A stretch of DNA of 64,000 nt, taken from contig NC_049992.1 of the NCBI RefSeq assembly GCF_000003815.2, positions 8,637,283-8,701,282 on the forward strand. The letters are read 5' to 3'. Under the pieces are notes generated by a model. That model ran no database searches and was not told where the DNA came from. It saw nothing but the letters and a program-made list of their open reading frames with translations. How positions within the stretch are numbered: the first letter of the stretch is position 1; each line of letters starts with the position of its first letter. Source of the stretch: Branchiostoma floridae (lineage: Eukaryota; Chordata; Leptocardii; Amphioxiformes; Branchiostomatidae). Shown piece by piece: positions 1 to 64,000 of the stretch. A program made the translations under genes and the position numbers.

Positions 1-197
1 CCGGTGACCGCTATCGGCAGTGTTGGCATAGCGGCCGGACTGAAAATCGGCTGGCCGCGACCGCATTCGACAGGTGACCGCTATAGACTATTTCTTAATG
101 CTTACGTCAATGGGAAAAATCCAAGGGACCGACAAAAAGTGACCGCAATGGCCAGGTGGCCCCTATACTCAGGTGACCCCTAAGGCAGGTTTCACTG
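1..197. mobile_element. Truncated copy of the CAGTCAAACCTG TIR element (window edge)
   Basis: Right part of the same family as the elements at 19077 and 57668. It shares ATAGACTATTTCTTAATGCT, then CCAAGGGACCGACAAAAAGT and GCAATGGCCAGGTGG. It ends GGCAGGTTTCACTG followed by TA. Its left part lies outside the window. Confidence 0.85.
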
Positions 198-460
198 TAC
201 ATTGTACTACATGTATATGATCTGATTAAGCATCAAAAACCTTCTCAATGGGTATTGTCTACCACAAGTAAGACAAGAGATACCTTTTGAAAGGCCATTG
301 CAAATATGCTCTGAATATCATAAAAAAATTAGTGTGAAGATATATGTCTATGGAATCACAGCATCTATGAGCTAGTATATGGATCCAGAACAGAGGTGCA
401 AAACGATTCAGTATAGGCTGTAAAATTTCTGTTATTGATCTCCCAGTTTCCCTTCCTCAC

Positions 461-3400
461 CTTTGCTGACAGAGCCTCCGTCCCTGTACATGTCAAACAG
501 TCTCGGCTGGGACGCTGACTTCAGGGTCAAGGTCAGGAACTTCTCCAGTCTCATCTTCAAGTCGGGAACCCAAGATTCCTGGGGTGAAGTGGCAAGGAGA
601 TGATCTTAGAAAACAAAACATTTGTGATGCTTTTGTTTCCATGATTCTTGATAACTGTTTCATTAAAACTGCTCTAACTTCAGTTTATTCAGCTACTTTT
701 ATGTAATGAAGTTTACTTGATACAGTAGAAGCCAGGTAATTGCACTACGGATAACTGCACACTTCTGTTTATTGCACGGAATCCCCAAATCCCAAACAAG
801 TGCGGTCCAGCAAGATAACTTCGCATTATTGCACCACACGGATAATTGCACGAAATACGCTGGCAAATGGGGTGTGCAATTAAGCAGCTTCTACTGTATA
901 AGTCTTATACAGACTGATACAACCTTAGAAATACCATGAATTTTTAAAGATTTTATTTTGACTAACCATATCTTTCAAGTTCCTGGTGTTTCCCAGCTAA
1001 AGGTGACCATAAATCTGATCATTACATTCAGCTAACCTTCCTTCCCATATATAACTTCCACCTCTTTCTCTGACTCTGTCTAAATACTTATGTCATAATT
1101 ATAGACAATATCATTCGTAGCTTGGGAAAATAACAGCTCAGATACAATGGTATTCTACCGGTTTCGACTTTGTTCGTCTTTCTCAAGAATCATAGACAAC
1201 ACTTACAGAGAAGAGCTCCTTGAAGGAGGGATGAGCGCGTGGGTTGGGGACAAAGGGTAGCGCGTAGAACGGGAGGAACTCCGTGGTCTGGCTGAGGGTA
1301 GCCCCGCCCGTCTCGAGGTAGTCTTTAAATGCTGACATGGCTTCGTCCATCTTGGCTTTGCTCTGTGGAACAAACAGTATAATTAACATGGACACATTTA
1401 ATCCACGGGTTAGATCTGTCGGAAGTCAACCATTTTTCCTTTCAGAATGCTTAACTCATTTTTGTATTCTCCATTTCCGCGGGGTAACCTTTATCTGTTG
1501 TTTAAAAAAACTGGGTATTTAAGGATGTCAATGCAATGGACAGTCCATCCACTTGATATCCCTAAACACCCCCTGGTTTTAAAACAACGAATATAGGTTA
1601 CCCTGTGAATAAAGGTGAACTAGCCTTACTTCCAATTACTTCAAATATAAGTATTTACCAAGACAATTTTGATTTCCAATTTCAGACCTTCCAAGAGCAA
1701 AACATATCTGGAAAAATTCAAATTTAAGAATCTAGAATAATCTCTTTTAATAGTGCCATATTAAACATTATCATATTTTCAAGAAAAGACATTTTCACCA
1801 GTACTCACATTTTTGCTCTGTCCATACTTGATTGGGTAGATGGCAAAGTAGATGTGAAGGTAAAACTCCAGCTTCTGACTAACGGAGTCGTCCTTCCTGA
1901 CGTAAGACGGGATGTGCTGGTCCCACAGGACGAAGAAATCCCTCCTCTCTCCGTGGTCAAACAGGGTCAGGAACTCACGCTAAGAACAAAGGAGTCAATG
2001 CAGGGTCGGACATAGCCTGATTTAATCGCGCTTCTTAGGCCCGTCCTACAATGTCGCAGGGAGGAGTCTACAAGCTCCGGATAGCGGAGTTTGCGTTACA
2101 CAGACTACGTTGGACAAGTTTTTTTAACATTCACTTGTCCTATCAAGCAAGTACAATTTACTTGCCGAAACCAAATTTTCACCTGCCCCAAATTTAAATG
2201 ACTATTTTCTACGCATTTTCACTTCCAGCAATTGAATTTATTTGACATTGCCTTTACTTTTCAGTTTTGCCTAACATTTGATGACTGTAAAAAGTTAAAA
2301 GTATACTTTTATATAATCTTACTTGCCCGATCGGGCAAGTGGGGTAGGACATGTGCTTGCCTCATGGGAATTTTCACAACCCTGCAATGTCTCAACGGTG
2401 ATGTTTTATACATGCAGATGTTAGGCTTTAAAATGCTAGCTAGCTGATTCATGTACAAGTATACAATGAGAACTTTTAAAGAAATCAGGAGTTGCTGTAA
2501 ATACAAATTCAAGTATACCATGATTCTATTTTCTTCCATCAAAGAATGTATTTTCAATGCTAGTTTATGTGTGTGATTTGTTCTTTACATTCGCACACTT
2601 AGCTCCCCAAATATGTAACAATATTATGGCAGTTACATTTAAACCACGGCTTTTTAGTTTGTAGTGCTTGTATAAGTGGTGCAGCCAATCAGTATATGTG
2701 ATGTGATTAAAAGTTCTCACACATATTCACTGCAACTTGGTTACAGTCTACAGTTTTCTTCTATGTGCCTACATTCTTTTGGTACAATCATTCCTGTCAC
2801 AGTAATTTTTAAATATATCTATACCATATATGTGAGATGTATACCATATACATAACATAACTCCTTAAGATCCCACCTGTAAGCCCAGTTTCTTCTCATC
2901 GTTCTTGACCCGCCCTCCTGAGATGGGTGAAGGTTTGCCCTTCCTGGAGCATTCATCCTCAAAGGTGGCGGACGTGTCTTCATAACTGCAGAAGTCCAGA
3001 TACTACAGCAACGGATAGTAAGAATGACAATCAGATTATGTGGTAGCTTTATATGCCAAATTATATCCTACACCCTTGAAATCTTGAAAAACGGCTTAAG
3101 CCCAAGATGTATTAATGTTAAATGAAGGTAAAAACATATATGTTTAACTCTTTTGTGAATACTACATTCAGTGGTAGCATAGCTCCCATGCATTGTTCAC
3201 TAGAAACGTTGTAGTTTTAAGTACAAGTTATGTTATACCTTAAGTCTTTCATATAATTCTTATTGATAGTAAAACTACTGCATTTAGCCCAATTATGGAC
3301 AAGAATGTACAAATACAGATCATATAAAAAGATTTACCTATACATAATATCGAAATAAAACTACATCTATACTTTGCGACACTATGATTCAACAGTGTAA

Positions 3401-4835
3401 CCCAATAAATCAATTGGGAGTGGGAAAGATACAACTTTCAAAGGTGTATATATTACTGTAAATGCAGAAACTTTTTCGGTGGTTTAATGTTTAACCATGG
3501 CAGTAAGAGACTACAGTGAATGGTGCAACCGCAAACTTAAGACCACCGTGAAAAGTCCTTTTCCCGCTACCACGAAATTAAATCTCCACGAACTTAAATG
3601 CATTTACAGTATTGTCTCTTGAATGGCAACAAAAAATTGCCCTGTTGGGAGTTTATTTTGCTTGAAGTGGTCAATAGAACAGGTACTCTGTAATTACAGT
3701 GTACCTTGTGATAAATAATGCAGAAGAAAGTACTCTATTTTTAGCTAGGGAGGTCAGTCCAGACAAGGAAAGTTGGTTGGGACAATAGTCTTTTAGTACT
3801 TTTGGAATACCCGCATAAGCAATTTCCAACTACAGAAGTGGGCAACTAAAGTTAAACTAAATAGTGCTATATGCACAAAAATAGAATTGCTATAGAATGA
3901 TCAGTTCAAAGGCAATAGTACAGTATAATGGCTCTTGCACAAGAAGAATGAGTACATTTCCCAAGTCACTCACATAATTCACACTTGACTAAACCCATTC
4001 ATATCAAATATCCTAGGGCATCAAATTACGTGTGTGTTGTTACCATGACAACATAAGACAACATTTATGAGTTTTGGCATAATGTGGTATCAATACCCTT
4101 TACTACCAAGAAACCCAAGACAGACATATATATGATCTTTGATTTCAAAAAATGAAATGAAAAAATAGTGTAATAATATAAATAATATACAGTCATAATT
4201 TGACCAAGTCTTCATCATTCTTTTGTAGGAAAATAAATATATGATATAGACAGAATAGAGATATGATATAGACAGAATAGAGATATTAATTATGAAGTAC
4301 ATTGTACTGAAAACAAAATGATCTACATCAGGGTTATAGCCAGCCTAAAATCATTTTCTGTCCCCTGAAAGTTAAATCCTATCGAGCGCCCAAGGCAAAA
4401 TCATAAACTCTGAAATCTAGACCCAGCAAAACACTATTTCCTGCATTTTGAGGTGTAAAATTTGCTGGTAGACTAAGCTGTTCAACACAACAGCATGTGT
4501 TTGGGTGAAAAATTACACAAGGTAGACAATTTCTATTATCTTTACATATTGATTTTTGTCCATCACAAAAGATGGAATGGGCAAAGTTTTTGTCCGTCCT
4601 CCGCTGCAATATTCAGTCAAAGGACAGAAGGATGAGTGCTGGCTCAATCAGTCAATGGCTACAACGCTGATCTATATAATGAAATGATAAACGTATTTGT
4701 AATGGTAACTTTTGATATTTCTGGACATTTCAGCATCAATCATTTAAAAAGTAACACCTACTAGTAAGTATTATTCAAACATACCTCTTTGACAATGTTG
4801 TTCAGTTCAGCCTCAAATGCCACCAGATCCCCCAT
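461..4835 (-). CDS. ARMC9: ARMC9 orthologue (LisH domain / armadillo protein), N-terminal five coding exons, partial
   Basis: Coding exons in transcript order are 4785-4835, 2877-3002, 1809-1979, 1207-1362 and 461-578. All have GT..AG junctions; the first four end in phase 0 and the last ends one base into a codon. They encode 207 residues beginning [17 protein letters not shown]. Residues about 5-40 form a LisH-like segment ([18 protein letters not shown]). Exon 3 has [18 protein letters not shown], and exon 4 has [19 protein letters not shown] followed by HPSFKELF, which I recognise as near-identical to vertebrate ARMC9. Known of the family: a basal-body and ciliary protein mutated in Joubert syndrome, with armadillo repeats further C-terminal. 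Those repeats lie left of position 1, so the gene is cut by the window edge, not broken. The first exon continues as 5' UTR to an acceptor near 4911. Product call is strong; function in this organism is inferred. Confidence 0.93.
723..896. mobile_element. 174-bp pogo/Tigger-like MITE, copy 1
   Basis: Begins CAGTAGAAGCCAGG and ends GCAGCTTCTACTG, flanked on both sides by TA, the usual target duplication of Tc1/mariner/pogo elements. The inside repeats TTGCACGGATAATTGCAC-like words. It lies in the ARMC9 intron before the last visible exon. The copy at 63102 has the same length. Confidence 0.85.
1100..1200. repeat. Fragment resembling an interspersed repeat next to an ARMC9 exon
   Basis: Contains CCGGTTTCGACTTTGTTCGT and CTTTCTCAAGAATC, a wording I associate with dispersed repeats. 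No second copy was found here, so the call is weak. Confidence 0.3.
2105..2395. repeat. Interspersed repeat with the CTTGCCCGATCGGGCAAGT core
   Basis: Lies in an ARMC9 intron. Part matches, in inverse orientation, 50040-50195: TTGCTGGAAGTGAAAAT there versus ATTTTCACTTCCAGCAA here, and TTGGACAAG followed by CACTTGTCCTATC here. Smaller fragments with GATCGGGCAAGT lie at about 47495 and 48585. Confidence 0.65.
3456..3609. mobile_element. CTGTAAATGC TIR element, copy 1 (154 bp)
   Basis: Begins CTGTAAATGC and ends GCATTTACAG, flanked by TA. Shares TTCCATGGCAGTAAGAGACT-like text and CACGAACTTAAATGC with copies at 60187 and 51253. Lies in an ARMC9 intron. Confidence 0.85.
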
Positions 4836-5403
4836 GGTCCCAGCACAGAGTCACCACAACACACACGGCACAGAAGTGTCACGATATCATCCTACTGCTG
4901 CTTCTGTTTACCTGTGGAGACAAGTAATCCGTGTATAGACATCTTACAGACAACTTTGGTACAATAGCCCAACATTCACATGTATTGTCATTCAGGTAAA
5001 TTAAAACTAGTACAATGTACTGGTACTATAATTGTAAAAAAATCTATCAAAAATCTATCAAAGTCAAAACGTAGGTAAGCTAAGGTAACATACATGAAGT
5101 GTTCATATCCTAATAATAAATTGGTTAACTGAAGTCATTTTCGAGTAATATATGCTCACATTCAGTGTGTATTGAATTCTACAGTTCTCTCATTACCACC
5201 AAACTGTTACACAAAGGAGAACCTCCTTACAAGCTTTTTTTTTTTTTTCACTCCACTTCAAACCACTTTCTATCATCTACGTCACCTGAACAAATATGTA
5301 CACAACAATGCTACAATGTTTCATTTTTTGCTTGGGCAAATTTTAGTCTAGATCTAAATAAAACAGACATGGTGAGGAAAAACTATTCACTTGACCACTG
5401 TAA

Positions 5404-5439
5404 TACCAAGGAGGTTAAAAAATTTTAACCTCCTTGGTA
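5404..5439. repeat. Near-perfect 36-bp palindrome
   Basis: Arms TACCAAGGAGGTTAAAA (5404-5420) and its exact reverse complement (5423-5439), separated by AA. It lies upstream of the first ARMC9 coding exon, within the inferred 5' UTR intron. Confidence 0.9.
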
Positions 5440-5819
5440 ATACTGCACAGTGAGTAACTTGTTGCTAAAATTATTTGTAGAAAAAATATCTTATCACTTT
5501 CACTCTAGGCATAATTAACCGTGATGCCTAAGTATATTCTTTTTACCTTTAAGTGTTGCGACAAGAAAATCGTGCTACAAGTTCAAAGATGCCCTTCATA
5601 AGACGTGACGGTCATATACAACAAAGAAACATCAACTCCTTCAAGAATACCCTACAACCCCCCCCCCCCCCCCCATCTACCTTGTTGTGAAGCATCCCAA
5701 GATACAAACGATTCATCCAATAGCCCACAAAAACACAACAATCGAGTTTTTCCCTTGAATCTCTCTTGCAACAATTACATACGACCTTCTACACGAGTAA
5801 TACTACAAAAACAGCTCAC

Positions 5820-6245
5820 CTACCGGTCCCGATCGTGCCTTGGAGCGGTCAAATGTCCTTAGAAACAGAGCAGTTACCTCAACATCGTCTTCTCAGGAAT
5901 GGTATTACACTCACAGATGGGAGGATTGTTATCTCCCTTATGATTGGATGACACTGAATCTGTAACCAATCAGCAATAGGTTTAGTAACGGGCCTCGGTT
6001 CCCCAAATGGAGTATAACACTTCAAATTATTAGGTAAATTAGGAATTTCTGTAAATTATATAATTATTGATTTTAGATAACTGGCAAATATACTACATTA
6101 ATCTGACATAAAAAAAAGCTGTAGACAAATCAGGATTAGTAAAAAGATAGATTTATTGACTTTGTTTATGGTTGAATATAGATTTTAGATTTATTTTGCT
6201 ACCTAAAAAATCGAAGAGTGGACTATTCCACCGGGTCTTTCAAAC
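5820..6245. promoter_or_regulatory. Putative bidirectional promoter between ARMC9 (-) and PPIH (+)
   Basis: ARMC9 and PPIH point away from each other. On the minus strand a good donor (GTGAGCTG, at 5812-5819) would end an untranslated ARMC9 exon starting at 5820 and running right; it would join the acceptor at about 4911, upstream of the ARMC9 ATG. PPIH has its ATG at 6246 in an exon without an upstream splice site. This leaves roughly 0.4 kb for both start sites. I see no clear TATA box. Transcription start positions are not visible in the sequence. Confidence 0.5.
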
Positions 6246-9200
6246 ATGGCGGACGTGAAACCCTCCAACTCGAATAATCCCATTGTTTTCTTCGATATTT
6301 CTGTCGGCGGACAGGTAGGTTCTGTCAGCGGGTTGGGAATGTCTAAGGCAATGTCTCAAAGTGCGATATGACATGAATTTGAGCGGACTTGGTGTAATAT
6401 AGAACGGGGAATTGTATAAATGTTTGGGGAGGGGGGCTTACACATGTGCTCAGTTGATGATCATGCGGTATCGTATGCAGTAGTTGTCATATAACACATA
6501 TGAAGGACGTTATTGAAATTAAAAGAAAGAAATGATAAAGACCGTCATTATCACAGATAGCACCCTATGCCACAGATATCACCATATGCTCTTTAGATAA
6601 TCTGTAACTTGCCTTAGATATCAAAGAAGTTATAACTTATACGTCCTGTGTCATCTTTCTTTTGTTTTGCAGGAAATTGGCAGGATAAAAATGGAGCTGT
6701 TTGCAGACATCGTTCCAAAAACTGCTGAGAATTTCAGGTGAGTGACTTCAGTACTCTAGTTGACCCCCACCATCTCAATTTATGTGCACGTACACAACAT
6801 ATCAAGAAACAATACAATTAAATGTAAAAATTTTATGTACCAACCAGTTTTAACTCGACTGTGTACAGTACTATATGCCCCTTTTAAATGTGTTCACGGT
6901 TGTGAGTGTGCAGCGATGGTAAAAATAATTTCTATTTGCAGCATTTTAGAAGAATTTTGCCATAATAGGTTAACAGTTATATTTACCAAAATGTAGTTAC
7001 CTCATTTGAATTATACAGATTTTGAATTTAAGTAGAAAACATATCAAATTGTACTTTCCTTGATTGTCCCACACTTGTTCCACAGAGTACTCTGCACAGG
7101 AGAATACAGAAAGGATGGAGTGCCTATTGGGTTCAAGGGGTCATCATTCCACAGGTTAGTCTGATATAGATGAACAATCTACTCTCCAGAAACTAAATGG
7201 TGAATAACCTGCTATGTCATGCCTGGGTTATGACAACGTTCATTACAGGTGTTCCGGACTGTTTATCACATTCTCATGGGTGTCTACTGTGTTGTTACAT
7301 GGGCTTCTATAGAATAAATCATATCATTTGAAAAAGACTCAAATGCACATTGAAAATGTGAATGCTGAACTCGGATGTTGAAATTGTTGTTGTTACAATA
7401 TTTGTTAGACATATTTTCTTCGGGTTGGTATGACATAAGTAAAATACAACATAAGTGTATTCTGCATCAACCTCAGTCCCAGCCATACCACAGGTCGGAT
7501 CAACCTTCTGTTGCCAGGGTTGGGCTGATATCTTACTTGTATTTCATATAAATATATCTACTCACCAGCTTGGTGTGTTCTATATCATATATATTTTATT
7601 ACAAAATTGTAGTCAATTCTTTTGAACTTTTGAAGTACTGACTTGATACCACACAGTGTTGTAAGGGATAATCATGCAGTCTCTGTCTATTTGTATTTGA
7701 AGATGATTGGGTACCAGTAAACAAACTACTGAGGTACAATGTTTTCTTGACTGACAAACCTTTTGTTTCCTTGTCTTCACCAGAGTCATTAAGGACTTCA
7801 TGATCCAAGGAGGAGATTTTGTCAATGTGAGTAATACCTGTAATACATTTGTTGCCAACTTGGTGACTTTTTTTGTGGATACATGTGAAAAATCACACGA
7901 AGTGTAAGGTATACATGTAGTTTGCTGCCTAGGTTAGTAAGGAGCAATTGATATCTCCCTTTGCACTAACTTTCCATTGGTTAAAAGGTTAGACTACAGT
8001 TAGATGGGAACTAATGACAGGCACTTTAATTCAGGGTTCTAGCTAGTGCATTTTAGCGTAGTGGGCCACTACGTTAAAATGTGTGACCCCTACGCTAAAA
8101 TAAGGGCCACTACACTAATTTTTAACAAGTGTAGTGGTGCTTTGCTGTCATTTGCTTGTTCAACAATGACTAATCAATGTCTGAACAATGAAAAATGATG
8201 ATATGCCACTCAAAACTGACCCCAAAATCCTAACTTTTAACTCTACATCTTCAAATCTCACTGTGGAAGGACCAAGATCCCCCCTTCCACACCAATCTCC
8301 TGATTAGTCACTTCGCTACCATGCCATTCCCACTACGCTAAAATAAAATCCTGGCTAGAACCCTGTAATTTGTAAACTCAAGAACTTTGGCAAGCCTTTC
8401 ATTAGGTTTTCTTCACACACAAAACCTTAGGATCCATAAGTTTTCCTGGCCTACCTTTAAACATTTTTGCTGCTGCCATCAAGAATTCAAAGATAGATTA
8501 TCAGCTACTGCATTTACATTGTCACAAGACCCCCAACCCCTCCTTCTCTCCAGCATGATGGCACAGGACTGACTAGTATCTATGGCGGTGCATTTCCTGA
8601 TGAGAACTTCAAACTAAAACACACAGGACCAGGCATGCTGTCCATGGTACGTACAACAACTCCACTTCAGCTCAAAAATACATTTTCTTCAAGGATTGAT
8701 TATAAATAATGTCTTATCTAATTTCCACCAGGTACACATGTCTGTCTTGCAAGCTAACAGGGACCTTTGTCAAGGCTTGATGTTAAGGCTCTCAGAACGA
8801 AATGGGATGAAACAAAAAATATTGACAATCTGATTCAACAGCACACTTAGCAGCCTTCAGCCATTAAAATTAAAAATTCTGTCCATCTCTTTGACTTGTA
8901 TAAGTCAGTGTTGTTCGCCTTAGTCCACCTCCAATGGTAGTGGATTAGCAACAGTTAGAAGTACGATGGAACTAACAAGACTAAATTCCAGAATATGACT
9001 TTTGAGGATGTTTTGTTTTTGCCACAGGCCAACAGCGGTCCCAACACGAACGGCTGCCAGTTTTTCATCACCTGTGCCAAGTGTGACTTCCTGGATGGCA
9101 AACACGTGGTGTTTGGTACGTGGTGCTTGCAAAACTCGTGGGGTTCAATGCACCTTTCTCACGTGGCGGGCATGATAGATCTAAAATGAGTTCAATGAGG

Positions 9201-10498
9201 CAAACAAAAGACTGTCCATCATAATTAGCAGTTCAACCAATGATAGCATGGGAATTAGAAAATCGACCAATAAGAGAATGTCTGCATGGCTGTCAAATAT
9301 TTGCATCATTATTATATTTTTATTTTGCATCTCTTAAGGGACTATGGGATCAGTCTATGTTACTCTGAATTGCTATATCTGTCGGTGCATAACACTAGTT
9401 ATAATATTTATTATCTTGTATTGTGAAAATTTGTATGGTTTGAGGAAAACTAAATAGGAGCGGATTTTAGAAATAAGTTTTGTCTGTTTGCCTCATTGAC
9501 CTCGTCTTCAATCTATCATGGCCGCCACGCGAGAAAGGTGTATAGATGGCGTTGTTGATTGAGTTGTTTATTCATTTATTCGGTAGGCAACACTCCCAAA
9601 GATGACGATTGTCCTGTTGACAAGATGTTGTTGTTGCAAGCATGTGAGCACTGATGAACGTAACATGTTAAGTAGATCAAGTTGAGGACAGTACATTGTA
9701 GGTAGTGTTTTTCATGTACATACATAAAGTTATTTAATACCTGTCAAATATGTAAAGTTTTCTCACTAACTTCACAGGTAAACATTACTATACTTCAATG
9801 TTGTAATGCCATATAAAGTTCCTAGTATTAATAGTTATGGACTTAAGAAATTCCACTTCCCAAGGTTTTGAAAGCTATGCTAACTTTGAGCCAATCATTT
9901 TCTGCCCTTCTTCCTGCAGGTAAGGTGGTGGATGGAATGTTGGTAGTCCGGAAGGTGGAGGTAAGTGATGTCTGATTGGTCAGTTTTGTCTTTACTAACA
10001 AAGTTCTATTTCAGTCTTCATTTAGTCCCACATAACTGGGTACAGTTTTATCAAGGGAAAAGGCTGATGTTACACAAGAAAAAAGGCTGATGTTACATTG
10101 GAAATAAGAATTTGTTTTACACACAACCTAAAATATGTCTTTTACCTTGAGTATAAAGAAAATTATTTTAATGAAATAGATGAAGTGTCATGTCAAACCT
10201 GACAAAACCAGTATTCACGAAAATAGGGCTATCTTGTCTGACATAGCCATATCTTGTCTTCAGTGTCACTGATGAAAGATGGTGGAATAGGTGGATACCA
10301 TCTGAAACGTTTGACCGTTTCCAAAGTCATATCTAGTTGCTTGAGCAACTGCTTTTTGGCATATCTTATTACCTGGACGTCTAACCTACATCAACGCATC
10401 TTGTCTGACATATTTTTCTAATGTTTCAGAATGTGCCAACTGGACCCAATAATAAACCCAAGATCCCTGTCACTGTGGCACAATGTGGAGAGATGTGA
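6246..10498 (+). CDS. PPIH: Peptidyl-prolyl cis-trans isomerase H (cyclophilin H), complete, 8 exons
   Basis: Exons are 6246-6314, 6673-6737, 7086-7154, 7784-7826, 8554-8646, 9028-9115, 9920-9960 and 10430-10498. All have GT..AG junctions with matching phases, giving 178 residues plus stop (human 177). It is a single cyclophilin domain. Catalytic positions by cyclophilin A homology are present: Arg68, Phe73 and Gln76 in [14 protein letters not shown], Phe126 in CQFFITC, and His139 in LDGKHVVFG. The [11 protein letters not shown] stretch and the C-terminal [13 protein letters not shown] distinguish PPIH from cyclophilin A. Known role: prolyl isomerase bound to PRPF4/PRPF3 of the U4/U6 snRNP in the spliceosome. 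Small differences from vertebrates are Val-Leu after NFR at the exon 2/3 join and His83 before DGTG. The start ATG sits in GCGG-rich context with an Ala second codon. Introns hold several TIR elements. Confidence 0.97.
7425..7560. repeat. Interspersed repeat, GGTATGACATAA family, copy 1
   Basis: In PPIH intron 3. Shares GGTATGACATAA, AATACAACAT, TGTATTC.GCATCA and CTCAGTCCCAGCC-like words in the same order with 50825-50996. Confidence 0.7.
8032..8365. mobile_element. 334-bp hAT-like MITE with CAGGGTTCTAGC ends
   Basis: Starts CAGGGTTCTAGCTAG and ends CTGGCTAGAACCCTG. The subterminal parts are also inverted (TTTTAGCGTAGTGGG versus CCCACTACGCTAAAA). CAGGG..CCCTG termini are typical of hAT elements. 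A clean 8-bp target duplication is not visible. It lies in PPIH intron 4. Confidence 0.75.
9151..9540. mobile_element. 390-bp element with ~60-bp terminal inverted repeats
   Basis: Left arm starts CACCTTTCTCACGTGGCGGG, then CATGATAGAT and CAATGAGGCAAACA. The right arm is its inverse, ending CCGCCACGCGAGAAAGGTG. It begins about 35 bases past the donor of PPIH exon 6. No coding content. Confidence 0.8.
10258..10405. repeat. Interspersed repeat, GTTGCTTGAGCAACTG family, copy a
   Basis: Contains GTCACTGATGAAAGATGGTG, GATACCATCTGAAACG, CCGTTTCCAAAGTCATATC and GTTGCTTGAGCAACTG. Other copies are at 10962-11172, 13832-14000 and 31359-31407. It lies in the last PPIH intron. Confidence 0.75.
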
Positions 10499-10927
10499 TG
10501 ACTGGAAGACTGTTAGTGAAAGGATTGAGTATAGAATGATATACTTAAGTACAATATATATGGTAGTACTACATTTTGTAGTACATGTAGCACAAGATGC
10601 CTCTATGGGGACATTTTTAAGGTATACATGTTTGTAGGATGCAGTTTTGAGTTTTTGTAAATCATTGTACTGTACGAGTAACAAATGAGGAAAAGGTCTA
10701 CAGTACCTTGTTAATGTATAATTGCAATGAACAAGAAAAAAGACGAAGGTTAGCGCAAGATTTTACGAATAACTAGCTATTGTGAACTCTTTTGTAAGCA
10801 TCCTGATATATTGCCAAATCATTCCATGTAATATGTACATGTAACATTTGTGGCTTCAAGTCACTACTCAAACATTATAATATTGATCGTCATCTTTCAC
10901 AAGGAGACATGGTATCATGGTACAAGG

Positions 10928-10933
10928 AATAAA
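10928..10933 (+). terminator. Candidate polyadenylation signal AATAAA for PPIH
   Basis: AATAAA about 430 bases after the PPIH stop, before the next repeat-rich block. It is the first canonical hexamer noted in the 3' flank. Usage is unproven. Confidence 0.45.
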
Positions 10934-10961
10934 ACAACTCATTTTGCTTACGTTTGCAAGC

Positions 10962-11172
10962 GGTGTCAGTGCTTTCAACCATAGTGCTGTAGTGTGACAA
11001 ACAGCAATTACTCAAGCGACGGGACATGATTTTGGAAACACTCAGATAACATCCATTATTTTTCGTCAGTAAAGGATGTTACTTGTAAAGTCTGACCATT
11101 TCCAACATCATATCCAGTTGCTTGTGTAATTGATATTGGGCATATCTTTATTACATCTTACCTTCGACATAG
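10962..11172. repeat. Interspersed repeat, GTTGCTTGAGCAACTG family, copy b
   Basis: Two inverted parts: CAATTACTCAAGCGACGGGA with GATTTTGGAAACACTCAGA, and GTCTGACCATTTCCAACATC then CATATCCAGTTGCTTGTGTA. Downstream of PPIH. Confidence 0.7.
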
Positions 11173-12350
11173 TGCAGTAACAATTGTGGAAATTTCAAAC
11201 CATGAAGTCATCTCAACAGCACCCCTATCAGATCTGGTATGAACTGCAGCCAACTAAAGCTTTGTAGAATGTAATCATTTATCACTGACTCACCAGTCAC
11301 ATTATTATCGAATCAGTGCTACTTGCAATGTGAATGGATGGATATTATAAACAATATTCCTGGCTTATATCAGCAGTAACTTGAGAGTAAATACAGGAAC
11401 ACAGCAGCTTGATTGAGGGCACTGAAAGGAAGAAGTACTACAGAGAAAGCATACTGTAGGCTTTCACAGATCATGTTGACAGCAGATTCAATAGGTACAG
11501 TGGCCAGTGGGCAAGGATAAGTTTTGCCGCATCCTTGCGTCATTCAAACAGGATCATATACATGTGTATATAATTATCGTATGCAAAAGGCCACCGACAC
11601 ACATTGTCAATTGTGTGGCTTTTACCGCCATGGACGGCATCCCCAAGCCGCCTATAGCTTCCACCACGGATTTTTGTCTGCAAGGTTGACGGATTGGTTT
11701 TAAAAGTTTTCACACGCAGCAAATTGACGGAAAAACGGACGCTGGCTAGAGCCATGGTGTACATAATGTACACAAATTCCAACAGTAGACAACAAAACTT
11801 TTAAACCAGCCTAGAACCTTTGGCAACATGATTTTGGTTGACATTCTTCAATTTGACCACACAAAGGCAATATTAGTAGTGCAGTGTAAAAAAAAAACAC
11901 GTCATAATTAACAGAACTATCACCACAACGAATGTGATGTAAATGACAGTATATATCTTATAGTCATTTCTTCATGGCACAACTGCACTGATAAGACTGA
12001 TTTTCAACACTTAAATTGAGTCATGCAGAGGGGAAGGATATTTCATCTAGTTACAACTGTATCCATATAGCCGTACCTTGTAGCCGGTATAACCCCCTGC
12101 AGTGTGACACAGCAGAAGCTGATTATATTACATTGAATGACCCGTCACACCTACGCTTTGTACATCTGACTGCAAATTTTCTTTAAAGCTACCAATTGAG
12201 GTTGCTCCTACTGTACTTGATGGCAACAAGTTTCCCTCCACTAGTTCTAGGAAGTACTTGAACTCATCAATCCTTGGTTGATGACTTTGGCACTTGAAGG
12301 CATTACTATTTCTTGAAATAGTCATTGTATCATTCAGACACTCCAGTTTT

Positions 12351-12879
12351 TAGCCTGGAATCCAGCCGTGTCTGTGCTTTGGTTGCTCCTCTAAGGTACG
12401 CTTCTTGCCAACACGTCTGGTGTTCGTTACCATTTGAACGATGGGCATTTGCATAATCGTCGAGATTTTATGCGAGATTTCTGATTGGCTGAATTATAGA
12501 TGGTTCAAGCGCTCGTTCGAATAGGCGTTCATTATCATCAACATGTCGAAGCAACACTACCCAGCGAATTTCCCAGTATTTCTTCACTAAAACGAGCAAA
12601 CAAAGACCTTAGAGGCTTTTCTCAACGTAAAAGATGTATGTATAGCGCTCTTGCCATTTGAGTATGGCAAGAGTTTGATTTATCAGATCGTTCCAACAGT
12701 CTCGAAGAAGATGGGTCGTTGATGATGATGGAACGCCTGTTCGAACGAGAGCTTAAACCAGCCAATCAGAAATCTCATGAATATGCAAATGCCGACCGTT
12801 CAAATGAAAACCAGACGTGTTGGCAGGAAGCGTACCTTAGCGGAGCAGCCAAAGCACAACACGGCTGGATTCCAGGCTA
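12351..12879. mobile_element. 529-bp foldback element with very long inverted arms
   Basis: Starts TAGCCTGGAATCCAGCCGTG and ends with its reverse complement. The arms continue inward with diverged pairs: GCTTCTTGCCAACACGTCTGG versus CCAGACGTGTTGGCAGGAAGC, and CGAGATTTCTGATTGGCTG versus CAGCCAATCAGAAATCTC. A shorter internal pair, GCTCTTGCCATTTGAGTATGGCAAGAG, lies in the centre. No coding content. Confidence 0.85.
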
Positions 12880-13072
12880 GTCCTTTGTGGTTTGGCCTAA
12901 ACATTACTTGGCCTATGAACACATGTAGCTAGTGTAGGCTCTCTGCGGAGCAAATGGAGCTCTCTGCTGCCGGGGTAATCCTCTGCATTCGGTAGGATTT
13001 TCACACCGTAGGACTTTGCCCAGTGGGAGTTTAATTGGCCAAGTAAGGTTTAGGCCAAGCCACAAAGGACTT
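12880..13072. repeat. Second inverted repeat abutting the foldback element
   Basis: TCCTTTGTGGTTTGGCCTAA and ATTACTTGGCC at 12881-12912 are mirrored by GGCCAAGTAAGGTTTAGGCC then AAGCCACAAAGGA at about 13036-13070. The ~33-bp arms enclose about 120 bases. Confidence 0.8.
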
Positions 13073-13831
13073 GATTCCAGGTTACTCAGTTGTTGGTACA
13101 TCTACCTGTTTAATTTTGTACATCATGCAGAATCTGGACATTTTTCTTCTGTCTTCAAGTGACATCCATTTCAGGTCTGTACTCATTTTGGTGACACTAG
13201 CACCCGTCATGTTCCTACAGTAACTATACTTTGTGAAGACAGGCAACATGCCATGATCACATCTCGATGATGTGACGTTATCTTAACAATTTTGCGGCAA
13301 GTCTCATTGCCTGCATTTTCATTTGATACCAAGCTTTAAAAAGTTAACAGTTTGTGGAGCGTATCTTCACTTGTCCGACCAAATGTGAGCCTCAAGGTGT
13401 AATCTGATGTCCCATTCCGTTTGTTCACCTCCAGCTGTGGCTACAGATAACCACATTAACATCGCCATGGCGACGATCGCCGTGTGCGCCGGGAGATAGG
13501 CCAGGTTACGACACTAAAGGCTGCGACCTGCCAGCAGAGACTTTGCGTGTCAAGTTTATCTGATACGCTCGGCCCGGTGTGGTATACAACCCGATATTGG
13601 CAACTCAGCCGCAGATAATGAAGAGTTAACGACCTACCGCGAGGTACAAATGTGTATCACTCACTGGCGGTTTACTGGTGCAAAAATGACTACAGGAATG
13701 AACTAGGACTTTCCAAGCAGAGGTTTGGCTCGGGCAGTTTTTGACGTGTTTTTAGGTGTCTTTGTCAGGCTATATTGTACTGCTTTCTTTACATCTGCTG
13801 GCCAAAGAAAACTACATATAAGATAAACGTA

Positions 13832-14000
13832 TCAGGCATCATCCGATGTCTTTCATCAGTGACACTGGAGAGATCTTGCGGGAGATTTTATTGATATGTA
13901 AAGAGAGTCTCTCCAGTGTCATTGACGAAAGACATCGGATGATGCCTGACCGTTTCCCCAAAAATATCCAGTTGCTTGAGTAACTGCTTTTTGGTGTACA
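13832..14000. repeat. GTTGCTTGAG family copy c, with a 40-bp hairpin
   Basis: TCAGGCATCATCCGATGTCT (13832 on) with TTTCATCAGTGACACTGGAG is mirrored by the sequence ending GACATCGGATGATGCCTGA at 13949. CCGTTTCC and CCAGTTGCTTGAGTAACTGC follow. Confidence 0.8.
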
Positions 14001-14892
14001 AAATAGAAAGCCCAACTAAAATTTTAAAACATAAAAAACTAGGCCTTCTGACATTGACGTAATAATCGTATTGAAAAATAATCAAATTTTCTTTGTGCGG
14101 TCGTAATAACAGACCACTTGTTGGCTGACTGATGATATGACAGCCTAATAATTGATTGGTCAACGTCGTCTGGTTATATGATTATCGGTAATAACATGGC
14201 TCAGCAACCCTGGCAATAAGATGGTACATGTACTTCATTCAGAGGCTCGCCATAACTCAGGTTATAGCTGAGCTGTTCCAAGCAACCTGTGCAGTGGGTT
14301 TATGATTGGCATTTGCTGGGGTTTCATCATGACTGATTGCAAAAGACTACTAGTTGCACATTGACTTGTATCCCACCACCCACAGCTTTAACTATAACAG
14401 CTATTGAATAAATAAAGTAACAGATACACAAAAAGCACACAATGGCACAACTTCATGCTCAAAATTCCTTTACTTCGTCCTGCCGAAAATCTTTCACGTT
14501 TATCCTCACTTCAGGTAGTACACACGATTGAAAATAGATGGTACCACAAAAATCAACATTATTTTTCCCACAGGACCGATACGAATGGATGATGGTAAGA
14601 AATTCAAAACAAGGCCGGCCTACAAAGTTGGTCAGGGTACAACATGCTCTTACAGGAACATCCGCCATTAGACGAGAGCAAAATGGCGGAGGATTGTCGC
14701 TTCTTAAGCTCGTACGTTACCACACCCAAGAAAAGATCTTAAAGCGTCCAACGAGGTGGGAATTAGGAACTCCTAAAGTTTCGCCGGTTGATGGTGCTGT
14801 TATTTTTTCCACTAGATGTTTTTTTGTTGCTTTCTCGCTTCTGAATTTTTGGGACTGATGTTTCCCATGAAATGTTAACGGGATTTCACGAG

Positions 14893-17800
14893 CTACTCCT
14901 TGGCAGGTTTGTCCTCGCTGTGGGACTCCGGCTTGGCAGCGTCTCCATCCTGGTTCGACTGCAGAAGACAAGAAAAAGACGACAACAGTCAGTGAAGCAA
15001 AAATCCACATACTACACAACTTCTTCCTTATTTCCCAAGCTTTCTCTGTCGCTGCGGTCACTCCTGGATCGAGTTCAAACTTTCGCTGAAGGAAACTGTG
15101 TTCCAACACTTTCAGAGAGAGGACTATCGTGTTTCTTGCGAGAAGTTTGCAGTAGCCAGAAGTGATAACAGCTAAAAAGCCCCAACTTTACCTAAACTGA
15201 AACAATGATGAACTGCATCTTTCTGTTCTTGCCAACATTCTTAGAACAACTCTTTGCGGTACTTCTATCGTTCAAGGACAGAAGTAATACAAAATTCTTG
15301 AAATAATGGCCAAGAAAACACCACCCCTCTACCCCTTACTCTGAAACACTATGGAACACAGTATACAAATCCGCATGCACCAGGTATCAACAGCTTTCCC
15401 CACCAGCCACCTTCAACAAACTGCATAAGCAACCAACTTAAACCCAAGACGATGCTGAGAAAATAAGGAGTTAGCTTCCAATAAGCTTGAAATACTTTTC
15501 TTGTTCTGCAATATGTGATTCCTAATACTTAGTATCTTTCAGCCTGCCAAAGTGCTAGCGGCATGCTAGCTGCACTTTTTTTTCTGTCAAATGCAGGATG
15601 CAGTGGGGAATGGTATTTCAAGCTCTGCTGTAGTTTATCGTACAGTATCGGGGGCATCCACGGGCGAGTCCCCTCCCTCCGCTGTGTCCCTTTCCTCGTT
15701 GGAATACTGGAAAAAAAGATTCAAAATGAACAGACCACATTTCAGAAGAGGAAGGGTGCCTTTTAGTAACAATAGACACAGAAAAATACAGTAAATAAAT
15801 GCTAGGCTACGTGGAGGGAACAAAATTCAGATTAGCATGTATATCCACTACAACCAGCCAGATCACAAAAAAATGTAACAATTTTATTTTATACTTCATT
15901 GTTCTTCTGACAATTGTGTAGTTCCTCCTAATGCTGCCAGGTGGTGCTATGTAGAGTTTCAAGCAAATGAACCATTTGGTCAACTTCACGTATACACTCT
16001 TCCTTTCAGAGTCACACATTTATAGGCTCTAAGGTAACATACATACCTATACTTGTTATCTAATATTGATACCAAATGATAAATGTTCAGTGTCTTTAAA
16101 TCCTTAGTACAGTTAGAGTGCAGAGAAAAGTCAGTCATAAAATTCCTTGATTCTCCAGAGAATCTGTTCAAATTGCGGGAAGGCTGAAGAACAAACTGAA
16201 TACAATAAACAAAGAAGCATTATCGTTCTAGGCATAAAAGGCCTGTTGGTTACTGATGTTTCAACTCATTTCGGGTTTGGCACATTTGGCCATTTGGTGA
16301 CAACACGCAAGATCAAGTGTCAAAAAGGTCATATCTTTAAAAATCTCATTGGTTTACGATAAAAAATCACTGGTTATTATTGATCGTGAAGAAGGCAACG
16401 GCGGTCGTTGAAAATTTGATGTGTGTATACCTTTTTGTTGGAAGAAACCTTAGCACTGTACTCTCATTTTGGGGTTGTTCTAACCTTTTGTCAGAGACCA
16501 AGGAATGGTAATGACATGAATTTTCCCAGAGTTTTGGTTGGACCGTTGATCTTACGTACCTCAGCCTTACTGCCGGACTGTGGGCGGCGGCGCGGGGGGC
16601 CTCTGCGGCGACGGGGTGGTTGCCGATCTTCTGCCGCATTCTCCTTGTTTTCGTCGGGGCCAGAGCCTTCATTTGAGCGAGGCCTGGGGAAAACATTGTC
16701 ATTGGTCAAATATCTTCAGACTTTACCCACAGTACCAACTGAAACTAGCTGTGCTCCACAGTATACTACTGACCAGTATACCAACTGAACCTAACTCTAC
16801 ACTTGAAGGAACTGATCTGCTATTCTGCTAACCCTGACTTTCTTCTACAACTACAAAAACATGATGAACTTAACACAGAAATACAAACTGAACAAGTGAC
16901 ATTTAAGACACAAAAACATCTAGGTCCAAAACACAGGACTCCACGTTGGCACTGTCCATTTTTGAATGTCAATATGCCAGTAGGTTGTCTTTACTGCAAG
17001 TTTACTCCAGTTACACTCCAGTGTACAAGTAAAGATTCCTTCTGGAATGGTATCCCAATCTATGGTAAGAGGTCCAGGGGGAGACCCAAAAAGACATGGA
17101 TAACATTGCCCTTGAAGATGCCAGAATGATCACGGTAAACAACAACCTGAAGCTGTTTGACAAAGAAACATGGCCCAGAACCACCTGGCAAAGGATAGTA
17201 AGCAAGAGGCATAGACTCCTTGATGCAGGCCACTCAAAGACCTGATCAAGTAAGTAAGTACGAGTAAAGATGGCCGACCTGCGGCGGTAACGACGGTACG
17301 GTGGCGGTCCTGAGCCACGTCCACGGCGGCGGGGTGGGCCACGGCGCTCGTCGCCCCCCTCACGGTCGTCCTTGTTGTCGTCTCCATCCTAATAAGGGAA
17401 ACAAATAAACACGCTTTGAGCCACAGATACCTCAGACAAATATAATAACATATGTTTTAAGTCACAAGTCACAGAAATCAAATTTATCGATCATCATTCA
17501 AAAACAACAACGTGATAAAAACCCAAACTGTGAATCAATGTCTATGTATATTTATGTACACAACTCATATAAACAACTAATAGTTTAACTTATTCTGTCC
17601 CCTTATCAACTAGGATTTTCAAAGCTTTGGTCATGACAGATCTTGAATGTCAGGTGACTAGAGAGTGCTGTATGCTGGCCAAGGGTAGCAGCGACCTGAC
17701 AGCTGACACTTATTGTGGATCTTGGTATATCTGGAGCACTTACATCTAATGCTGTGTACCTTAATCAATTTTAGGTACAGGTACACAGGCTTATATACAG

Positions 17801-20800
17801 GTACCTGCCATGAACATGTACCTGAACAAGTTTGATCTAATATATGTCATAAATATAGCCAGCTGACTTTTACAGTAATAAACTGTTGTCTTTAAATGAA
17901 GAATTACAAAGCAGCCTTTCTTTTCTGTTTTCAACTGCAACTATCACAATGGTCATCTTTGATTCTGGATTTACCTATGTTAAAAAGTGGTGTCCACTAG
18001 TGCAGTAGTTAGTGTAGAAAAAGGTACACAGATCTTCAGGTCCACACCTGTACCTTTTTTACAGGTACAGTACAGTTATCAAAGTACACAGCCCTACTTA
18101 CATCTACATCCCGGTTGTCGTCATCACGGGGGGGACCACGGTAGCGGCGGCGGTAGGAAAACGGCCTGCCACCCCTTCCCCGTCCCCCACGGTACCCGCC
18201 ACGGCCCCGGCGGGGAGGGCCTTCGTCGCGCTGTTCTCCCTCGGAGTTTGTGCCTCCCTCGCCGCTGTGCTCCCCGCCATCTTTGTCTGGAAGGAGGACA
18301 GACAAGGTCTTAGACTCTTACAAATGACAATCAACAACTCAAGACAAGAAAGTTGCAAGAGAATAGTTTTGATGACCCAAATAAAAAAAATTTACAAAAT
18401 GGAAACCAATTCACACGTCTACATTGTTACAAGAAATGAAATTCTGAATTGAAGTTATTTTAGTGACACAAAACTGCCGAGACATTCTGCATGTGACAAC
18501 AATATCAAGTGATCAACTTGAACTTGTACAATATCTAGAAAACATCTTTGCCTTTATATAGAGATGAAGTAAAATGTCTATTCTATATTTGGTACAAACA
18601 TATGTACTTTAAAGTCACCTTACAGAACAAAAATCAACTTTTTTTCCATGCTGCTCAACAGATACACAAGATAACTGATGAAGTCAACATGTAAACAACA
18701 ACACAACGTACCATCCTGGCGGTTGCTGCGGTAGCGACGTCGCCCGCCTCTGCCGCCGCCGTCCCCACCGCTGTAGTAACGGGGGCGGTAACGGCGGCGC
18801 TCGGCGGCGTACTTGCTGCCTTCCACGGGAGCACCTTCAGGGCCAGTCACGTTGGCCGCTTCATTGCCCTGGAGAAAACGATATAAATGTGTAAATTCGT
18901 AAATAGTTTCATCAGGTTGGTAAAATGCTCATATAGTAAGGTTCTTCTAACACAACTGATATAGTACTCAGTACGTACTTACTTCCAACATTTCGGTGGC
19001 TGTCAGACACCATCATAACGATTAGTATGGCAGGAAGAGAGTACTATTTCGAATTTGTGTTTGAAGAACGTTACTACAGTCAAACCTGCCCAAGACGACC
19101 ACCCGGGGGACCGGAAAAAAACGGTCGATTTGGACAGGTGGTCGCTGAGAAGAGTATCGACTCAAAACATGCCCGATGCAAAGTATAAATGGTTGCCGTT
19201 GTGTTTAATGGCAAATAGCAAGCACACTGCACGCACGCAAAGAAGCGAGGTCTTTAATGTCAAATACAACACGCACACTGTAAACTGTAAATTTAACCCC
19301 AAAATCCGACGCAAACTGGCCGATTTCGGAACAAAATCGCGCTAATTATCATAAAAAATCGATGAAAACCTCAATCTTGAAAATGATGCGGTCGTTATAG
19401 GTCGCAATTTGGGCCGGTCGCGGTCGCGTTGGCCAGGTGGTCGTAGAGAAAAGGTCGCTTAATGCTTACGTCAATGGGAAAATAAATCGGGACCAAGAAA
19501 AAGCGGTCGAAATGGCCAGGTGGTCGCTGAGAAGAGGTGGTCGCTCGGGCAGGTTTGACTGTATATGAAATGTGTAAATTGTGTTCATCTTTAATCATCA
19601 ACATGATGCAACACAATTGTTGAGATACAAACATTTGACATCCTTCAACTGCACAATGCGTAACAGCAAAAAGGCTTTTCTCTTTCTTCAAAAAGTGAAG
19701 ATCAGTATCAAATATATTTATACAATTGCAGCTTCATTTGAATTTTCCTACATCAAAATCCATAACATATATGGCTGAAATTTAAATCCATTTAGTAGAA
19801 CTGGAAAAAATATCAGTCTCCTCTATCTTGAAAACAGTAAAAGCAGAGTAAGAAATATATAAACTTTGTTTTGACATCAAAATCCATGCTATATTTGACC
19901 CAACATGCATCCTTAACTTCCCATAACAAAGGCCTTTATCATCAAAATAGTGAAAGTCTTCAGGATCCAAAACAGATCCATGACTCAAAGTTAACAGTGT
20001 CCCACTAGCCACTCAAGTTTGGCTTGCAACAACTCAGCACATGCTTAACAAAAATTTGAGACATTTAAAAATCCCATGTACACACATGGGTCCAATGCAA
20101 GCTGAAACCAAGTCTCTTCAAAGGTAAAATTTGGCAGAAAATCCTCAAGTTGATTTTTTTACATTATTCAAAGATCTGTAACTACATGTTGCAAACTTGC
20201 AGAACACATTTTCTGCTCTTAGTAACAATGTCTTAGTAAATATCATTTACAGTACTAGTCTGGGACAATTGAATCTCGCTTTGGTAAAGTTTGAATTTCT
20301 GTTGGGGAAACTTTGGGGACATTCTGTATCTGTATCTTTATAGCCGGTATAACTGCCATTCGGCGTAACACCAGCTTCGCAGGCAGGCGGCACGTTAGTG
20401 GAACCGGGAAAAGTTAATTTCGAGGGCTGGAGATGGTTCTGTAACGTGATACTGACCTTCTCGCCTTCAACGACATCAAACTCCACGACCTCCCCGTCAC
20501 CTACGCTGCGCAGGTACTTCCTCGGGTTGTTCTTCTTGATGGCCGTCTGGACAAAAACAGAAATTAAATGTTTTTAAAAAATCTATCAATCATCAGACCA
20601 AAAACAACAACATGCTAAATATGAAAAACCAAACTGTGAGCTAATACGATTCTTCCTAACAAGAAATCATGTACGTGTATAGTGACACATACATGTCTAT
20701 GTATATGTATGTACATGTGATGATGTGCATATGTATTTGTATATGTGCATGTGCATATGTATTTGTATATGTGCATGTGCATGTGCATTTGTATGCATGT

Positions 20801-23800
20801 ATGATGTACAATATACCACTCTCTTTGCTAAGAAAAAAATGCACTGCAAATATACAGGAGAACAACAGAGGGAGGTTTTGATAATAAAACAGCACAAGAG
20901 CTGCCCCAAATTGTATTTTTTTTTAATCTATTCTTTTTTTAATCGTTAACAGGAACTTTCATTGTTTAAACAATTGAACAATATTCTAGCAGAAAAACTG
21001 CCCCCAAATCATATCAATGCTTGATTTCATTTTTATTTTCTAATCATATTTTTTTGTAACTACATCCTACCAGCACTTGTTGGATGGATTTATTCAACAT
21101 ATTTCCCATAACTCTAACTGGGCTGTTAAAATATTTCATCATATTTCTATTGCTTTTATTTTTTCAAGAAAGATCTGCCAAGTGCGAGACCTTTTGACTG
21201 CTAAACAAGCATAGGAGGTCTGAATTCCATGAACATCCATAAAATATTCTACACTTAAACGCGTTCAAGAGAAACTATTAGACATTCAATAGAAGACATT
21301 GGACAGAACAGCTGTTTATGATGGCTTCAAACAAGCCCTGACTACCAACATCCTTCTGCACTGATTCATGTCTCCGTGAATTAGTACAGACGCTGACACA
21401 AATTGGTGCAGATTTACAAATTAGCTACGTAAGTCCCGCATTCATCTACCAAACCTGGCAGGCCCTCAAATTGCCAATTACCACCCGAGTGACAGAAATC
21501 AGAGAAGATGCGAAGTGTGTGTCCAGCGATGCCTCACACATCAGGTATCAACTTCCATCGTCAACTAAGAGATCCAGTTACAACATAAAACACAACTCTC
21601 GAGTTGCAACATTAACTCAAAGAACCAAGTGTTGGGTTACAACCATACGTTTTGCTGTAATATAAAGAAATCTACATCTTGACAAATGGCTGGATTACCA
21701 TGGACAGTTGGGTGAATTTTGCACCTGATTTAGTCCAGCTGCAACATTTCCCCTCCCCATATATCCTAAGCCTGCACAGAAGATATACCGCACCTCACAC
21801 TCACACAGGGATTAAATACTTTATTGCTGATGTCCTTTTTATTCAGCTTCAGCCAAGCGATAACTAAGCAAAGTATATCATCAGCAAATAAAAGTCCCTA
21901 CTTGTTTCAAGAAACTTCTCGCCGCGTTATTATTTATTGCCGCCGCTCGTTAGTTTCGTCGTCGGACGACATCCGCGCGCCGGACCAAAGGAGAACGATG
22001 TCCCCCGGCTCTAGCGGTGACATTTCTGTTTTACGGTGAGATGGTAAGTGGCAACTCCGAGGGAAAGAGGAGACAGGAGCTCGCGCCTATTACTTTATGA
22101 CTAGGGGCTGAGCCGGCCCATCTTTCACAGGTGACATTGTGTTCACCTACTGCAGGTCGTTACCTCTAAGTCCCAAAATGGTCCTACATCCACTGCAAGG
22201 GTGGAGGCACTTTTAGATGACAACAAGCTGACAAATATTCAGAAACTTACCAAATTTTGAACCCAAGACTAAAGAGCAGGGAAGGAGCTGCCCCGTTTGC
22301 TACAGTACCGCTCGCCATCCTCCCAAGCAAAAGGCGCTTCGCGTTCAAAACAAATACACGTGTAGCACCGGTCATGTGACTTACGCCAGCGCCATCCGTG
22401 CTGGCCAAACACCACGTGTTGCCATTCGATCTCGAACACAGCGAAATGCGAAATTGCGCACAGCGGCCTCAATGTTATTACCCGGTATGCGTTCGGGTTA
22501 CGGGGTCACCACTGTATTTATTAACCTCAGCTTTATAACCCCACGACGCTGGCAATGGAATATTCAATCAGGGTCAACATCAATTCACCTTGACGAAAAT
22601 CCGCAAATCAAAAACCATTAAAAGAATTCTCCTTCTAACATTACAGCCACACAAATTTCCTTGTCCACTTGAACATAACACCAGCGCATTTATTGTGACA
22701 GTAACGAATGTTGCACCTATTAGCTGAGATTCTGTGCCTGGTTTCATCTTTCCCTCCACCCACCCATTTTCCTCCCCGCCAAATATTCCACCAGCACTTG
22801 GCATTTTTCCACTACACTAATCAGTAGTCTATGGACCCTTCCATATGGAATTGGGTCCCCTAAATGTCATGGAATGGCAGGTGATTGAAGGTGATTTGTG
22901 GACGGGGCAAACTTACCCCTTGCCTAATGCGGCAGCAATACAAATGATGGGGCCCAGAGCCTACAGAAATGTCACCGGCAAAATTACAACAGTCCATAAA
23001 AAGAAGTGTTGTTCCTCTCCATAGGTGGACTAGACATGCTGAACCATTCTTCACATGGGTGAATTTAAGCTCATCAAAGATGTATTTTCTGGCCCCAGGC
23101 TCTCCCAGTCGCCGGCACTACATCATGCCCCGCATTATTCAGGTGCGTCATCAATTACTGAAGTAAATGTCAGGACCAAAATGTAAAACGGTCACTCAAA
23201 ACACACCCGTTTCCTCAAAAATATCAAAGAAAACCTAAAAAGTTTAACAGCCTTCCTTACAGTTACACAGAATGAATGAGCTGGATGTAAGTCCTGATGT
23301 GGAATCTGGAGTAATTTTATCCTCTGAACACATAAAAGAGATGAAAGATGATGTGTAGAGGGCAGTAAAACGCGCCAGCATGCGTGAAGGTGAGATTAAG
23401 TTTTTGGCAAGATCGTCCAGGACCCTATTTGTCGCCCGCTCTCCTGTCTGTAGGCAGTTTTCTCCGTCTCAAGGCTGTCCCGTTAATAACCTGTCAGCTC
23501 TCGACAACATCACAATTTCTTACAGTTATTCTCCACACACAGTGCAGAGGGATGTTGGGGGGATTCCACTCCTGCACAACTTTCTACTTTGGAGACCCAA
23601 AACTCTCTCTCTCTCTCTCCTCCAGAACTGCTGCGCGGAGAAGCATAGATTTCAGAGAAGGGAAGTTCCAGCACGTGCTGGTGTGGTGTGAAGCGACGCG
23701 CGTCATGTGACAGCGCGTTCCACGTGTGCTTGTTTTGGGCAGAGTGGCTGCATTAGAAGCTAACAAGATTACGGGAAGATGTGGGGCAATTTCAGCCGCC

Positions 23801-26800
23801 ATGACACAGATACGAGGCCGGGGTCAAACCAGCTGGTCCGTGTGACATGTGTAATTATTAATGGAGAATGAAACCTTAACATGCACGCCGTGAAGACGGC
23901 GGTAAAACGCTGCGGAAGCAAGTTATCGTATTGACGGTACCATTCCCTGTGTCGGTTTATTATCGTCCTTTTTTTCAAACATAGCAATAGGCCGACTATA
24001 CTTCATCAACTGTTCCATGAAAACATATCCTAACAAAAACAAGTACAATACTCATCCAGTCATTTGATTGCAGATTTGAGAGGTTGCTCGGAACATTTTG
24101 TGTAGAAATCCACTGTCAACAGTACCCTGTATCTACAACGAATCTGATGCCAAAAGGCTACCTCAGCAGCAAAGAGATTACAGCCACATCGTGCTGATAT
24201 CAAGAGTTCACAAAATCTATCCATCTTTCTATCAGCAGTTCTTCCTGTCCAGGCATACTTTTTAAAAAAATTACTAGTCCCTTGACAACAGGAGTCCCTT
24301 TCAGATGCCCCCCAAGTGAGGATGGGCCCACAATCTCTCCACTTCAGGGAGACTATTCTCCTCTTCTCTTGATAACCTCTCGCCCTTCCACCGCAGCGCC
24401 CTTCCTGATGGCTCTGCCAGCGAAATAAAACCCTGTGTGCGTGCTACACCGCTATCATCTGCCCGCACTCACCTGACCCCTTCTAAGTTGGATTTTCTCG
24501 CATTTCCGCAAATCCCTACGCCGGACACGTAATGCCATCAAATGGCAAGTTTTGGGAATGGGAGCGTATATCTGGGGCGACAACCACGCAGCGGGAAAGG
24601 GCACTAGAGGCACGGATTGTAGAAAGTTTCCAGTCCGTTGCCCATTATTATCACATGGCACAGAGCTTTGAAGCACTCGGGTAGCCGGGACGTCTGCTGA
24701 AGTGAGATATCACGCTTTCTCTGATTGCTGTCAGACAACATGTGCTAAAAAGACGGTAGCACTTCCATTTGAAGTTGAGCCATGCGACCGTTTTCACATG
24801 TGTAGTCAAGAAACAGAAAACATAGTGATAACAAACTTAAAGGTCAACCAAAAATCCTATAGTCCTACTGTCTTTTGCTACTGAAAATGATCCACATGAA
24901 ATAGATTTAACTTACAATAAGTTACATAAAAGTTACAATGTAGCATGTCCAAAACAAACTACTGAAATAAAACAAATGCAAATGTAGTTTTAAATCAGGA
25001 TCCACGAAAGACAGTCACAGAAATGCCTCGCTGTTAAGCATTTTAGCAAATTTAGAACAAAACCTAAGGAACAGGACAAAATGGCATGTCGCCATCAACC
25101 ATAGTTAAACAGGATTGGCCATTGTCTATCTGCTATCTTGGCTATGTTTTCCGAGCACTTGGAAATAATTCCGGTGCGGTGACGAATGTTCTTCTGATAT
25201 CTGAAGACAGGGAGGGTTGGCCAGCCTTCATCGCAGGAATCAGTGTGGTACGCTCGATACTTTATAGGCAGCAGCTCCCAGCCATGGCGATAAAGAGGTG
25301 ATAAAGGACTAGATACTGCGAATGAAAAATCATTGCCTTCTCGCCGGGCAGGCAGATAAGTTACGCTGACGGTGATCCATGCGGGTTGCCGCGACCCCTG
25401 CCCCCGCTTCCCCGGCTCGCTTATGGCGGCAGGCATCAGATAAAACTCTGGGTGAATAACATGTTCGGTCTCAAAAACTCCTAACCTCGCCCACGACAGG
25501 CCAGAGTGCTGCTGTTCCAGAACGTTTGACAGAAGCAAAATCTTCAATAGTTCTAGAAAAGGATCCTCACACTGAGAAAGTCGCTGTAAGACACAGATTT
25601 GGGACCCAAAAAAATCAAAATTTGCAGATGGAATTCTATCTACAGCAAAATGATGAGAGTACTGTATTTAAATCATCAGTTCAAGAACAACAATCTTATC
25701 AAAAACTTTTTAAAAAAATTTTAAAAAGTACGTAGGCATTTTCTTTCGCGATTATTTTGCGTACGTTCACAATATTCATTTGCGTGGCATTGTACCCACG
25801 CAACACGTGCGAAAAACGGTCCGCGTCAAGCAAGCGCACGCGGCCAAAAATACCACGTGCTTTTACGCCCGCTGCATTATGCAAGAACGCGTTGCCATAG
25901 CAATGTCAATTTGCTGCCCCGAAATGACCCATATTTTAATGGCCTTTTGGCAAGAAGCCGGGCCATGATTACATCCATTACATTTACAGAGCCACGGCTT
26001 TAACTTAGGCAAATTGATACAACTGCCCGGGAAAACAAAACCACGTGGACTCGCTCACGGATCAAAACAAAACCCACGCGCACGCGACGCGGAAGCGCTC
26101 CATGGTACCGTCGCGTACAACGGTACTGTCGCAGTTATATCTGAACAGAAAAGAAAAACTTTGTGTCCAGTTCTGATACTGCTGCAAAGAGACAACCCGA
26201 AAGGGGCCTTCAGTGGTAAATGGTGTCCTTACTGCTGGGTTTTATGCGCAGGATGTGATCATACATGCATAGAAATGCCCTGGCAATAGGATAGGGACCA
26301 TGCAGCCTTGATGGATGGGGGGCCGTCTGCAGCAACTGCACTGATGGAGCGTCCGTCCCACGGTACTGACAGGGTCGCCGGGGTCACGGCACACGCATGA
26401 CGCGGTAATGTTCCCCACGGAGGGACGAGCAAGTTCACCTCCGCGTCCCACCCACCCTGGGATGACTAATGGTGGGGATTGGACTCTCCCCAGAATGATT
26501 AAAATGTTGCCCCGGTGTTTGTGACAAGGGTCACCTTACGAGACGGGGAGATGGGAAGTAGACGGTGATGGCGGGGTGAGCAGGAGACACACAGATGACT
26601 CCCTGCTCCATCTCACATGCAGATCTGCCACAGGATTCACTCTGGGCATGATTTAAACATGGCATGGCCTCCAGGCTTGACACAGGTCAACACAAGCAGT
26701 CCCTCGCATACATGACATTATAATAGAAGAGGCACCTGTATCTTCCACACATCAAAAACTCAAGAAACCTAACTAGACTATTTCCTGCATGGGTCACTTC

Positions 26801-29800
26801 TATGACCGAATGGCAGGGCAGGTATAACTGTTGTCCAACGGAATCCACAATACCTATATTCTTTCAATTTCTACTTCTATTGGCTGTTATTTCTTTTCTC
26901 CAGTCTTGACATGTAGGTTAACACAACCAGTCCATTGCATACATGACTAATAGAAGAGGCACCTGTGTCTTCCACTCATCCAAAACTCAAGAGGCCCAAC
27001 TGCACAATAGAGAAAGCTAGCTATACGTTTTTCTGCATAGGTCACTTCTATAACTGGATGGCAGGGCAGAGTCTAACAGTATCCACAATACCAACCCATT
27101 TTTCATTTCTCCTTCTATTGGCTGTGACCATCCAGAGGAACTATCTTATTCCACAGGCATCAAATTGACCCAACATGGTAAACATACAATAGTCGTATCT
27201 CTATTTCTTAGCTTTACTCCCAGCTGGACATGTAGAAGTAACCATGTTCTATCAGTTCTTTTCATATTGAAAGAAATCCTCTTGCAAAAAAACTGCAGTG
27301 TAGAATCAAAAATACTGGTAAATGTGTGCTTATATAAGTTATGTACACAGGACATTTGCCACTCTTCAAAATGGAAAGACAAATTCTTAAGGAAAAAAAA
27401 GCAGGTTTCAACATCATAGATCATAATCCAAATGCCGAAAATATGACAACTATGAGTAATGTGCGTGGCACAGAGCGCTTTTCAGATTTCCTTACGACGA
27501 CATGACAAAAAGCCTTACATGTTTCCTTCACATTAAAACTTTTCAATGAAATTTTCCACCTTTGGCGGAAGTCCTACAAATTTACTGGTACCTTCTGGGT
27601 AATAAATCACCTGTGCGGGAAGGATCTATGCCCAAAGGCAGGGATTTGTAATAAAAAAACTAACTCCAAGATCTCAGACTCTAGAGTTTTCAACATTCTC
27701 TGCAGAGCATCACTACTGTTCACCTAATAATATGTATCTTATTTTTTAGACCCTCAAAACACTCCCATATGTTACACTCCACTGTTTTCTTTCTTTTTAT
27801 GAACTGATGTTTCCTTTCTCTTTATGAACTGAATATTAACAGTTTGATACAGAAATTGTCATGTTCTATAAAATTTGGATGTAGTTTTATAAAAATTGTT
27901 TCAAAAGAAACCATTCCAAAGCCCTGTCCTTATTTGGACATGAGGAATGACCATTGGTCAAGTCAGATGGCAGCCATGTTGATTTCAAATTCTAATTCCT
28001 AATGGCCTTGACGTATGGTAAATACAACTTTGACCTTGAATGGCAAAACATGTTTTATTCGTAATATTTTCATTTCTGCTGTATTTCTTGACATTTGGAA
28101 TTACCATTCATTTTCTTCTGCCTTGACATGAGGTACATACATTGACCACGCCCTTTTTTTCCATCTGCACATTTCCTACCATCCAGTTTGTCCACAAGTA
28201 AAAGTCATGTCAATTTATTTTCATCTGAATACCATTTCAAATTCCTCAGCAATGCAACCACAAAACAACAGATAATGGTTACAATGTTTATACAGAAACA
28301 ACCCTTTAAATTGATGACAGAAAATTCCTGTATTATTAACTTGACCTTGTACTGGTCATTTCAAGGTCAAAGTATTGACCAGTGGCTATCTCACTTCAGC
28401 CATTTTCCTTCTCTTTGCCGTCAAAACTGACCACGCCCTATTTTCCAAAATGCAGCTGGCAACACCACAAGTCCGTCAGAGCGTATTTAGATTCTCCAGC
28501 CTGTGCCTACTATGATTAACATCAACCCAGGGACTCGGCTACTCCCAGAACAGGTGCATGCCTCTGACCCCTACTGACCTATGATGTCATAGCCTGACAT
28601 CACATGACTACTGCCAGGCCTGAACCACAACAAAGCCTACTCACATCTGACCATGTTTCCTCATTACAAATTCAACTGTAATGTGGGTTTTTTTATAGAA
28701 GAGCCAAAAGCATCACCATCACAATTTTGGATAGTGCATTTTGTACATTATGCCATCTTTTTCAAAAGACACAATGTGTGTATCAAAATTCATCATTATG
28801 TATTTCTTATTCTACAAATATAAAATATCACTGATTATATCAAGTGAATTTGAGTGAGGATAAACAGGAAGGAAGTGAGATGTTGACTGTTTACTAATAG
28901 AAACGTTTTCATTGGTCGTTAACATTAATCTCGCCCGTGTCCCTCCAAGCAATCAGGCCCAACTGCCAATCATTCCTGTAATTAACATGCGTGCCAGATT
29001 CTCCTCCCTGCTCCTCTGTCATCTTTCCTCCTGGGTGTGAGCGTCGCCATGCCGACCATTCTCAGGCCACCCTACCCGTCTGCGGGGACGTTACCTTTGT
29101 TGGCAGGCATTTGGGAAATTTCCTATCTACCGCCACGGCTGAAACAGCCACAGCCTTTTTTGGACTATACTAGAGCTGGGGAAATGGTGGGCTTTCTCAA
29201 TAGTACATGGCAAGCCCATTGACAACTATAGTCTTCAGAATCTCAGCCAAGATAAAAAAGAATACCAAAATCAAATAAATGCTACAGCATCAGACGTCAG
29301 AATAGCAGAGAACGTCAACTTGAAATGAATCCCTCATAAATTCTCTCCTATTCAGCCGACTCTTGGGATAAAATGGTGACATCCCATCAGATTAAGGAAA
29401 GCCATCAAATTTGTTGGTCCAAATAGACTCCGATCCACCACAACATCAATTCTGCTGATATATTGACCAGATACACTAGAGTGCCTGTACACGTGATGAA
29501 TCAACTGGACTGAATATGCTTATCTTCCCTTTCATGCAATTTCAAAAGCCACACCCAATGAGCATCAATACATATCCATCTACATTGTATACCTGCTACA
29601 ACTCCAAAAAGCTATTACATCACATTCAAACTCCATGTTGCCTTAGACTTCTTGTCCAAGGAAATTTTACGTCTACTTCAACCGTTCCGCAAGGAACTTC
29701 CTTCGCAGGAAACCGAGGCAGTTGGGGCCACGCCCGTTTCCACGTGCTGATATATAGGACAATGATTTTAACGCCAACTTATCCAACGTCAGAGAGCGCT

Positions 29801-32800
29801 CCATAGCGGCAAAGACGTGCAGGGATGTGCACGTCATCACGTCAAAACATTTTCATATACCGGCATGCATGTGTGATTTTCTTATTTTGCAGAATAAAAT
29901 GTATCATAATAATATTCCATTGCAGCAAGGGCAGGTAACAAAACATAAATTGTACCATAGCCACGTATATATAGCTTCGCGCTTTTGTTCAAAGCATGCG
30001 GCGGGTTTCTTCGGTAACACGTGGGGACCACACCCATTACTCGCGCATAGCTAATGAGGTAAGAGCGCGCTCCCATATCATCATCGTAACCTAGCAACGG
30101 GATGCTGACTATATTTCTAGGGTGTAATGTATGTAACTGGTTCATCAAGCGCGGTTCACTGTTAGCTGTCCGTTTTCTATGTTACCAGCACCATTTAAAT
30201 TTTAATGCCGCGTTGGCCTTAGCTCTATGGTCTATGTCCAACTCGCATGCGTATTTTCTACCACAACGTACGAAAATGAGAGGAATAAAAACAATCATCT
30301 TCCCAGTGAAAAACTATAAAAACAAAGAACACGCCAACTATAAAATATCTTAGTTTTCATGTCAGCTCAGATACATGCATGTTTCTGCTGCTATTTTAAA
30401 ATACGGGTTTACAGTGAACGTTGATTTGCTTGGTGTGGAGATGGAGGTCGGACAGCTTTGAAGAAAGCAAGGGATAACAATCTGTCAATCATCTTCATAT
30501 CAAAAGTATAGAACATGATGCAAAGAGGCCCCCTTTATGTGTGATTTTATCATGATACTATACAACCAAAATCACTTAATAAAATAAATATTCCTAGTAA
30601 CTGTAACTGCAGAAGAGATTTGTGTTAGATAAATGCTAATATTGCAAATCCTCATGACAAAAATACACTGTAAAATGTATGATTCTCATCACAAAACGAG
30701 CCAGATCTTTCACCAAATCTGAAGTGCCCCAAAAGGTGTCATCCATACATTCCTGTACGAGTGGGCTGACATGTGAGCAGTGCTGCACAATGCTTAACGG
30801 CAAATATTAATCAGGCTAAAAGCATACACAGGTTGGAAAATGCCACATTGACTTCACACCCACACAATTTTACATTGTCACATGAGAGAGTGATGAAATG
30901 ACCAGGGGGAAAAGATCATACATTCAATGTTCCTCCTGTCCTATATAATCAATAGGAAGTGTCAATTTACATTACTGCTACCCTAACAATAGTAACATCC
31001 ATCACTTTCAAAAATCCCATTTCTTTGCATACAAGAATGGCATACAGTAAATCGTACCTATACGTATTCATTCCAATAAAGTAATGGCCGAATCTAATGC
31101 CATTGACTGAAATTTTCAAGTCTAGGTGACACGCCTATCTCCTCTAGTAAAATGGTGTCGTAGCATTCTCATCGCTTAGCAACGGCATAGTACTCGACCA
31201 CGTGTTGGAAGGGTAGGTGCGCCACCACTGCGAACATGTACGATACACATGAAATGGTCCGCTACTACCTCGCGCATATAACACCACGAGATGTACATGA
31301 AACGATTATCATAGCTACATTGATGAAGGTTAGACATCTGGGTAATTAGATACTCCAAAAAGCAGCTACTCAAGCAACTGGATATGATTTTGGAAACGGT
31401 CAGACATTTTTGCAGCCTAGCCAATAGAGTATTGGCAGCTAAATGGCAATTTTAGTGTGCTAAAGGTTAAACAATCCGTGCAACGTGTTTCTTCAGAGAT
31501 GTAAAATATGCATCCCTGAAAGCTTTGATATAAAAATTGACTTTTCTGGGAGCAACTTGCCAGTGACAAGTCCACAAGGGTGCTATCAGTACCAACCACA
31601 AGCTAAAAGGGAGTGTCCTGTCCAGTGTCAGCCCACTATCAAACATTGCTCTAGGTCCATGCCCCTACAGTGAACGACCATTCAGAGCGAGTATTGGGCT
31701 GTACAGCCACCTGAGAACTCGCACAACCCAACCCACCTAGCAGAATGATGGCTGACTAAGGGATCCTTCGCCAGCTTACGTACCAACAACATACAATGTG
31801 TGTCTACACACTCACTATCCATTGTTTGATTATATACTACAGCTACAATTTATACACTCTCACAATAAATGTTCCTTCTGTTGCATTTTTTACCTTCGCC
31901 AAGGTCATGTTTTAGAGACGATTTGTGAGTAGTGTTTGTCTGAACACAGAAACTCAAGAAGTCCATGTCTTCTGTCTACTTCCTGGAATGGCAAAGGAAC
32001 TTTACACAACCTCTCCTCTAAGAAGCGAGACAGCATTTACACAGCAATCATGACATATTGGTTCTCGCTCCAGTCTTTCAGCTCTCAATTCAAAAGTAAA
32101 ACTTTCAGATTCAGAAGTATTTTACCATTTATCAACATGCGCATCAGGGCTTCCATCAGTCAGAACAGTTTTGTACAGCTACATTATTACATCTCCAACC
32201 CTGCTGAGCTTCTGCTTCCTCCAGTTAGTTTTGCATTTTATAACGAGCTCTTGTTCTAGGGAATCTAGAAACTTTTCCAGCTCCTGAGGCTTACTTAAAA
32301 AGTTAAATTTTCCTAACCAAGGCGTGGACGATGGAATCTGAGATGTTAGAACACATCAGACATCACACTTCGTCCCACCTATCTAACAACTTGATCCTTT
32401 CCATTCAGATTCCAGGCTGGTCTTGACCTTCACTGTAATTCTGCCCCTCTCGGAGCCTGCAGGATTATTTTTACTCTCAGAGGTGTCCTCAGACAGCACG
32501 AACAAACGAGCGCTTCCAATTTGTCCCATCAAGCTGCGAAAAGAAGATTTCCCGACGTCTGAGGAAGATTTTGCCCATAAAACGAGCAATCTGTCATCCA
32601 CTTTCCGAGACGAAGGGCCTGCAAACTACGCTTCTGTGCCTAACAAGTCTCACGGGACAGCAAGTGCATGGGCCAATTGAGGAGAGCGCCATTTAGTGGG
32701 CAAGATTTCATAGCTGCTTCCTAAATTCTTAGTCTTAGGGGAGAAACAAGAAAGGACCATGACAGACATACCCCGGAGAGGAGTTGGTGTAAGTTTTAAC

Positions 32801-35800
32801 AAGACTCCATCAGAAATGCACAGAAACAAGATACAGGCATGGAGACAGCGCAAGCCGATTATCGTCTGAACGCTTTGAATGGTGCGGTTAACGCCATAAT
32901 TTAATCTCCTTAAAAATTAGTTACAAATTTCCTCTCATTTACAGTCAGGGAAACCATCCGCCATTTACTTCATAATCTTCAAATTTAGGTCAGGCAGATA
33001 CTGCTCTCAGCTTAGACATTCCCAGGAAGGCAGCTAACAATCTCAAAATGTCTCGTTATTACATCCAGTAGTGAGTTCCTCTGTCATGACAAGAGATTGA
33101 CGTGTTCTCCCAAAACACTGTTCGTTGTCGCACGTAAATTGATTTTCTGTGTCAAAATTAATTTAGACCTGATACAGGGACATAGAAGACCATTCTGTGT
33201 ACACAAAACTAACATCCTGTGGAAACTCAAATCTACCAAAAAAACTGGCGGGGGAAATAGGAGTGAAAAGGGGCTTAGAATTAAGTTGAATTTGCTGTGT
33301 CATCCAAAATAAAGAAAATTCGGCTTTTTTCATGACAAACTTTGCGGCTGGAATTCAATTTTCTATTTACTACAAAAGTATAGCCGTAAAAACCCTGTGA
33401 TCCGCACTACAACCGCGGCCTACGTGCAGGTGTAATGCGTCGCCCTGAATTTCATTCTAACTGAGGACCATGAAATGCGATGGCTAATCACTGCCACAGT
33501 TTTCCGGATGCCACCCAACGTCCAAAGATCGCATCGCCTTCTCAGCACGTCCCTGAAGGCGCGCTATTGGTTGCGCCACATCCCGTTCGCCTCGCTACCC
33601 TCCCGATAAACCCGTCAGTAGATAAATGGCAGGCGACATGATTCTGATGCATCTAATCGCACCAGTGGCGTGTACAAGATGGGCCTAATGCCACCGAGCC
33701 GCCCCCAGCTTGGCGGAGATTATACGGGGTGTGGCAGCAAATACTGATGCCAATCAACTGTCACGCTGCTCCGTCAACCTCTCACAGCGATCTCAAATAA
33801 AGTTTTCTACGATTCTGTTCAAAGAGACTTCCGCACAACTGTGCATTACCCAACCAGAGCATCAATTTCGCTTTACGCTCAAAGAAAAAAACTTCAAATC
33901 TTCAATTCCCAGATTTCTGCAAGTTGCCTAGGTCGGCAACAGCTAAGATTGGTTGCGACGCGGAGAAGAAGAAAACACCTAACTAATCAGATGTTTCGAC
34001 GGTCCATTATCTGGTCCAAAGGCAGTGATGTATGTATGGCTGAGGGACATAAGGGACGTATTGACAGGCTGGTATCTGGAGAATCTATGGAGCGAGGAAG
34101 GCTATAAAACAATCCGTCTGCATGGACGGAGATACAAACGGCCCATTTCCCGCTAGCAGCCAGGCATCATGATTAATTAAATCACCACTACATCATTAGC
34201 ACCACCTAGAGGATTAATGCGCGCGTTCGCTCGCCGAGCACGTGTGCAACTCGTAGCCACGTGGAGGACGGCGGAATCCGACGCTCGCCAACGTCGCAAC
34301 GGCTAGCGCGGCCCTTCCCCCGCGTCTCTCTCCCATCCCCCTTCCCCAGCATCGCCCCAGTTATCTTCCCTCCTGAATACCCATTGCCTGGATCCTGCGC
34401 TATTTTCCCTGGCTATTAAAGAGATCCGTGTCTGGTATGATGGAGTGTGTGTCAGGGAAAGGTGAGGCCAGCCTCCTCTGGTGATTGATGGCCGGACCAC
34501 GTTTAATGCTGCCCAAATCACCACGCATACATAACAGACATAACGTCAACACACAAGGCTTCAGTCATCTTCCAACATTGCTCTTATCCTCCAACAGATC
34601 TCCCCAGTCTCTTCATGTATCGACAACAAACAGTCTCAGAGTTGGGGAGAGTAATTTTCCAGACGATGCCCAAATCAGAAGATACCCCTGCCTCAGATGT
34701 GAGATGAATTATGGATGCTGCAGCCGAGCCCGAATCAATGCCAGCATATTGACCCCGAGCTACGGCGGGATGAATGCATTAGGCAGCCTGCATGAAATGA
34801 TGCTATAATGGGCAATAGTACCTGTGCAATACACTCTGCTGAAGGCCATAACAGGGGCCCAGGAAAGAGATTTTCAACACAATTGCAACACTCCAAAATT
34901 TGCTTGTTCTGTCTCCTTACGGTTCGAAATCGTGCCCGTTTTCCCGCGCGGCGACAGGCGAATGGGCGCCTTGACATCTTAAGCCCCATTTCCATATTTG
35001 TCGTGCCGGCTCCACCCAGGGGCCCCGGTTGCGTGGTTACCATTCAACAACCTGACCACGTGATGCATTACAGATGTCGGCGCGCCGATACAGCCCTCCA
35101 CGTGTTTAATGTAAATAATCCGATCATCGACCACGTGGTCCGCGCGATGCGTGCTCCAAAGTGCGCCCAACTCCCACAAATTATCGAAAAATGCAAGAAA
35201 CCCCAAAAATTATACATCAATTTAAACTTTCCCCGCTGTAGCCGGCCGTTTCGCCGATCCCCATGCCTTGCGCCTGTGACGCGCGGTGCGCTAAGTTTAA
35301 GACCCCATTGATAATGCGGCACTGGAAGGAAAGCCTTCTGCCCCGAATATAAAGGTTACTGCCGCTTCCCCCATAAAACCTCCTTTCTAATTTCCTGCAT
35401 GCATTTCCCAGGGGGCCCACGGGGCTGCCCAGGTCAACTCTCAGGGAAGCTGTACCATCACTGTCGGTATAACTACTACAGCGGGGTGCTCTACGGGAAT
35501 TCCTCCAGCAAACTCGTCTCCTTGAAACTTCTGCTGAGGGAATCCGTGAAACTTTTCGTGGAAACATAAATAGATTGCTGGAGTAATTACTTTATCATTT
35601 TTCTGCAGTAGGGTAGATAAGGGGAGGGAGAGCTGCCCCTGCTCTGCCCATTAGAACTGGGCGCCGCAGTCGGCTCGGGGATGATTTACAACCCAGCAGC
35701 CTCATCCCACCGCGGCCACGCCATCAAGATATTAAATGGCAGAGGGCATCCAAACGGGGCCACTGCAAAGGAAAACTACTGACACCATTTTCTCTCTGCG

Positions 35801-38800
35801 AAAGGGAAATCCCTCTATCATATCATGTCTCAGGCAAATGGGCCTCGCTCAAGCCTGCCACATAAAGTGCTTTTGGAGACCTTGATGTTTGAAAAGGGTA
35901 AACATTTACATGGACTGAAGCTGCACAGAGTGTGGAGGGGGATTTTATTGCAATATCGGCAGAGCAGGCACACCTCCGTTTCTGAGCTGAATTCAAAGGA
36001 ACGAGAATTCGGAACATCTATGTGCCGCGCGCTTTGGTATAGAAAGTTGCAAATCACGTGCGAAAGATAGCTCGCTACCAAAACGCATTTCCCGCCGACG
36101 AACATCAGTCGAATCTGATTCAGCGATGCCGCGGACAAACCATCACGCAGGACGGTCACATGACCGCCCGTGCTCATAAATCTATGCGTGGTTCCCGCGC
36201 CCTCTCCACGCAGTACAGCCATGACATCGGACTGTCCCTCAGGAAGAAATTAATCGAGGGCAAATTGACGGGCAGGAGTCAGTTCACAGACTGCTTTACC
36301 TGATAATTAACCAATGAAAGCGAAGGACGCAAACCAGTCGTACAGAACCGGGGGCGCTGGACGGCGCGAAACTCCACACAGCGATTAACGCTAAACCTGC
36401 ACCGACAAACACCATTGGCCACACTGCCCTAACATATTCCATAGCCCGACCTGGATACAGGGACAGCCCTGGCCATACAAGGTAAGTATGGGTGAACCTC
36501 GTTGGTATTCACTCCACACCATGGAAGCAATTTGTGGCAGAGCCCATGCTCTCCACATTCCCATGGTCTATTTGACATTTTGCCCATTAAAGCTCAGCCC
36601 GTGTGCAGAGCCTCAGGTGCCATGGGCAGGGTCCTCTACCTGGTAATAACGACTCCGAGCGGGGATATTGGGGTCACCGACCCTTTCCAGCTATCCGCAA
36701 CATCTTACGCGTCCTAAATCGACAAACTTTCTGCGCCTGCTCCGACTGTCTCAGCAGCTGTGCATGCCTCTACATATTCCACGCCAATCACAAAGGCGCG
36801 CCCGCGCTCGCCTCGTGCAGTTTGTCGTTGGCGCCTGGACAGGTGACTGGCTGCTCGCGAAAAGCCGTAGTATCGTCGTCATGGAAACAACATACATGAA
36901 TGCAAAACAGTTTCTGTAAAAACCATGCGTTATCGGACATGTTACTTTCAAACGTCTGATGGGTGCCGAAAGCGACACCAACAGAACAGGACATCCAGTC
37001 GGCTACATTACACCTAGTACTACAGGTATTCTGGCCTATTAACTGGTATGGTCGCGCACTGTCTATTGTCAAATAAACCTGTGCATTTGCAGCATTGCAT
37101 CTTCATGGAGATAGCATGTCTCGTATCCTCTAACAAGCAACATGCAGATCCGACAAAGGTTCATCTGACAAGTAACCCCTATCGCCTCAAAAGTACAGCT
37201 ACAAGACATCTCCCGACACTACATGGATTAATACTGTCACAACGTCCAATTTCATACAGAGCAGATGCGAGCTCAACTGAGCACTAAGAGCAGAGGGCAA
37301 GAGACGAGGGGCGTCGGACCTGTCAATCACCACGGCAACCGTGTAACAGGTGTTTTCTTACGCAGCTGGCTCTCGGGAAGGCTGCTAAAACCATGCTGAC
37401 TCTTCCATTGTCTCACATACAGCTAACGCTAATCTGTACCGCAGGTACTAAAAGTCACATAACTCACAAGATTTGAACGTGGCAAGCTGCAGATTGCACT
37501 CCAAAGACTATTGCAGCTAGCTGGTCTTTCATAAGCTACAATTATTCTTACATGTCACACATTTGGACAATTTGAGTTCTTATGTGTAATAGTTTATGAC
37601 ATTTCCATGCTGTGACTAATATCAGCAAACAAGGCACTTGGAGTTAGTTCCTAAGACGTCTGCATGTCCAACTGCATACCGAGCATCAGTACAAGCATTT
37701 GCTTTGTAAAACTTGGTACAGAGATGCACTCACTCCAAATCCTTTTCTTTTCACAAGTTAATAATACAACCTCGTTTCTGATGATGCACTTCTATACGCG
37801 ACACAGGTCCAGTGTTTAAAACGTATCAAGAGGTTTTACGTGTGGAAAATGGTCACAAGACATTGAGATTTACGGGTTATTTCTGACCTAACAGCTGCAC
37901 ACAAGTGATTTGTTATCTCAACCTTGTGGATGTCTTTATCACAAGAACTGTGAATCAACAACATCTTATCACATGGGCCACAATACTACATCGATGTGTC
38001 ATTAAACACAGTGAAGCATACGTTTAGAGCTTTCTTCCAGCTATCCGTAACCCATGAATATCTCTATTCTTATTGGTGATCTTTCCCAAACTGTGAGTGA
38101 AGGACAATGATGGTTCAGCGTTCTGTAGCTCGAGAACTCCTCCCAAGAGCCATTGCTCAGTAAGCTAATGCTCAGTAAGCTAAGTAGTTACGGAGTAGGC
38201 AGGAACTGTTCTTGTAGCACATTTCAATTGTAGGATTTTTCGTACGTTCAGTTGAAGATGCCAAAAGTTTCGGTTGGTTTTGAGAAATTGTAGCTACTCC
38301 TGAAAAGTCCCAGAAGAGTTAGCTCTCCTGGAAAACCTTCAACTGCCAAGTTTAAAATGTACAACTACTCTGGAACTGTAAAGGCTATCGGCCTACGAAT
38401 TGGTAATGGTAAAGACGGGGGAAATGTTGCACATTGTAATGTAGGACAAGACATCTGTGTGCCTTCCACATGGTATTTTCTAGATCTTTGACTTGAGTCT
38501 CACATTTCATACAAGTCTGTTGATCACATGGGCTGTTTTGCTCACTTTTTCACAATTTCAAATTTTTACTCTAAAATCTTGACTTTCATTTGAAGGGTGC
38601 AGATTTTTTTATTTGACACTGCGGTCTGCCATGCCAATTAATCATTTTCCTGTTGGTCAACAATAGGCTAGCGGACAATTTCTTACAAAAGTAGGGCATT
38701 TTGGGCACAAAGACACTGACCATTTTAACCTGTATTTCCATACATATATCAGCTCAAAGGGCAGTTTTAATCTTGTAACTATGAAACTCATTTAATCATA

Positions 38801-39885
38801 CTTATGATGCATTGTAAATCGTGTTGACAGGTCATGCCATGTAAACCTTCACCAAAAAAAAAAGAAAAATTCCCAAGATAATTTTACATGTGCAACTGTG
38901 CAAGGAAGGAAAGCCAGCAAATGACATGAAAATCACAAAATAGAACCTTCCTTCCAATGGCAGTTCCGTAACACGGAAGTTGAATTCTCTGCATGTTTCT
39001 CTCTCAATGCAACACAACAGCATATAAAGTCCTCGGTTCACTTTTCTCCAGGCTTTTGCAAACCTACAGATACATGTTGACTCTCGCGGTAATTTCTATG
39101 CCTGACCCCTTCAGTATGTGGTTAGCAAACCAACAAAAATGCTTGAAAACCTTTTTACATTAATTTTCTTGCTTCTACAATATTCTGCCATGTGTGTCTA
39201 CAATTTTGCACTTTGCCCAGCCTTTGTGCTTTCCAAAACATGACGACGGAACATCATGGCCCTTTGTTTCCCATGTGCCACCTCCTCAACACCATATTTG
39301 GAGTGTGCAGGGTGAAAGGTCATAGCACACAGAAGGGTGCAACTGGAAAGCCTCCTTCAGGCCCTTCCACTCAACACGGCCAACAGGATTTCTGGCCATG
39401 ATCATGAACTTCAAACATCTCCAGTTTTAACCTTCATCTTTACACTGTGCCTACATTCTTTACAAGTACAGAGAAGCACTACTTCATTCAACATGCACAT
39501 TCTGCACCTTTATGACATGCAGAAACCCAACACAAAGGTATATATATATATATATATATCAGAGCTCGAAATTCATTTTTGGGATTAGGTGCACTGGTGC
39601 ACCCAGCTTAAAAAAATGGGTGCACCAAAATATTTGTGGGTGCACCGCTTAAATTTAAGTAGAATGTAAAAAGAAAACTAACAACAAAACTCAGTTACAA
39701 GCTATCAAATTCTTAAACAAGTAACATTACAGACATTTTTTATTTTATTAACACTTAGATCTCAAAAATATAATGTATAGTAGTATACTCTATATTTTTC
39801 CATACATAAACCTAAGAAAATATTTGGGTGCACTACTTCATTCAACATGCACATTCTGCACCTTTATGACATGCAGAAACCCAAC

Positions 39886-39930
<45 letters not shown>

Positions 39931-42681
39931 TGTACAAATATAGTACAGTTCCTCCACATACAATTTGTTATTCTTAACTTTGCAAAATATACCAGTTTTA
40001 CATGTAAGCTTTCTAGTGGATTTTTCAACAGTAATACTAGAAACATGAACAGGAAATATGATATGCTTGGAAAACCCAATGGAGACACTGAAAAACTAAA
40101 TTCAAGATCTTACTACACTACAGTACAGAGGATGGTAATATTTTAGTGTAGAAAATAGATATTAGGAACAAAATAACTGGTTACTACAGATCAGGTCCGT
40201 AGAATATGCTTTCTTTTATGACTAGAACAGGAAACGGCCACAGATTGCTGTAAATACCAAATTTGGCTCTATCTGTTTATCCTCATCAACTGGTATCACA
40301 AGACTAACTGTCAGCTTGTTCTGAAAGATGTCTCTGCTTCAAATGTGTTACATCATAGTTTAAAAATGCTCATAACTTACAAGTCATAATCATATCGGTG
40401 ACTCAGATGCATCGCCAGAAGGATTGTTTGAGTTTGAGTCACAAGGTACTCTAGTTTGCGCTTCGTCCTTTGAGTCTGAGATGCACAATTTTCACTGAAC
40501 GTGTACAGTACGGATTCCATATTTGTGATTTTCTTCAACAATTTGAAATACGGATGTCTACAAACTCTACTTGCTGAAATAGTATCATGTTTTGCTTCAT
40601 CATGAGGCTGATGCAGAAACACAGCAGAAAAGAAACTGCTAATAGGGAAGGCACCACTGACTTCATTCACAAACTGATACCGTAAGAAACTACAAGTATG
40701 AGAGACTTGTGGTAGCAACATAGCGTTTGTACCACAACAGTTTAGATTTCAGTAGTTTGTTAATACTATTATTCATTTTCACCAACACGGGATATTTTAT
40801 ACTTGTAGTGATTCAGATGCTTCTTTCTCCTAGTCTTGAAACAAACCTTAGCAGTGAGGCGAACACAGCAGCAGCATTCTCGTTTTCTTCTCATTATGCT
40901 AACAAAATTAGCCACAACACTGTCAACAGCTTGGTAAATCTTTTTTTAGAGCTATATGCTCCCTCAAAAAAAAATTCACCCCATTGCAAGACTGAACAGC
41001 ACTACAGCATGACTTGTAGTCTTTCAAAGCTTTTTGGTAGCTGTAAGTATTTTCTCACTTATTCTTATAATCACTTGTTCTGGATACACAGAAGTCAGAC
41101 AGCAATGTGATGAAATGTACTTTGTGTAATGTATTTTGTGTAAAGTGTAAGTCATTTCTGTGTGGATGTTTCTGTGTTGTATAAAATCCCAAATCATTTG
41201 CTATGATCATTGCAGCCGGAAAAGAGTACAATTGTTCTGTGGACGTACCATCTTCTTCAAAAGACATGGGTGTATGCTTCATGTATTTTAGATATGTGTA
41301 TTTTACATAAAAAAATGCCATGTGACATCTAAAGTACCTAATGTTTTACCTTTCTAACATGGGCTTTGTTCTCTTTTTGCGTAAAAAAAACTATCGTGGA
41401 AAGCATACATTTACAATCTTTCCTCGTTTTCATTGTCTGTATTTGTCATGTATTTGTGTCTTTTGATTCGCCAATATATAGTTGTCTGCAAACTTGCCTG
41501 TGAATACATACTTTGCTTCTCTGAACAATACACACATTGTGAAAATCTACATCATAATGTCTACAAGTTAGTGGTAAGACTGCTTGCAATGGACTTTGCA
41601 ACACTGTTAGTTTTTGTTAAGTGTTTCATCAGAGCAAATCAAATACCTGGTGGACAAATACATCTTCCTTGGTGTCATCCCTGGAAAGTGAAGAAAAAAG
41701 ACAAACTATTGTCAACAGCAAAATAACACTTCATACATTACCATGGAGTCAGACAAAAGGTCACAAAGGTCAAGCCCCAATGTCTGGGTCTCTGGGACCT
41801 TTCCGTTTTCCTCTTGCGTTTTTAGTAAAAGAACTAAGGTTTATCTTACAGGAAAAGTAATCACAAATACAGCTATTGTTCTCGAAAACGATTTAGGAAA
41901 ATTACACCAACTGTTTCAACGATTTCGTGTGTGTTGCCAAGCTAGTCGTGGAAGTAGATCAAGTTTCAAGTTCGGGTTTGGATCTGGCAAGAGTTACGAA
42001 TGGCAAACGCAGTACATCTAGCGTTTTCTTTCTCAGAAAGTCAGATTCGTCAAATTTTAGTTAAAGGGTTTCGTCAAATTATTACTATTGTACATGAAAT
42101 AGAAGATTTCGTATCCATTAAAATATATACACCCATGTTATTCAAATATAATAAATTTAGAAATTCTTTCTAAAACGATAGGAATTGGGAGTATAATATT
42201 CTATTCGTTCCATCCAAAATAACAGAATATTGAGACCGTAACATGGTAACACATACGTTCGTCAGCTAAGAAAACAATGGAGGCAACAGCCTCGTGGCGT
42301 GGCGTGTTGTTTGGTTATTTTTTTATTCTAGCCTGTACTCCAGTCGCCATAACTTTTTTTCTACCCGGCCCTTTGGAGCTCACCTATTGATGAAGCCATA
42401 GCCGTTCCTAACGTTGAACCATTTGACCGTTCCTCGCACTCCTGTGGCTGTAGGGGAAGACAGAAAAACAATGAGCGGGGAAGATTGCCCCTAGCCAGAC
42501 TGCAAGTCCAAGGCCAAAACGAGGGGGTTGGCGAAGCGGAAGTGGGAGACCATGTCGCATGCCACGACCTACCGACCCTTTCGAACCGGATTTCAGACAC
42601 TAAAATACCGTCTTTACCGAGAACGGTTTTCTCCTTCTTCGGCTCCTGGTTGACCTCGGGCTTCTCTTCGGCGTCCGTCAT
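14893..42681 (-). CDS. YBX1: Y-box (cold-shock domain) nucleic-acid-binding protein, YBX1/2/3 type, complete, 10 coding exons
   Basis: Coding exons are 42618-42681, 42384-42447, 41647-41680, 20457-20546, 18712-18868, 18102-18286, 17279-17388, 16560-16683, 15644-15706 and 14893-14958. Phases all match, giving 318 residues plus stop (human YBX1 324). The start [10 protein letters not shown] is chosen because the in-frame upstream sequence is not YBX-like. The cold-shock domain spans about residues 22-95, with RNP1 ([14 protein letters not shown], 30-43), RNP2 (VFVHQ, 50-54) and the invariant [19 protein letters not shown]. The C-terminal domain alternates acidic patches with Arg/Gly/Tyr-rich patches (for example [17 protein letters not shown] in exon 6), as in vertebrate Y-box proteins. 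Known role: mRNA packaging, translation control and splicing in cytoplasm and nucleus. Exons 2-4 match the vertebrate exon borders as I recall them. Intron 3 is about 21 kb. The exon 7 donor (GTCGGC) is weak. It probably represents the single ancestor of YBX1, YBX2 and YBX3. Confidence 0.96.
17040..17268 (+). mobile_element. 5'-truncated, frameshifted LINE 3' end (reverse-transcriptase tail)
   Basis: Plus-strand translation gives [12 protein letters not shown] in one frame. After a shift it gives [12 protein letters not shown] and [20 protein letters not shown], then stop. This is the usual C-terminal wording of a non-LTR retrotransposon polyprotein. A short AAGTAAGTAAGTA tail follows. It is antisense to the Y-box gene, and the tail stops about 15 bases from the exon 7 donor. 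It is a dead fragment. Confidence 0.8.
19077..19561. mobile_element. 485-bp CAGTCAAACCTG TIR element, intact copy
   Basis: Starts CAGTCAAACCTGCCC, ends GGGCAGGTTTGACTG, flanked by TA. Internal words GACAGGTGGTCGCTGAGAAG and TTAATGCTTACGTCAATGGG recur in copies at 1-197 and 57668-58148. TA target and CAGT ends suggest a pogo/Tigger-type non-autonomous element. Lies in Y-box intron 4. Confidence 0.85.
20310..20400. repeat. GCCGGTATAACTGCC repeat fragment beside Y-box exon 4
   Basis: TGTATCTTTATAGCCGGTATAA then CGGCGTAACAC matches 63755-63800 (TGTATCTATATAGGCGGTATAA and TTTGGCGTAACAC) and, more weakly, 12060-12110. Lies within 150 bases of exon 4. Confidence 0.6.
20680..20800. repeat. TATG/TGCA simple repeat
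   Basis: Irregular ATGTATATGTGCATGTGCAT series; ORFs on both strands here are artefacts. Confidence 0.9.
26672..27130. repeat. Tandem duplication of ~231 bp in Y-box intron 3
   Basis: Both units contain, in order, GCATACATGAC, AATAGAAGAGGCACCTGT, GTCACTTCTAT, GGATGGCAGGGCAG or its variant, CCACAATACC, and TTCTATTGGCTGT, offset by 231 bases at the best-matching point. The units have clearly diverged. Confidence 0.8.
31359..31407. repeat. GTTGCTTGAG family, short copy d (inverse)
   Basis: AGCAGCTACTCAAGCAACTG followed by GATATGATTTTGGAAACGGT and CAGACA. Isolated fragment in Y-box intron 3. Confidence 0.7.
39476..39926. repeat. Direct duplication (354-bp offset) with (AT)n tracts
   Basis: A ~65-bp text from GCACTACTTCATTCAACATG to CCAACACAAAGG, followed by (TA)n, occurs identically at 39476 and 39830. 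Between them lies AGAGCTCGAAATTC and a run of GGTGCACC-type words. Confidence 0.85.
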
Positions 42682-42840
42682 GTTGTTCTGCGGTGGTGTG
42701 GCCGGTGTATCGGCGGTGCCTCGCTCGGTGGTGTCACGACTCTTCCACGCTGTTCTTCCTCGCGCTTTGTTCTCCTCGCTGTGATGGCTGAGCTGCACGC
42801 TGCGCCGCCGGCCCAGGGGCACCACGGGAGAGAGCCTCCC

Positions 42841-42885
42841 ATTGGTCCAGCGCAACCTAGTTAACACATCGCGCGCGCCCATTGG
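42841..42885 (-). promoter_or_regulatory. Two CCAAT boxes in the Y-box gene promoter
   Basis: ATTGGTCC occurs on the plus strand at 42841 and 42881, so GGACCAAT lies twice on the coding strand, exactly 40 bases apart and 160-200 bases upstream of the YBX ATG. The surroundings are CpG-rich (GCGCGCGCCC). Such tandem CCAAT boxes usually bind NF-Y. The transcription start is not visible. Confidence 0.5.
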
Positions 42886-43919
42886 TCCGTTTGAAATGAG
42901 TTATTTTCGCGCGTTTTCCTCGTTGGTCTGAAAGTTTGCAGCTGACGCGTGGGAAGGCCCACAATGCATTGTAGAGTGGATGCGATTCACACACAGAAAC
43001 ATGAGAAACATGTCAAGACTTTGAGAAACAAAATTACTACCGTCGTTGAAGTTTAGCTTCATGTTTCGTTCGAAAGAGCCATCTATGAACAGGACGCGAA
43101 CTAATGCTGTAACAACAAGTAGTAGGCATCCTTCCATCTTTCCAGAGGAAAGAGGAAGATTATTAAACATCAAAATACAATCGTAATTGCATACCTGGGC
43201 AAGTCTGCACATGTTCATAAAAGTTTCAAATAATGTTCGTCCTGAGAAATTTTCGAAGTATTTTTTCGAAAAATCTCCTATGTTTTCACGTGATTCAATC
43301 TTTTAAAAAAAATATGCAAGTGTTGTGTCATCTCTGAAAACATGTACATACATATGATGGCGTCAAATAAGACCAGGATATTAGGTCATTACCTTTTAAA
43401 ACAGGAACATGCAAACATCCATTCTGTCGAACTTATATGCATAAAGCTGCAATAAAGGACTTAATTCATTCTTTCAGTCTACGAGGAAACATAACACCTG
43501 TTGTCAGGGATGCTTTCTATTTTGAGCTTACTCGCGCCGTCTCTGCATTCTCAGTGGCACCGTACATCATTAGCACAATGAACCCGAACATACTAGTATA
43601 TACGTAGGGTAGAAAGGATGGATATTATGTGCGACATCTACAATTTGCCCTGACCCAAAATATGACCCCAAAACTCTCCGTTCAGGAATGATACGCGGTC
43701 CGCCACCAACTGCCAATTACCTGAAATCTCGCGCGGTATTTCTTTGGATTTGATCCAAGTTCTAGAGAGCGTCGCTAGGAGGCTCTTGGCAGCTGCACGT
43801 TTTACTTTTGTTCAGTTTTCATTGACTCAGACAGTGGAGTTACCATTTATAATGGGTGTGCCCGGATAGTGAGTCATCTCATATTAATGTCACTGTTGAG
43901 TCATTTTTGATGACACCTG

Positions 43920-43922
<3 letters not shown>

Positions 43923-43992
<70 letters not shown>
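43923..43992. repeat. (GT)n microsatellite
   Basis: About 35 nearly uninterrupted GT units, followed by GCGTTTCTG. The ORF through it (Cys-Val repeats) is a by-product of the repeat. Confidence 0.98.
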
Positions 43993-43995
<3 letters not shown>

Positions 43996-44654
43996 TTCTG
44001 TCAGCCATACGCTTAACTCAGATCGTCACTTGCCATAACGTACAAACTTAGCGGGTCATAGATATTCGCAGCATGGGCATAGTAAAAGAAAAAGCCTGCA
44101 TCTAGTGTTCAAAGAATAGTAGTAAATGTTGGCCTAATTGGGATAAATTAATTGCCGGAGGTAGTAGATCACTAGCGAAATGTGCACCCTATTCAACGTC
44201 TATCCAGGCATTCCGATGCCAGGCTATTCTTTCAGCGTCATAATGCGTCTGGTAGTGGTAGAGGCTTAGTAGAAACATCAATGTTCCATTTATGGACTGC
44301 CATTTGAACGCATGAACAGTTTTCAGAACCGGTTTCGCATCTCCACCCACCCCCGAGTCTGTGTCACGAATACCTTCTGTTACTTGTAGCAAAACTAGTT
44401 ATGACAATTATTTATGTGAAAATTTCATAACTGAACTTCAATCGTCCTCTACTGTCCAAACCTGTCGAAGACAAATGATGAATATTGATCAGCAATCACT
44501 TCAGATTTATTGAATAAAAGATTATCCTTGACAGTTCATTGATAAGCCATAGCATGGCCGAAAAGAACGAAAAGTGCAGCAGCTATGACAGGTAAACTTT
44601 TCTCTTCAGATTTTGTTTGTGCATGTGACCGGGGGGGGGGGGGAGAATTCTATT

Positions 44655-45375
44655 AACATTTGTGGATGAGAGAAGGTTGCAAAGTTGATGAGAGAGGTTG
44701 AAGTTTGTTTTTTTGTTTTTTTTTTGTTTTTGTTCTTTACCAACATTTGCCTCATTAGTATTCCTGACATGAGCCAGTGTAACTAGATCTTACTACTTTA
44801 TTATTATTTTCAGATAGTGTAGTGTGGTTGTTTGGTGTCTCTCCATGGCCAGGATTGCTCCATCGGCCAGTCCTATTGTGTAATGCTTTTAGTCTAAATG
44901 TGTTGATGAGAGAGATTGAAAAAGAGGAAGTCTATTCGATTACCAACAATTGTGCAACCTACATCGGCTACATATAGCGGTGAGAAGCAGAACTCCAGTG
45001 AGAAGCGCTGAAGACGGTGTCTGAGTGAGAGACATTGAAACGTAAACATGTAAGTACCTGCTGGTTGTGTAAAAAGAATTCTCCTGTATCCTATGTATAT
45101 TCTACCAACCTGATGAAACTATTTTCGGAAATTGTGCAACAGTTTGGCAAATATTTGGTGAAGTCGCTATATGTTGCTCAAGAATTGCTTCACTGACCTG
45201 TATTATGCAATGTGTCAAAGAGAGAGATTGTCAAAGAGGAAGTTTGTTCGATCGTTACCGTGTACACGTGTAATTTGTATTCGCAGTGAGTGTGGTCTGT
45301 GTGGTCGCTAGGTGTCGCTCCAGGATTGCCTCATCATCGTTTCCTGTGATGCAATGCCTCATGGCGGGAGCAATT
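44655..45375 (+). repeat. Diverged tandem-repeat block upstream of eIF5A
   Basis: Several degenerate copies of one module lie in series. One part reads like CCAGGATTGCTTCATC followed by TGTGATGCAATG (near 44850, 45160 and 45315). Another reads like GAGAGATTGAAAAAGAGGAA then GTTTGTTCGATTACC (near 44680, 44910 and 45220). Copies are diverged and unevenly spaced, suggesting old local duplications. Confidence 0.6.
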
Positions 45376-45435
45376 CTCGATACCCCCTCTAAAGCACATT
45401 GGTGGCCATGAGTCAGCGCGCAGGCGCTCTCCGAG

Positions 45436-45463
45436 CCTCTTACTTGCGCCAGCCAAGTCACAT
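45436..45463 (+). other. Candidate untranslated first exon of eIF5A with a TOP-like start
   Basis: A pyrimidine start CCTCTTACTT lies in CpG-rich sequence with an inverted CCAAT (ATTGG) about 40 bases upstream. Twenty-eight bases later comes a good donor, CAT|GTAAGC. The eIF5A coding exon has an acceptor at 50249 with only 16 UTR bases before the ATG, so an upstream untranslated exon must exist. An alternative donor with the same CAT|GTAAG core lies near 45050. Which one is used cannot be decided from sequence. Confidence 0.4.
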
Positions 45464-48135
45464 GTAAGCAGCTCTCTCTTTCTTAGCATATTTTGACGTG
45501 TTTAGCCCGTTATCCCTTACGATGTTTTACCCCGCTTTCCGCTGACTAGTTCGTAGTTACCATAAGGTGATATTTGTGGAATTTTGTAGGTTTTAAACGT
45601 CTTGGGGGAAAGTTTTTCAACTTTCGGTGATCGCTGTTTCATTGTAGAGCCAGCGGCCATGTTGGTTCACCCCTGGCCAGGCATGGCTCCCATAGCACGG
45701 TTTTCCCGCCTTCTGCTTGCCGCAAACTCCCCGTTTTGGGCAACAACTTCGCACGATTGGTGTCAGACATGCGATAATCTGGGAAGCGTGATATTTAGGG
45801 GCTTGTTGGACGTACGGACGTGGGATGAGAAAGTTGAGGGTGTTAGTCTCGCCGGTGTGCTGGTGAACCGGATTGTGGGGAACAGTTGGGGGGCCTCGCT
45901 GGGGCGGCCAGGGTGTGACCACACACCTTCTCCGCGAACTGACTCGCCATGAACTTGTATTCTAAGCCTCGCCTTAATTTTTCAGACGTGTACAAGGCAT
46001 TGTGTCTGTGGGATCTATGTATCTTTTTGTTTGAGAACCAAGACTATGATATCCGGCTGTTATGTGGCATGTGCATCCAGGTTTCAATCTGCTGGGTTGA
46101 CCTTTGACACTACCAAGATTTGCTATCGTATGTCAAATTTTTAGCATATTCTATAACCACAGTGTCTAAAAGAAAACATCTCTATTCCATTCAAAACTTT
46201 GAATATTCTAAGGCTATTTCAGAGTTCTGGTCAACCATGGGTCATGGTAACACAAACTTGTTCTGCATATCATTATGATGTTGTATTTCCCAACAAAAGC
46301 AAATTATTTTACTCGTAGGAAGAGTTTTGACATTCTGTTCTCTTTTTCTTCCTCTGAGAGAAAAGCAGTGGTATAGGTATCAGTGTTTACTATTTTCTTT
46401 TCGTATGTACTATGAGGAAGTTATTTTTTCCAAGAGAAGGTGAAACACCCAATACGTGCCTCAATGGACATGGCTACCATAACTATGACACACTTGAAGT
46501 TGGTTCATGGTCTAAAAAGAAAAGAAGAATGTCAAAAAATGTTACATTGATTTCTTCAGGACGGCGGTAAATAGTCGGTTTAGGCCCCAAGATGAACAGT
46601 TCAACTTTTTTACCGTGGGTGCTGTTGACTCATGCAGTCTGCACTAATTCATTTTCCTTATTCTTCAGTGTCAAAATGTTAGATTATGAAAACGAGGTAC
46701 AAGCTTTATTCTTATAGGCTTAAGCAATGTTTTCTTTTGAAGTGAGAACCGATAGATTGAATTTGGATGTCCTCAGGGATAATTATTTAAATATGGCACT
46801 TCTTTTAACTGGCATTCTACTATTTCTAGTGGTGCATCTTCAACATAAGCATTCTTCCCTATCCAAGTTGGCTGCTATAACATATTGATTTTCAATTTTA
46901 TTGGGTTTCTGTACCATTGCCATCAACTCACTATATGTATGCACTGCAAAAATTGTCGTATGATTATGATGCTAAAGAGTAAAACTGAAATGATCTGAGT
47001 GTCCCTATCTTCATTAGCATTGTTTGTTAAGAAATTGAACTGCAAGCTTTGTCAGTTCTGTGGTAGAGCTCAAAATGTCCCACTGTAGTGTAACTCGAGC
47101 TTAAACGTGAAACTGAAGGGAAATATGTGATGGACAGGCATAAAATATAACAGGGCGTTTCCCTTATATTTGGCTATGTCTTAATGCTGGTGCTGATGAA
47201 TACAATATCTAGAGACAGACATGTTGCAACATAAGCTTTGTGCAATGGCTTTTCTTCCATGAAGGTGATGATGACTCATACTTTATTTTGTAGTTGGGTA
47301 CGGACTAAAATCATACTGATAGCTGTGTGATATGAAATTGCATTTTCTTAAAGCAGAAGGCCATATTTCGTACAAAACTATTTTTTGTTGTCTTTGCAAA
47401 TGTCTGCCAACATGCACAAACTAGTCTCTGGTAAGTGGACCAATATCTACCTTTGATTAAAAAAATGCACATGTGGAAAAATTGCACTGACCCTATCGGG
47501 CAAGTCCTATAGGACGTGCACTTTCTCGCTCGGTACACAGTGTACAAAATACTTTTCTGAGCCAGGTTGCACACTGTGGAACCTGGAGCAAAAACTAGGT
47601 TGCACAACTGAATTTCAAGTTGCACCACCTACAATTTGCTAATTTCTGGAAAAACAAGGTACAATACATAACCTTTTATCATGTACTTATAACAAGCATG
47701 TTTGTTTCAAACTAAAAATCAAATAAATTGACGACAAAATCGAGTTCTGAGGCTCAAAGTCTAAGTTGCACCCTGTGCAACCTGAGTATAGAAGTAAGTT
47801 GCACAAAGCAAAAAGTGGTTGCAAGTGGGTATTTTGCACGCTGGTACTTTCACTTTTGGTTCTTTCACTTTCCTGGGGAGTTGGACTAATGGGCTTGTCT
47901 AACTCTTCAAGTCAACCAACTTAAGTCAAAGAATGAGCAGTCCACTTCTTCTGTGCTGTCACATTATGAGAAGAAAAAAAAGACTTCTCCATGGGATTAA
48001 TCTGCTACCTGGGTGAATCCAATATTCGTGAATCAAGATATGAGCAGTGTCTAAGTGTTGACACATGAGAAGTTCAGTAGGTGCAGGATTGAAGTCTACT
48101 AGCGCGATTGTCCCGGGCAAGTGAAAGTGCATGTC

Positions 48136-48563
48136 TAGGGCTGGGTATCGGTACAGCGTACCGGTACAAAACCGGTTTTTCTTATTGGACCGGTCCAGAA
48201 AAACCGGACCTGAAAAAATTAGGTAGACCGGATGTTGGACCGATTAGAAAATTAACATATTATTTTATAAGGCATTCATACGTTTTGGCGCTTGCAGTTG
48301 GAAGAAAATGACAAGAGTGAAGTAGAGTAGAGTTTATAGTAATTTCTACCAATGTTTACAGTCAATCGTACAGGTGCAGTTAGCGTTGTAGTATTTTAAA
48401 ACGCCAGTGTTATGTCTAATACTCCACCAAACAGATTTCTTTGTAGTGAAATGGACCATTGGTATTAGTCATACTGAATCTGGTTCAGGTCCGGACCTGG
48501 ACCTGATCCTCTGGACCTGAACCGGACCTGGACCTGAATTTTCTGTACCGGTACCCACCCCTA
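48136..48563. mobile_element. 428-bp hAT-like element with an exact 8-bp target duplication
   Basis: Starts TAGGGCTGGGTATCGGTAC and ends GTACCGGTACCCACCCCTA. TGCATGTC directly flanks both ends (48128-48135 and 48564-48571). Internal ACCGGACCTG-type words. No transposase. A related element lies at 59098-59547. Confidence 0.92.
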
Positions 48564-48730
48564 TGCATGTCCTACCCTACTTGTTCGATCGGGCAAGTAA
48601 AGCTGGGTTCACACGTGGTGACGTGCGTACAGAGTCCGTTTGAGGTCCGTATAGAGGTTCTAGCCTCTACCTGGCTCCACGGGTTGCTGGAAAAATATAA
48701 AATTGGACAAAAGATCGACACATATTGTGA

Positions 48731-49769
48731 CAGGGCTCGAAATACACATACTAAACTTGCAATTTGCGCGTAAGTTTTGAGATTTGCACGTAAAAATATT
48801 CTGAACTTGCAATCTTGCATTTTGAAAATACCTGGCCTATAGTAAAATACTGAGGAATTAGACACCCTACTCTAAGACAGAACGACATATGGACGTCTTC
48901 TTTTTCCTTCCTTGCTTTTGCCGGTTTTTGCCTTGTTTCTCCAGTAGCTTCACTAGATGTAATCAAAATTCGCCGATTCAGCTTCAAGCTACCGATCCTC
49001 GTTGCCATCGACGCCATTATTTTGCATTTCCATTAAGATCTTGCAAATTCACATTCAGTACACATCGCGCGTATCGCGAGACTTGCACGTCATTGGTCGA
49101 TTTTCCCTAACACATGTGGACCGGCGTTCTTATTGGTGGAATGTATTACCTCTCTTCAGCTGTTTAGCATTTTTGGCGGGAACAGAGTGGCTGTAACTCG
49201 GCTTGAAACTTAAGCAATGTTTAAAAGATTACAGAGGGCCTGATAACTATTCAGGTACATGTGTATTTCGGATTTTTCAAGCATCTTTGGGGCAAAAACT
49301 GACAGTGAACCGTGGAAAAACAACAGCGAAAACGTCAGCATGATGCAACAAGACGCAAACGTAGTGGGGAGGGGGGTACTGATGCCGATTTTCCCAACAT
49401 CTCACACGGCCGCGGTGCCTTTGTTTGGCTAATGGGGATCGTCACCGGTCGTCAGTAGGTGTTATAAATAATCAAATTCGGTTTTGCTGCAAACTTACAT
49501 TCTGATTATGTGGATGTCTTTTCAAAATTTCAAGTTGTCTATATTTTTATGTGCCAATTTCTGTCCGTCAAAAGTGACAGGATAGGAAAAATTCTTATCC
49601 ATCCTGAGCAGCAACATTCCGCCAAAGGACGGAATTATGGATGCTGGCTAGATCATTGCAGTATAGACTAGTTGTATTTTGCATGTTTTTTTTTTTTCAA
49701 ATTGCACGTAAAATGTTTGCCAACTTGCAATTTTGCATGTAGCAAAAAAAAAAGTATTTCGACCCCCGT
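48731..49769. mobile_element. ~1-kb hAT-like element with CAGGGCTCGAAAT ends
   Basis: Starts CAGGGCTCGAAATACAC; ends GTATTTCGACCCCCGTG. Subterminal words AACTTGCAATCTTGCA and TTGCACGTAAAA are also inverted (TTGCACGTAAAATG and AACTTGCAATTTTGCA on the right). The target duplication is not clean. The short ORFs inside look non-coding. Confidence 0.65.
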
Positions 49770-50265
49770 GTGACATAACATCCCAGATTAGTTAGCTGCC
49801 CAGTGAGTGTGGTTTGCAACCAGCTTACGCTGGCATGTCATCTGGCTATATCAGACCAGTTTTTATTATTATTTTGATGACCTGAGGAGCCTGGTAGAGG
49901 TTAACACTTCTATACGGACTTGAATATACATATAAGCATGTGTGAACCTACCTTAAGATTCTTTCTATGAGTGAGATTTTGATGTACTTTTTACTCTTTG
50001 CAATCATGGAATCGAGCATTGGTCAACACAGAAAATTAGTGCCAATGATAAAAGAATTCGATTGCTGGAAGTGAAAATACATAGAAAATTGTTTTTAAAA
50101 TTTCGGCCAAGTGACAAGTTGGTTAGGGCAAGTCAAGTTTTTATGTACTTGCCCGATAGGACAAGTGAATTTTAGAAAACTTTGTCCAACCCTGAGGTGA
50201 GATTTGAGAGTGCTTTGACAGCATCTTTTTTTCCCCCTTCTTCCAACAGCTGACCCAGAACAACA

Positions 50266-52607
50266 ATGGCAGACGATGAATTCGAATCCGCTGGGTCTGG
50301 TGCTTCGCAGACCTACCCACAGCAGTGCTCCGCTCTGCGTAAGAATGGCTTCGTGATGCTGAAAGGCCATCCCTGCAAAATCGTGGAAATGAGCACGTCC
50401 AAGACTGGGAAGCACGGTCACGCCAAGGTAGCAACCCCCTGTGTTTTGTGAAGTGCTGTATTTCCAAAGAAGTTGTCTTCTGGCATGGTTGTGTTGTGCT
50501 TATTTTTGTGTGTGTGAACAGTGGTACTCAAAAAGCCATGGCTGGCTTGTTGTGATATTTGGTATTTATGTCATACCTGTGACGCGAAAACGTTCGATAC
50601 GGGTGTTCCGGACCGGGCCGTACGTTTCCGTATCGCACAGGTTCGAAAGGCATATCACACAGGCTCCATTCAAATAAATCGAACTGTTTCGAGCGGGCGG
50701 AATACGGCACAGTTGGCAATTCGAATACCTGATTCGGACGTTGGAACATTGCTGTTGCAACACTTATTGTTCGGGGGCACCAATTTGTTCAACTTCTGGC
50801 GCATTTCGCCTCAAAACATGGCTATTCTCAGGTGGGTATGACATAAATACAATACAACATGGTGTATTCCGCATCACCCTCGGTCTCAGCCCTCCCGAGG
50901 GTCAGATTGGCCTTCGGTCGTCGGGCGATCCGACCCGCGTGAGGGCTGACACCTTGGGCGATACGGAATACACCGTGTTGTATTCTATATGGAAATGACA
51001 TCTGCCATTGAGAGGGACCAACAGTGACGATAGCTGGGGTCAAGTGGCTCACTGAACACTGTCCTCAGTGTGGCGGATGGATGTCATCCCATACAATGAA
51101 AACGATTTATCAAACAATAAATTTATGCTACACAGTGAGGGGCATCGATTTTGGCAGGATAGCCCTGCCCTGGTGCATTTTGTGACAGAGGTGAAGGAAG
51201 GCAAACGTAAATAAAACTTCACAACCATTACGGAATCTCTGCTTAGAGATTACTGTAAATGCATTTAAGTTTATGGGTATTTATTTTCGTGGTAGCGGGG
51301 AAATGGGGTGTTCGCAGTTGTTTTGAGTTCACGGTAGCGCAATAGACTATAGTAAAGTAATGGGAAAATGTTTGTGGTGGTTTTAAGTTCGCGTCAAAGT
51401 GGCCACCGCAAAAACTGCGAACATGATACCACCGCGAACATTTATGCATTTATAGTATTAATCCAGTAATCTTGTCTGTTTTAGGTTCACTTAGTAGGAA
51501 TCGACATCTTCTCTGGGAAGAAGTATGAGGATGTATGCCCTTCCACCCACAACATGAATGTTCCACATGTCACCCGCAAAGATTATCAGGTGAGGCGCCC
51601 ATCTTCACACAACCAGGGCTCAAATGCCTTCAGTTTAGGCCACACCGTGGCCACGTCATATCAGAATTTCATGCAGCACTTTTTATTTTTGCTGGATTTT
51701 TCCTTTTTTTTTAAACACCCCCCGCCCATCAGTTTTGGGGTCTCCAGGGGATGTCAATACATCCACAAAATTAAGTCAGTGTTGTCTTACAAGGGGAAGA
51801 AAATTCAGATTGCAGATAAAAATATCAAAGTTTGCAATGTCGGAATTTATTGATCACCCCTCTTGGTGCAAGTAGAAAAAGTAAACTGGAAAAGACAGGA
51901 AAAGTAAACTGAGGACGATGAGAATTTGAATAATGTGGTATCTATTTAACTTAAAGAACTTTATCTTGAAATGTTTAATGTGACCCTTGACCTGTCTGTC
52001 TTTCTAGCTGACTAATATCGATGATGGGCACATGGCGCTAATGGATGAAGGCGGAGAAGTACGTGAAGATTTAAAAGTGCCCGAAAGTGACGTGGGTACT
52101 GAAATCGCGGAGCGTTTTGATAAAGGCGAGGATCTTATGGTGAGTCCTGTTCTACAGTCTTTCACCTACGTCTCATAGATGTTGTTATAGCTGTAAGACA
52201 TGAAACAAACTGTTGCGTTATTTTAAATTATATTACAGTATGGCAAAAAAGAACAGGTAAAATAAGCAAACCGCTCTGTAAATGGGAATTTACTGATCAC
52301 ATCCTGCTTCCAGTCCAGATTCAAACTTATGAAATATCTTCATATGAAAGAACTGTAGAAGAGAGAACAGTTTGTCAGGGGGTTCATTTTTTCAGGTTTT
52401 ATTACTGTATCTGTACTATCCATGTTTCCTGGGTATTGCTTATTTGGTGTATTTTTTAATGTTTTTTAACTGTAACACAACCTAGCAATCTGTTTGTTTC
52501 TTTTATTGCTAAAGAGAAGGAACCTTGTTTCTGTCTTCCAGGTCACCATTTTGAAAGCTATTGATACTGAATTGGCCATTGCCTACAAGCTAAACTCAGA
52601 GAAGTAA
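50266..52607 (+). CDS. EIF5A: Eukaryotic translation initiation factor 5A, complete, 4 coding exons
   Basis: Coding exons are 50266-50427, 51485-51589, 52008-52139 and 52542-52607, all in phase 0. They give 154 residues plus stop, the same length as human eIF5A. The N-terminal SH3-like domain holds [20 protein letters not shown] and the hypusination loop [12 protein letters not shown]; the modified lysine is Lys49. [20 protein letters not shown] and PSTHNM follow, then the C-terminal OB fold ([20 protein letters not shown]). Known role: after hypusination by DHPS/DOHH it binds the ribosomal E site, relieves stalling (notably at prolines) and aids termination. Residues 1-20 and the last 20 are the most diverged from vertebrates, as usual for the family. 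The ATG is preceded by an acceptor 16 bases upstream. Confidence 0.98.
50825..50996. repeat. GGTATGACATAA repeat, copy 2, forming a hairpin
   Basis: TACAACATGGTGTATTCCGCAT and CTCAGCCCTC on the left are mirrored by GAGGGCTGACACC and ACGGAATACACCGTGTTGTA on the right, enclosing a short CGATCCGACCC-type loop region. Lies in the intron after the first eIF5A coding exon. Confidence 0.75.
51253..51455. mobile_element. CTGTAAATGC TIR element, copy 3 (203 bp)
   Basis: Starts CTGTAAATGCATTTAAGTT and ends GAACATTTATGCATTTATAG, flanked by TA. Its right end is only 29 bases before an eIF5A coding exon. Confidence 0.85.
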
Positions 52608-52728
52608 ACCGTGCTCCCGCTCTGGAGGTACGTATAGAACAACCTCCCAGGTCTTCTGAGCTAGTAGAACACCGCATCTATCCACAACCCCTGTGGACTC
52701 TAGTAATTCAGGAACAAAGTAGGGCGAC

Positions 52729-54252
52729 TAGGGCTGTGTACCTAAATACCCGGACCTGTACCGTACCTATAAAATAGTTTAGGTACAGGTCAGGACCTAA
52801 ACATCTGTGTACCTGTACCTAAACAAAGTGAAGTCGCGTGGCGCAGCGGCGGCATTTGTGCCTCTTGACCGAGAGGTCGCGGGTTCAAATCCGTCTGCGT
52901 GTCACGGATCTTGTGCCCTTGGGAAAGGCACTTTACACTGCTTTCCTCACTATACTCAGGTGAAAATGAGTACCTAGCTTCGGCTAGGGCCATCCCTCGG
53001 ATAGGACGTTAAATGGAGGTCCCGTGTATGGGGAGAGTCACACCCCATGCACGTTAAAGAACCCCCACACGTGCGATGGTGCGGTGTGAGATGGAGCAAA
53101 CCCTTCTGTCTGGAGTTGGTGATTCACTTCAAATCACCCGGACAGGAGACCTGGCGCATCCCCGTCTTGTAATTAGCCAGCGAAAGGGTATGCCACCCTG
53201 GTATAACCCTGCCGTGTGTAAACATGTGCAAACGTGTGTATGGCGGCTTTGAAGAGGTGACCTTTGACACCTGTTTCGTCATACCCTCCATTGTCATCGT
53301 ATATGGAGAATCCTAATAAATAACTAAATAAATCACTGTTGAACACCACTTTTTAAGACTAAAGATAAGTAAATTCCAAACCAAGGATGACAATTGTGAT
53401 CACCGTGCTGTTGAAAATTAAGCAAACTTTGTTTTGAGGTTGAAATATTTAAATCCGCATACAAATATGACAATTTCTCACTAAAAAAGACAGTTTGCTA
53501 TAAGGTCTCGGACCGGAGTTTCTTTTACGATTTTGTAGGTTGGCGGACAGCCTCAGGCCGAAGGGCTACAGTTCCGCGAAACTTAATCAATATGGTGGAA
53601 AGACGTTTAATGCCTCTTTCCGACAAACCTATTGGTATCGTCTGTTGCCTCTTTATTTTGGGTATAATATATAGTAAAATTTTAATTTTGGACCCGAAAA
53701 CCATCGTTTATTAACACTTTTTTTTATCGAAGCTGCTTGGAAAAAACGAATTTTCCCAGGATAAAGGCCTACGTGGTAGAGAAGCTAAAGTCTTCATTTT
53801 TTTGTAAAATTGAAATTTAAAAAATCCATGTGATAACTTGTTTGCAATCTCCGATGACGTAATTTCTTCGAAATCGCATGAAAAACGCTGCTATTTGGGT
53901 CATCAGGTGAAAAAAACGTATCACCGTTGCAGCGGACTAATACAAGAATAGTTTTGCTGGCCGACCAACTACTCCTGGCACAAAAATAATACAACCCACG
54001 GGCTTTTCAGGAAATACAACAAATCTATGCTCAGCTACAACGATCACCAAGCAATAGGGAGCAAAAGCTAGGGAGACAACAGCGCACTTCCGGCATATTA
54101 CACCACCCTTCCGTCAACTCCGGTCAGATTTGAACTCCGACCCGGAACCTTAACGGATAACTGATCAAACTTGCTTGGGTACAGGTAAAGGTCCGGATCT
54201 GTATCTAAACCCCTGTACCGGTACCTAAAATTTCTTCAGGTACACAGCTCCA
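52729..54252. mobile_element. hAT-like element interrupted by a SINE
   Basis: Left end TAGGGCTGTGTACCTAAAT; right end TTCAGGTACACAGCTCCA. The 8-bp flanks AGGGCGAC and AGCGCGAC match at 7 of 8 bases. Internal GGTACAGGTCAGGACCT-type words lie near both ends. A SINE sits at 52836-53335. The remaining right part (53.4-54.2 kb) shows no recognised protein. Confidence 0.8.
52836..53335 (+). mobile_element. tRNA-derived SINE, ~500 bp
   Basis: The head has an A-box-like GTGGCGCAGCGG (52838) and a B-box GGGTTCAAATCC (52881). The body has CTAGCTTCGGCTAGGGCCAT, GGACGTTAAATGGAGGTCCC and GCACGTTAAAGAACCCCCAC, words I associate with widespread invertebrate SINE core domains (possibly Nin-DC; exact family not certain). 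It ends in an AATAAATAACTAAATAAAT tail. The 5' part is not a foldable functional tRNA. Confidence 0.85.
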
Positions 54253-57200
54253 AGCGCGACACAGTACTTAAAGAGCTGTGGAAATTCTTCTTTGCACGTC
54301 AGTGGAAACTGGTGAAATGTATTAGCAGGGCTCGGAATACTTTTTCCTGCATACCTGCACTGTTGCAGCTAACATTTGAAATTACCTGCGCCAGACAACT
54401 TTTACCTGCACGACTCAGAGTTTCGGAAGCATGGGTCATACTAGAATTGTTCAGTTTTGAGATGCTTTATTTTGAAACTTTTGCGTAGTATGATGACTTC
54501 CACTGGGGTCGTGGAAAAGTGACTTTTATTGGAGAAGAAGCGGGCAAACTTTAGCTCATTTTAAGCTGAACATAAACATACTCAATTCTTGTACATTGCT
54601 TGTGCACCCTGCTGTGGATTTTAGCCATGGAACCACCAAACATTAAGGTCCTGAACCATGTAAATCCCTATAGGCAAAAAACTTTGTCCTATCAACTGGA
54701 GCTTCAGGCATTTGGGAGGTCACTTAGTAATACTAGGAAGGCAAATATTTCAAGAAATGCAGGATGTATTACTGCCAGTAATTTGCTTTTTACAAAACCT
54801 ATATAGGTGTTGATATCACAAACCGTTAATCACCTGTAATTACCAATACATGTTTTGCCACTGCAAACCTGTAGTTGTTTATATTTGATGGAACAGCCAA
54901 TATTCTGATGTCACCAGCAGTTCTAAGGTCTGATTGGTTTTGAAAGTATAAGAAGAAGCACACCACCAGCAAAAGCAATATTCGCGGGAATCATAAGAAG
55001 GCGTATTTTGGGCCACTACTGAGCTTGTGTGTGTTTATAGAAGGTGTGTGAACGAGTGAATTCTGCCATCTCTGATTCTTTGTAATGTTATATAGTAGAG
55101 TGGACTCGTTCCTCCGCTAACTAAAATCTTTCATCCATCAGTAAGACATCTGGAGTCGCATAGTTCATATATACTAATAACTGCAGTGCGATGGATGTAG
55201 GTTAGCTGAGGAATGAGTCCACTCTACTGTATCTCTGACTCCTTGTAACGTTGTGTTTTTCTGTTCGTTTGTACTTTTCATCAGGTAATGGTTTCCGGAG
55301 GCAAGAGAGCATTGAGCTAACTTGGTGACCTTGGAGATGATTGCTACTGCAACTTGTCCCATTCTGCTCAGGCACAATTATAATGATAACAACAACTACT
55401 GGACTTCCCGGCTTTACACTTGCTTCCTGTGGCCACCTGAACCACAACTCTACCAACAACCAAGATGCCACATTACTGTACCCATGTACAGACCCTAAAA
55501 AACACTGTTCCATGAAAAATCTTCCAGTATTGCTGATCTCTGTTGTGTTGTTATTGTTCTGACATAGTTTTCCTTTTTGTTTCCTTGTGTCGTTACAAAC
55601 ACTTTCGCCTGGCCCAGAAATGATGTGACAGTCTTTACAACTGTGTTAGAAATGTAAGGTAATGTAAATTGTATCCACTGGTTGTGCAGCATTTCTTCCT
55701 TGTCCATTTGTAATGTTACATATGCTGATTTTTTCTTTCTGTCACTTGGCGTGGCAAGCAGATTTATCCGAACACCTCTTGTTCGTCTCATTGTCTGCAC
55801 TACTTTGGTCACTTTGTACTTTACCCAAGACCAGAATCTTGATTTGAAAGACAGAGTCATCTGTTGTCTCCCTGGGAAGTTTCTGTGGTTATAGACAGAG
55901 ATGATCTCTCTCTTTCTTATTGTAGACAAAGTTCTCGGGTTTTATGGTGCAAAGACCATGGCGTACAAGAGACTCTGATGATCTGCTGCGGTCGCTCGTT
56001 GTAAAGCCGCGGGGCGGGGTAATCGTAGATGGGAAGCGTGACTTAATGATGTAGCATTATTAATCTGTGTCTGCTGTCAGACCACCATGCCTTTGGCCTT
56101 TACACTTCTGGGATTTACAACACAGAAATCCAATAAAAGACATGAACCAAAAGGGAAGTTTCAGACTGCCAGGCTTTGTGCTGTTAGCTTTAAGAACTTC
56201 TATAAGTCATAATTGGTGGATGAAGACATTTGCTGAACCAAAATTAACCAAGATATTGTTTGCATCAAGTTGTTGTCGTCAGATGAAGTTTATCTCTTTT
56301 CCTAATTTCCTATGTGTTGTGTGTTTGCCAGTTCCTTGCACTGTTAATTCGATCGTGCCTTTATCTGCTAGTAGATGTACACATGAGGGGGCATTGCTAA
56401 AGGTGGGAAGGGACAAAATTAGGATTTTCAGTACTTTGAAATAGAAACTGTAAGGAGCACGTTTCTCCATCTGTGATTTTGTGGTAGCACATTCTTGTGA
56501 AGAATCACTATATTGTGAACGATATAATTGTTTTGTAGTTAAAACCCCTTTTTTTTTCTCACAGAAGTGGCTCAGGGCCCCACTTACTGTTATGTCAAGA
56601 GAATTTGTGCTTTCTATACTGGCGAGAAATGTTTTCACGATATATTTTGTCAGCTGGCCCAAGGGGTGGATGTACAGTCATACGTAGTTTTCATGCAATG
56701 GTGCATAATGGCCCATGGGACTGCCCTGCCGAGGTGGGAAAAAGCAGATTCTCTCACGGCGGCAAAAAAGTTTTGGGGCTCCGACCCATAGGTGTTGCCA
56801 AGAATTGGTTGCATGATTTGGTGATTGTACCAATTGGCATGCCTTTTCTATTCGAGAGAACCCCGCATTTAGGTCTACCATCACCAATTCTAGTGATAAA
56901 ATACCCATTTTTAGATCACAAATGGTAGTAACTTGCAGTACTTTCATTCAGAACCACCTCTGTTCTTGCAACTCTCTTGCTGTCCATTCTTTTGCCTCAC
57001 TACTACGTCAGTGAAAAAGACCTGCATGTCTAAGATCAGTGTGTTTATAATGTAGTTGATAGGAAATATGAGAATGAGTGAAAAGACAAAAAAAAATGCA
57101 CCTTGTGACACTGGTTGCCAGTGGCTGCCCTTGGTAATAGCATATATAAAAGCTGAATCAGTTATCCAGCAAAATGTGTCTAGTACACTGTCTACTATGG

Positions 57201-57667
57201 TTACCATGTTAACCTCATTTGTGCCAGCTAAAAATTTTCCCTTTTATTGTCGAGTACGATACTCTGTTGGTCTTGGTACCAGTTGGCCAACAAACACATA
57301 ACGTTTGAACGCACTTTGTCATCACATTTGTTCAACTTCAAGCAGCCACTTGCTGCCCATTTTCCTAAGGCCACAACATGTCCTGGAATGCAAGTAAAAC
57401 ACGCTTGTCGGCCAATTCCTCTGGGCATGTTACATAAGGGACTGCAAGCACAGCCCATGCATGGGTGGATGAAGAAAACTTCTTGCCCGTTTCCTGGTGG
57501 CAGGAGAAGTGCGGCCCCCTCACCTCGGCAGTCCTCTTGGGTGGAAAAGGGGAATAATAATAAAGCAAACCACTGGGACTTAACTCTGTATATGACTTAG
57601 TGTGGCTCTTTCTTTGGTCAGAGTCAGAAACTAGTCTCAAAGACAAATCTGTTGGCTAGGAAAATAG

Positions 57668-58148
57668 TAGTCAAACCTGTCTACAGCGGCCACTCAAGGG
57701 ACTGAGCAATATGGCCACTCTAGACAGGTGGCCACTAAAGAGAAAATGCCACCATAAAGAAAATGTTGATCAATAAGTTACGCATGTTTATCAGTACCCA
57801 TTAATCTTTCTCACCAAGTAACATTGTCTTGATGTTGGTAATTTCGCGGACAAAAACCTGCACCTTCCGCTACCGCTCAAATGACCTTGTCGGGAACTCC
57901 AAATCCTCGCAAACTATGATTTTAAAGCAGGCGCAAGGTGACTACGGCCGCTGTATGGTTGCAATAGGCAGTGTTTCTGTATCTACAGGACCGGAAATCT
58001 TGTGACCGTGGCCGTGTTGGACAGGTGGCAGCTATAGACTATTTCTTAATGCTTAGGTTAATAGGAAAAGTCCAAGGGACCGACAAAAAGTGACTGCAAT
58101 GGCCAGGTGGTCGCTATGCAAAGGTAGCCGCTAATACAGGTTTGACTG
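57668..58148. mobile_element. CAGTCAAACCTG TIR element, third copy (~481 bp)
   Basis: Starts TAGTCAAACCTGTCTACAGC (first C decayed) and ends ATACAGGTTTGACTG then TA. Shares ATAGACTATTTCTTAATGCT and GGGACCGACAAAAAGTGAC with the copy at 1-197. Confidence 0.82.
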
Positions 58149-58922
58149 TACTCTAGTTGCCAGACCAATGACACTGACTGCCAGCCGGTTTCTTCGGTGA
58201 CACCTTTGAGTTAAGCCTGATGGACTTTTGGCTGGCCCTATCGTAGGACTATACCAGGGCTGGCCAAAACGTCCTCGAGCTAAACTCATATCGTACTGTC
58301 TTCAACTGTCAAAGAAACTGGCTGCCAGTCTGGTAGCCAGGGTAGGAAAATACAAAATGGCCAAATGACTTAAGTTATATAACATTAGCATTGATGAGGC
58401 CTGAGGAAGACCTGCACAGAAAGCATCTGCAATTCCACATCATTTTCAACATGTATATTACAGTACTCTACAAAATTGTGACATTTTTCTGAGTAAAATT
58501 GTGACATTTTTCTTATACGCCACTGACAGAAACAAATGGTGTGTAAGAAAAAAAGTCATGATTTTCCCCATCAACCTCTGCTTGGAGAGTACTAGTAGTA
58601 TATTTCAGTAGATATGTGTTGTGTCAGGACAATTGAGTGTTTTGTTGGAAGTTCCAACATTATCTGACTTCATGAAATTCCTGGATGACCCTGGTTATAC
58701 CCCTCCCCATGATACACGCAATAACGACACATGGGAAAGAGCATCGCCTGGTTCAGTTGCCACATCTTGTTGGGACTTTACAGAACACAGGAATTCTAAT
58801 GACTCCAACATTTGGCCATGCCAATTTCATTTCCTTGTTCTTGAATTTGCTGCTTCTTTTTTGTCTGGTTTGAACAAAAAAATTCAGGATGTAAATTACA
58901 CCAAAAAATTTTTTTGGCACTA

Positions 58923-59792
58923 AGGCCATGTTGATTTGATTATATGGATGACATCCTCCGGGAACTCCAAAACTGATGCGAGCGAGCGAATAAAAAAAAA
59001 TTTTGGCCAAAAAAAAAAAGTTGCCTTCAGTATGAAATCAAAGAGGCCAGGAAGGTTGAACATAGGACTAAACGCACATAGTATGGTATACCAACAGTTA
59101 GGTGTAGGGACCAGTACATCATACGGGTGCAAAACGTTTTTTTCTTCTTGGACCAATCCGAAAAAAACAGACCTGAAAAAAACAACAGAGGAACAGGTTT
59201 TGCCAATTACAAAATGGACACACTATGTCGGCAGCCATTTGGGGTCTAACCGGGGGGCCAAGAAGACAACAAGAGCGAAGTCAAGTAGAGTTTATAGTCA
59301 TTTGCACCAAGTTTCTACAGTCAAAGGTACAGAGACAGTTAGCCTTTATTACATGGAGATGGGATTTTAAAATGCAGTGGGAGTCCAATAATCCACCAAA
59401 CAGATTCCTTTGTAGCAAAATTGACCAATTACCATCGTTTTCAGTATTGCCAGTTCTCAAGTTTCCACAGACAATCAGGTCCAGGTTCATGTCCGGACCT
59501 GGAAATGATCCTCTGGACCTGAATTTTCTGTACTGGTACCTCCCCCAACCAACAATAGATTTTTTCTTTCTGTCCTTTCACATCTTATTCTTTGACTTTA
59601 GATTTATCTTGGCATTGTATGGCATTAGTTATCTGTTTTCTGATTTTTTTTCAATCTACGGAATATTTGTGCTCATTTTACAGCTGTTTTGCACAATTTA
59701 TTGTGTGGTCGAAAACTTTTTTTTTTTTTTGGAAATGGCCGAAAATTGGTGCGAGCGCGGATGTCATCCATATAATCAAATCAACGTGGCCT
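58923..59792. mobile_element. TIR element split by a nested hAT-like element
   Basis: Left arm AGGCCATGTTGATTTGATTA then TATGGATGACATCC; right arm is the inverse, ending CATATAATCAAATCAACGTG GCCT. The ~34-bp arms match closely. The interior from 59098 to 59547 is a different element. Confidence 0.82.
59098..59547. mobile_element. hAT-like element nested inside the 58923-59792 element
   Basis: Relative of the element at 48136: shared CAAGTAGAGTTTATAGT or its variant, ATCCTCTGGACCTGA, ATTTTCTGTAC and GGTACC ends. Flanks ACCAACAG and ACCAACAA match at 7 of 8 bases, consistent with a target duplication. Confidence 0.75.
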
Positions 59793-60186
59793 AACAGTTG
59801 AATACTAGTACATGCCGTGTCATAACAGTTTTTCCATGTATCAAAGCATTTTAAGTTATGAAGTCATAGTTTGATAGCCTAGCATGTTGACTTTGTGGCT
59901 CCTGTGGTGACATGTAGGTCTATTACAGGATACCAGAAAAGAAATGGTCTAGAATTGCCTCATAGCTCAAGATTTCTCAACATCTTGAGGAGATTGAAGT
60001 AGAACAACTATTTAAGATTTAACGTAAGACCCAACACTAGTGTGACACTTAAAAACATCAATCACAAACAGGTCCACAAGATAGAATGGCAGGCTGCACT
60101 TAGCACCAAACTTGAAAGAGGGCGCTCTTGAGTTTAAAGTAACACTAAGATCAGACACCAAATGGTATTAAATGCAAAACCAACTA

Positions 60187-60368
60187 CTGTAAATGCGGAA
60201 ACTTTCGCGGTGGCCGCTTCACCGCAAACTTAAAACCACCGCGAACATTTTTCCATGGCAGTAAGAGACTACAGTGCACGGTGCAACCGCGAACTTAAAA
60301 CCACCACAAAAATTCCTTTTTCCCACTACCGCGAAATTAAATTCCCACGAACTTAAATGCATTTACAG
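60187..60368. mobile_element. CTGTAAATGC TIR element, copy 2 (182 bp)
   Basis: Starts CTGTAAATGCGGAAACTTTC, ends GAACTTAAATGCATTTACAG, flanked by TA. Internal pairs CCACCGCGAAC and its inverse. Confidence 0.87.
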
Positions 60369-61363
60369 TATGTAGTATGGCAAAAACAGTTTATGGATTA
60401 GAAAAGAGGCAGACCAAGAGTAACAAGAGCTTCTGAAAAAAGCTAGTCTTTCGCTTACTTATATTGTGTAGGTAAAATTGTTTGGCATAGTTTGGTCAAG
60501 CGTGGGTGCCAAGTCTGCAACGTTGGCAGCTCTGGCACAGTTTGGTCAAGTGCTAGGTTATATAACTGTTTAGTAAGGTAGTGGTTCTCACAGAGTATAT
60601 TTTACTAGAACTGTATAATAACACAACTGCATGAATGATGTTAACTTTATTCGGATTGTTTCGCTGTTAAGAACGGCTCTGTTACAGTACAACAGGGTTT
60701 TATGAAAGTGCACTGTAGTAATCAAATTTATCAGTAGATGTGTCCTGAATTTCTGCAAGAACCAACAAAGTATTGTCACCATAAACAACTGAACATAAAA
60801 TATTAACATGGCATATACAGTAATGGAAATATTTTTTTTAATGGCAAGATCATGTGAAAGGTAGATATTTTAAACTAAAACAGGTCCGTGGTATGTTTAA
60901 TGGAACGTTTCGTTTCTTTTAGTAACGCAATTATGCTTTTACTTGACGGAGTCGTGACGTCACGCGTCAGACTCACTCCGTCGAGCTCGGTCAGAATCTT
61001 CCCTTTCGAAATTATAAATTAAATGTGGGTAATTCTATTTTTAACGCATCCGAGGGCTACTATTTTGCTGAAAGAAGTTTGTTACACGAAAATAGCCTGA
61101 AATTTCTTAGAGTAAGAAATTTCCGAATACGCCCCCCTCCCACACCATGTCAGATGCGGCACACGCATCTTACACAATTCTAGATTTTGTAGCGGTGATT
61201 TTCCATAAAACAAAGTAAATGACATGTCAAACTGTTCTCTACAAGGTCTGTTTTATTATAACCAAACAGCGAACATGTTAGTTTATAAATTGTATACAAT
61301 CTTACGAAGAAATCCTCACCGTTCACATCCGTCTCTGCAAATTCCTGCTTATAAGCCATACAG

Positions 61364-61660
61364 AAACCAAGCAGCACATTCATGGTAGGCCGATACGTAT
61401 GTCATAACGTTACATACCGTCGAATCTGCAGGGTAGAATATCTCGCTAGCACGATATGGCATGGACCGCAAACCAAGCAGCACATTCATGGTAGGCCGAT
61501 ACGTATGTCATAACGTTACATACCGTCGAATCTGCAGGGTAGAATATCTCGCTAGCACGGTATGGCATGGTCGACCCGGACGGACGGACGGACGGACAGA
61601 CGGACAGAAATCTAATATCGGTCTGATTGCCTTTCGCCGCGGAAGCGCGGCGAAAGACAA
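61364..61660. repeat. 106-bp tandem duplication, GGAC run and 11-bp hairpin
   Basis: AAACCAAGCAGCACATTCAT begins at 61364 and again at 61470, with almost identical text through CTCGCTAGCACG. A GGACGGACGGACGG run follows, then CTTTCGCCGCG-GAAG-CGCGGCGAAAG, a perfect stem near 61632-61658. The long ORF through it is accidental. Confidence 0.85.
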
Positions 61661-61760
61661 AAAAAGCCAAGCAATTCACTGGAATTGGCTGATAAAATCT
61701 CTTGAGACTGCTAGTAGGAGGAAAACAATAACCACACTGGTGCCTGCAGGTTACAGATAC

Positions 61761-61766
61761 TTTATT
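61761..61766 (-). terminator. Candidate polyadenylation signal for EFHD (AATAAA on the minus strand)
   Basis: TTTATT on the plus strand, about 350 bases downstream of the EFHD stop in the gene's direction. Canonical hexamer; usage unproven. Confidence 0.5.
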
Positions 61767-62113
61767 CTCATGAATATCAAATCTTTTCTTAGGGATGGAG
61801 AGGAAGTGAAGTACCAGTCGGACAAAAACAAACTCACTGTCAAAATGCCAACATTGCCACATCCTATTTGTTATGTTTTTTGTCACTTTCACACAAACAT
61901 GAGCAATCCTCAAACATGTGGGTGTACTAATGCAGGTTGGCTTTTACATGGAGAAGGAACTACAAACTGCCCTGAACAGCAAACTTCAAGCCACCTAGCT
62001 TCAGCTAATTTTCTCATGACTCTGTTTTCTTATATAGTACCAAGCTTGACAAGCTGACTTCTGTGTTGCAAAGGTTTAACATTACAGTATTGATAATCAC
62101 TGGTGGAGAGTTG

Positions 62114-63443
62114 CTACTCAAATGCTCCAGCACGGGCCTTGAACGCAGCTTTGCGTTCCTCCTCCTTCTCTTTTTCGGCCTTCTCCTGCCGCTTGCGCTC
62201 GTAGTCCAACCGCTGCTGCTCCTGTATCTCCTGTTGGTACTTCTCCTTGTCAGCATCTTCGTTCATCTGAGATGGGGAGGATGTTGATTCATCTGAGATG
62301 TTGTTATTATAAAACTGTTGTGTGAGATGTGTATCTATGAGAACTGTGGTGTGAGATGTGTATCTATGATAACTGGTGTGAGATGTGTGTCCATGAGAAC
62401 TGTTGTGTGAGATGTGTATCTATGAGAACTGGTGTGAGATGTGTATCTATAAGAACTGTTGTGTGAGATGTGTATCTATGAGAACTGGTGTGAGATGTGT
62501 ATCCATGAGAACTGTGGTGTGAGATGTGTATCTATGAGAACTGTAGTGTAAGATGTGTAACTACAAGTACTGTGGTGTGAGATGTGTATCTATAAGAACT
62601 GTTGTGTGAGATGTGTATCTATGAGAACTGGTGTGAGATGTGTATCCATGAGAACTGTGGTGTTAGATGTGTATCTATGAGAACTGTAGTGTGAGATGTG
62701 TATCTTTGAGAACTGTAGTGTGAGATGTGTATCTATGATAACTAGTGTGAGATGTGTATCCATGAGAACTGTAGTGTGAGATGTGTATCTATGAGAACTG
62801 TGGTGTGAGATGTGTATCTTTGAGAACTGTAGTGTGAGATGTGTATCTATAAGAACTGTTGTGTGAGATGTGTATCTATGATAACTGTAGTGTGAGATGT
62901 GTATCCATGAGAACTGTGGTGTGAAATGTGTATATATATATATGAGAACTGTGATGTGAGATGTGTAATCCATGAAAACTTTAGTGTGAGATATGTATCT
63001 ATGAGTCTGAGATGTGGAACTGGTATGACATGTGTATGTATCTGTGAGAACTGTGGTGTGAGTTTGAGTTTGGTGGTTCCACACAAGCCCCTATGGCAAT
63101 ACAGTAGAAGCTGCTTAATTGCACGGCCTATTTGCCAGTGAATTTCGTGCAATTATCCGGGTCGTGCAATAATGCGGAGTTATCTTGCTGGACCGCACCG
63201 GTTTGGGATTTGAGGATTCTGTGCAGTTAACAGAAGTGTGCGTTAATCCATTGTGCAATTAACTGGCTTCTACTGTATCACATGTATTACCTTGGATTCA
63301 AAGAATCCCTTTGCTCCTCCAACACCAGCTGCCTTCTGTACTTTGATGGAGACTCCAAACTTGCCGTGGGCCTCCACCAGCTTGGCCAGGCCTGATCCCT
63401 CCGGCATCTCGCCCTTCAGAACCTTACTCCAAAGGTACAGAAA
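62114..63443 (-). CDS. EFHD2: EFHD1/EFHD2 (swiprosin) orthologue, last two coding exons, partial
   Basis: Exons are 63291-63443 and 62114-62266, both phase 0, encoding 102 C-terminal residues then TAG. The first starts FLYLWSKVLKGEMPEGSGLA, matching the segment just after the second EF-hand of human EFHD2, and ends GVGGAKGFFESK (human GVKGAKSFFEAK). The last exon is a highly charged helix, KYQQEIQEQQRLDYERKR and EKEKEEERKAAFKARAGAF. It corresponds to the family's C-terminal coiled coil ending RKAAFKELQSTF in human. Known role: Ca2+-binding, actin-bundling adaptor (EFHD2), or a mitochondrial relative (EFHD1). The two EF-hands are beyond position 64000. Whether it is closer to EFHD1 or EFHD2 cannot be told from this part, so the symbol is provisional. 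Minisatellites fill the introns on both sides of the penultimate exon. Confidence 0.9.
62290..63065. repeat. Minisatellite, ~28-bp unit, in the last EFHD intron
   Basis: Unit close to GTGTGAGATGTGTATCTATG plus AGAACTGTG, repeated roughly 25 times with small changes. The 164-codon His/Thr-rich ORF on the minus strand is only this repeat translated. Confidence 0.95.
63102..63275. mobile_element. 174-bp pogo/Tigger-like MITE, copy 2
   Basis: Starts CAGTAGAAGCTGC, ends CTGGCTTCTACTG, flanked by TA; same length as copy 1 but inverted relative to it. It ends 15 bases before the coding exon that begins at 63291, right at the splice donor. Confidence 0.88.
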
Positions 63444-63529
63444 CTAGGCGGAGAGATGACATTGAGAGAGTGGGTGAGTTAGAGAAGAGACTACTATAGT
63501 AGAATACTTTGGCTGGGTACTATTGCTGG

Positions 63530-64000
63530 GAATGTTGCCCTCACCTCTCCCATGTTTCCCTCACCCCTCCCATGTTGCCCTCAACTCTTTTATGTTGCCC
63601 TCACCTCTCATGTTGTCCCCATCCATCCCATGTTGTGCTCACCCCTCTCATGTTGCCCTCACCCCTCTCACATTGCCCTCACCTCGCCGTGTTGCCCTCA
63701 CCCTATCATGTCGCCCTTACCCCTTCCATATTGCCTTCACCCTTCTGTATTGATATCTGTATCTATATAGGCGGTATAACCGCCCTTTGGCGTAACACAC
63801 TTTTGTCATGTTGCCCTCACCTCTCATCAGGCCTGTCACGTTACCCTCACCTAGCTCTCTTGTGTTGCCCTGAAACCCCTGCTCATGTTGCCCTAACCCC
63901 TTCAATCTTACTCTCACCTGTCTCATGTTGCCCTCAACCCTCCCATCTTGCCCTCACCCTTCTCATGTTGCCCTCACCCTTTTCATGTTGCCCTCACCCT
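63530..64000. repeat. Minisatellite, ~20-bp CATGTTGCCCTCACCC unit, running off the window
   Basis: Unit like CATGTTGCCCTCACCCCTC, repeated more than 15 times. It is interrupted near 63755-63800 by a GGCGGTATAACCGCC fragment. Lies in the EFHD intron upstream of the penultimate exon. Confidence 0.93.

Follow-up and report, generated by a model that had tools for sequence, protein, structure and literature searches.

The window analysed here is a stretch of 64,000 nucleotides from the lancelet Branchiostoma floridae (C14:8637283-8701282), taken from the 513,431,437-base, 431-contig assembly that served for all genome searches. The following features were recognised in it:

438..4835, minus strand: 5' part of an ARMC9-like gene, four joined exon pieces, Pfam matches
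6246..10498, plus strand: PPIH, 8 coding exons, 178 amino acids
14893..42681, minus strand: YBX (Y-box gene), 9 coding exons, 297 amino acids
42401..43000, no strand: GC- and CpG-rich stretch at the YBX start, putative promoter, GC 0.55-0.59, CpG observed/expected about 1.0
45401..46000, no strand: second GC- and CpG-rich stretch, GC 0.50-0.54, CpG observed/expected 0.85-0.92
50266..52607 (coding), plus strand: EIF5A, 4 coding exons, 154 amino acids
62117-62269 and 63291-63443, minus strand: C-terminal exons of a gene that we take to be EFHD1/2-like

PPIH (+), YBX (-) and EIF5A (+) follow each other directly in splice models built by hand. YBX and EIF5A stand head-to-head, while PPIH and YBX are convergent. 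A first-pass annotation had proposed this order, including the head-to-head arrangement, and the splice models together with Pfam and PDB matches confirm it. Among the open reading frames of the window, no further coding gene was recognised between the three. The frame at 34221-34400 (-), in YBX intron 3, scores level with genuine exons; neither it nor nine other unexplained frames yielded a Pfam match at E 0.1. The same annotation had raised the possibility that the triplet stems from an assembly join. This is ruled out because the window is free of runs of N and the closest gaps, one at C14:8628721 and the other bordering the window on the right (8701283), lie outside the triplet.

Structure of the three genes

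All seven PPIH introns are of the GT-AG type. The gene model matches the cyclophilin domain in Pfam (1.5e-50), and its top PDB match is PPIH itself (1mzw, E 6.4e-100), with the next cyclophilin trailing at 1.6e-76. The start codons of PPIH and of the ARMC9-like gene (-) are separated by 1.4 kb. YBX runs on the minus strand from a start codon at 42681 to a stop ending at 14893 and includes an intron 3 of ~21 kb. The cold-shock domain spans exons 2-5 and is recovered by Pfam (1.2e-25, model without the last exon), and the cold-shock domains of YBX1 and YBX2 are the top PDB matches. Note that the exon-7 donor is atypical (GTCGGC, after 17279) and that the tail of the model was assembled by eye. 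The EIF5A model contains both eIF5A domains in Pfam, is identified as EIF5A by its PDB match and is identical to human EIF5A1 around what we take to be the hypusine site. Its stop falls precisely on 52607, the end coordinate given in the first-pass annotation. An AG acceptor directly before the start codon suggests an exon upstream, and the stretch at 45401-46000 is a possible site of a 5' non-coding exon or promoter of EIF5A.

Between the start codons of YBX and EIF5A lie 7,584 bases, and the two CpG-rich stretches (42.4-43.0 and 45.4-46.0 kb) are about 2.7 kb from each other. This spacing does not point to a single bidirectional promoter for the two genes, whose start sites would then be expected within about 1 kb. 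GC and CpG values are also raised in the bins at 50.5-51.1 kb, within the EIF5A gene.

Copy number of YBX and EIF5A in the lancelet genome

The window carries the only Y-box gene found in the genome. A protein search with a 119-residue YBX query, in which six first-look candidates were scored, returned five matches, i.e., four exons of the window gene and one on C9 at 53%. The latter sits 20 kb from a LIN28-like locus and is presumably LIN28-like as well. A Pfam cold-shock search of the genome gave five matches on C9, C13 and C19; as it overlooked the short exons of the window gene, we relied on the protein search instead. Candidates for a second Y-box gene were rejected on C9 and C13, where tblastn with YBX gave 48% and 47% identity, respectively, over ~30 residues each, and on C19, where three loci had no tblastn match to YBX at E 0.01. 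We take the C9 and C13 cold-shock loci to be LIN28-like and CARHSP1-like, respectively. Pairwise identities (90% for lancelet YBX and YBX3, 85% for YBX1 and YBX2; sequences partly provisional) gave no clean signal.

EIF5A, by contrast, is not a single-copy gene. At least six loci were found by an eIF-5a family search of the genome, the window copy and at least five others (three on C4, one on C3, one on C7), and the choice of the orthologue therefore matters. Exon by exon, the window copy is 38-61% identical to the five other lancelet copies. In exon 3, it shares 75% of residues with human EIF5A1, as against 47-58% for three copies with a (nearly) full-length exon and 54% for a fourth, represented by a 26-residue piece only. 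Exon 4 fails to separate the window copy (45%) from the others (33-46%, three of these five at 43-46%), and with a Pfam eIF-5a score of 57.8 bits the window copy hardly exceeds a C4 copy (56.9 bits). A tree was computed from ten short rows covering two exons, with provisional EIF5A2 and yeast rows and two incomplete rows. It groups the window copy with insect, yeast and human sequences at 90/93, below the level starred by the tool, and places the five other lancelet copies outside this canonical group with weak support. Its sole starred branch (99/98) joins human EIF5A1 and EIF5A2, which are 82% identical to each other vs 65% for either with the window copy (EIF5A2 sequence provisional). The identity of 65% with human EIF5A1, vs 72% for the insect copy, raised the possibility that the window gene is a lineage-specific stray. 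Exon 3 and the tree make this less likely, while exon 4 is neutral, and the window gene is probably, though not certainly, the canonical copy of a multi-copy lancelet family.

Flanking genes in the lancelet

The ARMC9-like pieces match CTLH_Armc9 (E 1.4e-50) and ARMC9_LisH (E 1.4e-7), and the start codon was located by eye at 4835; the gene presumably has more exons leftward, to about C14:8628610. At the other end of the window, the EFHD1/2-like exons match EFHD1 weakly in PDB (E 0.35) and nothing in Pfam, and a search for EF-hand exons found none. We inspected 250 kb of flanking sequence, 200 kb to the left and 50 kb to the right, or 314 kb including the window. The left flank contains, within 200 kb, an NCAPD2-like gene (Cnd1 domain, 4.2e-18), a NOP2-like gene (21/24 motif residues; weak RsmF-like Pfam matches below the cut-off) and genes that we take to be LRRC47-like, where Pfam gives leucine-rich repeats only, and WRAP73-like. 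Pfam matched neither the WRAP73-like nor the ARMC9 C-terminal pieces; an amino-acid permease in the flanks (E 1.6e-4) stays below the cut-off. In human, we assume NCAPD2 and NOP2 to be located at 12p13, LRRC47 and WRAP73 at 1p36. A coarse ungapped motif scan of the 314 kb revealed nothing convincing for p53, GLUT, claudin, GPS2, DVL or CEP104, and thus no CLDN or SLC2A around the triplet; lancelet GPS2 resides on C141, not on C14. C14 is most likely BFL14, which, according to the part of PMC7269912 considered here, corresponds 1:1 to one linkage group of the chordate ancestor; the same source describes gene order within linkage groups as largely scrambled.

Vertebrate neighbourhoods

For human, we assume that PPIH and YBX1 lie on 1p, YBX2 and EIF5A on 17p, EIF5A2 on 3q and YBX3 on 12p, and that PPIH and YBX1 are arranged in tandem, unlike the convergent lancelet pair. 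The strands of human PPIH, YBX1, YBX2 and EIF5A are likewise our assumption. The match in orientation is thus limited to YBX-EIF5A.

The first-pass annotation had named PPIH and YBX1, as well as YBX2 and EIF5A, as human neighbours, and excerpts from published gene lists bear this out. One human list runs from PPCS through PPIH, AF086102, YBX1, CLDN19 and LEPRE1 to C1orf50, with AF086102 placed between PPIH and YBX1 (PMC3745408). A list of genes co-expressed with SLC2A1, whose order looks genomic, extends from FAM183A to CLDN19, YBX1 and PPIH (PMC8442321). Another human list gives CLDN7, SLC2A4, YBX2, EIF5A and GPS2, ending with TP53 (PMC5791184), and scaffold 63 of Fugu is reported to share slc2a4, ybx2, eif5a (named EIF5AL1 there) and gps2 with human chromosome 17, the order differing slightly (PMC3832493). 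For sheep, CLDN11, EIF5A2, RPL22L1, SLC2A2, SLC7A14 and TNIK are listed, alphabetically, inside 1 Mb (PMC11161479), and a legend to the T1R2 loci of zebrafish, medaka and Fugu names wrap73, tp73, rer1, ybx1 and ppih (PMC7014666). Each of the two pairings is therefore found in at least two deeply separated lineages, represented by the lancelet window and the human and fish lists. As far as these excerpts go, three vertebrate regions appear to share CLDN and SLC2A alongside YBX and/or EIF5A; one of the three lists is the co-expression list read as genomic. Because of these common neighbours, the regions on human 1p, 17p and 3q are likely ohnologous.

Origin of the triplet

In principle, the lancelet triplet can be explained by inheritance from a common ancestor or by local shuffling within a conserved chromosome. 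From the lancelet order, the single YBX gene and the EIF5A grouping observed here, taken together with the published vertebrate lists, we infer as probable an ancestral neighbourhood followed by losses. We consider it reasonably likely that a single PPIH-YBX-EIF5A neighbourhood of the chordate ancestor was copied by the vertebrate duplications and then thinned by reciprocal loss, while the lancelet keeps the undivided state. The three genes would have been neighbours on one linkage group, and two genome duplications would have produced up to four copies of it. PPIH and YBX1 would have survived together on one copy (1p) and YBX2 and EIF5A on another (17p), while a third would have kept EIF5A2 (3q) and a fourth YBX3 (12p). 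In the lancelet lineage, which underwent no whole-genome duplication, the undivided state would have been retained, apart from additional divergent EIF5A copies at other loci. The order would persist chiefly by slow inheritance, and a shared-promoter constraint would not be required.

According to the alternative of shuffling, macro-synteny merely kept the genes on one chromosome and local rearrangement joined them independently in the lancelet. We modelled this with 6,843 families in total, a figure from the part of PMC7269912 considered, and guessed numbers of linkage-group members on human 1p/17p, from 60/40 to 200/150. With these guessed counts, the probability of both adjacencies by chance is 1.7e-3 to 1.4e-4, and 12 to 0.9 triplets are expected genome-wide, or 3 to 0.2 when the head-to-head orientation is included. 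The model is a rough one and probably favours chance, since it leaves aside the requirement that all three families survive on the right copies. With about 0.2-12 triplets expected, the triplet by itself is not decisive. An origin by chance also accords with the PPIH orientation, which differs from that assumed for human, and with the scrambled gene order inside linkage groups (PMC7269912, in part). On the other hand, one triplet holds two pairings plus a matching head-to-head orientation, and both vertebrate pairings recur in the fish and human list excerpts, so that we regard chance as unlikely.

The orientation of PPIH also bears on whether only YBX-EIF5A is ancestral, with PPIH having joined YBX separately in both lineages: on the assumed human strands, YBX-EIF5A kept its orientation and PPIH-YBX did not. 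Yet a single-gene inversion accounts for the difference equally well, and teleost loci list ybx1 with ppih (legend in PMC7014666), which leaves separate joining highly doubtful. Comparably little credence is given to the idea that YBX and EIF5A were held together by shared regulation, through a bidirectional promoter or elements in the 21-kb YBX intron. The head-to-head order, the length of this intron and the 372 putatively ancestral chordate bidirectional promoters reported in the part of PMC6292497 considered speak in its favour, but the spacing of start codons and CpG-rich stretches is wide for one bidirectional promoter. Improbable, too, is a bilaterian age of the head-to-head pair and the adjoining PPIH, held by shared regulation and partitioned among the vertebrate copies after 2R.

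Returning to a single chordate neighbourhood, its parts differ in strength. One ancestral neighbourhood holding YBX and EIF5A is likely, because 1p, 17p and 3q are likely ohnologous. Membership of PPIH is likely but less firm, since its orientation differs from the one assumed for human. That the divergent YBX-EIF5A arrangement predates vertebrates is plausible on the strength of one species, provided that the lancelet adjacency was inherited and not regained. The single pre-duplication cluster put forward in the first-pass annotation thus agrees with the one YBX gene, the canonical grouping of EIF5A and the vertebrate lists, and fits less well with the PPIH orientation and the multi-copy state of EIF5A.

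YBX and EIF5A are families much studied in translation control. If the proposal is correct, the origins of YBX1, YBX2 and YBX3 and of EIF5A and EIF5A2 would be tied to one ancestral neighbourhood, which would provide a small, checkable example of reciprocal gene loss following 2R. The lancelet triplet leaves the broader view of how vertebrate genomes were duplicated unchanged.

Comparison with known systems

No title among the literature matches listed, which cover part of the literature, reports a PPIH-YBX-EIF5A cluster. Vertebrate 2R paralogons with an unduplicated lancelet counterpart likewise set one lancelet neighbourhood against several vertebrate regions with subsets of its genes. The present case differs in that it is built from gene lists alone, in the extra lancelet EIF5A copies and in the lack of CLDN and SLC2A in the 314 kb covered by the coarse scan. 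YBX qualifies as an unduplicated lancelet gene of this kind, whereas for EIF5A, with its several copies, a formal place in the class is not claimed. Pairs of conserved ancestral microsynteny, reportedly described by Irimia in 2012, likewise comprise unrelated genes adjacent in lancelet and vertebrates, although a cis-regulatory cause is hypothetical here. The list excerpt for the bony-vertebrate SLC2A4-YBX2-EIF5A-GPS2 block (PMC3832493) does not include PPIH, and the window has no recognised SLC2A or GPS2, the latter being on C141; this block nevertheless holds YBX and EIF5A together, just as the lancelet window does.

EIF5A-like loci and the GPS2 match

Besides the EIF5A gene of the window, the B. 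floridae assembly contains at least five EIF5A-like loci (L032-L036):

C4:27668703, EIF5A-like locus
C4:27691517, EIF5A-like locus
C4:27714731, EIF5A-like locus
C3:16698912, EIF5A-like locus
C7:15408472, EIF5A-like locus

Three of these five are packed into 46 kb of contig C4, and in all five an acceptor-like TAG precedes the exon for the C-terminal domain at the identical place. The additional loci on C3, C4 and C7 probably represent a lancelet expansion.

The GPS2 match in the same assembly lies at C141:35923-38815. Since C141 is probably an unplaced contig, GPS2 linkage is not readable from this match; the human GPS2 gene is a neighbour of EIF5A (PMC5791184).

Surroundings of the gene triplet

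Left of the window, two near-identical ORFs in opposite orientation (L022 and L023, C14:8604691-8608543) flank a 2.4-kb gap (C14:8605401-8607836) and are perhaps a palindrome or an artefact of haplotype merging. Caspase-like ORFs, recognised by eye, were seen on both sides of the window:

C14:8500788-8501315, caspase-like ORF, one side
C14:8726553-8726765, caspase-like ORF, other side

Near the right end of the window, a degenerate tandem array, spotted by eye (62300-63020, unit of about 25-30 bases), sits in the intron separating two EFHD-like exons. PPIH and the ARMC9-like gene are arranged head-to-head (window 4835-6246), with about 1.4 kb between their start codons.
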